Shown here: positions 1 to 53,840 of the stretch, one piece after another | Numbering within the stretch: position 1 is the first letter of the stretch | Layout of the letters: every line of letters begins with the position of its first letter | From: Bacteroidetes bacterium GWF2_41_31 | GTDB lineage: Bacteria; Bacteroidota; Bacteroidia; Bacteroidales; F082 | Assembly: GCA_001769215.1 (NCBI GenBank) | Contig: MEOL01000051.1 | Coordinates: 1-53,840, forward strand | Direction: 5' to 3' | DNA length: 53,840 bases | The notes under the pieces: generated by a model | Told to the model about the DNA's origin: nothing | The model's input: the letters and a program-made list of their open reading frames with translations, nothing else | Databases searched by the model: none | Position numbers and translations under genes: made by a program

Positions 1-2730
1 ATTGGCAGCTGCTTCAACTTCCTGGGCAATGAAGCCAATTTGTACTTCTGCCGCTTTCAATTGTTCACCGTTTTTAAGACGCAATGAATCAGGTGTTTTA
101 GTAAAACCGGCGATGGCATCCATATTCAAATGATAGGTTACCGGACGGAGTTTCATGATAAAATCGAGCCCGGCCACATTTTCCTTCACATCGGTTTTAA
201 AGCGGCCATCACTAATATTGGTCCAGTTGGCGTAGCCGCCAATAGAGGTAACGCTTGAATTACCAATGCGTGCCTGATTACTAGCCGATATATTTGCTGA
301 GGATCCCAATGCTGTAGAATTCACAAAACTGCTTCCACTGTAAAATGCATGATATCCAAGTGCTGTATTATTATTTCCATCAGTATTGGTGTAGAGCGAA
401 TAAGTCCCCATCGCTGTATTTTCTGTTCCGGTTGTATTTGTCAGCATTGCATTAAAACCATAGGCAGAATTGTAATTTGCGGTTGTATTTGAAGTAAGGG
501 CATACATACCAATCGCAGTATTACCTGTACCAGTGGTGTTTGCATAGAGTGCAACCAATCCTATTCCGGTATTTGCATTTCCTTCTGTATTCGAGTAAAG
601 GGCATGTTTACCAAATGCAGAATTATTCCATCCCGATGTGTTTGTATAGAGGGCCTTGCTTCCTATTGCGGTATTCCCTGTCCCGGTGTTATTATTATAC
701 AAAGCAGAATCCCCAATTGCCACCAGATTACTCATAGTGCTATTTAAAAATAGTGCCTTTGCACCAATGGCCACATTTGAATGGGCCGTTGTGTTTCCAT
801 AGGAGGCACTAAAACCTATGGCAATATTGTTACTTCCTGTTGTGTTATTATAAAGAGCAAAATTCCCTACTGCGGTATTTTGTATTCCAGTGCTATTGTT
901 AACAAGTGCAAATCGTCCCAATGCAGTATTTAAAGAACCTGTGGTGTTATCATTAAGGGCATGATAACCAAAAGCAGTGTTGCCAACCCCTTCTGTATTG
1001 GAAAAAAGTGCATCCAACCCAGCTGCGGTGTTTTGAGTCCCCATTGTGTTGGAATACAGAGCATAGGGTCCAATGGCGGTGTTGTAATACCCCGTGGTGT
1101 TGGAATAAAGGGCACCTATTCCATTTGCTGTGTTGTAATAGCCTGTGGTATTGGAATAAAGTGCTTTCGACCCGACTGCGGTATTACCTGTTCCTCCGGT
1201 GCTATTGTTATACAAAGCCGAGTCACCAATTGCCACCAGATTGCTTGTGGTGGTATTCATAAAAAGTGCTCTTACGCCAATAGCGATATTCGAATGGCCT
1301 GTAGTGTTATCTTTAAGAGCAAAAAAACCAAATGCCGAGTTTGATTCTCCTGTCGTATTCGAGACGAGTGCATGATTACCATTGGCAGTATTATTACTCC
1401 CTGTAGTATTGGCATAAAGAGTAAATGACCCTAACGCCGTATTGCTATTTCCTGTTGTATTTGAGTAAATAGACGCAGTTCCAACCGAAGAATTTTCAAT
1501 ACCTGTTGTATTCGAGTAATTAGATGACCATCCTATTGCAGTATTTTGATTCCCTGTTGTATTCGAGAACAGAGATGTTGTACCAATCGCTATATTGTCA
1601 CTTCCGGATATGTTGGAATAAAGGGCTTGATAACCATTTGAGGTGTTGGAAAACCCAGTAGTGTTGGACAATAGAGCTTTAGAGCCAATTGCTGTGTTCT
1701 CAGTCCCCGTGGTGTTATTATACAAAGCCGAATCGCCAATAGCCACCAAATGGCTTTTGGTGGTATTGTTATAAAGCGCACTCACCCCAATGGCTACATT
1801 GGAAACTGCGGTGGAGTTTTGAGCCGCCGCATCACGACCAACGGCGGTATTATTGGCTCCGGTGGTATTCAGGGTAAGTGTCTGGTAGCCCATCGCCGTA
1901 TTGTATCCTCCGGTGGTATTTGAAGCAAGCGAAGTGAAGCCGACGGCAGTATTGTGGGTTCCGGAAGTATTCGCCAATAATGTTCCTCTCCCCAGAGCAG
2001 TATTGAATGATCCTGTTAAATTGCTCTTCAGCGAATAATAACCATAGGCCACATTGCTCGACCCGGTGGTGTTTAAGGTAAGTGCATTTAACCCTGTTGC
2101 CGTATTTGAATTTCCTGTGGTATTGCTTTTTAGGGCTGCCCTGCCAAGGGAGGTATTTGAACTTCCTGTGGTGTTGGCTGTCAGTGTGTTGGCTCCAACA
2201 GCCGTGTTGTCAAAACCAGATGTATTGGCACTTCCCGAAAGGTAACCAATAAAATTGTTGTAGTTGGTTCCCTGAACAGCGGATGGTCCGGCACTCTCGC
2301 CAATGTAGATGTTTTTTCCATTGTTGTTTACCTGCAGATTCCCCTTATCCATGACAAAATATTCCGTGCCTGCCATGTCGAACCTGATCTTGTCTTCGTT
2401 GGCACTTTCTTCTACCTGAATTTTGGTGTTGCCATCGGCATCCTGAAGTTTAGCTGGTGCTCCGGTGCTTAGATTCACCCATACCGTTCCATCAAAAAAC
2501 CAAAACCCAATAGTGTTGATATCAAAAACCAGTAAACCTGTTGCCGGTGAGGCAATTGAATTGCGTTGTGTAGTGGTCATTCGGGGAATCAACATTCCTT
2601 TGTCGGTACTTTGAACATGGAGCATAGACGAGGCAGCAGCTACAGTCCCGTCGATGTTAATGGCTACCTGTGCAATGGTAGTGCCTGTTACGAAAAGCAT
2701 GGCCAGAAATAGTACAACAGTTTTTGTCAT
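1..2730 (-). CDS. Repeat adhesin / tail-fibre-like protein with S74 chaperone domain (3' end outside window)
   Basis: The ATG lies at 2730-2728 and the frame is still open at base 1, giving 910 codons without the end. The start encodes a signal peptide (MTKTVVLFLAMLFV...) almost identical to that of the paralogue at 2918-6709. A non-repetitive head of about 150 residues follows, then many YadA-head-like repeats of about 17 residues (NTAxGxxALYxNTTGxx). The last visible part matches the paralogue's chaperone (peptidase S74) domain, with DGRFKTDVKE and GFIAQEVEAAAN. Such proteins usually form trimeric surface fibres, and the S74 domain assists trimer folding. Repeats here are far more diverged than in the paralogue. 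No T9SS tail can be assessed because the end is missing. It lies 187 bases downstream of the paralogue on the same strand. The family is well supported; the ligand is unknown. Confidence 0.85.
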   Translation of the reverse strand, partial: MTKTVVLFLAMLFVTGTTIAQVAINIDGTVAAASSMLHVQSTDKGMLIPRMTTTQRNSIASPATGLLVFDINTIGFWFFDGTVWVNLSTGAPAKLQDADGNTKIQVEESANEDKIRFDMAGTEYFVMDKGNLQVNNNGKNIYIGESAGPSAVQGTNYNNFIGYLSGSANTSGFDNTAVGANTLTANTTGSSNTSLGRAALKSNTTGNSNTATGLNALTLNTTGSSNVAYGYYSLKSNLTGSFNTALGRGTLLANTSGTHNTAVGFTSLASNTTGGYNTAMGYQTLTLNTTGANNTAVGRDAAAQNSTAVSNVAIGVSALYNNTTKSHLVAIGDSALYNNTTGTENTAIGSKALLSNTTGFSNTSNGYQALYSNISGSDNIAIGTTSLFSNTTGNQNTAIGWSSNYSNTTGIENSSVGTASIYSNTTGNSNTALGSFTLYANTTGSNNTANGNHALVSNTTGESNSAFGFFALKDNTTGHSNIAIGVRALFMNTTTSNLVAIGDSALYNNSTGGTGNTAVGSKALYSNTTGYYNTANGIGALYSNTTGYYNTAIGPYALYSNTMGTQNTAAGLDALFSNTEGVGNTAFGYHALNDNTTGSLNTALGRFALVNNSTGIQNTAVGNFALYNNTTGSNNIAIGFSASYGNTTAHSNVAIGAKALFLNSTMSNLVAIGDSALYNNNTGTGNTAIGSKALYTNTSGWNNSAFGKHALYSNTEGNANTGIGLVALYANTTGTGNTAIGMYALTSNTTANYNSAYGFNAMLTNTTGTENTAMGTYSLYTNTDGNNNTALGYHAFYSGSSFVNSTALGSSANISASNQARIGNSSVTSIGGYANWTNISDGRFKTDVKENVAGLDFIMKLRPVTYHLNMDAIAGFTKTPDSLRLKNGEQLKAAEVQIGFIAQEVEAAAN

Positions 2731-2800
2731 CGTTTTTGGGTTTTTAATTTGTAAATACTTTTATTTCATGATATAATCACACTGTTTTTTGGTGAAAATG

Positions 2801-2866
2801 AAAAAAACCGCCTACTACCCAACTCGTGAGATTAGGCGGGGTAAACCAAATTTCCTGCCTTTGATT
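2801..2866 (-). promoter_or_regulatory. Leader element copy A: GGCAGGAAA stem-loop plus terminator-like hairpin
   Basis: Read on the minus strand, AATCAAA and TTTGGTT pair around a GGCAGGAAA loop (2866-2844). A hairpin follows with arms CCGCCTA (2839-2833) and TAGGCGG (2814-2808) and seven T's (2807-2801). It lies between the stop of the 2918-6709 gene and the start of the next adhesin. The 18-base loop of the second hairpin is identical to that of copy B, although the rest of the leader has diverged. It may be an intergenic terminator or an attenuator. I found no TAnnTTTG promoter between it and the upstream gene. Confidence 0.6.
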
Positions 2867-2917
2867 TAAACATCTATTTGAAATGATCCCTTTTTCAAGT
2901 GTTGTATAGTTCATATA

Positions 2918-5900
2918 TTAAAACTTCTTCTCAAGTTTTTCTAACCTTTGTATGATTTCTGTATTCATTTTTTTAAGCAACAAGTTTTCCTCTTCCAGTT
3001 CAGCATTCTTGCTGCTCAATTCCTGCACTGCCTTTACCAGGGGCACCACAAACTCGGCATAGCGGAGGCCATAATGTGAGTTGTCGTTGTTAGGTTTGTC
3101 AACGCCGTGAAAATCAAAGTTTAATGAATTGGCAGCTGCCTCAACTTCCTGAGCAATGAAGCCAATTTGTACTTCTGCTGCTTTCAACTGTTCACTGTTT
3201 TTGAGACGCAATGAATCAGGTGTTTTGGTAAACCCGGCGATGGCATCCATATCCAAATGATAAGTTACCGGGCGAAGTTTCATGATGAAATCGAGCCCGG
3301 CTACATTTTCCTTCACATCGGTTTTAAAGCGGCCATCGCTCACATTGGTCCAGTTGGTGTAGCCTCCAATAGAGGTAACGCTTGTGTGGCCGATGCGTGC
3401 CTGATTACTAGCCGATATATTTGCATAAGCTCCCAATGCTGTAGAATTTACAAAACTGCTTCCATTGTAAAACGCCTGATACCCAAGTGCTGTATTATTA
3501 TATCCATCAGTATTGTTGTAAAGTGAATTAGTCCCCATTGCTGTATTATCCCTTCCTGTGGTATTTGAGGAGAGAGAATAATATCCATAAGCGGAATTTA
3601 AGTATCCGGTGGTGTTTTGGAGGAGAGAACTATAACCATTAGCAGTGTTCTGGTATCCATCTGTGTTGGAGTATAGAGATTTATTACCATTCGCGGTGTT
3701 AGAGTTTCCTGTAGTGTTATAGTAGAGAGATCGAAATCCATTAGCGGTGTTCTGGTATCCATCTGTGTTGGAATATAGAGATTGGGAACCATTAGCGGTG
3801 TTCCAGTTGCCCGTGGTGTTGGAGTAGAGGGATTCATAACCATTTGCGGTGTTGTAGGATGCTGTGGTGTTGGAGTAGAGAGATTGAAGTCCATTCGCGG
3901 TATTGTAGTATCCTGTGGTGTTGGAGTGGAGAGAATAATATCCATTCGCGGTGTTGTCGTATCCTGTGGTGTTGGCATTGAGAGATTCAAATCCATTCGC
4001 TGTGTTGGAGTATCCTGTGGTGTTGAAGGAGAGAGAATAATATCCATTCGCGGTGTTGTAATTTCCCGTAGTGTTGGAGTAGAGAGATTCATATCCATTC
4101 GCGGTGTTGTAATTTCCTATGGTGTTGGAGTAGAGAGATTGATAACCATTAGCGGTGTTGTTGAATCCTGTGGTGTTGGAGTAGAGAGAATTATTTCCAT
4201 TCGCGGTGTTGGAAGATCCTGTGGTGTTGGAGTAGAGAGATTGATAACCATTCACGGTGTTGTCGTTTCCTGTGGTGTTGGACCGGAGAGAATACATACC
4301 ATTAGCGGTATTTCGGACTCCCGTGGTGTTGAAGTAGAGAGATTGATAACCATTCGCTATGTTGTTGTTTCCCGTGGTGTTGAAGTAGAGAGATTGATAA
4401 CCAATCGCGGTGTTGTTGTTTCCCGTGGTGTTGGAGTAGAGAGATTGATAACCATTTACTGTGTTTCGGACTCCTGTGGTGTTGGAGTAGAGAGAAGATT
4501 CTCCATTTGCGGTGTTTTGGGATCCCGTGGTGTTGGAGTAGAGAGAATACATACCATTCGCATTGTTGTAATATCCTGTGGTGTTGAAGTAGAGAGATTG
4601 ATAACCATTCGCCGTGTTGTTATATCCTGTGGTGTTGGAGTAGAGAGATTGATAACCATTCGCGGTATTCCAGTTGCCCGTGGTGTTGGAGTAGAGGGAT
4701 TCATAACCATTCGCGGTGTTGTCGTATCCTGTAGTGTTGGAGTAGAGAGAATAAGTTCCATTAGCGGTGTTATTGGATCCTGTGGTGTTGGAGTAGAGAG
4801 AATAAGTTCCATTACCAGTGTTATAGGATCCTGTGGTGTTATAGTAGAGAGATTGAAGTCCATTCGCGGTGTTGTAATTTCCCGTGGTGTTGAAGTAGAG
4901 AGAACGCACACCATTCGCGGTGTTTCGGACTCCCGTGGTGTTGAAGTAGAGAGCATAACTTCCATTCGCGGTGTTGTAATTTCCTGTGGTGTTGTTTTTT
5001 AGAGACATATAACCATTCGCGGTGTTTTCGGAGCCTGTGGTGTTGGAATAGAGAGAATAATATCCATTCGCGGTGTTGTAATTTCCTGTGGTGTTGGAGT
5101 AGAGAGTATACACTCCATTCGCTGTGTTGGAGTATCCTGTGGTGTTGGAGTAGAGAGATTGAAGTCCATTCGCGATGTTAGAGAATCCTGTGGTGTTGGC
5201 ATAAAGGGCTTGATAACCATTCGCGGTGTTGGAGTATCCCGTGGTGTTGGAGTAAAGAGATTGACAACCATTCGCGGTGTTCCAACTTCCAATTGTATTG
5301 GCAAACAAAGCTTTTGATCCGACTGCTGTATTTTCCACACCATCATAGCTACCACTTGCCCCTAAGCCGTTTTTCCACAACGCAGAATCCCCTATTGCGA
5401 CCAAATTGCTATTTACGGTATTATAATAGAGTGCTTCATTTCCAATAGCTACATTAGAATGTGCCGTTGAATTATAATAAAGTGTTTCTTTTCCCAGAGC
5501 AACATTCCCGTTGCCGGTTGACCAATAAAGTGCTTTATAGCCAATGGCAGTATTGTCACTTCCTGTTTGGTTAACGGCCAGTGAACTATTCCCCATGGCC
5601 GTATTATTTGATCCTGTAGTGTTACCGGTAAGTGCCCTAGAACCGCTAGAGGTATTATAATTACCTGTGGTATTATGGCTTAATGACTCAGTGCCGAATG
5701 CGGCAATTTCTGACCCGGTAGTATTTGAGTATAGGGTATGATATCCAACTGCAGAATTTCTATATCCGGTTGTATTTGAATACATTGATTTTGATCCGAT
5801 GGCAGTATTATAAATTGATTCAAAGGTATAAGTAGCTCCTGTACCATTATTATATAAAGCCGAATCCCCTATTGCGACCAAATTGCTTAGTGTAGTATTT

Positions 5901-6709
5901 GAATAGAGAGCCTTCGGCCCAATACCAACATTTGAATGAGCCTCAGAATTAGAATAAAGGGCATGATTGCCAATGGCAGTATTATTTGATCCTGTAGTGT
6001 TAAAAAAAAGTGCCAATGAACCTACTGCCATATTTTCATTTCCGGTAGTATTAAAAAAAAGTGAAGAAGCACCTACTGCTGCATTGTTGGTTCCGGAAGT
6101 ATTTAAAAATAGTGAAGTATATCCTAAAGCTGTATTATATGATCCGGTGGTATTGCTTTGAAGTGTTGATCCACCAAATGCAGCATTCTGCACTCCGGTG
6201 GTATTTGAACTTCCCGAAAAATAACCTACTGACGAATTATAGGTATTTGCCTGCGTTGATGCCGGCCCTGCACCTTCACCAATGAATACGCTTTTACCAT
6301 TGTTGTTAACCAGCAGTCGTCCCTTATCCATCACAAAATATTCCGTGCCGGCCATGTCGAACCTGATCTTGTCATCGTTGGCACTTTCTTCTACCTGGAT
6401 TTTGGTGTTCCCATCAGCATCCTGAAGTTTGTTGGGAGTGCCTGAACTCAAATCTGTCCAGGTTGAACCATTGTAGAACCAAAAACCTCCGGTTGTTGTA
6501 TCAAAAACCAGTAAACCCGTTGCCGGTGAGGCAATTGCGTTGCGTTGTGTGGACGTCATCCGGGGAATCAACATGCCTTTGTCGGTGCTTTGAACATGGA
6601 GCATGGACGATGCAGCCGCTTCGGTCCCGTCGCCATTGATGGCTACCTGCGCGATGGTAAGGCTTGTCACGAAAAGCATGGCCAGAAATAGTACAACAGT
6701 TTTAGTCAT
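2918..6709 (-). CDS. Giant YadA-head-like repeat adhesin with C-terminal S74 chaperone domain
   Basis: This 1263-residue protein begins with a signal peptide (MTKTVVLFLAMLFVTSLTIAQ). A short head domain follows (to about residue 150), then a long run of 17-residue repeats. The first part is diverged (NTAIGxxALYxNTTG). The second part is 35 consecutive units of the form NTANGxxSLYSNTTGxx. About 150 C-terminal residues form an intramolecular chaperone (peptidase S74) domain, with DGRFKTDVKEN, a GFIAQEVE motif and a final coiled coil (EEENLLLKKMNTEIIQRLEK). In this family the repeats form a beta-roll fibre and the chaperone drives trimerisation, sometimes cleaving itself off. No T9SS type A tail is present, so the export route beyond the Sec signal is unclear. 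It is divergent from the sensor kinase at 7009. Confidence 0.9.
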   Translation of the reverse strand: MTKTVVLFLAMLFVTSLTIAQVAINGDGTEAAASSMLHVQSTDKGMLIPRMTSTQRNAIASPATGLLVFDTTTGGFWFYNGSTWTDLSSGTPNKLQDADGNTKIQVEESANDDKIRFDMAGTEYFVMDKGRLLVNNNGKSVFIGEGAGPASTQANTYNSSVGYFSGSSNTTGVQNAAFGGSTLQSNTTGSYNTALGYTSLFLNTSGTNNAAVGASSLFFNTTGNENMAVGSLALFFNTTGSNNTAIGNHALYSNSEAHSNVGIGPKALYSNTTLSNLVAIGDSALYNNGTGATYTFESIYNTAIGSKSMYSNTTGYRNSAVGYHTLYSNTTGSEIAAFGTESLSHNTTGNYNTSSGSRALTGNTTGSNNTAMGNSSLAVNQTGSDNTAIGYKALYWSTGNGNVALGKETLYYNSTAHSNVAIGNEALYYNTVNSNLVAIGDSALWKNGLGASGSYDGVENTAVGSKALFANTIGSWNTANGCQSLYSNTTGYSNTANGYQALYANTTGFSNIANGLQSLYSNTTGYSNTANGVYTLYSNTTGNYNTANGYYSLYSNTTGSENTANGYMSLKNNTTGNYNTANGSYALYFNTTGVRNTANGVRSLYFNTTGNYNTANGLQSLYYNTTGSYNTGNGTYSLYSNTTGSNNTANGTYSLYSNTTGYDNTANGYESLYSNTTGNWNTANGYQSLYSNTTGYNNTANGYQSLYFNTTGYYNNANGMYSLYSNTTGSQNTANGESSLYSNTTGVRNTVNGYQSLYSNTTGNNNTAIGYQSLYFNTTGNNNIANGYQSLYFNTTGVRNTANGMYSLRSNTTGNDNTVNGYQSLYSNTTGSSNTANGNNSLYSNTTGFNNTANGYQSLYSNTIGNYNTANGYESLYSNTTGNYNTANGYYSLSFNTTGYSNTANGFESLNANTTGYDNTANGYYSLHSNTTGYYNTANGLQSLYSNTTASYNTANGYESLYSNTTGNWNTANGSQSLYSNTDGYQNTANGFRSLYYNTTGNSNTANGNKSLYSNTDGYQNTANGYSSLLQNTTGYLNSAYGYYSLSSNTTGRDNTAMGTNSLYNNTDGYNNTALGYQAFYNGSSFVNSTALGAYANISASNQARIGHTSVTSIGGYTNWTNVSDGRFKTDVKENVAGLDFIMKLRPVTYHLDMDAIAGFTKTPDSLRLKNSEQLKAAEVQIGFIAQEVEAAANSLNFDFHGVDKPNNDNSHYGLRYAEFVVPLVKAVQELSSKNAELEEENLLLKKMNTEIIQRLEKLEKKF
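3497..5281 (-). repeat. 35 tandem in-frame 51-base repeats (17 residues each)
   Basis: The block is exactly 35 x 51 bases. Each unit encodes NTANGxxSLYSNTTGxx; 33 units have the NTANG form or a close variant, and the last two are NSAYG and NTAMG. The framework is nearly constant at the DNA level, while residues 6-7 and 16-17 of the unit vary strongly (YQ, YE, MY, LQ, VY, NN; YS, NY, NW, VR, SE). Because 51 is a multiple of three, gain or loss of units keeps the frame. Confidence 0.93.
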
Positions 6710-6755
6710 CGTTTATGGGTTTTTGATTTAGAAATGCTTTTATTTAAAGAAAATG

Positions 6756-6822
6756 AAAAAAACCGCCTACTACCCAACTCGTGAGATTCGGCGGGTTAAA
6801 CCAAATTTCCTACCTTTGATTT
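6756..6822 (-). promoter_or_regulatory. Leader element copy B: GGTAGGAAA stem-loop plus terminator-like hairpin
   Basis: On the minus strand AATCAAA and TTTGGTT pair around GGTAGGAAA (6822-6800). The next hairpin has arms CCGCC (6794-6790) and GGCGG (6767-6763) and a run of seven T's (6762-6756). It lies within the predicted leader of the 35-repeat adhesin, more than 45 bases before the ATG and well downstream of the predicted promoter at 6879. A terminator-like structure inside a leader suggests attenuation; this is inference. Confidence 0.6.
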
Positions 6823-6878
6823 TATCTTTGTTCATTTAATATGCGTATATTTCTGGTTACCAGCAATAAAACATAGCG

Positions 6879-6905
6879 CAAATGTATAGGGGCATTATTT
6901 CCCAA
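6879..6905 (-). promoter_or_regulatory. Predicted promoter of the 35-repeat adhesin
   Basis: The minus strand carries TACATTTG (6886-6879), a perfect match to the Bacteroidota -7 consensus TAnnTTTG. A TTG (6905-6903) lies 16 bases upstream, slightly closer than usual. Transcription would start near 6872 and give a leader of about 160 bases that contains element B. Confidence 0.5.
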
Positions 6906-6951
6906 AAAAGCCATATTCTAAATTCGGTTGGTTTTGGCAAGGATTTGGCCG

Positions 6952-6984
6952 TTTTGGTTTTGTTTTCGGTTTTTATGTACTTTG
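6952..6984 (+). promoter_or_regulatory. Possible promoter of the sensor kinase gene
   Basis: TTTTG (6952-6956) is followed after 21 bases by TACTTTG (6978-6984), one base short of TAnnTTTG. A start site near 6991 fits the ATG at 7009 and would exclude the farther in-frame ATG at 6928, which lies upstream of this promoter. Confidence 0.35.
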
Positions 6985-7008
6985 CAACCCTCTATTTTAT
7001 CGCTTTTT

Positions 7009-9132
7009 ATGGTTAAAATTGCTTGTAAATTACTGGCGCTTGTTGCCTCGATTGTTTGTGGTCAGGTAGCTTTTTCACAAAGCGGGATAAACGACAGCCT
7101 GGTTACCTTGTTATCATCACGAAGTGGACCGGAGAAGGCATTGCTTTTCAACCAACTGGCTGATGGGCTGACAAAAACGAATCCCCGGCAAGCCATCCTC
7201 TGGTCCGACTCCAGCCTAAACCTGTTGTCAAAATTTGAGTGGTCCAAAGAAAGAATACATGCCTTTTCAAATAAGGCCTATGGCTATTTCAATTTAAAGA
7301 ATTATGACTCCTCTCTGATCATGATGAAAGAAGGGCTGAACTATGCCAAACAATTTAAGGAATGGAAAAGCGAAGCCACCATGCAGGGACAGATGGGTAT
7401 GTTTTTCCTTCAAAAAGGGGAGTTTGACAGTTCATTGGTGTACAACATTAAATCCATTGCCCTGCTTAAAAAGGTTTACGAATCAGCCGAAGATACCAGC
7501 CAGCTTCACTTGATGAATATAAGCAAAGCACTTGGCAACACAGGCCAGATTTTTATCCGAAAAGGCGATTATGAAATGGGCTTTCATTATTTTGTAGATG
7601 CATTGAAATACAGGGAACTGGCCAAAGCACCTCCCGAATCGATGGCCAAATTAACCACCAATATTGCAGGTTTATATGCTTATTTGAAGGATTATGAAAA
7701 TTCGCAGAAATATTACCTGCAAACCCTGTTACTTTATGAGAAAATCAACGACAGGGCCATGATGGAAATCGTATATGGAAATTTGGGAATTGTCGAGAAA
7801 AACCTGGGAAACAACGACAAAGCCATTCATTATTACACACTTGCGTTGAAACTGGATGAAGAACTGGGAAATGAAGAACAAAAAGTGAACAACCTGTGTA
7901 ATCTGGCCAAACTGTATCTGGATGAAGGCGATTTGGATCGGGCAACTTTATCCTACCATCAGGCACTGGCTTTGGAAAAAATGATTTCAAGTAAATTTAC
8001 ATTGGCAGAGTTGCATTTGAACATGGGATTGATTTACCTGAAATCGAACCAAAATCAACTGGCCGGGAAACATTTGCTTAAAAGCCTTGGTGTAGCCGAA
8101 ACAGAAGGCATGAACACGCTGATTTACAAGATTGAAGAAGCTTTGTCGCAGGTTTACAACAACACAGGAAATTATAAGCAAGCCTATTACTATCATGTGA
8201 GCTACCACAACCTATACGACAGCATCAACAACGAAAACAGCCGCAACCGACTGTCGGAACTTCAAACCCGGTTCGAAACCGAGAAAAAAGAGAAGGAAAT
8301 ATTGAGCCTCACAGCAGAAAAAACGGAACAAAAACTGGCCATTATAGAGCAAAAATCAAACCTCACCCGACAAAGAATGATCATTTTCACCATTTTACTC
8401 GTTCTGTTCCTGTCGGCAGGATTGGCATACTTTCTTTTTATAAGATACCGGTTGAAGCAAAAAAACAAACACATCGAACTGGAAAATCAAAACCTGCAGA
8501 TTGAAAGCCGCCTTTTGCGTTCTCAAATAAACCCCCATTTTATTTTTAACGCCCTCAACTCCATTCAGCATTTTGTGTTGAACAACGAAAAAACACAGGC
8601 GAGTACCTATCTGATCAAGTTCGCCAACCTCATGCGCAATGTGTTAAGCATGTCGCGTAAAGAAATGGTTTCGCTGGAAGATGACCTGGAAACGCTTAAA
8701 ATAAACCTGGAATTGGAAAAACTCCGATTAAAGGATAAATTCGATTTCGTTTTTTCAATTGATCAAAGTATTGAGCTTGATGCTATTTACATCCCTCCCA
8801 TGCTCATGCAGCCACATATTGAAAACGCCATCAAACATGGTGTTGAAAAGAAAGAGGGCGCAGGAACCATCAGGATTGAAATTTCACTGCTGGATCATCA
8901 CCTCAAATGTGTGATACAGGATGATGGAATTGGAAGAGAAAAATCTGCTGAAAAGCAAAAAAAAGGGCATGTTTCGGTGGCCGGAAAATTAACCGAAGAA
9001 AGGTTTGAAATCCTGAAAAAGAAAAGAGGAACCCATATCTCACAAGAGATTATCGACCTGAAGGACAACCATGGAAATTTCATTGGAACACGGGTTGAAC
9101 TAATTATTCCATTTGAAAAAGATCAGGCCTGA
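7009..9132 (+). CDS. TPR-containing LytS/YehU-type sensor histidine kinase
   Basis: The protein has 707 residues when started at 7009, where MVKIACKLLALVASIVCGQ forms a signal peptide. The frame is open from 6928, but those 27 residues do not look like a signal. Residues of about 60-400 form tetratricopeptide repeats that would lie in the periplasm. A coiled coil leads into one membrane segment near 459-480 (MIIFTILLVLFLSAGLAYF). The His_kinase (PF06580-type) core follows: NPHFIFN with the phospho-acceptor His near 510, then an ATPase domain with PHIENAIKHG near 602 and DDGIG near 637. Such kinases normally signal to LytTR regulators, and one is encoded at 16618-17361, the far end of a block of exported-protein genes. 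The TPR region probably senses a protein or cell-wall cue; this is inference. Confidence 0.9.
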   Translation: MVKIACKLLALVASIVCGQVAFSQSGINDSLVTLLSSRSGPEKALLFNQLADGLTKTNPRQAILWSDSSLNLLSKFEWSKERIHAFSNKAYGYFNLKNYDSSLIMMKEGLNYAKQFKEWKSEATMQGQMGMFFLQKGEFDSSLVYNIKSIALLKKVYESAEDTSQLHLMNISKALGNTGQIFIRKGDYEMGFHYFVDALKYRELAKAPPESMAKLTTNIAGLYAYLKDYENSQKYYLQTLLLYEKINDRAMMEIVYGNLGIVEKNLGNNDKAIHYYTLALKLDEELGNEEQKVNNLCNLAKLYLDEGDLDRATLSYHQALALEKMISSKFTLAELHLNMGLIYLKSNQNQLAGKHLLKSLGVAETEGMNTLIYKIEEALSQVYNNTGNYKQAYYYHVSYHNLYDSINNENSRNRLSELQTRFETEKKEKEILSLTAEKTEQKLAIIEQKSNLTRQRMIIFTILLVLFLSAGLAYFLFIRYRLKQKNKHIELENQNLQIESRLLRSQINPHFIFNALNSIQHFVLNNEKTQASTYLIKFANLMRNVLSMSRKEMVSLEDDLETLKINLELEKLRLKDKFDFVFSIDQSIELDAIYIPPMLMQPHIENAIKHGVEKKEGAGTIRIEISLLDHHLKCVIQDDGIGREKSAEKQKKGHVSVAGKLTEERFEILKKKRGTHISQEIIDLKDNHGNFIGTRVELIIPFEKDQA

Positions 9133-9325
9133 TTTTAGCTTGTATTATTCCTGAGCAACTTCGAAATTTTCAAATTTGAACGTGCCTGCCGGCCAGCTTC
9201 ATCTTTTTCTTCAGGACTCTTTAAAATTTTAAGCTTCACAAGCCGCGACCCTGATATTATTTGCTAAAGTATAATCTAAAAGATGGGTTAATTTATAAGC
9301 TTTAGCTAAAAAAACCAATCCAGAA

Positions 9326-9368
9326 CCCCTACCAAATAGTATAGGTAAGCCCCTACACATATAGGTAG
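9326..9368. promoter_or_regulatory. Tandem pair of CCCCTAC / TATAGGTA motifs, possible operator
   Basis: CCCCTAC (9326-9332) with TATAGGTA (9340-9347) is followed at once by a second CCCCTAC (9350-9356) with TATAGGTAG (9360-9368). Each unit is an imperfect inverted repeat (CCTA/TAGG) and the two units form a direct repeat. The layout resembles operators of dimeric regulators; NarL-type proteins, for example, bind TACC-like half-sites. Which regulator binds is unknown. Confidence 0.35.
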
Positions 9369-9554
9369 TTGACTGCCAATGCTTTATAATTTAGTTTTAC
9401 GCCCTGTACAGCAACAGGTAGAATGGCTATGCCTCAATACTATTAGTCTATAAAAATGTCATGCAAAAATTAATTTGAAACATGAGCAAACAACCAGGTC
9501 AATTCTTTCGGATACACAACATTTTTTATTTAGGAACCAACAGGTTCATTTTAT

Positions 9555-9600
9555 TGGCCACCCCGGGTTCATTAACCTGTTTTCCCGCCCGGGGTGGCCA
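9555..9600. repeat. Perfect 13-base inverted repeat, GC-rich hairpin
   Basis: TGGCCACCCCGGG (9555-9567) pairs perfectly with CCCGGGGTGGCCA (9588-9600) across a 20-base loop in otherwise AT-rich DNA. No clean T-run follows, so a simple terminator is doubtful. It could be a REP-like element. Confidence 0.6.
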
Positions 9601-9796
9601 TTGGCTAAAAAATCTTATTTTTGGAAAAACTACCACAGAAGTTTGTTGGTTATAGTAGTTGGGGTTGAAGGCGAAGGTAAAATGAAAGGTTCAGTTTCTA
9701 AAAGAATTCTATTGGAAAACGAACAATACATTACATAATAAAATTTTACCGATTGAGTAAGGTTTATCGATCATTAGTAATTAAAATAACAAGATT

Positions 9797-10411
9797 ATGC
9801 GCTTTAGAAATCTAACATTCAGATATGTATTACTTACAATTACCTATTTATTGCTAAATGGAGCAGATTGTTCGAAGAGCAAAAATGAACCCACCTGTTA
9901 TATCTCGGATGAGTTTAAATCATATGGGGTTTTTAATGAAGGTTCATACTGGGTATATCACGATCAGTTCAACAATATTGATACGGTTACTGTTAAATCA
10001 AGTATACACTCCATCATTGACGGACCCTATTCATTTCCAATGGAAAGGTATGAGATATCAACAATCTCAACAATTAGAGATGAAACCAGATATATAGCTC
10101 TATGCAGAGATAATCAATTGATGTGTTCAGGTTTCAGTATTTTGGAGACTATGAATCTTCCTTCCGTCCAATTTTTCTGTTGCTGTGATGAAGGAACCAG
10201 ATATGAAAATCTCCAATATGTAAATCAACTCGATAGTATGGTGATTAATGACGAAACCTTTTACCATATCAAAATTTTTACATCAGATTCTGTAAATGTT
10301 CATTCATTAAGCAAGTTGTATTATGCTGAGCATATCGGTTTGATCCAATATGAAGATTATGAATCAAATAGTTGGAAACTCACGAAGCATAACCTATCCC
10401 AATCAAATTAA
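9797..10411 (+). CDS. Hypothetical secreted protein
   Basis: This 204-residue protein starts with a hydrophobic segment (VLLTITYLLLNGADC) that looks like a signal peptide. The Cys at the end could be a lipidation site, but the preceding Ala-Asp is not a standard lipobox. The mature part is rich in Tyr, Asp and Ser and contains a Cys-Cys-Cys run (FFCCCDEG). I recognise no family. It has no T9SS tail. The next frame, at 10393, carries an isolated T9SS tail, so the two could once have been parts of neighbouring exported-protein genes. Export is moderately supported; function is unknown. Confidence 0.55.
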   Translation: MRFRNLTFRYVLLTITYLLLNGADCSKSKNEPTCYISDEFKSYGVFNEGSYWVYHDQFNNIDTVTVKSSIHSIIDGPYSFPMERYEISTISTIRDETRYIALCRDNQLMCSGFSILETMNLPSVQFFCCCDEGTRYENLQYVNQLDSMVINDETFYHIKIFTSDSVNVHSLSKLYYAEHIGLIQYEDYESNSWKLTKHNLSQSN

Positions 10412-10926
10412 TTATTACTTATTACTTTAATAGTTCCCACTCAAAAGAACTTCAATTTGATTTGTTAACTGAAGGAAGAAACGTATATATGCTTACGAAC
10501 CAGGAAGAAACAGTACTTGAAGTCATAACCGCAAACAGTACTTCTACGGCAGGAATGCAAGCCCGTAACATACTACAATTTGTTTACGGACTCGATTATT
10601 ACGATTGTTCCAACATGCCCGACCCTGTAACTTATAAAAGTGGCAATGCTTCCATTAACACTTTAATGGCCAATATGCTGGAAATAGAATCGTTTCCAAA
10701 CCCAGCCAAAGACTGGACTACCTTTACATACAAACTACCCGAAACCGAGAATTCGGCGGTAATCGAAATAAGTGATGTAACAGGAAAAACAGTTCAAGTC
10801 ATTCATTTAACAACGAACCAGGGCCAGGTGGTATGGGATACCAGGAATACCCAACCCGGCATTTACTTATATACTCTGAAAGCTTCCGGCACACAAAAAA
10901 CCGGAAAGATCGTTGTTACCAAATAA
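10393..10926 (+). pseudogene. 5'-truncated T9SS protein: orphan C-terminal sorting domain
   Basis: The frame is open from just after an in-frame stop at 10390, but the first plausible start is a TTG at 10462 and no signal peptide is encoded. The 154 residues from there end in a clear T9SS type A tail (SFPNPAKDWTTFTYKL, then QPGIYLYTL and a final GKIVVTK). A T9SS tail without a Sec signal cannot work, so this is most likely the remaining 3' end of a larger exported-protein gene. The upstream residues (KELQFDLLTEGRNVYML) look like real protein sequence and support a lost 5' part. Confidence 0.6.
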
Positions 10927-10942
10927 TGCTTAATTTTACATT

Positions 10943-10980
10943 CAATCTACCCTATAAAATGTATGGGGTAGATTGATTTT
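10943..10980 (+). terminator. Rho-independent terminator after the orphan T9SS tail
   Basis: CAATCTACCC (10943-10952) pairs with GGGTAGATTG (10966-10975), and ATTTTATT follows. It lies 17 bases after the stop codon at 10926. Confidence 0.7.
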
Positions 10981-11088
10981 ATTCATGTGCATGCGAAAAA
11001 CATACTTGTGATTGATCGCAATAATATGCTTAGGCAAATTTGCGTTACATTTTTATTACCATTTTTCTGCAAGTAAAAAACAAAAAAA

Positions 11089-12702
11089 ATGAAAAAGACA
11101 ATCAGTTTAATAACCTTTACTCTACTTCTTTTAACCACCTATCCTCAGCAAGTGCAAATACAATGGCAACAATGTTATGGTGGCAGCGATATGGATAAAG
11201 GTAAAGATGTTGTTGTACTTAGTAATGGACATATTGTAGTGTTGGCAACTACCCTGTCAAACGATGGAGATGTGGGATCCAATCATGGCAACTATGATTT
11301 TTGGCTGTTCGAAACCGATGAATTTGGGAATCTTCTATGGGGAAAAACAATCGGGGGTAGTGAATGGGATTCAGGTAAGTCCTTGATCCAGGCACCTGAT
11401 GGTGGCTATCTTCTTTTTGGACATACATTTTCCAATAATGGGGATGTATCAGGTAACCACGGAGGTCTTGATTATTGGCTGGTGAAGACAGACAACATGG
11501 GTAATTTATTGTGGCAACGCTGCCTTGGAAGCAGTATGAATAACCTGGCAGAAGATATGGATATAGATGAAGAAGGTAATATATATGTTATGGGTCTTTC
11601 GTTAGGAGTAGGTGGTGATGTATCCCAGAATAATGGGTTTTACGACTATTGGTTCGTAAAACTAAATCCAAATGGTGAGATTATATGGGATAAAAATTTG
11701 GGGGGTACATACACAGACAACGGATTATGTATTACTAGTACGGTTGACGGAGGGGTAATTGTTGGGGGCATTATTGATGATACTGATGGTGATATTACTT
11801 GCAACATGGTATTATGGAATAAAACAGCCTGGGTAATAAAACTTGATTCGCTCAACAACATCCAATGGCAGCAATGTTATGGGGGAACCTATACAGAGAG
11901 TGTGGTGGAAATTAAGACAACCTTGGATGGTGGGTACATCCTATTAGGGCTGACCAATTCAAATGATGGAGATGTTTCAGGGTTTCATGGTTATCCTGGA
12001 GAAGTAAACATATATGATATCTGGGTGGTTAAAGTGGATAGCATGGGTGCTATAGAATGGCAAAGATGCCTTGGTGGCACGAAAGATGAATCTCCAAGTT
12101 TTATTAAAATCACCCCTGAGGGCAACTACCTGATTGGAGGATTTACTTATTCAAATGACGGGGATGTTTCCGGAAATCATTCCTATTCAGGTGGAATTGA
12201 TCATTGGGTGGTTAAACTTAACCCATCAGGCGAAATAATCTGGCAACAGTGTTTTGGTGGTTCCCCAGATGATTTGTTGCTTGGAGGCTATGTAATATCA
12301 GAAAGTGAGTATGTATTGGTTGGTAACCGCAGAAACCCAAGCACAAGCGGCAATATTGATTGTATTGCCATCGGTGGATTTGGTGATTATGATTTGGTGA
12401 TGTATAAGATATTAGATACCACTGTGGGTATTAGCACAATAGAAGAAGATAAATTGCCTCTTAAAGTCTATCCCAACCCGGCCACCAACAGTGCCACCTT
12501 CAGCTACAGCCTGCCCGCCGGCACACACCAGGGAAGCATCGAAATGCGCAACACCACCGGGCAACTGGTAGCCTCTACCATGTTAAATGAGGCAAAAGGT
12601 GAGTGGGTTCTTCAATTAAATAACATTCCCCCGGGGCTTTATATCTATACTTTAAGTACCCAACAAAAGACCACTACGGGGAAATTGGTGGTGACGAAGT
12701 AA
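11089..12702 (+). CDS. T9SS-exported propeller-like repeat protein (tandem paralogue 1)
   Basis: This 537-residue protein has a signal peptide (MKKTISLITFTLLLLTTYPQQ). At least six repeats of about 60 residues follow, each with a form like DYWLVKTDNMGNLLWQRCLGG and a DGGYxLxG strand; the pattern suggests a beta-propeller. The last 80 residues, from about 458 (KVYPNPATNSATFSYSL), form a T9SS type A sorting tail ending in GKLVVTK. The family is common among secreted Bacteroidota proteins and has no settled function. The next gene is a close tandem duplicate, only 24 bases downstream. It should be secreted or attached to the cell surface. Confidence 0.85.
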   Translation: MKKTISLITFTLLLLTTYPQQVQIQWQQCYGGSDMDKGKDVVVLSNGHIVVLATTLSNDGDVGSNHGNYDFWLFETDEFGNLLWGKTIGGSEWDSGKSLIQAPDGGYLLFGHTFSNNGDVSGNHGGLDYWLVKTDNMGNLLWQRCLGSSMNNLAEDMDIDEEGNIYVMGLSLGVGGDVSQNNGFYDYWFVKLNPNGEIIWDKNLGGTYTDNGLCITSTVDGGVIVGGIIDDTDGDITCNMVLWNKTAWVIKLDSLNNIQWQQCYGGTYTESVVEIKTTLDGGYILLGLTNSNDGDVSGFHGYPGEVNIYDIWVVKVDSMGAIEWQRCLGGTKDESPSFIKITPEGNYLIGGFTYSNDGDVSGNHSYSGGIDHWVVKLNPSGEIIWQQCFGGSPDDLLLGGYVISESEYVLVGNRRNPSTSGNIDCIAIGGFGDYDLVMYKILDTTVGISTIEEDKLPLKVYPNPATNSATFSYSLPAGTHQGSIEMRNTTGQLVASTMLNEAKGEWVLQLNNIPPGLYIYTLSTQQKTTTGKLVVTK

Positions 12703-12726
12703 TGGATGGCTTTAAAAACAACAAAA

Positions 12727-14340
12727 ATGAAAAAAACAATCAGTTTAGTGATCTTTTCTCTACTTCTCTTAACCACCTATCCTCAGCAAGTGCAAATAGT
12801 ATGGCAGCAGTGTTATGGTGGCAGCGATATGGATACAGGCAAAGATGTTATTGTGCTTAATAATGGTCATATACTGGTGTTGTCAACTACCTATTCAAAC
12901 AGTGGAGATATTGGGTTTAACCAAGGGAAATCCGATTTTTGGCTGTTCGAAACCGATGCCTTTGGAAACTTCCTCTGGGGAAAAACTTATGGTGGAAGTG
13001 AAAATGAATATGCAAAGTCGTTGGTTCAAACACCCGATGGAGGTTATGTTATGTTTGGTGACACCGACTCCAACAACGGTGATGTGTCCGGCAACCATGG
13101 AAGTTTTGATTATTGGGTAATAAAAACAGATAATATAGGCAATGTATTGTGGCATCGGTGTCTTGGAAGCACCAAGCGTGATTTGGCTACAGGATTTAAT
13201 ATAGATGAAGCTGGAAATATCTATTGCATTGGGCTTTCATCCGGAGAAGATGGGGATGTAACCCAAAACAATGGATATGATGATTATTGGTTTGTTAAGC
13301 TGGATCTGGATGGAGAACTAATTTGGAATAGAAATCTGGGAGGTAGTTATGCTGACAATGGACTATGTATTTCCAGTACCAATGATGGGGGTGTTATTGT
13401 TGGGGGTATAATCAGCAGCATTGATGGTGATATTACCTGCAACATGGTTTTAGGGAATAAAACGGCCTGGGTAATAAAACTTGATTCACTCAACAGCATA
13501 CAATGGCAGCAATGCTATGGGGGAACTTATACGGAAACTGTGGTGGAAATTGAATCTACTTCCGATGGAGGGTATATCCTTTTGGGTGCCACCAATTCAA
13601 ATGATGGAGATGTTTCAGGATTTCATGGTTATCCGGGTGATGTAAACATATACGATATCTGGGTGATTAAAGTGGATAGCATGGGTGTTATTGAATGGCA
13701 ACGGTGTCTTGGTGGTACGAAAGATGAATCCCCAAGTTTTATTAAAATTACTCCGGATGGCAACTATCTGGTTGGAGGATTTACTTATTCAAGTGATGGA
13801 GATGTTTCCGGAAATCATTCCAATTCAGTCGGAAGTGATCATTGGGTGGTTAAACTTGACCCATCAGGTGAAATTATCTGGCAACAGTGTTTTGGTGGTA
13901 TCACAGAAGACGAGTTGTATGGAGGTTACGTAATTTCAGAGAGTGAGTATGTGTTTGTAGGTAACCGCAGAACCTCAAGCACAGGTGGCAATATTGATTG
14001 TAATGCCATCGGTGGATTTGGTGATTGGGATTTGGTGATGTATAAGATATTAGATACCACAGTGGGTATTAGCACAATAGAAGAAGATAAATTGCCTCTT
14101 AAAGTCTATCCCAACCCGGCCGCCAACAGTGCCACCTTCAGCTACAATTTGCCCGACGGCATCCAACAGGGAAGCATCGAAGTACACAACACCACCGGGC
14201 TATTGGTAGCCTCAACCAGCTTAAATGAGGCAAAAGGAGAGTGGGTGCTTCAATTAAACAATATTCCTCCGGGGCTTTATATCTATACCTTAAGCACCCA
14301 ACAAAAGACTACTACGGGGAAACTGGTGGTGACGAGGTAA
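12727..14340 (+). CDS. T9SS-exported propeller-like repeat protein (tandem paralogue 2)
   Basis: Started at 12727 this gives 537 residues, the same length as its neighbour. The in-frame ATG at 12706 would add MALKTTK before the signal peptide, which the paralogue lacks, so 12727 is preferred. Domains match the first copy: signal peptide (MKKTISLVIFSLLLLTTYP), propeller-like W/D/G repeats (DSMGVIEWQRCLGGTKDES is shared almost exactly), and a T9SS type A tail from about residue 458 ending in GKLVVTR. Long stretches are near-identical at the DNA level, so the duplication is recent or the copies are converting one another. It is probably co-transcribed with the first copy. Confidence 0.85.
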   Translation: MKKTISLVIFSLLLLTTYPQQVQIVWQQCYGGSDMDTGKDVIVLNNGHILVLSTTYSNSGDIGFNQGKSDFWLFETDAFGNFLWGKTYGGSENEYAKSLVQTPDGGYVMFGDTDSNNGDVSGNHGSFDYWVIKTDNIGNVLWHRCLGSTKRDLATGFNIDEAGNIYCIGLSSGEDGDVTQNNGYDDYWFVKLDLDGELIWNRNLGGSYADNGLCISSTNDGGVIVGGIISSIDGDITCNMVLGNKTAWVIKLDSLNSIQWQQCYGGTYTETVVEIESTSDGGYILLGATNSNDGDVSGFHGYPGDVNIYDIWVIKVDSMGVIEWQRCLGGTKDESPSFIKITPDGNYLVGGFTYSSDGDVSGNHSNSVGSDHWVVKLDPSGEIIWQQCFGGITEDELYGGYVISESEYVFVGNRRTSSTGGNIDCNAIGGFGDWDLVMYKILDTTVGISTIEEDKLPLKVYPNPAANSATFSYNLPDGIQQGSIEVHNTTGLLVASTSLNEAKGEWVLQLNNIPPGLYIYTLSTQQKTTTGKLVVTR

Positions 14341-14439
14341 AATAACAGGAATTTCTCCAAGTTCTCAAATTAATCTGATAAACAAGCTGTTTGGTACAAT
14401 GCTTGTATTGCTGACCACATAATCTTAAAAAATATCTTT

Positions 14440-15954
14440 ATGAAAACAACTTTTATAAGTCTCATTTGTTTTATCACTTTTCAATGTGGGTTTGCGCAAA
14501 ACGAAAATGCGAAACAAGTAACAATCGACACCCTACGGATTGTTAAAGAAAAAAACTATTATCAGGACACTTTATGGGTAATGGATTCAAGTCAAACTTA
14601 TTATTCATTTGACTGGGAGCTATATTTATCAGGTAATTATAAAGTAGTAACCAGAAATGATCAGGGCAACAAATTAACTGCCATCAAAAGGATAAAGGAC
14701 CGTTATTCAGCGTTATTTGAAAATTATTCATTTGATTCCGTTACTTATTTTAGTGGAAGTGACAAAGTGAAGTCCCTCAAAACTTTTGGATGGAATTTGC
14801 CCGATGGCAAGTGGATGGACAATATGTTCCAATTGTATGATGAAAATCACCAATTGCTTGATAGCTACGATAAATCCTGGCATAGAAGCCAATTCGAGTA
14901 TGGTACCGGGCACCGCACCACAAATGAGTATGAAAATGAAGCGCTTGTATCAAGTGTCAAAAGTAATCTTCCATCAGGAAGTGTAGTATGGGAGCCTGAC
15001 GAAAGGACTATCCATATATTAAATGAAAGTGGAATGGACAGCATCAGTCTGCACCAAAACTGGAATATGGATACAGAACAATGGGACAACTATTATAAAT
15101 ATGAATCGCATTACATCGATTCCCTCAATACAATAGACTACTATGGCTATATTTGGGATTCAACCGCATCGTATTGGCTCCCGGTAAATTTTACACACCA
15201 GGTTTCTTCAGAAAACGGGCTAAGGGATACTACCGAAGTTTACAAATGGGACAGCATCGGAAATTACTGGAAAATGTCTTATAAATCCATTGCATTGTTT
15301 AATGAATCGAATCAAATTTTGGAAATTGTAAATATGTTTTATGACGATGAAAACAACTTTTGGGTAAACAACAAGAAAATGACTTATTCCTATGAAGTCT
15401 ATCTTCAAAATACGTTCCAGTATAAATGGGATACATTGTCCGATTATTGGAAGCCTGAATATAAATCCTATCGCTCATACGCCTTCGAAAATATTCCGGA
15501 TACCACACAATATGATCAATGGGATACTATAGGCCAAAGCTGGGTTCCGATTTTTCGGTCAATTTCGGTTTTCGATGACCGACAAAATCAAATCGAAGAT
15601 TTATTTCAGTTATGGACAAGTATCACTCCGGAAAGCTTAAAGGACTGGAAAACAAATTCGAGAACCATTTTTTTCTGGTCTCCTTTTAATCCGGAGTCTG
15701 TTATTGATAACGAGCTAACAAATATGAAGGTATATCCCAACCCTGCCAGGGAATATGTTATTTTTGAATCATTCGGTCAACAACCAACCAACCTATTTAT
15801 TTACAACAGTTCAGGCAATCAAGTTGGGCACCTTTTTCTTAACTCATCTCCCCTGGTTTGGAATACCCCTGGTCTTGCACCGGGAATGTACTTTTATCAT
15901 GGAGAGCAAGGTGATAAGATAGTGTCTGGTAAAATAGTGCTGGTGGGTGAATAA
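14440..15954 (+). CDS. T9SS-exported protein with W-D repeats
   Basis: This 504-residue protein begins with a signal peptide (MKTTFISLICFITFQCGFAQ). The middle holds repeats of about 30-40 residues around a motif like YKWDTLSDYWKPEYKS or YKWDSIGNYWKMSYKS, possibly a beta-rich sheet. From about residue 428 (MKVYPNPAREYVIFES) it carries a T9SS type A tail ending in SGKIVLVGE. I recognise no catalytic motif. It follows the tandem pair on the same strand and, like them, should be surface-exposed or released. Export is well supported; function is not known. Confidence 0.8.
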   Translation: MKTTFISLICFITFQCGFAQNENAKQVTIDTLRIVKEKNYYQDTLWVMDSSQTYYSFDWELYLSGNYKVVTRNDQGNKLTAIKRIKDRYSALFENYSFDSVTYFSGSDKVKSLKTFGWNLPDGKWMDNMFQLYDENHQLLDSYDKSWHRSQFEYGTGHRTTNEYENEALVSSVKSNLPSGSVVWEPDERTIHILNESGMDSISLHQNWNMDTEQWDNYYKYESHYIDSLNTIDYYGYIWDSTASYWLPVNFTHQVSSENGLRDTTEVYKWDSIGNYWKMSYKSIALFNESNQILEIVNMFYDDENNFWVNNKKMTYSYEVYLQNTFQYKWDTLSDYWKPEYKSYRSYAFENIPDTTQYDQWDTIGQSWVPIFRSISVFDDRQNQIEDLFQLWTSITPESLKDWKTNSRTIFFWSPFNPESVIDNELTNMKVYPNPAREYVIFESFGQQPTNLFIYNSSGNQVGHLFLNSSPLVWNTPGLAPGMYFYHGEQGDKIVSGKIVLVGE

Positions 15955-15975
15955 GCATTAAGGTTTTACTCAACT

Positions 15976-16431
15976 CTATATAATTTTCTGATGTTTAGCC
16001 TTCTCAAGTGCAGTAACTAGATTGTCTGTCTCTAATTTTCGGAAAATATTTTTACAATGAAAATTTACTGCATTGATACTGTTACCCATTTTGCTGGCGA
16101 CGACCGATCTTTTAAAGCCTTGTGCGAGTAAATTAAGTGCTACTATTTCACTTTGGGTTAGCAATGGTTTGCTTTCATGAGACATGATGTTCAGGTTAAC
16201 AATTTCCGCAACATGCTTTCCGATCACTCTTTGTCCAGACAACACCTGATGAATCGTGTCTATAATTACTTTCTTCCCGCACGATTTAATGAGTATGGCA
16301 TGAGCACCGTTCGACCAGGCCTCTTCAAGAGAAACAGGATCCAGTTCTCCTGTTAGTATAATTATTTTTTTATCGGGGTATAGATCGCGAAATGACTCAA
16401 AATATAGAGTTCCTGACGGATATAATTTAGG
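15976..16431 (-). pseudogene. N-terminally truncated NarL/LuxR-type response regulator
   Basis: From a GTG at 16245 the frame encodes 89 residues with a LuxR-type helix-turn-helix (LTQSEIVALNLLAQGFK, then INAVNFHCKNIFRKL). The same frame is open back to a TAG at 16434. That stretch encodes the C-terminal half of a receiver domain: the beta4 strand KKIIILTGE, the alpha4 region WSNGAHAILIK with the conserved Lys, and the linker into the HTH. The N-terminal half, including the phospho-acceptor Asp, is missing, and the DNA upstream has stops in this frame. It is most likely a decayed regulator, though the HTH part could still be expressed from the GTG. Confidence 0.65.
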
Positions 16432-16617
16432 CTAAATGGTTTTCGCTGGTTAATTAACGTGCTCATAATTGCTTTGGAAGAGCTGGAAGATTGCTACTGA
16501 CTGTCTCTGGGTGATCGATCTTTTACTTGTTATTTTTATGAAACTTTTTCGAATTAATCAGGTTAGCAACCAGAGTGAAGATAATATATATAGTTTTGTA
16601 GTAAAACCATTTTACAC

Positions 16618-17361
16618 GTGATAAAAGTTGCCATTATAGACGATGAACAGGATAGCCGGAACACCCTTCGACTGTATTTAAATGAGTTATATCAGGATAT
16701 AGAGGTAGCCGGAGAAGCTGATGATTTAGAAACGGGGTTGGCTTTAATTAAATCGACCAATCCTGATCTTGTTTTCCTCGACATCAACATGCCGGATGGA
16801 TCGGGTTTCGACTTGCTCGAAAGGCTCCCCCATAAAAACATCAACGTCATCTTTGTTACTGCTTACGACCAACACGCCATCAGGGCCTTCCGCTATAGCG
16901 CCATCGATTTTTTATTGAAACCCGTTGACCCTGAAATGCTGGTTAAAGCCATTGAAAAATTCAGAAAAAAGGTGGACTTTTCAAGCCTGCAGCAACGATT
17001 AGTGACGCTTCTGGCTAACAAAAACACACCCAAAAAAATTGCACTGCCAACCACCGGAGGCTACAAATTTGTATTAGCTGAAAACATCCGCCATTGTGTT
17101 TCGGAAGGAAATTACACCACTTTTTTCCTTTACAATGGAGAGAAAATTTTGGTATGCTATCCGCTGAAGGAGTATGAAGAGCTTTTGGAAGGAGACAATT
17201 TTTATAGAGTCCACCAATCGCACCTGATCCACCTTAAATACGTAAAAGAGTACAAAAAAGGAGAAGGTGGCTCCGTTATTCTGGACGATAACACCGAAAT
17301 CCAAATTGCCAGACGTAGAAAAGAAGGCTTTTTGTCGGCCATGATGAATTATGGTAGTTGA
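16618..17361 (+). CDS. LytTR-family response regulator
   Basis: This 247-residue protein starts at a GTG (16618), which puts the beta1 strand IKVAIIDDE at the correct N-terminal position. Receiver residues are all present: acidic pair Asp8/Asp9, phospho-acceptor Asp55 (LVFLDINMPDGSG), Thr81 and Lys101 (LLKPVD). The C-terminal half is a LytTR DNA-binding domain (CVSEGNYTTFFL, then YRVHQSHLIHLKYVKEY and IQIARRRKEGF). Such regulators pair with LytS/YehU-type kinases, making the kinase at 7009-9132 the likely partner, even though T9SS genes now lie between them. It may control neighbouring surface-protein genes; this is inference. Confidence 0.92.
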   Translation: MIKVAIIDDEQDSRNTLRLYLNELYQDIEVAGEADDLETGLALIKSTNPDLVFLDINMPDGSGFDLLERLPHKNINVIFVTAYDQHAIRAFRYSAIDFLLKPVDPEMLVKAIEKFRKKVDFSSLQQRLVTLLANKNTPKKIALPTTGGYKFVLAENIRHCVSEGNYTTFFLYNGEKILVCYPLKEYEELLEGDNFYRVHQSHLIHLKYVKEYKKGEGGSVILDDNTEIQIARRRKEGFLSAMMNYGS

Positions 17362-17458
17362 GAATATGAATTTAGTTTTTTTACCTGCATTTTTATATAT
17401 TTATATAGTTGATTTTCAGATTATTAAAAATATTTCTTTATATTATCTGCTTTTTTGC

Positions 17459-17490
17459 TTGCTTTTCTGCTTTTAATGTTCGTATGTTTG
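17459..17490 (+). promoter_or_regulatory. Predicted promoter of the dockerin-like secreted protein
   Basis: TTG (17459-17461), 21 bases, then TATGTTTG (17483-17490), a perfect Bacteroidota -7 match. Transcription would begin near 17497, leaving a leader of about 65 bases that contains element C. Confidence 0.6.
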
Positions 17491-17503
17491 CACCCAATAA
17501 AGC

Positions 17504-17529
17504 TGACCAAATTTCCTACCTTTTGTTAG
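17504..17529 (-). promoter_or_regulatory. Element copy C: GGTAGGAAA stem-loop, opposite to the downstream gene
   Basis: On the minus strand AACAAAA, the loop GGTAGGAAA and TTTGGTC make an imperfect version of the conserved stem-loop, and the following CAGC matches copy E. No GC-rich hairpin with a T-tract follows. It lies in the predicted leader of the 17563 gene but points the other way, so it is either an antisense element, a DNA-level site, or a decayed copy. Confidence 0.4.
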
Positions 17530-17562
17530 TTATTTAACTAAATACAAAAAAATGGTTGCTTT

Positions 17563-19176
17563 ATGAAAAAAGTCTTTTTGATAGCATTCCTGTTCGGGAG
17601 TGCATTTTCAGTTTATTCACAGTTAGTACTTTCCAGTGGCTCCCAATTGGTGGTCAATAGCGGTTCTGTTGTGGTTGCCAATGACATTACCTGTTCGGGA
17701 GGAACCATCAAAAACGATGGCGAAATCACTATTTTAGGCGATGTAACCAACAACAGTGGCGCCCTGATGGATGCAACCTCCACAGGAACGGTTACCTTTG
17801 AAGGAACTTCGGCACAGGAAATCACCGGAACGGCTTCCTCCACTTTCTATGGAACCCTCGACATCAACAATGCCACAGGTGTTGCTATTACAAATACCAC
17901 CACCGGGGCCGATCAAATCATTAACGGAACACTTAATTTTACCAGTGGAAAGCTCACCTTAAATGGGTTTAACTTAATGATTGGAGCAAGTGATCCAACC
18001 GGAGCAAGCACAACATCTTTCATTGTAACCAACAGTACAGGAAGTGTTAAAAGAAGTGTTCCTGCAGACGGCTCCACCAACGTCATCTATCCCATAGGAA
18101 ACAGCGCCTACAATCCAATCACATTACAAAACAGTGTCTCTGCTACTACTGATAACTACAGCGTCAGGGTCGCCGATAGCAAACCGGCGGGTTTCTCTGG
18201 TACAACGCATATCGTTGATCGTTCATGGGTGGTTGGTGAAGATGTTGCCGATGGCTCTGATCTTACGACCACCTATCAATGGAACGTTGGTGAAGAGTTA
18301 ACCAATTTTGATAGATCAGCAAGCACAATTGGCGTTACCTCTGACAATGGTACAACGGTATCATGGGGAAGTAATACCAGTGCAACAGGCAGTAATCCTT
18401 ATACCAATTCAAGCTCTGGAATTACCTCAACCGGAACGCTGATGGTGGGCGACTACTTTTATAGTGGATTGGTGATTGACCTTCAGGCTTTTTTGGCCGG
18501 GGCCTACAATACCACCAACCACAACATGGACAACACACTGAATTCCATCCTCCCCCTGACCGACCCTTATGGATTGACTACAACTGTAGCCTCCGTTCCT
18601 GTAACGGCCGTAGATTGGATAAAAATTGAGTTGCGGGATGCAGGAAACCATGCAACAGTGCTTCACAGTTTCGCACGTTTTATCGACCAGAACGGACAAA
18701 TCATTAATGAAGACGGAACCGATTGTAAAATGACAGGGGTGGCTGCTGGCTCCTATTATGTAGCCATACAACACCGCAACCATTTTGGGGTGGTATCCAC
18801 TTCCACCGTGAATTTAGCCGGTTCACCAACTTTAACTTTTGTAGGAGCTCAAGCTACTGCCTGGCAAGACGGCACCATAATTACAAATGCTGCCATGAAG
18901 GAAGTGGAAACCAATGTGTTTGCTTTGTGGGACGGAGATGCCAATGGGGATGGAGAGGTAGCCTACAACGGTGCAGGCAACGATCGTTCGGCTGTTTTAA
19001 CAGAGGTCGGAGTTGGCACACCTGGTAATACAGTATTAGATTCATACTCAGCAAATGATGTAAATATGGATGGGGATGTGATATACAATGGTGCAGGCAG
19101 CGACAGGAGTTCAATACTTTCTGTTGTCGGTGTTTCAACCCCGGGAGTGGTATTTTCAGCACACATGCCTGAGTAA
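17563..19176 (+). CDS. Secreted beta-rich protein with C-terminal dockerin-like repeats
   Basis: This 537-residue protein has a signal peptide (MKKVFLIAFLFGSAFSVYSQ). An N-terminal beta-helix-like region follows (SGTVVxNNGxITxxGDV-type strands), then a beta-sandwich-like middle. The last 80 or so residues hold two calcium-binding dockerin-like repeats, GDANGDGEVAYNGAGNDRS near 456 and DVNMDGDVIYNGAGSDRS near 500. It ends in SAHMPE without a standard T9SS type A tail. In Bacteroidota such paired repeats are common at the C-termini of very large exported proteins. It is 31 bases upstream of the next exported protein and probably forms an operon with it and the tiny 21478 gene. Confidence 0.75.
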   Translation: MKKVFLIAFLFGSAFSVYSQLVLSSGSQLVVNSGSVVVANDITCSGGTIKNDGEITILGDVTNNSGALMDATSTGTVTFEGTSAQEITGTASSTFYGTLDINNATGVAITNTTTGADQIINGTLNFTSGKLTLNGFNLMIGASDPTGASTTSFIVTNSTGSVKRSVPADGSTNVIYPIGNSAYNPITLQNSVSATTDNYSVRVADSKPAGFSGTTHIVDRSWVVGEDVADGSDLTTTYQWNVGEELTNFDRSASTIGVTSDNGTTVSWGSNTSATGSNPYTNSSSGITSTGTLMVGDYFYSGLVIDLQAFLAGAYNTTNHNMDNTLNSILPLTDPYGLTTTVASVPVTAVDWIKIELRDAGNHATVLHSFARFIDQNGQIINEDGTDCKMTGVAAGSYYVAIQHRNHFGVVSTSTVNLAGSPTLTFVGAQATAWQDGTIITNAAMKEVETNVFALWDGDANGDGEVAYNGAGNDRSAVLTEVGVGTPGNTVLDSYSANDVNMDGDVIYNGAGSDRSSILSVVGVSTPGVVFSAHMPE

Positions 19177-19207
19177 TAGATTTTTAAAGAAAATAACAAA
19201 TTTAAAT

Positions 19208-21457
19208 ATGAAAAAACACATCTACAAACTAACATTATCTGTTTTAGCCATTCTGGGCTTCTTGTATTCAGAGGCTCAAACGTTTGAAATCCGAACTGTA
19301 GAAAACGACATTGGATATTTAACAGTTCAAATGAGAGAAACCTCAGGAACAGGAACGCCAACCACAGCTACCAATATTGTAGATATCACCTTTGTGGTAA
19401 GATACCCCAGCGATGCTGTGGATATTGATCTGCTCTGTTCATCAAACGATTATAATATGATTGATGGATTGGCAGGTGAACAAACATTTGGGGGCTATGA
19501 TTATCACTATTGGAATGCAAGCAACACACCTTTCAATCCACCGTCCAATTGGGTACAAAATGTTTGGGAAGATATCGCTGTTTTTTATGCATCCGGAGCT
19601 ACGGGAAGCGGGTTGTTTGAAATAGCTCCCAATAATTGGGATGGCAGAAGCTTAAACTGGAACCAGGGAGGAACCGATTATACACCAACAATTAATGGTG
19701 ATGTTAACTATTCTTATCCAACTTTAGTTTATGATTATGTTTGGACTGGTGCTTCTAATACACAATGGGATAATGGTGCCAATTGGTTATCTGAATGTGG
19801 ATCTGCAATTGCTGTTGCTCCTAATACAGGTAATAATTGCATCATTCCAAGTGGTTTATCTAATTATCCAAATGAAGTTAATTTGGCACAATTTGGCGGA
19901 CATCAACCAACTTGTTCAAACCTAAAAATCATATCGGGGGCATCCTTAACTTTAGACGAAAAAGATGTTACAACCCTTGATCTTATTTGGACATTTGAGA
20001 ATGTGATAGTTGATGGGGTGCTGACTTCAATACCTAAAACTCGTCTGACCGTAACAGGCTCGACAACAATAAACTCCGTCACAGGCATCATCATCCAATC
20101 CGACGCCACAGGCACAGGCTCCTTTATCGATAACGGAACCATCACCTATGGAGCAAGTGGTTCGGCCAAGGTACAAACCTATCTTTCCAATTCGGCAGGT
20201 TCAGGAAACTTTGATATTCATCTGGTAGGGCCTACCGTCGATGAAGAAAACTATACAGGTGCTGGTACCGGTGCTTACCTGAGCGCTTTTAATGTGGTGA
20301 ACGGAAGTACCTACGCATATTCATGGGACGAAACGCAAGTCCTGCTCAACGGATGGCAAAACATCAACAGCTTAACCTATGAGGTTAGAACCGCCGACGG
20401 AATTGGTCTCTCCACCATTGACAATCTGCCACACACGCTGGAAATGACCGGTTCGTTAATGACAGGCGCCATTTCATCACCTGCCCTGACTTATAGCAAC
20501 AACCATTATGAATTGATCAGCAATCCTTATCCTTCCTCCATCGATTTTGACGGGCTGGCTACTGACAACAGTGGCGTTACAAATGATGCCTACTGGATTT
20601 GGGATCCTGCTGCCAATAATTACGTGGAACGTGCCGCAGGCGTTGGTGGCACACAACACATCCAGGTGGGGCAAGGCTTTTTTGTAGAGACGAATTCGGC
20701 AGGTACCTTTAACTTTTCAAATGCAAGACGTGCCCACAGTACGGTTGCATTTAGGGAAACCATGACAAACATTCTTTCCATTGCAGCCGAAGGAGGTATG
20801 ATTGGTTACCGGGACGATGCTATTATCCGGTTCGATGAGCAAGCTACTTCCGGCTATGATGTGAACATGGAAGCCGTTTTCTGGGAAAGCCAAAACTCAG
20901 ATGCCACTTCATTGAGGTCGGTAGCCGAAGGCAACCTGGAACTGGCCATCAATGTGCTTCCGTTGGAAAGCCTTACCGGGGGAGAAATGCTTAGCGTCCC
21001 CCTGAATTTCGATTGTGGTTATGACAAGGAATACAGCTTGACTTTCACGGACATCGAATCCTTCGACATCGGCACCGAAATCTGGCTCGAAGACAAACTC
21101 ACCGGAGGCGACTGGGTTTCTCTCAACACCCAACCTGTTGTTACTTTTACCAGTTCACCGGATGATGCCGCTGACCGTTTTATCCTGCATTTCTTTGGTC
21201 CAACCGGAACGGATGAACTCGCCAAACCAACGGTTGACATCTATTCTTCTGGCCAGCATGCTTACGTGCGCAACAACACCGATGAAAGCATCCGGGAGGT
21301 GAGGGTTTATAACTTGTCGGGATCGCTGGTTCGCAACCTGAAAACCATTGATCAAAAATTCATGAAAATTTGGGTGGATGATCAAATGGCTTATTATGTC
21401 ATCATGGTTGTTACCGATCAACAAGTCTACACCGAGAAAATATTCATTAACAAGTAA
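19208..21457 (+). CDS. T9SS-type exported surface protein
   Basis: Started at 19208 this has 750 residues, with a signal peptide (MKKHIYKLTLSVLAILGFLYSEAQ). The frame is open from 19088, but that part overlaps the previous gene and puts 40 unlikely residues before the signal. Near residue 178 is WTGASNTQWDNGANW, a motif that introduces beta-helix segments in many Bacteroidota surface proteins. A low-complexity beta-rich region follows, and then a C-terminal region with DIYSSGQHAYVRN and VRVYNLSGSLV that ends in TEKIFINK, a diverged T9SS type A tail. Likely co-transcribed with 17563-19176 and 21478-21711. Specific function is unknown. Confidence 0.75.
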   Translation: MKKHIYKLTLSVLAILGFLYSEAQTFEIRTVENDIGYLTVQMRETSGTGTPTTATNIVDITFVVRYPSDAVDIDLLCSSNDYNMIDGLAGEQTFGGYDYHYWNASNTPFNPPSNWVQNVWEDIAVFYASGATGSGLFEIAPNNWDGRSLNWNQGGTDYTPTINGDVNYSYPTLVYDYVWTGASNTQWDNGANWLSECGSAIAVAPNTGNNCIIPSGLSNYPNEVNLAQFGGHQPTCSNLKIISGASLTLDEKDVTTLDLIWTFENVIVDGVLTSIPKTRLTVTGSTTINSVTGIIIQSDATGTGSFIDNGTITYGASGSAKVQTYLSNSAGSGNFDIHLVGPTVDEENYTGAGTGAYLSAFNVVNGSTYAYSWDETQVLLNGWQNINSLTYEVRTADGIGLSTIDNLPHTLEMTGSLMTGAISSPALTYSNNHYELISNPYPSSIDFDGLATDNSGVTNDAYWIWDPAANNYVERAAGVGGTQHIQVGQGFFVETNSAGTFNFSNARRAHSTVAFRETMTNILSIAAEGGMIGYRDDAIIRFDEQATSGYDVNMEAVFWESQNSDATSLRSVAEGNLELAINVLPLESLTGGEMLSVPLNFDCGYDKEYSLTFTDIESFDIGTEIWLEDKLTGGDWVSLNTQPVVTFTSSPDDAADRFILHFFGPTGTDELAKPTVDIYSSGQHAYVRNNTDESIREVRVYNLSGSLVRNLKTIDQKFMKIWVDDQMAYYVIMVVTDQQVYTEKIFINK

Positions 21458-21477
21458 CCTATAACGACATGTGTCTT

Positions 21478-21711
21478 ATGAAGAAGAAAATAGTTTCCGC
21501 CCTGCTAGTCGCTTCACTCCTCCTGTTCCCCTTAATTTCCATGGCCGAAACCACAGGACCGGGTAACCCTCCGGGAGAGCCCGGCGGAGGTGATGTTCCC
21601 ATTGGCGGTGGTGCCCCCATCGGGGGGGGAAGCCTGATTTTAATGGGAATGGCGGCGGCCTATGGAGTACGTAAACTGTATTTGATAAAAAAAGAACACC
21701 TGGAAGAATAA
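21478..21711 (+). CDS. Tiny PID-CTERM-like sorting-signal protein
   Basis: The best start is the ATG at 21478 (77 residues); an in-frame ATG at 21469 adds only MCL. A signal peptide (MKKKIVSALLVASLLLFPLISMAE) is followed by a short Gly/Pro linker and a C-terminal segment VPIGGGAPIGGGSLILMGM, then AAAYGVRKLYLIKK. This matches the layout of the PID-CTERM sorting signals of Bacteroidota (VPIDGG, a glycine-rich hydrophobic helix, YGVRK), here with Gly replacing Asp. Nearly the whole mature protein is the sorting signal. It follows the 19208 gene by 20 bases, so it is probably in the same operon. Its role, perhaps as an anchor or a small surface peptide, is unknown. Confidence 0.7.
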   Translation: MKKKIVSALLVASLLLFPLISMAETTGPGNPPGEPGGGDVPIGGGAPIGGGSLILMGMAAAYGVRKLYLIKKEHLEE

Positions 21712-22111
21712 CCCAATCATGTCATTTTAAAAGGTCCAGGAATTTGGTTACATTAAAAAATACAGCTGTCAGATCTTAGTGTGACCTTTAAAAATTTGTG
21801 ATTTGATTTAAAGTTAATTACAGATTCCATCCCTATTCAAAAATTCCCGTTGGCATCTCTGTGACTTCTTTACTCAGCTTTGTGTAACAACTTATGAGCT
21901 ATGACACCAAGAACCACAAAGAAGCTACAAGGTGACACAGAGAATAAAATTTAGTTATATTTCATTAACTATCAAATGTAAGCACTCAGAAAAACACATG
22001 AGAAACTTGAGTCATGAATATTGTATTTGTATTTCACTTATATTATATTTGTGACCGTTATATATTTATTATCTCAATGGTTCTCGTTTTTTAACACCAA
22101 AAAGATCGCTC
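21712..22111. other. 400-base intergenic stretch
   Basis: No gene is seen. It contains an imperfect inverted pair at about 21855-21944 (TCTCTGTGACTTCTTT against AAAGAAGCTACAAGG and GACACAGAGA), of a type scattered in many bacterial genomes, and the promoter at 22021-22051. Confidence 0.6.
22021..22051 (+). promoter_or_regulatory. Predicted promoter of the subtilisin-like protease
   Basis: TTG (22021-22023), 20 bases, then TATATTTG (22044-22051), a perfect match in sequence and spacing to the Bacteroidota consensus. The ATG is 60 bases downstream. Confidence 0.65.
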
Positions 22112-24682
22112 ATGAAAAAATCAGTAGTGCTCCTTTTGCTTATGTTTTGTGCCATGATAGTCGCACAGGCCCAACAAGTTACAAAACATGATAAGTTAAA
22201 TAGTCTTTCGACCGAATATTTTCAGGCATTTGAAGAAGGCAAACAAAGGGCCATTGATTATGCCCGGGCGAACAACATTCCCATGCGCATCGAAACCGAC
22301 AGCGTGTTGATGGAACTCATCAATATCGATGAACGCGGAAGGCCTCAATATTATACCACTTTCAATGCCAACGCAGCAGCCACTTCATCCACCAATGAAG
22401 TTTACAGCGGCGGTGCAGCTGGATTAAGCCTGAGTGGTGCCGGGGTTACCGTTTGCGAATGGGATGGTGGCACCATCCGGACAACCCACCAGGAATTTGA
22501 TACGCGGGCCACCAACATTGATGCCAGTGCTGTTAGTGGGCATTCTACCCATGTGGCTGGAACCATCATGGCATTCGGAGTCAATTCGGCTGCCAAAGGC
22601 ATGGCTTTTGCGGCCGAACTGAAAGCCTACGACTGGGATTATGATAACTCGGAAATGGCCACCGAAGCGGCCAATGGAACCCTGATTAGTAATCACTCTT
22701 ATGGCTTTGTCAGGGGATGGTATTGGAATGGTTCTGCCAATGTTTGGAATGGAGATCCGGCTATCAGTATTTTAGAGGACTATCTTTTCGGGTTTTATGA
22801 TATATACGCGAAAAACTGGGATGAAATAGCCACCAATGCACCCTATTATTTGATTGTTAAATCGGCGGGGAACGACAGAGGGGACAGTGGAAATGGAACT
22901 TATCCTCCGGATGGTCCCTATGATTGCATCCCACAAAAAGGAGTGGCCAAGAATATTCTTACTGTAGGCGCAGTAAATGATATTACTGCTGGATATTCGC
23001 AACCCTCCGATGTGGTGATGAGCAGTTTTAGTAGTTGGGGACCTGCCGATGATGGCAGGATAAAACCGGATATTGTGGCCAATGGCGTCAACCTGACATC
23101 TGCTTACAGCAGCGCTGATGACGATTATGAAGTATTAAGTGGCACCTCCATGTCGGCACCTGCCACCACCGGATCGCTTGCCTTGTTAATTCAACATTAT
23201 GAAAATGTAAAGGGTTCAGGAATGAAAATGCTTTCTTCCACTTTGAAAGCGCTGGTGCTGCATACAGCTGATGAATCAGGAACCAATGATGGCCCGGATT
23301 ATGAATTTGGATGGGGATTGTTGAATACCCAATCGGCAGCAGCCAAAATCACCGAAGACCAGACTACAGATGTCATTTCAGAGCATGTACTGGTTAATGG
23401 TGAAACCTATACCCGCAACATCACCACCACGGGAACCAATCCCATCCGGGTAACCATCGTGTGGACCGATCCTCCCGGAACGCCACCGTCCGCTGCCCTC
23501 GATCCTGCTGATCCCATGCTCGTCAACGACCTGGATTTGCGTATTACCGAAAGTTCTAACACTTACTATCCCTGGAAACTGGATAAAGACAATCCTTCAA
23601 ATGCTGCTACTCACGCTGCCGAAAACAATGTGGACAATGTGGAAATGGTGGATATCGCAACGCCCGTTACATCCACCACTTACACCATCACCGTGGATCA
23701 TGATGGAACACTGGCTTCACCCCAGGCATTTTCCCTGATCATCAGTGGTGATATTGACAATGCAGTGGCTCCGGTGGCTGATTTTTATACCAACAACACA
23801 AACCCGGGTGTCGATCAGCCGATAAATTTCACAGATGTTTCGGCCAATATACCTTCATCATGGCTATGGTCCTTTAATCCAACTACAGTCAAATATGTCA
23901 ATAGCAGCTCCTCCACATCCCAAAACCCTGAAGTAGAGTTTCAGGAAACAGGGATTTATGAAGTGGTACTTTACACTTCAAATGCCTATGGAAACGATAC
24001 TGAAACCAAGAGTGGTTATATTACGGTAGGTGTTGCACCTACGAATTATTGTACAGCCAGCGGAACTGGTAATATTTACATTGAAGATGTGCAAATGGGA
24101 ACAATCGCCAATTTAAACACAGGAAATGACGGATATACTGATTATACTAACCTAAGTACCGACGTAGTTGTCGGTAGTTCTTATAGTATTTCTGTCACTT
24201 TTGGCGCTGCATATTTAGATGATAATCTAAGTGTACTTATCGACTGGAACCGAGATGGGGATTTTAATGATGTCAATGAAAACCCGGTTTGTCTAAGTGT
24301 AACGGCATATACTGAAACAGAAACAATTATAGTTCCTACGACAGCAAGCATTGGATCCACTAGAATGCGTATTCGAAATAACCATGATGGCAGTTCATGT
24401 CTTCCATGTAACGAATCATATTGGGGCGAAGTAGAAGACTACACCCTCAACATACTGCCTGCCAGCACTACCTGGAATGGTACCACCACCAACTGGAATG
24501 ATGCTTCCAACTGGCCTGATGGAGTGATTCCAAATTTATCTTATGAAGTAACCATTCCAACAACCCCTTCAGGTGGTAATTTTCCTGAAATTCAGGTAGG
24601 TACAAATGCCAAATGTTACAGCATCACACTACAAAATGGGGCCACCATCACCATAAACGGAACATTGGAGGTGGACAAATAA
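22112..24682 (+). CDS. Secreted subtilisin-like (S8) protease with PKD and GEVED domains
   Basis: This 856-residue protein has a signal peptide (MKKSVVLLLLMFCAMIVAQAQ). The catalytic triad is visible: Asp118 (CEWDGG), His144 (GHSTHVAGT) and Ser346 (SGTSMSAPATTG), with the oxyanion Asn in SAGND. A beta-sandwich of the type that follows many S8 domains comes next (VNDLDLRI). Then come a PKD-like domain (about 553-645), a GEVED domain (about 645-777, ending in GEVEDYTLNI) and a short terminal segment (WNGTTTNWNDASNWPDG to TITINGTLEVDK). No T9SS type A tail is present; the protein stops where related proteins usually continue into a beta-helix. The same terminal module and the same downstream element are shared with the next gene. 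It probably degrades extracellular protein. Confidence 0.9.
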   Translation: MKKSVVLLLLMFCAMIVAQAQQVTKHDKLNSLSTEYFQAFEEGKQRAIDYARANNIPMRIETDSVLMELINIDERGRPQYYTTFNANAAATSSTNEVYSGGAAGLSLSGAGVTVCEWDGGTIRTTHQEFDTRATNIDASAVSGHSTHVAGTIMAFGVNSAAKGMAFAAELKAYDWDYDNSEMATEAANGTLISNHSYGFVRGWYWNGSANVWNGDPAISILEDYLFGFYDIYAKNWDEIATNAPYYLIVKSAGNDRGDSGNGTYPPDGPYDCIPQKGVAKNILTVGAVNDITAGYSQPSDVVMSSFSSWGPADDGRIKPDIVANGVNLTSAYSSADDDYEVLSGTSMSAPATTGSLALLIQHYENVKGSGMKMLSSTLKALVLHTADESGTNDGPDYEFGWGLLNTQSAAAKITEDQTTDVISEHVLVNGETYTRNITTTGTNPIRVTIVWTDPPGTPPSAALDPADPMLVNDLDLRITESSNTYYPWKLDKDNPSNAATHAAENNVDNVEMVDIATPVTSTTYTITVDHDGTLASPQAFSLIISGDIDNAVAPVADFYTNNTNPGVDQPINFTDVSANIPSSWLWSFNPTTVKYVNSSSSTSQNPEVEFQETGIYEVVLYTSNAYGNDTETKSGYITVGVAPTNYCTASGTGNIYIEDVQMGTIANLNTGNDGYTDYTNLSTDVVVGSSYSISVTFGAAYLDDNLSVLIDWNRDGDFNDVNENPVCLSVTAYTETETIIVPTTASIGSTRMRIRNNHDGSSCLPCNESYWGEVEDYTLNILPASTTWNGTTTNWNDASNWPDGVIPNLSYEVTIPTTPSGGNFPEIQVGTNAKCYSITLQNGATITINGTLEVDK

Positions 24683-24718
24683 GCTATTCAAAATTTAGCT
24701 GTTCTTTTGCAGCTATAA

Positions 24719-24784
24719 TTACCAAAAGGTAGGAAATTTTGGTTCTGGCGGGTTTTCAGTTAAAAACTGAAAACCCGCTTTTTT
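24719..24784 (+). terminator. Element copy D: GGTAGGAAA stem-loop plus strong terminator
   Basis: ACCAAAA (24721-24727) pairs with TTTTGGT (24737-24743) around GGTAGGAAA. A perfect 14-base stem follows, GCGGGTTTTCAGTT (24748-24761) with AACTGAAAACCCGC (24765-24778), then a run of six T's. It lies 38 bases after the protease stop and is oriented with that gene, so it is a transcription terminator with an extra conserved stem-loop in front. Confidence 0.75.
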
Positions 24785-24831
24785 GTTCATATTGCAAAGA
24801 ACTATAAGCAATGAAAGAACGACCAAATGAT

Positions 24832-24839
24832 TAATTTTG
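24832..24839 (+). promoter_or_regulatory. Possible -7 promoter element
   Basis: TAATTTTG matches TAnnTTTG and lies 25 bases before the ATG at 24864, downstream of the D terminator. I see no well-spaced TTG upstream, so support is limited to the -7 box. Confidence 0.35.
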
Positions 24840-24863
24840 ACGCGTCATACATTTAATTCGATT

Positions 24864-27485
24864 ATGATAAAATTAATTAAAGTGCTAATCATATTGGTGT
24901 TCTTTCCAACCCTGGTGTTTTCACAAAAAAAGAACAACCTTCCTCATCAGGATGTCGTTTTTCCTTCGGTGATAAAAACACCCATTGGTTTTTCAATTTC
25001 TGCCCCTTTAAGGGAGGCGCCCATTTTTATTGATAAAAATGATGCTGCCGAGGAGTTTTATATGAACAAACACCGCGACAGGAAAATTAATCCCAACATT
25101 TTTCCTCCTGATTTTAATCACATGCCCATGGATCCGGGAGAGCAAACAATCATGGGCGATGTTTTATCCGGGAGATCCCTGCAAAAAAACTTTCCTGGTC
25201 AAAACAGCAGTTCCAATCCACCTGACTGTAGCGGAACTGTTGGCTCAGACTATTATTTTCAGGTGGTAAATGTAACGTACCAGATTTTCAACAAATCGGA
25301 TGGCAGTTCCGCTGCCGGACCTTCAAATCTTAATTCCATATTTAATAGTGGACTACCGGGGGCTAACTGCAATAGCGGCGATCCCATCGTACTATGGGAT
25401 GAACAGGCCGACCGTTGGCTTTTTGCTGAATTTTCACTTTGCAACTCCAACGATTATATGCTGATCGCCGTTTCAACAACAAACGATCCAACAGGAACCT
25501 GGTACTCCTGGTCGTATGATGTGGCCGATATGCCGGACTATATGAAGTTTGGTATTTGGCAGGATGGATATTACATGGCAACCAATACTTCCGCGGGCAA
25601 TGATGTGTATGTTTTCGATAGAGATGCCATGATTTCCGGCAATAGTAACCCTGTCATGATTGGTTTTGACAACCCGAACAGGCCAACTACTTTTGATGGG
25701 TTTCATTGTTTGCTTCCTTTGGATAACGATGGAGCATGGGCACCCGCCGGAACACCCGGCCAGTTTATTACCATTGCCGATGACGGCCAAAGCAATCCTG
25801 CTGACGAACTTAGGATATATGAGCTGGATGCCGACTGGACCACCCCCTCAAACTCTACCTTTTCGATGGTGCAACAGCTGCCTGTCAACGCGTTTAATGG
25901 AAACTTTTCAAATGATTGGAACAACATCCCACAACCCGGCACGGGACAAACACTGGATGGAATATCCACTGTTTTGATGTTCAGGGCGCAATACCGCAAT
26001 TTTAATGGAACCCAAAAGATCGTTTGTAACCACACCATTGCCGAAAGTGCTACCGAGTCGGCCATCAGGTGGTATGAACTCGTAAAAACCACAGGAAGTT
26101 GGTCCATTGCTCAACAAGGCACTTACAATCCAGATAACGTAAGTCGCTGGAATGGAAGTATCGCCATGAACGACAATGGCGAAATAGCCATGGGATATTC
26201 AGTTTCTGATGGCACTTCCGTTTATCCGGGTATCAGGTATTGCGCGCAAACAACCAATGCACCCCAAAACACCATGGATGTGGCCGAAGTGAGTATTTGG
26301 GATGGATCCTTCTCTCAAACTGGGATTAACCGTTGGGGTGATTATAGCAACATCAGTGTCGACCCTGGTGATGGCACCACCTTTTGGTATACCAATGAAT
26401 ACAAGAGCAGTTCGTCGCATGGTACCCGGATCGCCTCTTTTACTGTTCCCCTTTCCTGTACCCCACCAATCGTTCAGGCTGCTGCTTTTTCAGTCGCCGC
26501 AATCCACGACAACGACCTGACCATTAACTGGACCAGGGGAAATGGAACCCATGTGTTGGTCATTGCCCGTGAAGCAGGTGCGGTGAACCAAGGTCCTGTT
26601 ACGGGAACAAATTATAATGCCAATGCAAGCTTTGGCGATGGCGACGCAATTGGATCTGGCAATTATGTCCTTTATAATGGAACAGGTACCTCCGTTATCA
26701 CTACATCCCTCCAGGCAGGAACTGCCTATCATTTTTCAATCCATGAATATTCAATCAGTGATTTCTGCTATTTGTCTCCCGGCCTGACCGGAAGTGCCAC
26801 AACAAGTGGGGTTGCTCCATGTAATCTTTGTAGTTCAAATGGGAATACCGATTATGGAACAAGTACAACCTTTGTTGGTTTGAATACCCTTAGCAATGCC
26901 TCGGGGAAACCAGGAGCATACAGCGATTATACCAATTTATCAACTAATTTAGGAGTAGCAGGGACTTATCTGTTGAATGTGAGGGTGAACACAGATGGAG
27001 ATTGGACCGTCAACACCATCGTGTGGGTCGACTGGAACCAGGATTGTGATTTTAGCGATACCGGAGAAACCTATGATTTGGGAACAGCTACGAATACTGC
27101 GGATGGAGCCACCAGTTTATCGCCTCTTAGCATTACCGTGCCTGTTGACGCCCTGTTGGGCAATACCATCATGCGTGTTTCAACAAAATATTATGCTGAT
27201 CCCACCTTCTGCGAAACAGGTTTCGATGGTGAAGTAGAAGATTATACTTTAACCCTGATCCCCGGACAATCTGTATGGCTTGGAAATTCGATCGATTGGA
27301 ATTTTACCACCAATTGGGAAAACGGGATCGTGCCAACGTCTTCCTTCGTGGTTACAATTCCGGCGACTCCAACCGGGGGTCATTCCCCCACCATACCTTT
27401 TGGGATCAATGCGGTTTGTTACAGCATCACACTTGAAAACGGATCGACCATAACAATTAATGGAAATTTGGAGGTTATAAAATAG
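24864..27485 (+). CDS. Secreted GEVED-domain protein with propeller-like N-terminal region
   Basis: Started at the ATG 24864 this has 873 residues and a signal peptide (MIKLIKVLIILVFFPTLVFSQ). The in-frame TTG at 24837 would overlap the -7 promoter box and is rejected. The first 500 or so residues resemble a propeller-like secreted domain (DPIVLWDEQADRWLFAEFS, WDGSFSQTGINRWGDYS). A fibronectin-III-like segment (about 540-640) and a GEVED domain (about 652-789, CDFSDTGETYDLG to GEVEDYTL) follow. The C-terminus (CYSITLENGSTITINGNLEV) closely matches that of the S8 protease upstream. As in that gene, there is no T9SS tail and the next thing downstream is the GGTAGG stem-loop with a terminator. 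No catalytic residues were identified. Confidence 0.8.
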   Translation: MIKLIKVLIILVFFPTLVFSQKKNNLPHQDVVFPSVIKTPIGFSISAPLREAPIFIDKNDAAEEFYMNKHRDRKINPNIFPPDFNHMPMDPGEQTIMGDVLSGRSLQKNFPGQNSSSNPPDCSGTVGSDYYFQVVNVTYQIFNKSDGSSAAGPSNLNSIFNSGLPGANCNSGDPIVLWDEQADRWLFAEFSLCNSNDYMLIAVSTTNDPTGTWYSWSYDVADMPDYMKFGIWQDGYYMATNTSAGNDVYVFDRDAMISGNSNPVMIGFDNPNRPTTFDGFHCLLPLDNDGAWAPAGTPGQFITIADDGQSNPADELRIYELDADWTTPSNSTFSMVQQLPVNAFNGNFSNDWNNIPQPGTGQTLDGISTVLMFRAQYRNFNGTQKIVCNHTIAESATESAIRWYELVKTTGSWSIAQQGTYNPDNVSRWNGSIAMNDNGEIAMGYSVSDGTSVYPGIRYCAQTTNAPQNTMDVAEVSIWDGSFSQTGINRWGDYSNISVDPGDGTTFWYTNEYKSSSSHGTRIASFTVPLSCTPPIVQAAAFSVAAIHDNDLTINWTRGNGTHVLVIAREAGAVNQGPVTGTNYNANASFGDGDAIGSGNYVLYNGTGTSVITTSLQAGTAYHFSIHEYSISDFCYLSPGLTGSATTSGVAPCNLCSSNGNTDYGTSTTFVGLNTLSNASGKPGAYSDYTNLSTNLGVAGTYLLNVRVNTDGDWTVNTIVWVDWNQDCDFSDTGETYDLGTATNTADGATSLSPLSITVPVDALLGNTIMRVSTKYYADPTFCETGFDGEVEDYTLTLIPGQSVWLGNSIDWNFTTNWENGIVPTSSFVVTIPATPTGGHSPTIPFGINAVCYSITLENGSTITINGNLEVIK

Positions 27486-27490
27486 AGAAT

Positions 27491-27553
27491 GAACCAAAAG
27501 GTAGGATGTTTGGTCAGCGGTTATTGGATTTTTCCGATAGCCGCTTTGTTTTT
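27491..27553 (+). terminator. Element copy E: GGTAGGATG stem-loop plus terminator
   Basis: ACCAAA (27493-27498) pairs with TTTGGT (27509-27514) around AGGTAGGATG. The next hairpin pairs AGCGGTTATTGGA with TCCGATAGCCGCT (27533-27545), allowing two G-T pairs, and is followed by TTGTTTTTG. It starts 7 bases after the stop of the GEVED gene. Its right half is part of the 22-base direct repeat that flanks the RhuM module. Confidence 0.7.
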
Positions 27554-27555
27554 GA
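27534..27555 (+). repeat. Left copy of perfect 22-base direct repeat flanking the RhuM module
   Basis: Begins CCGATAGCCGC and ends TTTTTGA. It is identical to 29275-29296. This copy is the right arm and tail of terminator E. Confidence 0.85.
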
Positions 27556-27704
27556 TGTCTGATATTTCCTGTAGGATTTGTTGGTAAATGGTGCGGCTAA
27601 TACTCGCCATTAACTTAATAACGACTATATTACTTATAATGTTGTCTAAAATGGCTGGTCCTTCAACCAAGTTTGGGTAATATGGAATGTATTTTTCCGG
27701 AATA

Positions 27705-28718
27705 TTATTTCTTTGTTTTGTTAATAGCTTTTAACTTTTTGTTCGCATTTTCAATGCTTGCAATAAATTGTTTTTCAACTTCCGAAAGTTCGTCAATTGC
27801 TTTGATCTGATAGGTTTCATATTCTGCCAATGCTTTTTTTTGTGCCAGATCGGCTGAAATTGTACCGGCGTTGGTCAGGATATCTTGTCTCGACATTTTA
27901 ATAAACCCGTCAAGGACTTCAATCCAATCTCTCATGGTCAATGTTTTTCGCTGCATGGCATTCACTTCTGCTATATCAAGATAGGCCGAAACCAGTCGAT
28001 TCAGAATTGCCAGTTCTTCCTCCTTTAGGTAGTTTTTGGCGACTGTAATTTCATTTTTAGTCGGTTTGTTACCTTTAAAAGCTGTTAAACCCATAAATGG
28101 TAATTGCGCATTTGCCCGTTGAAAAATAATTTCGGCAGCAGTATGGCCATGTGAAGCCCAATGCAGTTTGTTTTGTACCGTTTGAAAAAACAATTTGGTG
28201 GTTTCCACATTGGGGTTATAATCAACGCTCGTTGCATAAATTTCGAGAACCTTCCGATAAAATACTTTTTCCGATGAGCGGATTTCGCGAATACGTTCAA
28301 GTAATTCTTCAAAATATCCACTCCCTTTTTTCAGCAAATCATCGTTCATTGTAAAGCCTTTAATAAGGTATTCGCGCAGACGTTCGGTAGCCCAAATTCT
28401 AAATTGTGTACCCCTGATTGATTTTACCCTATAGCCAACTGAAATAATGACATCTAAGTTGTAAAGTGTGGTATCATATTCCTTACCATCAGCGGCAGTT
28501 AGTCGGAATTTCCGACATACTGAATTTTCGGATAATTCACCTTCTTTAAATATGTTACCGATATGTTCAGTGATTGTAACCCTGCTTTTTTGAAATAATT
28601 CGGCCAATTGAGCTTGTGTAAGCCAAACCGTTTCATTTTCCAAACGGGCCTCAATCTTGGTAATCCCGTCTTCGGTTTGATACATAAGTATTTCTGAGTT
28701 TGACTGTATATCAGACAT
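27705..28718 (-). CDS. RhuM-family protein
   Basis: The 337 residues match the RhuM (virulence protein/death-on-curing-associated) family layout. The N-terminus is a winged-helix-like region (VWLTQAQLAELFQKSRVTITEHIGNIFKEGEL, then CRKFRLTAADGKEYDTTLYNLDVIISVGYRVKS), a middle part contains GTQFRIWATERLREYLIKGF, and the C-terminal half is helical. RhuM proteins are frequent in genomic islands and near restriction-modification or mobile genes, and their biochemical role is not settled. The start lies 3 bases after the stop of the upstream small gene, so the two are likely co-transcribed. The module is flanked by direct repeats. Confidence 0.85.
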   Translation of the reverse strand: MSDIQSNSEILMYQTEDGITKIEARLENETVWLTQAQLAELFQKSRVTITEHIGNIFKEGELSENSVCRKFRLTAADGKEYDTTLYNLDVIISVGYRVKSIRGTQFRIWATERLREYLIKGFTMNDDLLKKGSGYFEELLERIREIRSSEKVFYRKVLEIYATSVDYNPNVETTKLFFQTVQNKLHWASHGHTAAEIIFQRANAQLPFMGLTAFKGNKPTKNEITVAKNYLKEEELAILNRLVSAYLDIAEVNAMQRKTLTMRDWIEVLDGFIKMSRQDILTNAGTISADLAQKKALAEYETYQIKAIDELSEVEKQFIASIENANKKLKAINKTKK

Positions 28719-28721
28719 ATC

Positions 28722-29021
28722 TTAATCATTAAAAAAGTTGTTAATCTTTTTGTTCAATTTGGTGATGTTGGATACCCTGTTCTTGCTGTCTTGCAGATAA
28801 AGGAAGTCGGTTGTGTATTGGCCGGTGTTTTTCCAATACTTACCTTCTTTGGCAAAGCGGTTAATTACAAATTCTGTCAAGCCACATTCGCCATAGTAAT
28901 AGATTTCCAATTGTTTGTTTTTTAAATCAGACAATTGCAAAGCCCCCTTCAGCATAGTTTCATGCCTCCGACTGACAAGTGCAACAACGCTGTTGTATCT
29001 ATTCCCTGGTTTACAACACAT
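28722..29021 (-). CDS. Hypothetical protein upstream of RhuM
   Basis: This frame gives 99 residues from an ATG at 29021. It overlaps the end of the decayed transposase frame by 11 bases and ends 3 bases before RhuM. The C-terminal 65 residues (LKNKQLEIYYYGECG, FAKEGKYWKNTGQYTTDFLYLQDSKNR) look like real protein. The first 30 (CCKPGNRYNSVVALVSRRHE) look less so, and may be a junction formed when the mobile element was lost. It could be a 5'-truncated gene. I do not recognise the family. Confidence 0.45.
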   Translation of the reverse strand: MCCKPGNRYNSVVALVSRRHETMLKGALQLSDLKNKQLEIYYYGECGLTEFVINRFAKEGKYWKNTGQYTTDFLYLQDSKNRVSNITKLNKKINNFFND

Positions 29022-29223
29022 CTATTTCTATAATATCATCAAGTTCTGAAAAATTCCTGGCACTTAAGTATAGATATTCATATTCAACTATTCCAGCCCT
29101 GACATGATTTTGGTGAATGGGTTCTATTCTGCTTTCAATCATTTCGTTACGGCCCCAATCTGCCACCCGGAAGGGTAACAAATGTACCGCATTTTGATCC
29201 CTTATTTGCTTACTTTCTGACAT
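29011..29223 (-). pseudogene. Internally deleted REP-associated (IS200-like) transposase remnant
   Basis: Seventy residues from the ATG at 29223 join two parts of one protein family. The first 25 (MSESKQIRDQNAVHLLPFRV) match the N-terminus typical of Bacteroidota REP-associated Tyr transposases. The rest (PIHQNHVRAGIVEYEYLYLSARNF, then LDDIIEIDVL) matches the C-terminus. The catalytic middle with the HUH motif is missing, so the protein cannot be active. The frame survived the deletion. Confidence 0.7.
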
Positions 29224-29274
29224 AATACAAAGATAAAAAACATAATGATAGAAAAGCGTAGATGCATTTGTCTG

Positions 29275-29296
29275 CCGATAGCCGCTTTGTTTTTGA
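29275..29296 (+). repeat. Right copy of perfect 22-base direct repeat flanking the RhuM module
   Basis: Identical in all 22 positions to 27534-27555. The sequence before it does not restore the left arm of terminator E, so only the right half of that terminator is duplicated. Confidence 0.85.
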
Positions 29297-29367
29297 ACAC
29301 GGATGAGACGGATCAATAAAGATTAAATCCGTGTTTTATCCGTTTAATCCGCGTCATCCGTGTTCCA
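29295..29367. repeat. Imperfect inverted repeat (ATCCGTGTTC type)
   Basis: GAACACGGATGAGACGGAT (29295-29313) pairs with ATCCGCGTCATCCGTGTTC (29347-29365) at 17 of 19 positions. This is a dispersed-repeat type seen in many Bacteroidota genomes. It begins inside the right 22-base repeat. Confidence 0.6.
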
Positions 29368-29489
29368 TCCCATAAGTCCGATTTGTATTTGCAGCGATCA
29401 TTAGTTAGTTAGTTTAACATGCATCATTCGTGCCTATCGATCAGGTACGTTCCATCCTCCCCCTTGTGAAAATATTTGTTAAAATTTCA

Positions 29490-29542
29490 CACAACTGTTG
29501 TGCACGCATAATTAATGTATTATATTTGCAATGCACGCACAA
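29490..29542 (+). promoter_or_regulatory. Promoter and candidate MarR operator before the fatty-acid operon
   Basis: TTG (29498-29500), 20 bases, then TATATTTG (29521-29528), a perfect promoter match, with the ATG at 29554. Two related half-sites surround it in opposite orientation: TTGTGCACGCA (29498-29508) and TGCACGCACAA (29532-29542). A 13-base palindrome CACAACTGTTGTG (29490-29502) overlaps the first. This layout suits autorepression by the MarR protein encoded just downstream. Confidence 0.6.
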
Positions 29543-29553
29543 CAAATAGATAG

Positions 29554-30012
29554 ATGAATATTCAGGAAACAGTTGATTTTCACTTAAGGAGCACACTCTT
29601 CGCCATTCGCAGGATGTACAACCTGCTCGCTGCCGAAAATGGAATAACACAAGGCATCGGTTATGTACTGGTGAACGTTGGCAGAGAAGGGGTGCCGGCA
29701 ACCAAAATTGCTCCCATGATGGGCATGAGTACTTCGAGCCTTAGCCGGTTACTTAAGAACATGGAAGATGATGGCCTGATTTACCGTCAATCCGACGAAA
29801 ACGACCGCCGGGTAGCCAAGGTGTTTTTAACTCCCAGAGGGGTGGAACTAAGGGCGAAAGTGAGAAAGGTGGTCCTTGATTTCAACAACAAACTCTTTGA
29901 AAAAATCGATCAGGCCGAGATGGCGACTTTCATGCGTGTAAATGAGGTAATCCGTCAGCAAGTTTGCAACGACCTGGCTCACCTCACAGGAAACAATTGC
30001 GATGAAGACTAA
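29554..30012 (+). CDS. MarR-family transcriptional regulator
   Basis: The 152 residues show the MarR winged helix: PATKIAPMMGMSTSSLSRLLKNMEDDGLIYRQ as recognition helix region, then DENDRRVAKVFLTPRGVEL as the wing. It lies 20 bases upstream of the fadN-like gene on the same strand, behind a promoter flanked by inverted half-sites. It probably represses its own operon and responds to fatty acids or acyl-CoA. That ligand is inferred from context only. Confidence 0.9.
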   Translation: MNIQETVDFHLRSTLFAIRRMYNLLAAENGITQGIGYVLVNVGREGVPATKIAPMMGMSTSSLSRLLKNMEDDGLIYRQSDENDRRVAKVFLTPRGVELRAKVRKVVLDFNNKLFEKIDQAEMATFMRVNEVIRQQVCNDLAHLTGNNCDED

Positions 30013-30032
30013 CTTTTTAAACCTAACCATAT

Positions 30033-32435
30033 ATGATACGTAGAATTAACAAAGTCGCGGTGCTCGGCTCAGGAGTGATGGGGTCGGGAATCGCCTGTCA
30101 TTTTGCCAACATCGGCCTCGATGTATTGCTGCTCGACATCGTCCCACGCGAGCTCGATGAAGCAGAAAAAAGCAAAGGTCTGACCCTGAACGACAAAGTA
30201 GTCAGAAACCGGATGGTGAACGATTCGCTGACGGCGGCGCTCAAGTCGAAGCCCTCTCCAATTTACAAACAGTCCTTTGCCCGACGCATCCTCACGGGCA
30301 ATTTTGATGATGATCTAAATAAAATAAAGGACTGCGATTGGGTGATAGAGGTGGTGATTGAACGCCTCGACATCAAGCAACAGGTATTCGAAAAGGTGGA
30401 GAAATTCCGTAAGCCGGGATCCCTCATCACTTCCAACACTTCCGGTATCTCCGTAGAAAAAATGATAGAAGGCCGCAGCGAAGACTTTCAACAACATTTC
30501 TGCGGGACGCACTTCTTCAACCCGCCACGCTATCTTCAACTGTTCGAAATCATTCCTACCAGTAAAACGTTGCCAGAAGTGCTCGACTTTCTGGCAGATT
30601 ATGCCAGCCGATATCTGGGCAAAACCCCTGTGCTGGCAAAAGATACTCCTGCCTTTATTGCCAACCGGGTTGGAACCTTTTCCATCATGGAATTATTTAA
30701 TAACGTTGAAAAAATAGGGCTTACCATCCCTGAAATTGACAAACTCACAGGTCCTGTGATAGGTCGTGCTAAATCAGCTACCTTCCGCACAGCGGATATC
30801 GTGGGACTCGACACGCTCGTCCATGTGGCCAACAACATCCGCGAAACAACCCTCGATGAATCAAACGATGCTTTTAAAATTCCAGCCTATCTGCAAAAAA
30901 TGCTTGACAACAAATGGCTGGGTTCAAAAACACAGCAGGGGTTCTTTAAAAAAGTTGACGAAGGGGGTGAGAAAAAATTCCTCAATCTGGATTTTTCCAC
31001 CCTGGATTATGTGGAGGCGCCACGTCCCAAATTCTCCGTATTCGAAAAAACCAAAGGCATCGATGATCTTCGCCAGCGGATGCCCATCCTCATGTCGGAC
31101 AAAGGAAAAGCAGGTGAATTTTACCGTAGTTCTTTTTACAGTTTGTTCCAGTTTGTCTCCAACCGAATTCCTGAAATCACCGGCGACTTGTACAAGGTAG
31201 ATGATGCCATGAATGCAGGTTTTGGCTGGAAACTCGGGCCTTTCCAGACCTGGGATGCCGTAGGCGTTGCCGACACTGTAAAGACCATGGAAGAAGCAGG
31301 CAAAAAACCGGCACCATGGATTTACGATATGCTGGAGGCAGGAATCACCAGCTTCTACACCGTAAAGGAAGGTAAAAAATATTATTACGATATACCCTCC
31401 AAATCCTATCTGGGAATTCCCGGTCAGGAAGCGTTGCTCTCGCTTGAAGTGCTGCGTACCTCGCACGTACTCTGGGAAAATACCGATACCACCATCTTCG
31501 ATCTGGGCGACGGGGTGCTGAACATCGAATTTCATACCAAGATGAACACCATCGGCCAGGGAGTGCTCGAAGGACTCAACAAAGCCATCGACATGGCCGA
31601 AGCCGATTACAAGGCCCTGGTTGTATCCAACGAAGGCGAACATTTTTCGGCCGGAGCCAACGTAGGCATGATTTATATGCTGGCCATCGAGCAGGAATTT
31701 GAAGAGCTGGATATGGCCGTGCAATGGTTTCAGAAAACCACCATGCGGATGCGATACTCAAGTATTCCGGTGATTGCGGCTCCCCATGGCATGGCGCTGG
31801 GCGGTGGTTGCGAGTTGTGTATGCACAGCGACAAAGTGGTGGCTCATGCCGAAACCTACATGGGATTGGTAGAATTTGGTGTTGGCCTGATCCCGGGAGG
31901 AGGAGGAACCAAAGAGTTTGCCCTGCGTCTTTCGGATGAATTTAAGGAAGGCGATATCCGCACCAATGCATTCCTGAACCGCTACCTGAGCATTGGCCAG
32001 GCGAAAGTTTCCACTTCCGCGTACGAGGCCTTTGACCTGGGGTATTTGCGTCCGGGCATTGATGAAGTAATTGTGAGCCGGGCTCACCAACTGGCTTACG
32101 CCAAAAAAGCTGCCTTGAATCTGGTAGAAAAAGGCTATACCCGGCCTGTGCCACGTACGGATATCAAAGTGCTTGGTAAAGAAGCCCTCGGAATGGTCTA
32201 TGTAGGAGCGGACGGTTTTGCGACGGCCAATTACATGAGTGAACACGACAAACTCATCGCCGAAAAACTAGGCATGGTCATGGCCGGTGGCGAAGTGTCG
32301 GAAGCCCTGACTGAAGTCTCAGAACAATACCTACTGAACCTGGAGCGCAAGGCCTTCATGGAACTCTGCACCCAGCGCAAAACACTGGAGCGCATCCAGA
32401 GTCTGATCGCCTCCGGTAAAATTTTGAGAAACTAA
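30033..32435 (+). CDS. fadN: Bifunctional 3-hydroxyacyl-CoA dehydrogenase / enoyl-CoA hydratase
   Basis: This 800-residue protein catalyses hydration of enoyl-CoA and NAD-dependent oxidation of the hydroxyacyl-CoA in beta-oxidation. The dehydrogenase half comes first, with the NAD-binding motif GSGVMGSGIACHFA at residues 11-24 and FCGTHFFNPPRYLQLFEIIP. The crotonase half follows (EHFSAGANVGM, GMALGGGCELCMHSDKV near 589, GLIPGGGGTKE). This order is the reverse of E. coli FadB and matches Bacillus FadN in both order and length (about 790). The gene order fadN-fadA-fadE also matches Bacillus subtilis. Cytoplasmic. The symbol is by analogy of architecture. Confidence 0.93.
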   Translation: MIRRINKVAVLGSGVMGSGIACHFANIGLDVLLLDIVPRELDEAEKSKGLTLNDKVVRNRMVNDSLTAALKSKPSPIYKQSFARRILTGNFDDDLNKIKDCDWVIEVVIERLDIKQQVFEKVEKFRKPGSLITSNTSGISVEKMIEGRSEDFQQHFCGTHFFNPPRYLQLFEIIPTSKTLPEVLDFLADYASRYLGKTPVLAKDTPAFIANRVGTFSIMELFNNVEKIGLTIPEIDKLTGPVIGRAKSATFRTADIVGLDTLVHVANNIRETTLDESNDAFKIPAYLQKMLDNKWLGSKTQQGFFKKVDEGGEKKFLNLDFSTLDYVEAPRPKFSVFEKTKGIDDLRQRMPILMSDKGKAGEFYRSSFYSLFQFVSNRIPEITGDLYKVDDAMNAGFGWKLGPFQTWDAVGVADTVKTMEEAGKKPAPWIYDMLEAGITSFYTVKEGKKYYYDIPSKSYLGIPGQEALLSLEVLRTSHVLWENTDTTIFDLGDGVLNIEFHTKMNTIGQGVLEGLNKAIDMAEADYKALVVSNEGEHFSAGANVGMIYMLAIEQEFEELDMAVQWFQKTTMRMRYSSIPVIAAPHGMALGGGCELCMHSDKVVAHAETYMGLVEFGVGLIPGGGGTKEFALRLSDEFKEGDIRTNAFLNRYLSIGQAKVSTSAYEAFDLGYLRPGIDEVIVSRAHQLAYAKKAALNLVEKGYTRPVPRTDIKVLGKEALGMVYVGADGFATANYMSEHDKLIAEKLGMVMAGGEVSEALTEVSEQYLLNLERKAFMELCTQRKTLERIQSLIASGKILRN

Positions 32436-32465
32436 TCCTATCACGAACCAGAAAAACGTAAAATC

Positions 32466-33638
32466 ATGAATGCATATATAGTAGGCGGATATCGGTCACC
32501 CATTGGAAAAGCCCCCAGGGGTAGTTTTCGTTTTACCAGACCCGACGACATCGCCGCAACAGTCATCCGGCATTTACTTGCCGATTTCCCACAAATCCCA
32601 CATACCCGCATCGATGATGTAGTGGTGGGGAATGCTTTCCCGGAAGCGGAATCAGGCTTCAACATGGGGCGCATGCTCTCGCTCATGTCGATGGACACCG
32701 TGGAAGTTCCCGGTTCCACCATTAACAGGTATTGCGCGTCAGGACTCGAATCTATCGCCATCGCTTCAGCCAAAATCACTGCCGGCCTGGCCGATATTAT
32801 CGTGGCCGGAGGAGCCGAAAGCATGTCGATGATCTCAATTGGAGGATGGAGACAAGTGCCTAATCCTGACGTGGCCAAAAACCATCCCAAGTGGTATTTA
32901 AACATGGGACTTACCAGCGAAATGGTGGCCAAAGAGTACAACGTATCCCGTGAAGAGCAGGATCGATTTTCGGTGAAATCAGTTGAAAAAGCACTGGCTG
33001 CCATTGATGCGGGCAAGTTTAAACAAGAGATCGTACCATTCACCATCAAAGAAAACCTGGTGGTAAACGATAAACTCATCACCAAAGAAAAGATGTTCGA
33101 CACCGATGAAGGCCCCCGCCGGGGAACAACCCTGGAAGCCCTGTCAAAACTACGTCCGGCCTTCGCGGCCAATGGATTCTCTACTGCCGGAAACTCCTCG
33201 CAGATGTCCGATGGTGCCGCTTTCGTATTGGTAGTCTCCGAAAAAATCCTCAAAGAATTCAACCTGACCCCCATCGCGCGACTCGTGGATTATCAGGTGG
33301 CAGGTGTGGAACCTTACAAGATGGGCATCGGGCCCATTGCCGCCATCCCAAAAGTGCTGAAACATGCCGGGATGAATCTCAATCAGATTGATGGCATCGA
33401 ACTCAACGAAGCCTTTGCCTCACAATCCATCGCGGTAATTAAAGAGCTGGGACTGGATGAAAGCAAAGTAAACGTCAACGGTGGCGCTATTGCATTGGGT
33501 CATCCGCTTGGCGCAACGGGTTCCAAACTCACCGTTCAGCTGATACACGAGCTCAAACGCACCGGGGGGAAATATGGCCTGGTAACCATGTGTATCGGAA
33601 CCGGTCAGGGTGGTGCAGGGATATTTGAAATGCTTTAA
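32466..33638 (+). CDS. fadA: Acetyl-CoA C-acyltransferase (thiolase)
   Basis: This 390-residue thiolase cleaves 3-ketoacyl-CoA with CoA in the last step of beta-oxidation. Active-site residues are all present: nucleophilic Cys90 (NRYCASGLE), His346 (GHPLGATG) and Cys376 (CIGTGQGGAG). The length is standard. It starts 30 bases after the fadN-like gene, and the two should form a complex or at least act consecutively. Confidence 0.93.
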   Translation: MNAYIVGGYRSPIGKAPRGSFRFTRPDDIAATVIRHLLADFPQIPHTRIDDVVVGNAFPEAESGFNMGRMLSLMSMDTVEVPGSTINRYCASGLESIAIASAKITAGLADIIVAGGAESMSMISIGGWRQVPNPDVAKNHPKWYLNMGLTSEMVAKEYNVSREEQDRFSVKSVEKALAAIDAGKFKQEIVPFTIKENLVVNDKLITKEKMFDTDEGPRRGTTLEALSKLRPAFAANGFSTAGNSSQMSDGAAFVLVVSEKILKEFNLTPIARLVDYQVAGVEPYKMGIGPIAAIPKVLKHAGMNLNQIDGIELNEAFASQSIAVIKELGLDESKVNVNGGAIALGHPLGATGSKLTVQLIHELKRTGGKYGLVTMCIGTGQGGAGIFEML

Positions 33639-33678
33639 CCCAAGTTAATTAATAGAAACAACTTAAAAAAATAATCAC

Positions 33679-35463
33679 ATGTCAGAAAATAAATCACTAA
33701 AAGGAGGAGAATTCCTGATTAAGGAAACACTGGCCGAGGATGTGTTCATTCCTGAAGAATTTAACGAAGAACAGCGCATGATAGCGCAAAGCTGCAAGGA
33801 CTTTACAGAAACGCAGGTACACCCGCAGGTAGAACAGCTGGAAAAACACGACCGTGAATTGCTCACAAAATTACTCAAGGATGCCGGAGAACTTGGTCTG
33901 CTGGGTATTTCTGTCCCGGAAGAGTACGATGGATTTGGGCAAAAATTTGTTACTTCCATGCTCACCGTCGAGGAAATGGGCAAAGGATTCAGCTTCGCGG
34001 TAGCCTATTCGGCACATACCGGCATTGGAACCCTTCCCATTTTGTATTACGGAACCGAAGAACAAAAACAGAAATATTTGCCCAAGTTGGCCTCTGGCGA
34101 ATTTCTGGGTGCTTACTGCCTGACCGAGGCAGAGGCCGGATCGGATCCGAACTCAGGAAAAACCAAAGCCACTTTAAGCCAGGATGGGACCACTTACTCA
34201 CTGAACGGGGTAAAAATCTGGATCACCAATGGAGGCGTGGCTGACCTGTTGATCGTTTTTGCCAAAATCGGTGACGACAAAAACCTGAGTGCTTTTATTG
34301 TAGAAACCAACGCACCGGGAATTACCATTGGAGCCGATGAAGAAAAAATGGGCATCAAAGGGTCGTCCACCGTTCAGATCTATTTTGACAATGCAATCAT
34401 TCCTGCCGAAAACTTACTGGGTGAACGCGATGGAGGTTTTAAAATCGCGCTGAATATCCTGAACCTCGGACGTATTAAACTCTCAGGAGCAACCGTTGGG
34501 GCATGCAAAGCCACCATAGATGAGGCGCTTCATTATGCCAACGAACGCAAGCAATTTGGAACACTCATCTCCTCCTTTGGTGCCATCAAGTGGAAATTGG
34601 GGGAAATGGCCATCCTTACGTTTGCTTCCGAATCGCTTACCTATCGTGCCAGCCAAAACATCGACGATGCCATCCAATCGTTTATTAAACAAGGTCTCGA
34701 TAAGGGCAAGGCCACCCTGGAAGGCATCCGCCAATATGCCATCGAGGCCAGCATTGCCAAGGTATTTGGTTCGGAAGTGTTGGATTACGTAGTAGATGAA
34801 GCCGTGCAGATTTACGGAGGCATGGGCTATTCGTCCGAAACCCTGGTGGAACGCGCTTACCGCGATTCGCGTATCAACCGTATTTTTGAAGGAACCAACG
34901 AAATCAACCGCATGGTGATCGTGGGCGAATTGCTAAAACGTGCCATGAAAGGCGAAATAGACCTGATGACCCCGGCAAAAGCGGTTGGAGGAGAGCTCAT
35001 GGGAATTCCTGATTTTGGTTCGGTTTCAACAGATTACTTTGACGCAAAGAAGAAAATGATGGTGAACTTCAAAAAATCCATCCTCATGGTGGCAGGTGCT
35101 GCCATTCAGAAATACATGGACAAATTTGCCGATGAACAGGAAATTTTAATGGCATTGGCCGATATGATTATTACCACCTATGCTGCCGAATCGTGTTTAT
35201 TGCGTACTGAAAAACTCAGCACGAAACTCACCGAAGAAAAACTGGCCCTGTACAAAGACATGACGGATGTATTCTTTTACGATGCGGCCGGAAAAATCAA
35301 CAAATCAGGGGTGGATGCCGTGAATGCTTTTGCAGCCGGTGATGAGCAGCAAGCCATGCTCATGGGGATGAAACGCTTTACCAAATCAGCCAATGTAAAC
35401 TCCATTGCTGCCCGGCGCCGCATTGCCGACCGCATGATTGAAGACAATCGCTATTCTTATTAA
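33679..35463 (+). CDS. fadE: Acyl-CoA dehydrogenase
   Basis: This 594-residue flavoprotein catalyses the first oxidation of beta-oxidation. Signatures include GAYCLTEAEAGSDPN, VKIWITNGGVADL, QIYGGMGYSSETLVERAYRDSRI and the catalytic Glu404 in IFEGTNEINR. An additional C-terminal region of about 190 residues matches the long subfamily that includes Bacillus FadE (594 residues). Electrons pass to ETF, whose genes are not in this window, and then presumably to the EtfD/FadF-like protein at 37961. Third gene of the operon, 40 bases after the thiolase. Confidence 0.93.
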   Translation: MSENKSLKGGEFLIKETLAEDVFIPEEFNEEQRMIAQSCKDFTETQVHPQVEQLEKHDRELLTKLLKDAGELGLLGISVPEEYDGFGQKFVTSMLTVEEMGKGFSFAVAYSAHTGIGTLPILYYGTEEQKQKYLPKLASGEFLGAYCLTEAEAGSDPNSGKTKATLSQDGTTYSLNGVKIWITNGGVADLLIVFAKIGDDKNLSAFIVETNAPGITIGADEEKMGIKGSSTVQIYFDNAIIPAENLLGERDGGFKIALNILNLGRIKLSGATVGACKATIDEALHYANERKQFGTLISSFGAIKWKLGEMAILTFASESLTYRASQNIDDAIQSFIKQGLDKGKATLEGIRQYAIEASIAKVFGSEVLDYVVDEAVQIYGGMGYSSETLVERAYRDSRINRIFEGTNEINRMVIVGELLKRAMKGEIDLMTPAKAVGGELMGIPDFGSVSTDYFDAKKKMMVNFKKSILMVAGAAIQKYMDKFADEQEILMALADMIITTYAAESCLLRTEKLSTKLTEEKLALYKDMTDVFFYDAAGKINKSGVDAVNAFAAGDEQQAMLMGMKRFTKSANVNSIAARRRIADRMIEDNRYSY

Positions 35464-35492
35464 AAATTAACATAGCTTTGTTCTTTACTAAA

Positions 35493-35520
35493 ACCGGGGC
35501 ATGGGATTCTGTGCCCCGGT
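35493..35520 (+). repeat. Hairpin between fadE and the thioesterase-like gene
   Basis: ACCGGGGCA (35493-35501) pairs perfectly with TGCCCCGGT (35512-35520). No T-run follows (AAATAAATAG), so it is more likely an mRNA-stability or processing hairpin than a terminator. Confidence 0.5.
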
Positions 35521-35539
35521 AAATAAATAGGCTCACACC

Positions 35540-36028
35540 ATGAACCAAAGAAATAAAACCGAAGCTTTAGCCAACAGTCATTGCAAGATGAGGCTATATA
35601 TGCTTTGGAAACTACCACTGGCTTTTTTCGCCGGGCTCAGGGTGGATGAGATGAGCATGCAAAAGGCTTCGGTTTCGTTGCCTTACAACTACCTGAACAA
35701 AAACCCCTTTCGATCCATCTATTTTGCCGCCCTCAGCATGGCCGCCGAACTGTCGACAGGAATTCTCGCCATGGCCCATGTGGAGAAAAACCCCGTTCCC
35801 GTTTCGATGCTGGTACTGGGTGTAAAAGCCGAGTTTGTAAAAAAAGCCAAATCACGTATTATCTTTACATGCTTTCAGGGTGAATTGCTGGAGAAAACCA
35901 TAGCGCAAAGCATTGCCGAAAACGAAGGCCTTACCTGTGAAGTTTTTACAGAAGGACTGGATGCCGACGGAGAGGTGGTAGCCCGGTTTTGGTTCACCTG
36001 GACATTTAAACCAAAAAATCAACAATAA
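35540..36028 (+). CDS. DUF4442-like hotdog thioesterase-type protein
   Basis: The 162 residues resemble the DUF4442 hotdog family (NPFRSIYFAALSMAAELSTG in the long helix, then strands PVSMLVLGVKAEFVKKAKSRIIFTC and VARFWFTWTFK). Hotdog proteins of this type are often acyl-CoA thioesterases. Its position between acyl-CoA dehydrogenase and acyl-CoA synthetase genes fits a role in hydrolysing or balancing acyl-CoA. Catalytic residues cannot be assigned with certainty. Moderate confidence. Confidence 0.7.
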   Translation: MNQRNKTEALANSHCKMRLYMLWKLPLAFFAGLRVDEMSMQKASVSLPYNYLNKNPFRSIYFAALSMAAELSTGILAMAHVEKNPVPVSMLVLGVKAEFVKKAKSRIIFTCFQGELLEKTIAQSIAENEGLTCEVFTEGLDADGEVVARFWFTWTFKPKNQQ

Positions 36029-36048
36029 TTAACTAAATCCCTACGCAC

Positions 36049-37878
36049 ATGAATGTACTTAGAACATTTGACATCCTGGCACAGCTGGTTGAAAAATACC
36101 CCAAAGAAGATGCGCTGGCCATCAAAAGAAATGGAAAATGGGAAAAATTCTCAACGGTTGAATACAAGAACCTGTCCGACCAGGTGAGTTTTGGTTTGAT
36201 GGCTTCCGGCTTTACCAAAGGTGATAAGATCATCACCATCAGCAACAACCGACCCGAATGGAATTTTCTGGACATGGGCATGAGCCAGATTGGCGTAGTG
36301 CATGTACCTGTTTATCCCAATATTGGAGATGAAGAATACCTGCATATTCTCACCCATTCCGACGCAAAAATGGTGATTGTCTCCTCAAAAGTGTTTTACG
36401 AAAACCTCAAACCGTTGGTAAAAAAGGTGGCCGCCATTAAGCATTTTTACACCATCGATCAGGTAGCCGGAGCTTCAAACTGGGAGGAATTGTTAAAGCT
36501 GGGTGCAGGAAATCAGGTTCCTGACAAACTGGAAGAGATTAAAAAATCAATCGATCAGGACGACCTGATGTCGATTATTTATACTTCCGGCACCACCGGA
36601 AGAAGCAAAGGCGTGATGTTGAGCCACCGGAACTTTATCACCAACGTACATGGCACCACCAACATTTTGCCCGTAAACGATACTGCCAGGTTTTTGAGTT
36701 TTCTACCTCTTTGTCATGTGCTCGAACGGATGGTGAATTATCTGGTACAAAACAAAGGGGCATCGGTTTATTATGCCGAAAGCATCGACACCATTGGCGA
36801 CAACCTGCGTGAAATAAATCCGCAAGGATTTACCGCCGTCCCCCGCGTGATAGAAAAATTGTACGACAAGCTGATCCTGAAAGGAAAAGAGTTGACCGGC
36901 GTTAAAAGGGCCTTGTTCTTTTGGGCGGTGGATCTGGGCCTGAAATATGAACTGAACAAAGCAAATGGTTGGGCATACGAACTTCAACGTTCTATAGCCG
37001 ATAAACTCATTTACAGCAAATGGCGCGCGGCCCTGGGTGGCAACCTTCAGGTTGTTATTTCGGGAGGCGCTGCTTTGCAGGAACGTCTGGCACGGGTATT
37101 TAACTGCGCCGGCATACCCATCATGGAAGGATATGGCCTCACCGAAACATCTCCGGTAATTTCAGTCAACCAAAAAAATTACCCTTTTATGCAATTCGGG
37201 ACGGTAGGACCGGTGATTGACAATGTGCAAGTGAAAATTGCCGAAGATGGCGAAATCCTGATGAAAGGTCCCAACCTGATGCTGGGTTATTACAAAGACA
37301 AGGCCATGACGGATGAGGTAATCGATAAGGATGGATGGTTCCACACGGGCGATATAGGTGTGTTGCTCGACCACAACATTCTGAAAATTACCGACCGGAA
37401 AAAAGAGATCTTCAAACTAAGTACCGGAAAATATGTGGCGCCACAAGTTGTGGAAAATCGTTTTAAAGAATCATCCTTTATCGAACAGATTATGGTGGTG
37501 GGTGAAAACGAAAAATACGCTGCAGCCATTATTTGCCCGACATTTCATTTTCTCCATGCCTGGTGCAACAGATATGGCATCAAATTCCGCGACAACAAGG
37601 ACCTGATTCAGAAACCTAAAGTAATCGCGCGCTTTCAGCAAGAAGTAGATAAAATTAATTTGAGTCTGGGAAATCACCAACAGATAAAAAAGTTTGAACT
37701 TACCTGTTCCGACTGGACTCCTGAATCGGGTGAGCTCTCGCCTACTCTCAAAGTAAAACGTAACTTTATAAAGGAAAAATACAAAATTAAATTCGACCGT
37801 TTATATGGCTATACCGATGAATCGGGACATGTGGGACTACCCGTTGATCCGGAATCCGATAGCGATGATAAAGATTAA
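36049..37878 (+). CDS. fadD: Long-chain fatty-acid CoA ligase (AMP-binding)
   Basis: This 609-residue enzyme activates fatty acids with ATP and CoA. It carries the AMP-binding motif YTSGTTGRSKGVMLSHRN near 178, GYGLTETSPVIS, the adenylation hinge region WFHTGDIG and DRKKEIFKLSTGKYVAP. The length and order match the long-chain (FadD15/FAA-like) branch rather than short-chain ligases. It lies 20 bases after the thioesterase-like gene and supplies substrate to the dehydrogenase encoded upstream. Confidence 0.9.
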   Translation: MNVLRTFDILAQLVEKYPKEDALAIKRNGKWEKFSTVEYKNLSDQVSFGLMASGFTKGDKIITISNNRPEWNFLDMGMSQIGVVHVPVYPNIGDEEYLHILTHSDAKMVIVSSKVFYENLKPLVKKVAAIKHFYTIDQVAGASNWEELLKLGAGNQVPDKLEEIKKSIDQDDLMSIIYTSGTTGRSKGVMLSHRNFITNVHGTTNILPVNDTARFLSFLPLCHVLERMVNYLVQNKGASVYYAESIDTIGDNLREINPQGFTAVPRVIEKLYDKLILKGKELTGVKRALFFWAVDLGLKYELNKANGWAYELQRSIADKLIYSKWRAALGGNLQVVISGGAALQERLARVFNCAGIPIMEGYGLTETSPVISVNQKNYPFMQFGTVGPVIDNVQVKIAEDGEILMKGPNLMLGYYKDKAMTDEVIDKDGWFHTGDIGVLLDHNILKITDRKKEIFKLSTGKYVAPQVVENRFKESSFIEQIMVVGENEKYAAAIICPTFHFLHAWCNRYGIKFRDNKDLIQKPKVIARFQQEVDKINLSLGNHQQIKKFELTCSDWTPESGELSPTLKVKRNFIKEKYKIKFDRLYGYTDESGHVGLPVDPESDSDDKD

Positions 37879-37960
37879 CAGATTATGGGAGAATGAATTA
37901 TTCGCACACGAAGTGCCTTAAATGGTTAACACAACACATTTAATTAATTAACTTGACATA

Positions 37961-40036
37961 ATGATGATAAGGCAACTGATTTTTCTAATCGTATTACTGA
38001 TTACCCTGGTCGTGTTTGCCTACTCGATGAGGCGGTATTTCAGGTACTTTAAATTTACCAAAAAACACCCACTGGGAAACATCGGTCAACGACTCTGGAT
38101 CACCATTAAAGTGGCTCTTTTTCAGGAGAAAATTTTGCGGCGTCCGTTAGTTGGTCTCATGCATGCCCTGGTTTGGTGGGGCTTTATCGTGATTTTGTTT
38201 GGCAGCGCCGAAATGGTGATCGATGGCCTGTTTGGCACTGAAAAAATCTTTTTCTCCCTGGGACCTGTTTACAGGTTTTTTATGGCTTCGGGCGATCTGT
38301 TTGGATTGGTCATCACGCTGGCCATCCTCGCTTTCCTGTTCCGCAGGCTGTTTATGCACGTCAAACGGTTTTATGGTCCTGAGATGAAACCCGTTTCAAA
38401 AGCGGATGCCAACCTGGCCTTGGCCATTATCCTGGTGCTGATGGTCAGCTTACTTGGAATGAACACCTTTTATTTTCACTGGACTAAAAGTGTTGGAGGG
38501 GAAATCATGGGTGCTTATCCCATAAGCCAATGGCTGGCCGGATTTCTTAAGAATGTTACACCCGAACAATCCTTATTGTGGTATCAAATAAACTGGTGGG
38601 CCCACATTGTCCTGATTTTCATTTTTGCCAACATATTGCCTTATTCCAAACACTTCCATGTGTTTATGTCTGTTCCCAATGTGTTTGTCAGCAAGATAAA
38701 ACCACTGGGTTATATCGAAAACATGGATAGCATCACCAAAGAGGTGAAGTTGATGCTGGATCCTAACGCGGTTGTTAACGAGGCTTCCGGAGACGAAGGT
38801 GAACCCGAACGATTTGGCGTTAAAGATGTGCAGGACCTCAACTGGATCAACTACCTCAACTCTTTGTCATGTACCGAGTGTGGACGATGTACTGCGGTAT
38901 GTCCGGCCAACATCACCGGCAAATTGCTTTCACCACGCAAAATCATGATGGACACCCGTGCACGCATGAAAGAAAAAGGCCCGGGTATGCTCAGGGAAGG
39001 TGTTGGTTTCGACGATGGACGGTCGCTCCTCACCAACTTTATTACCGAAGAAGAACTTTGGGCCTGTACCATGTGCAATGCCTGTGCCCAGGAATGTCCT
39101 GTGAATATCAATCAGCCGGCTATCATCCTCGATATGCGCCGCTATCTGGTGATGGAAGAATCGAAAGCACCCTCCGGGCTGAACAGCATGTTTGCCAACA
39201 TCGAAAACAACGGTGCTCCCTGGCAGTTTTCGCCGGAAGACCGCATGAACTGGGCCGAAGGCCTGGAAGTCCCGCTGATAGCAGACAAAACAGAAAAACC
39301 GGAATTCCTTTTTTGGGTGAGTTCAGCCGGCGCCTTCGACGACCGCTATAAGAAAGTGATGCGCGCTTTTGTAGGCATCCTCAATCACCTGAAAGTGGAC
39401 TACGCTGTGCTGGGCGTTGAAGAATCCGACAGTGGCGATGTGGCCCGTCGTACCGGAAACGAGATGCTTTTTCAGATGCAGGCCCTCACCAACATCGAAG
39501 TGCTGAATGGCTATGAAGTGAAAAAAATACTCACCTGCGATCCCCACGATTTCAACACCCTGAAAAATGAATATGGCGACCTGGGCGGACATTATGAGGT
39601 AACCCATCACTCTCAGTTCCTGCAGCAGATGATCGATTCGGGCAGAATCAATCCCATTCAGGGTGATCTGGCCAATAAAAAAATTACTTACCACGATCCC
39701 TGTTATCTTGGTCGTGCCAACGGTGAATACGAAGCTCCCCGTTCGGTACTCAATGCCATTCCATCCACTAAAACTGAAATGAAACGGAATAAAAGCTTTG
39801 GCTTGTGCTGCGGTGCCGGTGGCGGACAGATGTTTAAAGAAGCAGAAAAAGGCACCAAAGAAGTCTTTATCGAACGTACCGAAGAAGCACTGGCCACAGG
39901 TTGCGACATTATTGCCACCGCCTGCCCGTTCTGCATGACCATGATGACCGATGGCATCAAGTACAAAAACAAGGAAGAGTCAGTGAAGAACTATGACATT
40001 GCCGAACTGGTGAGCATGGGTATGGGATTGGGGTAG
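37961..40036 (+). CDS. EtfD/FadF-type membrane Fe-S oxidoreductase
   Basis: This 691-residue protein has about six membrane helices in its first 230 residues (NarI-like, with LIFLIVLLITLVVFAYSM and ALVWWGFIVILFG), then a cytoplasmic ferredoxin domain with two 4Fe-4S motifs: CTECGRCTAVCPA from Cys304 and CTMCNACAQECPV from Cys369. Two CCG domains follow (HDPCYLGRANG near 577, LCCGAGGGQMF near 614, and TACPFCMTMM). Proteins of this design, including Bacillus FadF, pass electrons from ETF to the quinone pool, so this is likely the respiratory outlet for the acyl-CoA dehydrogenase. The second codon is also ATG. Its place at the operon's end fits this role. Confidence 0.85.
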   Translation: MMIRQLIFLIVLLITLVVFAYSMRRYFRYFKFTKKHPLGNIGQRLWITIKVALFQEKILRRPLVGLMHALVWWGFIVILFGSAEMVIDGLFGTEKIFFSLGPVYRFFMASGDLFGLVITLAILAFLFRRLFMHVKRFYGPEMKPVSKADANLALAIILVLMVSLLGMNTFYFHWTKSVGGEIMGAYPISQWLAGFLKNVTPEQSLLWYQINWWAHIVLIFIFANILPYSKHFHVFMSVPNVFVSKIKPLGYIENMDSITKEVKLMLDPNAVVNEASGDEGEPERFGVKDVQDLNWINYLNSLSCTECGRCTAVCPANITGKLLSPRKIMMDTRARMKEKGPGMLREGVGFDDGRSLLTNFITEEELWACTMCNACAQECPVNINQPAIILDMRRYLVMEESKAPSGLNSMFANIENNGAPWQFSPEDRMNWAEGLEVPLIADKTEKPEFLFWVSSAGAFDDRYKKVMRAFVGILNHLKVDYAVLGVEESDSGDVARRTGNEMLFQMQALTNIEVLNGYEVKKILTCDPHDFNTLKNEYGDLGGHYEVTHHSQFLQQMIDSGRINPIQGDLANKKITYHDPCYLGRANGEYEAPRSVLNAIPSTKTEMKRNKSFGLCCGAGGGQMFKEAEKGTKEVFIERTEEALATGCDIIATACPFCMTMMTDGIKYKNKEESVKNYDIAELVSMGMGLG

Positions 40037-40045
40037 AGGACCCTG

Positions 40046-40076
40046 ACCCGCCGGGTTTTTTTCAACACGGCGGGTT
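40046..40076 (+). terminator. Terminator-like hairpin after the fatty-acid operon
   Basis: ACCCGCCGGGTT and AACACGGCGGGT pair with one mismatch around a T-rich loop (TTTTTC). The arm sequence matches the larger hairpin at 41457-41488, so the two belong to one repeat family. It lies 10 bases after the stop codon. Confidence 0.6.
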
Positions 40077-40166
40077 AATTTAAGGTGCGATAAGGAGCTT
40101 TTTTCTAATCCTGGAATTTCCTGATGCGATTTCAATATACAATCCCTTACTAAAGTACAAATTCCA

Positions 40167-41141
40167 CTAAAAATACAAAGACACCAAAAATACCATGATG
40201 ACCGTAACAAACATCGAAAAGGTATAAACCCCTCCCAGAAACAGAAAGTTGAATGTAGTCCTGAGGACAGAACGGCCATAGTATTTTTTCATTCCCAGCC
40301 ACACATACATGGGGATCAGCCAGTACAGGTAGTTCTCCCAGTTGACTGATTTGTCGGGAAAAATCATTTTAATGACAAGGATCAGGGTAAAAACCAAAAA
40401 AATGGTAGCATGCAGGATCAGCGAATAGATAAAATGTGCCGAATAGTATTTTCTCTTTTTTCGGAAAAATAGCCACAACCAAAAGGCAAAAATCGGCATC
40501 ACCAAAAAGAACGACCAGGATAAGTACTTGTAAAGCTTGGAGATAAAGGCATCAGGGTAATTTAGCATCTTTAAGGCGTTTTGTAATATTCGCTCCTCAC
40601 CTTCGGTATGTCCTCCTTTGGCCTGTATCTTTTCAAGATAGGTTTTGGCTTTCGATAAAGTAATAATGGTTCTTTCTCTTTTTGATCCCTTGCTCAGTAC
40701 CCTCAGGCTATCCTGCGCAAGGCTGTCAATGTTCCAGTTCATCTGAAGTAAGGATTGTTCGCCCGTATCCTCAAGACTATCTATTGTCAGACTGTCAGAA
40801 GTAAGGCCTTCCGCCAGGTTTAGATTTCGCTCAATCAAGCGATTGGTCTGAATGCTCAGCAGCAGGAAAAACACAAAGCTCACAAAAACATAAAACTGAA
40901 AAGGTTTCATGTACCTGGCCCGTTTTCCATTCATATAATCTGTTGAAAACCTGCCGGGAATAAAGAGTACCGTTTTAAAGGTCCTGAAAAAACGGGCATC
41001 GAAGGCAAAGATCGTACCCATGAAATCGTAGATCAGGACGCTGAAAGGCCGGTCGAATTCTCTGACGGCCTGACCACAGTGCGGACAATAGTGGCCTTTG
41101 AACTCTGTTTCACAGTTTTGGCAGTTGATCACCTGATCCAT
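40167..41141 (-). CDS. DUF3667 membrane protein
   Basis: The protein has 324 residues from the ATG at 41141 (MDQVINCQNCETEFKG); the frame is also open to an ATG at 41216, adding 25 polar residues. It opens with a zinc-ribbon-like CQNC...CPHCG, then FMGTIFAFDARFFRTFKTVL and PGRFSTDYMNGKRARYMKPF, which are diagnostic of DUF3667. About five membrane helices follow (FYVFVSFVFFLLL, FFLVMPIFAFWLWLFF, LILHATIFLVFTLILVI). The family is Bacteroidota-rich and of unknown function. It lies on the opposite strand between the two beta-oxidation operons and breaks their co-transcription. Confidence 0.85.
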   Translation of the reverse strand: MDQVINCQNCETEFKGHYCPHCGQAVREFDRPFSVLIYDFMGTIFAFDARFFRTFKTVLFIPGRFSTDYMNGKRARYMKPFQFYVFVSFVFFLLLSIQTNRLIERNLNLAEGLTSDSLTIDSLEDTGEQSLLQMNWNIDSLAQDSLRVLSKGSKRERTIITLSKAKTYLEKIQAKGGHTEGEERILQNALKMLNYPDAFISKLYKYLSWSFFLVMPIFAFWLWLFFRKKRKYYSAHFIYSLILHATIFLVFTLILVIKMIFPDKSVNWENYLYWLIPMYVWLGMKKYYGRSVLRTTFNFLFLGGVYTFSMFVTVIMVFLVSLYF

Positions 41142-41383
41142 GGATTTTTCCTCTTTATCCTTGTTTTTCCATAACTTAGATAAAGCGCTGTTATCATATG
41201 AAATTTTCCACCCCATAAGCTTGAAATAAAAAAAATTAAGCCATTTCGCAAAACAAATATAGACAAAGATTGACCGGGCTTAATAATTTGTCAGGTTTGT
41301 TGCAAATCAGTATAAGATAATTTTTCAATTCATTTATGTACCTGATCCGATAGCTTTCTCGATTGAAAAATCCCATTTCAAAG

Positions 41384-41488
41384 TCCCGATGGCCATCGGG
41401 ATAGGCACGACCGACATTGTAACGATGGAATTTATTCCATCGAAAAAACAAACCCCGACCCGCCGGGTTGTTTCCAACCCGGCGGGTC
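41384..41488. repeat. Three successive perfect inverted repeats (REP-like cluster)
   Basis: Within 105 bases there are three perfect palindromes: TCCCGATGG/CCATCGGGA (41384-41401), CGATGGAAT/ATTCCATCG (41423-41442), and GACCCGCCGGGTT/AACCCGGCGGGTC (41457-41488). They lie between two divergent genes. The third matches the hairpin at 40046-40076. Confidence 0.8.
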
Positions 41489-41589
41489 AAATCAGGACCA
41501 ACAGTGAATTCTAAATCGATTGCATCGAGATCCGAACATTTTAAAATATGAGCAATTTTTGCTACTTTTGGATTTTTAAAACTACCTCC

Positions 41590-42372
41590 ATGCAGTACGA
41601 AATACTTAAGACTGAAATTATCGATGGCATCGCCATCGTTACCATCAGCAGGCCACAGGCCATGAATGCCCTCAACACCCGATTCTTCCAGGAAATGGAC
41701 ATGCAGGTCCAGGAAATCGGACTGAATAAATCCATTCATGCCATGATCATCACCGGCGAAGGAAAAGCATTTGTAGCCGGAGCCGATATCGCTGAAATGG
41801 TGAACAAAAACCAGGACGAAGGCGAAGCCTTTTCGCGTCTGGGACAGAATACTTTTAGCAGCTTTGGCCGAATGGAAATCCCGGTGGTGGCGGCCATCAA
41901 TGGTTTCGCTTTGGGCGGTGGTCTGGAACTGGCCATGGGTTGCGATTTCCGCATCGCCAGCGTCAAAGCCAAATTCGGCCAGCCGGAAGTCAACCTGGGA
42001 TTGATTCCGGGTTATGCAGCTACACAGCGGCTGTCGCGCCTTACGGGAATGGGCAACGCCTTGTATCTGCTGATGTCAGCCGAGATGATTGATGCCGCAG
42101 AAGCACTTCGCATCGGACTGGTACAAAAGGTATTGGAACCAGAAAACTTTCTGGAAGAAGTTTTGAAAATAGTACGCAACATCGTTTCAAAAGGTCCGCA
42201 AGCGGTAAAAAAAGTTAAAAAAGTAGTCAGGCACGGCATGGAACTTACTTTTGCAGAAGGAGAAAACCTCGAAGCAGTTGAATTCGGAACCCTCTTCGGC
42301 GAAGGCCGCCAGGGAAAAGAGGGCATGACTGCCTTCCTGGAAAAAAGAAAACCCGAATGGAACAGAGAATAA
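41590..42372 (+). CDS. Enoyl-CoA hydratase (crotonase)
   Basis: Started at 41590 this gives 260 residues, the usual crotonase length. The farther ATG at 41548 adds 14 residues and no conserved motif. Catalytic and oxyanion features include GEGKAFVAGADIAEM, FALGGGLELAMGCDFRIA and FGQPEVNLGLIPGYAATQRL, with the Glu residues at the positions used for hydration. It probably hydrates short-chain enoyl-CoA. First gene of a three-gene set with a hydroxyacyl-CoA dehydrogenase and a thiolase, 41 bases before the second. Confidence 0.9.
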   Translation: MQYEILKTEIIDGIAIVTISRPQAMNALNTRFFQEMDMQVQEIGLNKSIHAMIITGEGKAFVAGADIAEMVNKNQDEGEAFSRLGQNTFSSFGRMEIPVVAAINGFALGGGLELAMGCDFRIASVKAKFGQPEVNLGLIPGYAATQRLSRLTGMGNALYLLMSAEMIDAAEALRIGLVQKVLEPENFLEEVLKIVRNIVSKGPQAVKKVKKVVRHGMELTFAEGENLEAVEFGTLFGEGRQGKEGMTAFLEKRKPEWNRE

Positions 42373-42413
42373 ATGAATCGATTAATAAACACCGAATAAT
42401 AATATAAGATAAC

Positions 42414-43757
42414 ATGACTTACGACGAAAGACTACAACATGTTTCGGTATTGGGTGCTGCCGGCAAAATGGGAAGTGGTATCCTGCTGCTGACCGCCCTC
42501 GAAATGGCCGACCTCAGCCTGAAACCTGAAAACAAAGACAAATCCTTTGTGTTAAATGCAATCGACGTGTCACCAGCCGGTTTGTCCGGCTTGATGAAAT
42601 ATTTACGCGATCAGGTGCGCAAAGCAGCAGAAAAGAAAACGGTACTCCTGCGTCAGCTCTATGCCGACCGTGACGACCTGATCGAAAATTACGATATCAT
42701 CGATGAATATATCTTCGATGTAATGAACATTGTCCGACCCGTTACCGGCATCGAAGCTGCCTATCAGTCGAACCTGATTTTTGAAGCCGTTAGCGAAAAC
42801 AAAGACCTGAAGGTAAAACTCTTGTCTGCGATCGACAAAAACAACCCCAACCAGCCCTGGTATTTTACCAATACCTCTTCGGTGCCCATCAACCTGGTGG
42901 AAAAGGAAGCAGGAATAAAAGGCCGGATACTGGGATTTCACTTCTACAATCCTCCGGCCATCCAACGTTTGGTGGAGCTTATCCTGACCAGCAACACCAC
43001 CCAGGAAGTGGTTGATTTTGCACATCAATATGCTAAAAACTTACGCAAAGTGGTGGTGCTTTCCAACGACATTGCCGGATTTATCGGAAATGGCCACTTC
43101 ATGCGCGATGCGCTTCATGGCATCAAAGAAGCCGAAGAACTGGCCGCCGAGAATGAATTTTCGCTGTATAAAGCCATTTACATGGTGAATAAGGTAACGC
43201 AAGACTACCTGGTGCGTCCCATGGGGATTTTTCAGCTAATCGATTACGTGGGAATCGACGTGGTCAAGTTTATCCTGAACGTGATGAATCCGTTTGTAGG
43301 GGATGAAAACCTGCACAGCGATTTACTCGATAAACTGATGCTGCAAGGCGTAATGGGAGGCCAACTCTCCAACGGCGCTCAAAAAGACGGGTTTTTTAAG
43401 TACAAAAGCGGTCTCATCACTGCCGTGTGGGATATCCACAAACAGGAATATGTTGGACTGGAAGAATTTAAAGAAGATTGTGACGAGATGCTTGGTGAAT
43501 TGCCCGAAAACAAAGTGGCCTGGAAAGACATAATGCGCGCGCAAGACAAGGAGGCTAAACTAACGGCTTTCTTCAACGATATGAAAAACCTGGATGCCCT
43601 GGGTGCCGCCATTGCCATCGACTATGGGCTGCGTTCAAAAGAAATAGGATTGAAACTGGTAAAAGATGAGGTAGCCCATACCCACAACGATGTGAATACG
43701 GTGATGCTCACAGGTTTTTATCATGCCTACGGACCCATAAATGATTTTTTTGATTGA
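42414..43757 (+). CDS. 3-hydroxyacyl-CoA dehydrogenase-family protein
   Basis: The 447 residues begin with a Rossmann fold (VSVLGAAGKMGSGILLLTA) and retain the family region FTNTSSVPINLVEKEAGIKGRILGFHFYNPPAIQRLVELI, followed by a helical C-terminal domain (GFIGNGHFMRDAL). It is longer than the typical 280-residue enzyme and diverged, with an insert in the Rossmann part, so its exact substrate is uncertain. It should oxidise the product of the preceding hydratase. Confidence 0.8.
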   Translation: MTYDERLQHVSVLGAAGKMGSGILLLTALEMADLSLKPENKDKSFVLNAIDVSPAGLSGLMKYLRDQVRKAAEKKTVLLRQLYADRDDLIENYDIIDEYIFDVMNIVRPVTGIEAAYQSNLIFEAVSENKDLKVKLLSAIDKNNPNQPWYFTNTSSVPINLVEKEAGIKGRILGFHFYNPPAIQRLVELILTSNTTQEVVDFAHQYAKNLRKVVVLSNDIAGFIGNGHFMRDALHGIKEAEELAAENEFSLYKAIYMVNKVTQDYLVRPMGIFQLIDYVGIDVVKFILNVMNPFVGDENLHSDLLDKLMLQGVMGGQLSNGAQKDGFFKYKSGLITAVWDIHKQEYVGLEEFKEDCDEMLGELPENKVAWKDIMRAQDKEAKLTAFFNDMKNLDALGAAIAIDYGLRSKEIGLKLVKDEVAHTHNDVNTVMLTGFYHAYGPINDFFD

Positions 43758-43817
43758 CAGGATCGCTCCGTCAAAAGGATGCATTCGCTTTGAAGCACAT
43801 TAAAATTTGAGGATAAA

Positions 43818-45065
43818 ATGAAAAAATTAAGAAAAAAAATATACATGACTGCCGGATACAACACCACTTCACTGGGAACCGGAAGAAAAGAATTCAACCC
43901 CAAGAAACCCCGTCCGGGTTTGGAACATTACATTAAAGAAGCCGGCAAAGGCGTCCTCGACCAGATCGGAGGTCCCGAACATGTGGATGAATCAGTCATC
44001 GGAAACTTTATGGCTGCCCGTTTCAACAAACAGGCCAACCTGCCGGGATTTATCCCGTACATCGACGAAGGTCTGCAATGGAAGCCTGCCACCAGTGTTG
44101 AAGGTGCCTGTGGTTCAGGTGGCCTCGCTCTGATGAACGGCATAAAAACCGTGCTTGCCGAAACCGCTGACGTAGTGCTCGCTCTGGGTGTAGAAGTCCA
44201 AAACACGGTTAAAGCCGTCTATGGAGCTGATATCCTGGCAGGGGCAGGCTGGTATCAACGACGGAAAGAAGGCCATGCCTATTTTTTTCCCGGACAGTTC
44301 AGCGACCGCGCCGGAGCTTATTACGAAAAATACGGTTACGACCGCGCCCGTAAAGGAATGGCCCGTTGGTATGCCAATGCCATCGAAAATGCGCGCCTCG
44401 ACCAAAACGCGCAGGAATTCCAAAACCTCGTTAAAGATCCTTATGCTCAGGCCTATTCCCTGAAACCAAATGGCAGAAGTTTTGTTGATCACCTCACCAT
44501 ACTCGACTGTTCCAAGGTTTCGGATGGAGCTTCAGCCATCGCGATTTGCTCCGAAGAAGGTCTTGAAAAAATAGGGGTCGACAAAAAAGATGCCGCCGAG
44601 GTAGTTGGATGGGCACAGGTGATTCGCAACATCACCAACGATCCTGCCGAATTAACCGTGCTCGAGACCATCAAAAAAGCAAGCCATCAGGCGCTGGAAA
44701 GTGCAGGCATCACAGTCGATCAATTGGGAACACTGGAAGTGCATGATTGTTTCTCCATTGCAGGAATTCTGGTGATAGAGGCTTTGGGACTGGCCAAACC
44801 CGGCGAAGGGTGCGATTATGTGGCCTCGGGTAAGACATCGCATAACGGAGAACTTCCAACCAACACCACCGGTGGACTCATCGGATGGGGACATCCCACA
44901 GGAGCTACCGGTGTTCATCAGGCGGTAACCATCTGGCAACAGCTTACCGGAAAAGCAGGAAAAGCTCAAATCGAATTAAAAGCCGATAAACCTTACGGAA
45001 TGACCATCAACATGGGTGGTGATGATGTAACGGTAATTGCGATCGTATATAAAAGAGGGGAGTAA
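43818..45065 (+). CDS. SCP2-type thiolase / acetyl-CoA acetyltransferase-family protein
   Basis: This 415-residue protein has thiolase features of the SCP2 branch: Cys98 (VEGACGSGGLAL), HDCFSIAGILVIEALGLA and His359 (GGLIGWGHPTGATGVHQ). The second Cys of classic thiolases (CxGxGxG) is not seen; the end reads MTINMGGDDVTVIAIVY. SCP2-type enzymes act on branched or bulky acyl chains, or as acetoacetyl-CoA thiolases. It follows the dehydrogenase by 60 bases. The pathway assignment is inferred from neighbours. Confidence 0.85.
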   Translation: MKKLRKKIYMTAGYNTTSLGTGRKEFNPKKPRPGLEHYIKEAGKGVLDQIGGPEHVDESVIGNFMAARFNKQANLPGFIPYIDEGLQWKPATSVEGACGSGGLALMNGIKTVLAETADVVLALGVEVQNTVKAVYGADILAGAGWYQRRKEGHAYFFPGQFSDRAGAYYEKYGYDRARKGMARWYANAIENARLDQNAQEFQNLVKDPYAQAYSLKPNGRSFVDHLTILDCSKVSDGASAIAICSEEGLEKIGVDKKDAAEVVGWAQVIRNITNDPAELTVLETIKKASHQALESAGITVDQLGTLEVHDCFSIAGILVIEALGLAKPGEGCDYVASGKTSHNGELPTNTTGGLIGWGHPTGATGVHQAVTIWQQLTGKAGKAQIELKADKPYGMTINMGGDDVTVIAIVYKRGE

Positions 45066-45073
45066 TCTCAAAT

Positions 45074-45155
45074 TAAAATCCCCGCCAGAATAAAACTAAC
45101 GGGGATTTTAGAAAGATCAAAATCCTGACAGTTTTATTTAAACCTGTCAGGATTT
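45074..45155. terminator. Bidirectional double terminator between convergent genes
   Basis: Two hairpins lie back to back. TAAAATCCCCG (45074-45084) pairs with CGGGGATTTTA (45100-45110). AAATCCTGACAG (45120-45131) pairs with CTGTCAGGATTT (45144-45155). Both have A-rich left flanks and T-rich right flanks, so each can work on either strand. They separate the thiolase gene from the convergent minus-strand gene at 45162. Confidence 0.75.
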
Positions 45156-45161
45156 ATTGCG

Positions 45162-45836
45162 TTAAAACCAGCCAAACTTCAGCGACAGGTTTAAGTTAAA
45201 GGAATCGAGGGCATCCTTTGCAATGATTTTTTGCTGTTCTATGTTGTTGTCATCGATGTATTTATAACGTAAATCAACACCGTTGGTCAACCGGTATGAA
45301 CCTCCCAGCGCTACCCGGAAAAACTTTACAATATTGAATTCAATATCGATTCCCGGTTCAAAAACAAGGAATACATCATTGTCGTAATAGTAGTTGTTGT
45401 TGTTTTGATAATTGTCCCATTTATCGCGGTGTGTGGCTGCCACCCCACCAACGCCCAACAAAACCGGGAAAGAGATATGTACCGGAGATTTGGGCATGAT
45501 AATGGGCTCTAACAACAACCCGCCATATCCACCAGCCAGTGAATAAGAACCCGGATCATCGTAGTTATAATTTTTATCCAGGTTATTAAAAAACCCGTGG
45601 CCGGCCAATCCAAGCGCAAAACTGTGGTTGGCAATCCATGCAAACTGTCCGCCTACCAGGATCGCATCCTGTTTGTCGATTTGGGTATATCCCACCGAAA
45701 AGGCACCGTAGCCGCCATGGCTGATATGTCCGCTCTTGTTGGTACGTGAGAATAAGGTTTTCATTTGGTCATTATCCTGTGCCTGAATCATCCCGACCAC
45801 GCACATAATCATCAGTAATGTGAATACTTTTTTCAT
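45162..45836 (-). CDS. Outer-membrane beta-barrel-like protein
   Basis: The 224 residues from the ATG at 45836 begin with a signal peptide (MKKVFTLLMIMCVVGMIQAQ). The frame is also open to 45890, which adds 18 polar residues before the signal and is rejected. The rest is alternating hydrophobic strands with glycine/aromatic turns (GGYGAFSVGYTQIDKQDAIL, GGYGGLLLEPIIM) and ends in LNLSLKFGWF, a terminal aromatic as in outer-membrane barrels. It lies 10 bases after the preceding barrel gene. No specific function. Confidence 0.7.
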   Translation of the reverse strand: MKKVFTLLMIMCVVGMIQAQDNDQMKTLFSRTNKSGHISHGGYGAFSVGYTQIDKQDAILVGGQFAWIANHSFALGLAGHGFFNNLDKNYNYDDPGSYSLAGGYGGLLLEPIIMPKSPVHISFPVLLGVGGVAATHRDKWDNYQNNNNYYYDNDVFLVFEPGIDIEFNIVKFFRVALGGSYRLTNGVDLRYKYIDDNNIEQQKIIAKDALDSFNLNLSLKFGWF

Positions 45837-45846
45837 TTTAATGTTA

Positions 45847-46368
45847 TTAATTGTTTCCGAATTTGTATCTGATTCCGACACCGAAATCATAAAAATTAAC
45901 TTTTATGCTTTTAAAGGATTGAAGCTCGACAAAGGGCTTAAACTCCGCAAAGAGCGCCAGTGGTACCCTTACAAAATTGTATTCGGTACCAAATACGGCA
46001 TCCAGTCCGAATACCGGCCCGGCCACGCGTCGTTCTTCCCAATAGTAACCTGAGGAATTACTCCATCGCCTGACACGGTTGTATCCGTTTACCCAGCCCA
46101 CGTGGCCTCCGCCACCAAAATAAATACGCCATTCCTGGGCCCGTGAGGGGATGAGTGGATGATAGGATTCGAGCAATACCACCAGTTGCATGCCTCCCTG
46201 ACGGAATCCAAACATACCAGCTATGGCCACTTTGTCGTCTTTGATAACCTTCCCCGAAATTCCTGAAGTATAACCTGATCTTACTCCAATCTGTCGTTCA
46301 AACCCCTGCGACATAAGCGGCGAGATGAAAAAGAGCAGAATAATTGATATAAGTCCTGATTTAATCAT
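45847..46368 (-). CDS. Small outer-membrane beta-barrel-like protein
   Basis: The 173 residues start with a signal peptide (MIKSGLISIILLFFISPLMSQ). Barrel-like strands follow (IYFGGGGHVGWVNGYN, GPVFGLDAVFGTEYNF), with the last strand DFGVGIRYKFGNN. The length fits an eight-stranded barrel. It sits 13 bases downstream of the GIN-domain gene on the same strand, so the envelope genes are probably co-expressed. Family and ligand are unknown. Confidence 0.7.
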   Translation of the reverse strand: MIKSGLISIILLFFISPLMSQGFERQIGVRSGYTSGISGKVIKDDKVAIAGMFGFRQGGMQLVVLLESYHPLIPSRAQEWRIYFGGGGHVGWVNGYNRVRRWSNSSGYYWEERRVAGPVFGLDAVFGTEYNFVRVPLALFAEFKPFVELQSFKSIKVNFYDFGVGIRYKFGNN

Positions 46369-46381
46369 TGTTTTTGGTTTA

Positions 46382-47149
46382 TTAATTTCCAGTCACTGTT
46401 CCTGAGCCTGTTATGCTGGTATTTACCACAGGAGATCCATGATAATAAACCGAGCCGCTTCCCGAAATGGTGGCATTCAGCCTCTCGCTTACCCATAGGT
46501 ACATATTTCCTGATCCACTGATTTTACAATCGCATTCGTTGGTGAACATGGAATAGGAATCGATGTTTCCGGAACCACTGATCAGGTGATTGGCATAGGC
46601 TGTTGTTCCGCCCAGGCGGATGGCTCCCGATCCGCTCAAAGTGGTTTCCACCCGGTTGGTGTTGACGTAAAAGTCGATGGTTCCCGACCCGCTTAATACG
46701 GCCTTAAAAGTGCCACCGTTGCAGGTTCCATTCATGGTTCCCGAACCCGACAGTATGGCTGTAAGGTTCGAATCCGGCATGTCGTTCACTGTTACCGATC
46801 CCGATCCCGAAAGGCGTACCGATTGTACGGCAGGCATTCTTACAGTTACCTGGATGGTAACCATCGGATCGAGGTTTTCGCGGCTGTCGATGACCAGCGT
46901 ATTTCCGTTGACGATGGTCCGAACGTAAGGAATCAGATTCGATTCGGCCTCGATGGTGATTTTGTAAACAGTATCGGGAATTACCGTAACAGCAAAGATT
47001 CCTTCGTTGATGACCTCGTTAAACGAGACATTCTGCCTGGTTTCGGTAATCACGTGGCCATTGCCCTCTATCTTTCCCATTTTGCCACAAGAAGCCAGTG
47101 AAAACACTGCCAGCAGGCTTGAGATTGTGATTATATTAATCCATTTCAT
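46382..47149 (-). CDS. GIN-domain (DUF2807) lipoprotein
   Basis: The 255 residues start with a lipoprotein signal, with the lipobox Cys in LAVFSLASCGKMG. The rest is a right-handed beta-helix made of repeats such as LSGSGSVTVND, LSGSGTMNGT, LSGSGTIDFY and ISGSGNIDSY, which marks the DUF2807 head-GIN family. These proteins are surface- or periplasm-facing, and their role is unknown. The gene lies downstream of an ECF sigma/anti-sigma pair and a related beta-helix protein. Confidence 0.9.
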   Translation of the reverse strand: MKWINIITISSLLAVFSLASCGKMGKIEGNGHVITETRQNVSFNEVINEGIFAVTVIPDTVYKITIEAESNLIPYVRTIVNGNTLVIDSRENLDPMVTIQVTVRMPAVQSVRLSGSGSVTVNDMPDSNLTAILSGSGTMNGTCNGGTFKAVLSGSGTIDFYVNTNRVETTLSGSGAIRLGGTTAYANHLISGSGNIDSYSMFTNECDCKISGSGNMYLWVSERLNATISGSGSVYYHGSPVVNTSITGSGTVTGN

Positions 47150-47236
47150 GTGTTTGTGAGTTTAAAGTTTAATCAAATCATTACGAATCATTTTCGGTGG
47201 TTTTTTCCAAATCAAAAATCCTAAATCCTAAATCCT

Positions 47237-47252
47237 CCTGCCTATCGGCAGG
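47237..47252. repeat. Short REP-like hairpin CCTGCC/GGCAGG
   Basis: CCTGCC-TATC-GGCAGG. The same arms, with TACC in the loop, occur at 49716-49731. Located in the 161-base gap between the DUF4097-like and DUF2807 genes. Confidence 0.55.
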
Positions 47253-47310
47253 CAAGAAATCCCAAATCCAAAAGACAAGTCAAATCCCTACCCGTTGCAA
47301 TTTTTTTTTA

Positions 47311-48417
47311 TTATTTCATTTTTAATGATACACGACCTGCTTCACAACTCAATTTCAGAGGAATCGCTTTGTGCTTTTTATCGCCAATGGTGTATTTTAC
47401 CTGAATTTTTTTATCCGCGACAGGTTTATCCGGCGTATCAATATTGGTGATTTTTGCAGAATACAGCACTTCGGTTTTATCGTCCACCAACAGATCCAAA
47501 CCATAGGTGTCTTCAGGATTCAAAGTCAGTGAAAGGTCGGTATCATAGGTGGTGAGGTTAACCATCGACACTTTTTGCCCGATATTTTTTAAATCCATGC
47601 TTCCGTAACGGGAATTCAGGCTGATCAACTCCCTCAGGTCATCCACTTCGAGGATCGAGAAATAGGTCGTCCCTTTGATATTATTCACTTTCCCCAGGTA
47701 AAATTTCGATCGTTTTGCATCCAGGTTGAGTTGGCTGATATGATCCGAATAAATACTGGCCGAGCTCGCACTGACCTGGATTTCGCCTGCTTCATCCAGG
47801 TGTAACTCGCCGTAGCTCAGGTCGATCTGCCCATTTTTTACGGACTGAACATCCAGGTCACCGAAATTTACCCTGAGCAATATCTCGCCGCTGAGGTCGT
47901 GGGCTTTCAGGTTACCGTTGGATAAATCGATGTTGAGATCTCCTGTAAAGTCGGTCATATATATGTTGCCGTATTTATGCTGAAGGCTGATATGTACGTT
48001 CGCAGGCAGGTGGATGGTATAATCGATGGAGGTTGAAGTTCCGGCCGAAAACAGGTTGTTGGCAATGTCGTTCACCTCCGACCAAAAGGAACCGCCCTGT
48101 TCAAAAACCGTTTGTGCGACGATGTAATAATCGTTGGCTTTGAAATTAAAGTCGATGAAATCGAATGTCTTATCCAACTTCGATTGTTTGGTGGATTTCA
48201 CCTGCAGGCGGATATCGAACCGCACAGAATCTTTTTCCCACGGGATCAGGTGAATATCGCCGTACTTATTCGACACCTCTATTTCGGTTGACTCTTTCAG
48301 GGCAAACGAACGGCTGACAGTTCGCTCCTTTTCTACCGTTTGTCCTGTTCCAACGAGTGGAACAACGACTACGGCCAGCAGCACCATCAGGTTAAATGGA
48401 AACACTTTTATTTTCAT
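47311..48417 (-). CDS. DUF4097-like beta-helix envelope protein
   Basis: The 368 residues carry a signal peptide (MKIKVFPFNLMVLLAVVVVPLVGTGQ) and a beta-helix with strands like VSNKYGDIHLIPWEKDSV, HKYGNIYMTDFTGDLNIDLSNGNLKAHDLSGEI and VNFGDLDVQSVKNGQIDLSYGELHL. This is the DUF4097/putative adhesin fold. Its start overlaps the end of the putative anti-sigma gene by 26 bases, which suggests translational coupling and makes it a probable product or sensor of that regulatory system. Confidence 0.8.
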   Translation of the reverse strand: MKIKVFPFNLMVLLAVVVVPLVGTGQTVEKERTVSRSFALKESTEIEVSNKYGDIHLIPWEKDSVRFDIRLQVKSTKQSKLDKTFDFIDFNFKANDYYIVAQTVFEQGGSFWSEVNDIANNLFSAGTSTSIDYTIHLPANVHISLQHKYGNIYMTDFTGDLNIDLSNGNLKAHDLSGEILLRVNFGDLDVQSVKNGQIDLSYGELHLDEAGEIQVSASSASIYSDHISQLNLDAKRSKFYLGKVNNIKGTTYFSILEVDDLRELISLNSRYGSMDLKNIGQKVSMVNLTTYDTDLSLTLNPEDTYGLDLLVDDKTEVLYSAKITNIDTPDKPVADKKIQVKYTIGDKKHKAIPLKLSCEAGRVSLKMK

Positions 48418-48970
48418 GGCGAATGTTATTTTCTTTTTTCTGAACTTGTAGTTGCATGAGGGTTTCTTCGAGTATTTGAAGTTTTAAGCGGTAATTCTGA
48501 ATCATGGCGGCAATCACTTCTTCGCTGTCGGTATTGTCGTGCAGGTCGTTCTGTAGTTCCAAAAACTCCCGATCCAGATCCTTCATCTCCTGCTGAATTT
48601 CGTCCCTTAACATGGGTTTTTCGGCTGCCAACAGATACACTTCTTCCGTTTTGGTGTCGATCAGGCTGGTATAGTAAGCCTTGGATTCCATGAGCTGTGT
48701 GAGCATTTGTCGATCCTCTTCGGAAGCAGACGATTGGATGGCCGAAATGCCTTTGGCGGGAGGGTTTATTAGTTCGTGAACATAATACGATCCGATAAAG
48801 ATGACGATGACTGCCGCCACCCGGTACATCACCTTTTTCCATGAGATATGCATCCCGCTTGAAACAGGCTTTGGTGCCGAGATTTTGTTCCAAATTTCAG
48901 GAGAAGGTTCCATCACATCAAACTCTTCCCTGTGGTCGAGGATAAATTTTTCCAGTTGATCAGTTTTCAT
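48392..48970 (-). CDS. Putative anti-sigma factor, membrane protein
   Basis: This 192-residue protein has a cytoplasmic N-terminal region (MKTDQLEKFILDHREEFDVMEPSPEIWNKI), one membrane helix near residues 48-65 (VMYRVAAVIVIFIGSYYVH), and a long helical periplasmic part. The EPSPEIWNKI pattern is common in short Bacteroidota anti-sigma-like proteins encoded next to ECF sigma factors. It overlaps the sigma gene by 11 bases and the beta-helix gene by 26. No zinc-binding anti-sigma motif is seen. The role rests mainly on context. Confidence 0.7.
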   Translation of the reverse strand: MKTDQLEKFILDHREEFDVMEPSPEIWNKISAPKPVSSGMHISWKKVMYRVAAVIVIFIGSYYVHELINPPAKGISAIQSSASEEDRQMLTQLMESKAYYTSLIDTKTEEVYLLAAEKPMLRDEIQQEMKDLDREFLELQNDLHDNTDSEEVIAAMIQNYRLKLQILEETLMQLQVQKKENNIRHENKSVSI

Positions 48971-49511
48971 AGACTACCTCCTTTAATATTTCGCGGACAC
49001 GCTGTTTGGCCCGCATATATTGTGATTTTGAGTTCGACTCGCTCACTCCTAAAATCTGTGCTATTTCACCGTGGTCCATGCCTTCGAGCAGATACAGCGA
49101 AAAAATCATCTTGCTTCCGTTGGGCAATGCTTCCATGGCTTTCCGGATCATGGGGACGCTCACCTCGGGTAACTCATCCTCTTCCTCGGTACGTTGTTGA
49201 AACAGGTGCATGTCTTCAAAGTACATGAGGTCGGCTTTTTTTCTTTTTATCTCGTTAATACAGTGGTTCACAACAATTCTTTTTAACCAGGCCCCGAAAG
49301 TGGCTTCATACCTGAAGGATTCAAGTCGGCGAAAAGCATCGGCAAACGATTCCTGCAACATGTCCTCGGCTTCCTCCCGGTTGCCCATCATGCGATAGCA
49401 AATGTTAAACATCGCTTTTGAATAAGCATGGTACAACACATACTGATCGCGTGCGCTGCCGCGTTTACTCTGTTCTATGACTTCCCTTTGTATTTCAGGC
49501 CCCACGTTCAA
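48960..49511 (-). CDS. ECF-type RNA polymerase sigma factor
   Basis: The 183 residues have sigma-70 region 2 (YSKAMFNICYRMMGNREEAEDMLQESFADAFRRL, then FGAWLKRIVVNHCINEIKRKK) and region 4 (LPNGSKMIFSLYLLEGMDHGEIAQILGVSESNSKSQYMRAKQRVREIL). No ATG is in frame near the N-terminus; the likely start is the TTG at 49511 or a GTG two codons on. Region 2 is complete with either. It heads an overlapping operon with the anti-sigma gene and envelope proteins, so it probably responds to envelope conditions. Confidence 0.92.
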   Translation of the reverse strand: MNVGPEIQREVIEQSKRGSARDQYVLYHAYSKAMFNICYRMMGNREEAEDMLQESFADAFRRLESFRYEATFGAWLKRIVVNHCINEIKRKKADLMYFEDMHLFQQRTEEEDELPEVSVPMIRKAMEALPNGSKMIFSLYLLEGMDHGEIAQILGVSESNSKSQYMRAKQRVREILKEVVYEN

Positions 49512-49589
49512 ATAGCTTTCATTTAAGATTAAAGACAGGCAAGTAATGCCCGGGTTGCAATTTTATAAAAATAATTTCATAAAGTCTCT

Positions 49590-49810
49590 TTTTTGTCATA
49601 TCGAGACCCAACTCCCCCGGAAAACCCCGATATTGATGCGAGGGCGCACATAGTATGATGACAAAACCCAAAGTACCGACCTGTCATCTCGATATCCGCT
49701 TTTTCGCGGATGAGACCTGCCTACCGGCAGGTAGATATCCCCCAGGAATTGATAACCTCCATTTTTGCACCAATCTAATATACAGTATTTTACCAAATGT
49801 TGTCATTGGT
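49590..49810. repeat. Degenerate repeats upstream of the tandem cluster
   Basis: This stretch has TGTCAT-like and GATGAGACC motifs, a GATATCCGC...GCGGATGAG hairpin around 49690-49715, and the CCTGCC/GGCAGG hairpin at 49716-49731. These look like diverged members of the family that follows. No gene is supported in 49512-50447. Confidence 0.55.
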
Positions 49811-50250
49811 ATATCAGCCCCAGGCTGATGAGACATCTCATTCCAACGACCTGATCAACCCTCTCAACCTATGAGTCAACTGCCCACATGGCCATCCACA
49901 CAAAACTTGCGCCGATTAGAAGTCTCTTTTTGTCATGTCGATATCAGCCCCGGGCTGATGAGACATCTCATTCCAACGACCTGATCAACCCTCTCAACCT
50001 ATGAGTCAACTGCCCACATGGCCATCCACACAAAACTTGCGCCAGTTACAAGTCTCTTTTTGTCATGTCGATATCAGCCCCAGGCTGATGAGACATCTCA
50101 TTCCAACGACCTGATCAATCCTCTCAACCTGTAAGTCAACTGCCCACATGTCCAGCCATGCAAGACTTGCTCCAGTTACAAGTCTCTTTTTGTCATGTCT
50201 CATCAGCCCCGGGCTGATGAGACATCTCATTCCAACGACCTGATCAACCT
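49811..50250. repeat. 130-base tandem repeats, about 3.4 copies, each with a palindrome
   Basis: The phrase ATATCAGCCC recurs at 49811, 49941 and 50071, and CATCAGCCCC at 50201, so the period is 130, 130 and 129-130. Each copy holds ATCAGCCC/GGGCTGAT followed by GAGACATCTCATTCCAACGA, CTGATCAACC, and ACTTGC(G/T)CCAGTTACAAGTC. In the fourth copy the palindrome extends to 31 perfect bases (ATGTCTCATCAGCCC with its complement, 50195-50225). A further copy starts near 53690. Confidence 0.85.
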
Positions 50251-50447
50251 TTGATATCACACGTTGCACTAACGCTAAACGCACACCAAAACAGGGGATT
50301 CCACCTGAAAATAAGAATAAACAATATTTCAAACTCACATTCTATTAAGAATAGATATAAATTACGAAAACCCAGGCATTTATATTAATAATTGTTAAAT
50401 TTGTTTTGCCTAATATAGAAACTGTGTCCAAATAAAATTATATAGCT

Positions 50448-51959
50448 ATGAAACAAAAATTACTTACAACATTTATGCTGGCATTAATGCTGGTTTGGGG
50501 AGGGAAGGATATAGTGGGACAAATAATTAGCCAGTATGTCGAAACCAGTTCCGGGTCAATCCCAAAAGGAATTGAAATATGGAATAATACAGCCACCTCT
50601 TTGGATTTCTTAACGAATAACCTGATAATTAAAAAAGGGACAAATGGTGGTGCACCAGCTGCTGATTACACCTTAAATAGTGGCACCTTAGCTTCAGGAA
50701 GTGTAATTGTAATTGGTACAAGTGATATGGAAGTAACTGCTACTGGAAATGGGGCAGCGTTTTTTTTAAAAGTGTTTACTTTTAATGGTGATGATGCATT
50801 AGAAGTCTGGTACGGTGCTACAAAAACAGATGTATTTGGTAACCCAGGCTCTGACCCCGGTACAGGATGGTCGGGAAATGGCGTACAAACATATAATCAA
50901 AATATAGCTCTTAAATCAGGATTCATTGATGGTGATACTGATGGATGGACTGATCCAAGTTTGAGATTTGAAACTGTTTGTTCAGATAATTGTCTAACGG
51001 GTTTTGGTATAGCTCCAGTTGCCTCTGGCACCCCCACCGCCGCCACCCCCACCTTCAGTCCGGCAGCCGGCCTTTATTACACCACCCAAAATGTAACCAT
51101 TTCAACTATCACGCCTTTAGCAACCATTTACTACACAACAGATGGAACAGATCCTGACAATACAGATACTGAATATACAACCCCGGTTGCCGTATCAAGT
51201 ACAACTAACTTAAAAGCCATCGCTTACGCCACCGGATTTGACCCAAGTACAATTGGCTCGGCCATTTATTCTATTCCAATTGAAGTTGCCGATATTGCAA
51301 CCCTTAGGGGTGGTACAACAGGAACTACGGTTTACAAACTGACAGGAGAGGCTATTCTTACTTTTCAACAGACTTTCAGAAATCAAAAATTTATTCAGGA
51401 TGGCACTGCCGGCGTTCTTATTGATGACCCATCCGGATTTTTTACCACCGTCTATAATGTTGGTGATGGAATAACAGGGATTTACGGAACGTTAACACTT
51501 TTTAACGGTATGCTTGAGTTTGTACCTGTGGCTGATCCGGGTGTTGCCACATCTGTTGGTAATGCAATTGTTCCTGTTATAATAACCGCGACCGAATTTT
51601 TAACCAACTTCGATAATTATGAGAGTCGGGTGGTGGAAATTCAGGATCTTATTTTTGCAGATGGAGGAGGTTCTTTCGTAGATGGTATTATTTATCCGGT
51701 AACGGAAGCTGGTTTAACGGATTTTAATTTCCGTACCACCTTTTTTGCTGTAGATTATATTGGAACAACCATCCCTGTAAAAGCGGTAAACATTGTAGGA
51801 ATCCCGAATGAACGTTTTGGCAGTGCATACTATCTTACTGCCCGCAATGCAGCCGACATCACCGGTACCCCTGTGATTCCTCTGGGTACTTCAGGTATCA
51901 TCCTGGCCATCCTTTTAATTTCAGCAGCCCTGTTTATCAGGAGAGGGAAGTTGTTTTAA
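50448..51959 (+). CDS. Secreted lamin-tail-like / DUF5689 protein with C-terminal membrane anchor signal
   Basis: This 503-residue protein has a signal peptide (MKQKLLTTFMLALMLVWGG). A lamin-tail-like domain follows (ISQYVETSSGSIPKGIEIWN to GNPGSDPGTGW), then a chitobiase C-terminal-type segment (TPTFSPAAGLYYTTQNVTIS, YYTTDGTDPD). A DUF5689-like domain covers about 283-470 (ADIATLRGGTTGTTVYKL, IQDGTAGVLIDD, GDGITGIYGTL). The C-terminus is IPLGTSGIILAILLISAALFI followed by RRGKLF, a hydrophobic helix plus basic tail as in CTERM sorting signals, rather than a T9SS tail. It is flanked on both sides by copies of the 130-base repeat family. Confidence 0.8.
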   Translation: MKQKLLTTFMLALMLVWGGKDIVGQIISQYVETSSGSIPKGIEIWNNTATSLDFLTNNLIIKKGTNGGAPAADYTLNSGTLASGSVIVIGTSDMEVTATGNGAAFFLKVFTFNGDDALEVWYGATKTDVFGNPGSDPGTGWSGNGVQTYNQNIALKSGFIDGDTDGWTDPSLRFETVCSDNCLTGFGIAPVASGTPTAATPTFSPAAGLYYTTQNVTISTITPLATIYYTTDGTDPDNTDTEYTTPVAVSSTTNLKAIAYATGFDPSTIGSAIYSIPIEVADIATLRGGTTGTTVYKLTGEAILTFQQTFRNQKFIQDGTAGVLIDDPSGFFTTVYNVGDGITGIYGTLTLFNGMLEFVPVADPGVATSVGNAIVPVIITATEFLTNFDNYESRVVEIQDLIFADGGGSFVDGIIYPVTEAGLTDFNFRTTFFAVDYIGTTIPVKAVNIVGIPNERFGSAYYLTARNAADITGTPVIPLGTSGIILAILLISAALFIRRGKLF

Positions 51960-51978
51960 TAACAAATTATATGATAAT

Positions 51979-52008
51979 AAAAAAGGCTCCCAAAAGGGGG
52001 CTTTTTTT
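51979..52008 (+). terminator. Terminator after the DUF5689-like gene
   Basis: A GGCTCCC arm and a GGGGGC arm around AAAA (with one imperfect position) are followed by seven T's. It starts 20 bases after the stop codon. Confidence 0.7.
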
Positions 52009-52136
52009 AATTCATGGCTGTTACACTTCAAATACAGGAACCAAATGTACGAGTCACCCTTCCACCTGACCCGTCGCGTAAGACCTGCGCCAGTTAGGTG
52101 TCATTTGAGTTAATTTTATAAATGACCAATGGCATC

Positions 52137-53447
52137 TTACATGTCATCCATCGATAAACACAAATACTCAATGGCATAATCATTGAATTTCATCACCAAT
52201 CCTTTGGCTTTTTGTTTCAACGCACCTATGTGATGACTTTCCCGCTGTCGTTTCACCTCCGCAAGCACGAGTCGTTTTTCGGTATCATTCACCGCTACAA
52301 TATCTATTTCGTTTAGATTGGCTTTTTCCCAATAAGTACCTATCATCGAAAAGTTTTCTTCGGAAATCATTTTTTCGATAAAGTATTTTTCCAAAATACG
52401 TCCACTAAAGGTCTGATAATCCCTTCTCACAATTTCCTTCACATAATTCATATTTCCTATTTCAACTGCACCACGATATTTATAAACAAAGCGAAACCAG
52501 AAATTAAGGAAGTTATCGTTGATCTGATATTTTATTGAACGGCTCCCAGGCTTAGCAAAAATGGGCCTTACTTTACTGATCAAACCAAAATCTGTTTCTA
52601 GCCGATCCAGAAAGCCACCGATATTCATCCCAAGAACCGATTCCATTTCAATCCTGGATGTTTTGGATGAAGCAATCAATGAAAGGATGGAGAAATAGTT
52701 TGAATAATCCTTCCCGAATTCATCAATCAGCACATTCTTGCCTTCGTCAAGAAAAAGAGAATTGTCGGAGAAGATTTCATTTATTATGGACTCAAGTGTA
52801 AAAGCATCTGATTCGGTAAGGAGTTCAACATATTTTGCCACGCCACCTGTCGCCATATAAAAAGCGAGAAGATCCTCGGTACCATAGGCAGGGAAATGGT
52901 CGGAAAGGATGGTTTTCAAGGTGGCATTGTTAAACGCTTTCAGGTGAATCCTGTTGGTAGCCCTTCCAAAAAGAGGTTCCTTTGCATTTTCAAAAATCCT
53001 GTTCATCAATGCATAGATAGAACCACAGAGAATAAGATTGATCTTGCTGTCATTTTTACGGCTGTCCCAGGCATGTTGCATATCACTATAAATAACCGGA
53101 TTAACCGAATAAAATTCCTGAAACTCATCAATGATCAGTGTGAAATGAATGGTTTTTGAAAGTTCCATTAAATAGCCAAAAAGCTCCTTGAATGATGTGA
53201 AGTTACCAAAAACGTCTACATTGAGCTGGTGCTTGATTTCCTCAACAAACTCGCTACAGAGCAGGACTTCATTCTTTCGTGCGACAAACAGATAAACGCT
53301 GTTTAAATGTTCAGTAGCTTTGACTAACAGGCTTGTTTTGCCTATTCTTCTTCGCCCGACAACGAAAGTCATCTGTGCAGTCTGTTGTGATTTTCTCTCT
53401 ATGTTTTCGAGTAGGAGCAACTCTTTTTCACGATCATAAAATTTCAT
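52137..53447 (-). CDS. AAA ATPase with DUF234-like C-terminal domain
   Basis: The 436 residues begin with FYDREKELLLLENI and a Walker A at 31-39 (GRRRIGKTS), then a Walker B with Asp107/Glu108 (TLIIDEFQEF). A middle winged-helix-like region follows (MATGGVAKYVELL). The end carries a PD-(D/E)XK nuclease-like pattern, NEIDIVAV with AEVKRQ, as in DUF234 domains. Archaeal-type ATPases of this design are common in Bacteroidota accessory regions and lack a settled function. A possible -7 box, TACTTTTG, is at 53476-53469 on the same strand. Confidence 0.85.
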   Translation of the reverse strand: MKFYDREKELLLLENIERKSQQTAQMTFVVGRRRIGKTSLLVKATEHLNSVYLFVARKNEVLLCSEFVEEIKHQLNVDVFGNFTSFKELFGYLMELSKTIHFTLIIDEFQEFYSVNPVIYSDMQHAWDSRKNDSKINLILCGSIYALMNRIFENAKEPLFGRATNRIHLKAFNNATLKTILSDHFPAYGTEDLLAFYMATGGVAKYVELLTESDAFTLESIINEIFSDNSLFLDEGKNVLIDEFGKDYSNYFSILSLIASSKTSRIEMESVLGMNIGGFLDRLETDFGLISKVRPIFAKPGSRSIKYQINDNFLNFWFRFVYKYRGAVEIGNMNYVKEIVRRDYQTFSGRILEKYFIEKMISEENFSMIGTYWEKANLNEIDIVAVNDTEKRLVLAEVKRQRESHHIGALKQKAKGLVMKFNDYAIEYLCLSMDDM

Positions 53448-53689
53448 AGACCATCAGTTTTATTATTGCAAAAGTAATTACCGTAATGACCGTTGCGTTA
53501 ATGCAAAGTTAAGTTTATTTTGTTGAGGTTCAGACAACCTAATCCTTTTATTAAAATTTTTGATCCTGATGCCTGGAAAATAGGGCAGTAGTATCTGGTC
53601 TCTAATTCACGACTTTAACTAACATGTGCAACAGGGACCAAATATTCTCTGGCTTCCAGCATTGCCCTCTGCATAAGACTTGCTCCAAA
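53448..53689. other. Gene-free right-edge stretch
   Basis: No gene is supported. The minus-strand TACTTTTG at 53476-53469 is a candidate -7 element for the ATPase gene, but no TTG lies at the usual distance. Confidence 0.4.
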
Positions 53690-53840
53690 TACAACTCCCC
53701 TCATTGTCATGTCTGATCCGCCCCGGGCTGATGAGACATCTTATTCACACGACCTGATCAACCCCCTCAACCTGTGAGTCAACAGCCCCATGGCCAGCCA
53801 CACACGACTTGCGCCAGTTACAAGTCTCATTTTTGTCATG
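53690..53840. repeat. Further copy of the 130-base repeat family (cut by window end)
   Basis: It carries TGTCATGTCTGATC, CCCCGGGCTGATGAGACATC, CACGACCTGATCAACC, CCTCAACCTGTGAGTCAAC, and ACTTGCGCCAGTTACAAGTC in the same order and orientation as at 49811-50250. The sequence runs off the window, so a second array may begin here. Confidence 0.8.

Follow-up and report, generated by a model that had tools for sequence, protein, structure and literature searches.

A two-hairpin RNA element beside surface-protein genes of a Bacteroidales family, and a candidate complementary leader in a partner gene

Copies of the element in the window

The window analysed here is a 53,840-nucleotide stretch of contig MEOL01000051.1 from Bacteroidetes bacterium GWF2_41_31, and it carries five related sites, A to E (Table 1). 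An earlier note on this DNA had listed five copies of a conserved stem-loop with position and strand, all of which have been confirmed in the sequence. In A, B, D and E, a hairpin referred to as P2 has the arms A[C/U]CAAA and UUUGGU around a loop of 8-10 nt that starts with GGUAGGA or GGCAGGA. The exchange of a C-G for a U-G pair pointed out in that note is present, with A and B reading ATCAAA/TTTGGT where D and E read ACCAAA/TTTGGT, and within a few bases 3' of P2 a second hairpin (P3) and a T-rich tract follow in these four copies and, as had also been noticed, not in C. When the stretch holding copy D is folded in isolation, a competing fold is preferred over P2. The bare 9-mer GGTAGGAAA has three matches in the window against 0.45 expected, at least three having been reached in 2 of 100 shuffles, which is mildly unusual.

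Each copy had been said to adjoin an exported protein, and in the window this holds: A and B neighbour S74-domain proteins, D a subtilase/GEVED protein and E a GEVED protein, while the protein beside copy C has a signal-peptide-like start and belongs to no Pfam family. The S74 genes 2918-6709 and 1-2730 have near-identical signal sequences and upstream hairpin regions (B and A, respectively), in the manner of a tandem duplication. A RhuM-family gene (27705-28718, reverse strand) is convergent to copy E, so no S74 gene lies downstream of that copy.

Table 1. Positions of the hairpins, of the partner gene and its leader, and of a recurrent open reading frame at related loci. Positions without a locus label are those of the window.
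Feature	Position	Strand	Context or basis
Copy A, P2 hairpin ATCAAA-GGCAGGAAA-TTTGGT	2844-2866	-	Between S74 genes: 3' of 2918-6709, 5' of 1-2730
Copy A, P3 hairpin (2808-2840) and T-tract (2801-2807)	2801-2840	-	Sequence and fold
Copy B, P2 hairpin	6800-6822	-	Ahead of S74 gene 2918-6709; 106 nt from core to ATG
Copy B, P3 hairpin (6763-6795) and T-tract (6756-6762)	6756-6795	-	Sequence and fold
Box TATGTTTG	17483-17490	+	5' of copy C, likely promoter of the partner gene; TAnnTTTG in 14 of 14 leaders
S1, 5' strand, partner leader	17497-17509	+	Predicted fold
Copy C, ACCAAATTTCCTACC on the gene's strand	17506-17520	+	Within the 5' leader of 17563-19176; complementary to the loop and 3' arm of P2
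Predicted hairpin H2, the second in the partner leader	17521-17549	+	Sequence differs between genera
S1, 3' strand	17553-17564	+	Predicted fold; runs into start codon ATG 17563-17565
Partner gene, 537 aa	17563-19176	+	Signal-peptide-like start, no Pfam family
Copy D, P2 hairpin ACCAAAA-GGTAGGAAA-TTTTGGT	24721-24743	+	45 nt 3' of stop of 22112-24682
Copy D, P3 hairpin (24748-24778) and T-tract	24748-24784	+	Sequence and fold
Copy E, P2 hairpin, loop GGTAGGATG	27493-27514	+	14 nt 3' of stop of GEVED gene (end 27485)
Copy E, P3 hairpin (27516-27545) and T-rich tract	27516-27553	+	Sequence and fold
ORF of ~165 aa	L076:2513-3019	-	
ORF of ~165 aa	L063:1941-2426	+	
ORF of ~165 aa	L229:2026-2517	+	
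ORF of ~165 aa	L259:2559-3041	-	
ORF of ~165 aa	L259:5588-6082	-	

Folding, genomic context and distribution

An exact search of the 4.5-Mb home genome with GGTAGGAAATTTGGT returned three occurrences against none for the backwards control, and allowing one mismatch added one more true-looking copy, on contig C20; with up to three mismatches there was no excess in this genome (212 against 284 for the backwards control). A covariance model of P2, named R1, was built from 26 training rows that include A and B and exclude C, D and E. These training copies came from a fixed-word search, so the invariance of the loop is partly a product of selection. At E ≤ 0.01, R1 finds eight places in the home genome, namely A, B, C, D, sites on contigs C33 and C20 and two doubtful ones (C1 and C43), while copy E has an E-value of 0.136.

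Applied to 20 selected genomes, namely G182 from another family and 19 members of the home family, R1 gave 158 matches at E ≤ 0.3, with up to 22 per genome; among the 150 of these that were listed, 112 lie at E < 0.01 where about 0.2 would be expected by chance, the E-values being rough. Of the 150, 132 were carried forward, holding 108 of the 112, and the other 18 comprise four at E < 0.01 (three partial matches and one of 61 nt) and 14 at E 0.02-0.3, some of these 14 being possibly real. The covariance-model search proposed in the earlier note has in this way produced many more copies beside secreted-protein genes. By context, the carried matches were classed as T (up to 60 nt after a stop codon), L (65-140 nt ahead of an ATG) or TL (both), and they divide into 55 T, 23 L, 18 of both kinds, 14 of class C, 14 of neither and 8 rejected. 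Stem counts exclude class C, the rejected rows and, by hand, G000:C1:6658, leaving 109 copies, 87 of them nonredundant.

In these 87 copies the core GGTAGGA is nearly fixed, and the one or two bases following it are variable. The third pair of the P2 stem is A-U in 71 and G-U in 16, the fourth C-G in 64 and A-U in 20, and the fifth C-G in 63, U-G in 20 and U-A in 3. Covarying arm lengths hold the loop at 8-9 nt in 85 of the 87, a tightness reached in none of 10,000 permutations, and all five GAT 3' arms stand opposite ATC 5' arms. With the register set on Watson-Crick pairs alone, G-U cells number 48 and A-C cells 2, which the other strand would reverse, so that this is the strand that folds. 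A shuffle of arms among the copies has little discriminating power (82 of 87 against 82.5; 60 against 54.7, sd 2.1), being made nearly blind by the conservation of the arms. An outer stem, P1, exemplified by GCCTCTC/GAGAGGC, is convincing in a subset of the leader copies and weak across all copies. On comparative grounds, P2-P3 is well supported as a structured RNA element.

The same counts bear on whether the sites might act as DNA, either as the operator of a LytTR two-component system or as a recombination site between gene cassettes. A LytTR regulator gene (16618-17361) lies near C and a kinase gene (6928-9132) near B, similar genes, judged by their ORF starts, occur near some other copies, and some genes carry copies on both sides in one orientation, as with A and B. 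A site of this kind is nonetheless scarcely credible, given that the G-U excess and the arm-length covariation indicate a folded single strand of one polarity and that 3'-end copies do not occupy the position of an operator. The LytTR operator was rejected on the strand asymmetry of the pairing (48 G-U against 2 A-C cells).

The copies stand in close relation to the genes around them. A mechanical ORF ends at the UAG of the loop in 14 of the 73 T and TL copies and 2-9 nt 5' of the core in a further 25. Simple signatures recur in the genes concerned: a start of the type 'QVAIN...SAML' is found in 30 of 41 L and TL genes, and the ends of the T and TL genes show an S74-type coiled coil (41/73) or 'ITINGTLEV' (14/73). 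By HMM, PF13884 (S74) is present in both window genes and in eight of ten genomes searched, including G001, where no hairpin was found. Upstream, a TAnnTTTG box is present in 7 of 16 L, 1 of 46 T and 0 of 13 TL copies, the rate in control windows being 6.4%, and in copies from G029 and G015, of the same genus, the box TACATTTGC lies ~72 nt upstream of the core.

The earlier note had proposed a structured RNA or a modular terminator class. A fixed loop, a covarying stem and a terminator-like P3 speak for this description, while the presence of the element in 5' leaders makes it more than a terminator class. P3 varies in sequence from copy to copy, with no shared loop by eye. For the 55 nt following P2, the predicted folding energy is under -10 kcal/mol in 93% of 86 copies and in 91% of the T copies, as against 25% of control windows, and a T-tract follows 67% of 45 T copies and 20% of control windows. 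These values agree with a mere modular terminator, or a 3'-end stabiliser, that has spread with surface-protein genes; such an element would not require a fixed loop, the T-tract is present in just 37.5% of the 16 L copies, and the partner leader described below would go unexplained, making this a very improbable account.

P2-P3 is dispersed, at up to about 20 copies per genome, and confined to part of one uncultured Bacteroidales family. In a word search, 30 of 100 family genomes matched and 19 were judged element-bearing, a status that is our reading of word and R1 matches, and the 81 genomes scored as hairpin-less were covered by the word pattern in every case and by R1 in some. Several word matches in the family were discarded as promoter-like words instead of P2. 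Among the R1 matches in G001, G009, G017 and G027, the 5 inspected of 11 listed contain no GGTAGGA hairpin. The expectation that copies would extend to other Bacteroidota has not been borne out. In 393 genomes of the order R1 matched 20, of which the home genome and G182 look real and the others were set aside as chance-like by inspection. The G182 copy (L268, G182:C9:24-54), in another family and at a contig end, has a convincing P2 and a second hairpin, and reflects either horizontal transfer or a misbinned contig.

The named records behind the word matches are mostly MAGs of uncultured Bacteroidales or Bacteroidetes. A genome collection yielded 49 stretches, 41 of them copies already found; the eight outside were rejected for want of an S74 context (a Traorella MAG twice, Thermodesulfobacteriota, Nanoarchaeota, a Flavobacteriaceae MAG, Flavobacterium, Aureisphaera and Muricauda), and three stretches from a viral collection appear to represent one phage coding region and not P2-P3. 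The two loci of the uncultured Traorella MAG (L104 and L144) show AAAGGTAGGAAATTTGGT, then ACCTACCTT and a T-tract, a different hairpin containing the same word, and one of them lies near a possible transposase-like ORF. The comparison with Rfam, also proposed earlier, gave no family at the element: release 15 has no match in the window at the gathering score, 18 related loci gave one tRNA alone, away from the element, and at E ≤ 5 the region 2700-7000 of the window gave one weak CRISPR-repeat match (4922-4947), away from A and B.

Copy C and the leader of the partner gene

Copy C had been taken for a weak exception; it turns out to be the most informative copy, a complementary site in the leader of a partner gene. 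It shares the 15 bases and has neither a well-kept stem arm nor a P3. Read from its sequence, it is a complementary site lying antisense in the leader of another mRNA, rather than a degenerate copy of P2. The box TATGTTTG ahead of it is one that we take to be a -7-type promoter box by the Bacteroidota consensus. The partner protein has a beta-rich model (pLDDT 67), for which a fold search returned no PDB match below E 0.001, and strong orthologues of its gene occur in 20 of the 100 family genomes.

The 15-nt complement is kept all but identical in 14 orthologue leaders, all from hairpin-bearing genomes, that of G083 being one base off. In G001, G009, G017 and G023, where no hairpin was found, the orthologue leaders have at least 6-7 mismatches to the segment; the leader in G036 likewise has 6-7 at best, yet this genome holds one hairpin copy. 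Two additional paralogues of the partner gene in G045 (L280 and L301) lack the complementary leader segment, and downstream of both stands a similar gene for a secreted protein. A covariance-type model of the partner leader, R2, has exactly one match in each of 14 of the 100 family genomes, all hairpin-bearing, and none in the 81 hairpin-less genomes, a co-occurrence with a Fisher p of 3e-13 when kinship is ignored. Five hairpin-bearing genomes (G024, G036, G042, G052 and G058) have no R2 match; these are fragmented drafts, so its absence from them is uncertain.

Folds that begin at the expected start show in 10 of 13 leaders a long stem (S1) running into the AUG, together with an unpaired stretch and a second hairpin; an alignment fold of the leaders also yields S1. 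In the home genome, S1 is predicted to pair UAAAGC.GACCA with UGGUUGCUUUAU. The leaders of G073, G034 and G055 prefer another fold when folded alone, and for the home genus the ensemble leaves the segment's three U's unpaired only about half of the time. Over 11 distinct rows, pairing in S1 reaches 97.5%; the changes are one-sided, with no double-sided covariation, and for this reason covariation does not prove the stem. By this prediction the partner leader closes off its own start codon while AAUUUCCUACC, which complements the P2 loop exactly, stays unpaired. This correspondence suggests a mutual regulation of messages by base pairing.

The fit between hairpin and leader is close. The duplex with the leader of the same genome has a mean energy of -29.9 kcal/mol for the 87 P2 copies, compared to -9.9 (sd 3.0) for 5,106 control windows, and the complementarity is conserved and near the start codon of the target, as in trans-acting base-pairing RNAs. 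Against the partner, L copies have 0.59 mismatches in 15 (n = 17) and T copies 1.68 (n = 44), mismatches outside the core loop being frequent in the 3'-end copies. In G083, the segment with its one changed base fits the leader copy of that genome with one G-U, and for many G083 copies the duplex energy with a foreign leader is as good or better. A switch acting in cis found no support, a complement of the loop lying near 11.5% of the 87 copies as compared with 23% of controls.

Proposed pairing between messages and related systems

On balance, we consider it probable that adhesin RNAs pair through the P2 loop with the one partner leader, and that this probably opens its start codon. In this proposal, P2-P3 would ride on the mRNAs of S74-type and related surface proteins, in 5' leaders as well as 3' ends. 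The loop GGUAGGAnn would first contact the unpaired AAUUUCCUACC in the leader of the 17563-19176 mRNA or of an orthologue, whereupon the weak A-U/G-U stem of P2 would open and the duplex grow to ~15 base pairs. It would then compete for ACCA, in the upper half of S1, and a loosening of the start region of S1 would, in the presence of adhesin RNAs, most likely raise translation of the partner. Sequence comparison shows the element with its stem and contexts, the complementarity and the co-occurrence; S1, H2 and the exposed segment come from predicted folds. A functional pairing of P2 with the leader appears likely on this basis, and the adhesin and partner RNAs would presumably meet in the cell. 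The sign of the regulation is a guess; activation is favoured because the segment, ~43-57 nt upstream of the AUG, is too far away for a direct block of the ribosome.

It is also possible, and more tentatively put forward, that S74-type messages are themselves the regulators, the hairpins at their ends broadcasting adhesin synthesis to a single start-codon lock on the mRNA of a core surface protein, in a many-to-one, mRNA-to-mRNA arrangement that spans five genera and has no dedicated sRNA. If true, this would constitute a natural mRNA-to-mRNA network with a plain and mutable code, GGUAGGA against UCCUACC, and would show by what means one fixed partner protein and a varying set of adhesins can be kept in step. 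Few species of Bacteroidota have had their post-transcriptional control worked out, and R1 and R2 provide two covariance models with which further cases could be found.

The same pairing can be read in the opposite direction, with the partner leader, or a short RNA derived from it, as the regulator and the P2 hairpins as targets in attenuation or mRNA stability. One partner facing many hairpins has the usual shape of one regulator with many targets, and the leader-type copies match best, some of them having a T-tract ahead of an S74 start codon. Nevertheless, the leader holding the complementary segment seems to close off its own start codon. This points to the leader as the receiver, and we regard the reversed direction as unlikely.

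For the pairing of adhesin messages with the partner leader, several known systems offer points of comparison. Kissing or loop-to-linear antisense regulation is represented by OxyS-fhlA and CopA-CopT, where, as proposed for P2, contact between a loop and an unpaired complementary segment can be followed by extension of the duplex; here, in contrast, many dispersed mRNA loops would face one leader, and a separate regulator RNA would be unneeded. Intrinsic (Rho-independent) terminators resemble P3 and its T-tract in about two thirds of the 3'-end copies, but have no counterpart of the fixed-loop P2. Flavo-1 and Bacteroidales-1, which the earlier note had named for comparison, are likewise structured RNAs of the same phylum, although nothing here matches them at the Rfam gathering score. 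ANTAR antiterminators consist of two hairpins with similar six-base loops, and were rejected as a model on the 8-9-nt P2 loops of 85 of the 87 copies and on P3, which shares no loop by eye.

P2-P3 would seem to belong with the base-pairing regulatory RNAs, and the nearest published case found is FopS. In the FopS/GibS work in Bacteroides thetaiotaomicron, 14 paralogous FopS sRNAs have a shared seed before the terminator and repress SusC-type mRNAs (PMC11697453). As described there, FopS is like P2-P3 in being a multicopy RNA of Bacteroidota whose members share a pairing sequence and carry a terminator hairpin 3' of it, and its targets lie near the start codons of surface-protein mRNAs, as is proposed for P2-P3 (PMC11697453). 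FopS is further described as having its seed in a single-stranded 5' stretch, as consisting of separate sRNAs with many SusC-type targets, and as repressing (PMC11697453). The pairing sequence of P2, by contrast, is a hairpin loop; P2-P3 appears to lie in mRNA leaders and 3' ends, with one complementary leader per genome; and activation is the more likely sign. A literature search found no description of P2-P3, which is the sole basis for regarding it as unpublished.

A near-fixed loop on a variable stem, with a terminator-like hairpin adjoining, is also the typical look of a site for an RNA-binding protein, which might act in termination, stability or translation while the complement in the leader had some other cause. 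A protein would be blind to the complementary strand, leaving the invariant leader segment and the co-occurrence unexplained, and the sole neighbouring gene tried for the role, encoding ~165 aa, is missing from the home genome and occurs in two hairpin-less genomes, so that we hold a protein site to be distinctly unlikely. This ORF, found in 9 of the 100 family genomes, was rejected as a cognate factor. It belongs to no Pfam family and ends at or just 5' of several S74 leader copies (Table 1), and the protein is predicted to be all-helical, in a poor model with a pLDDT of 63.
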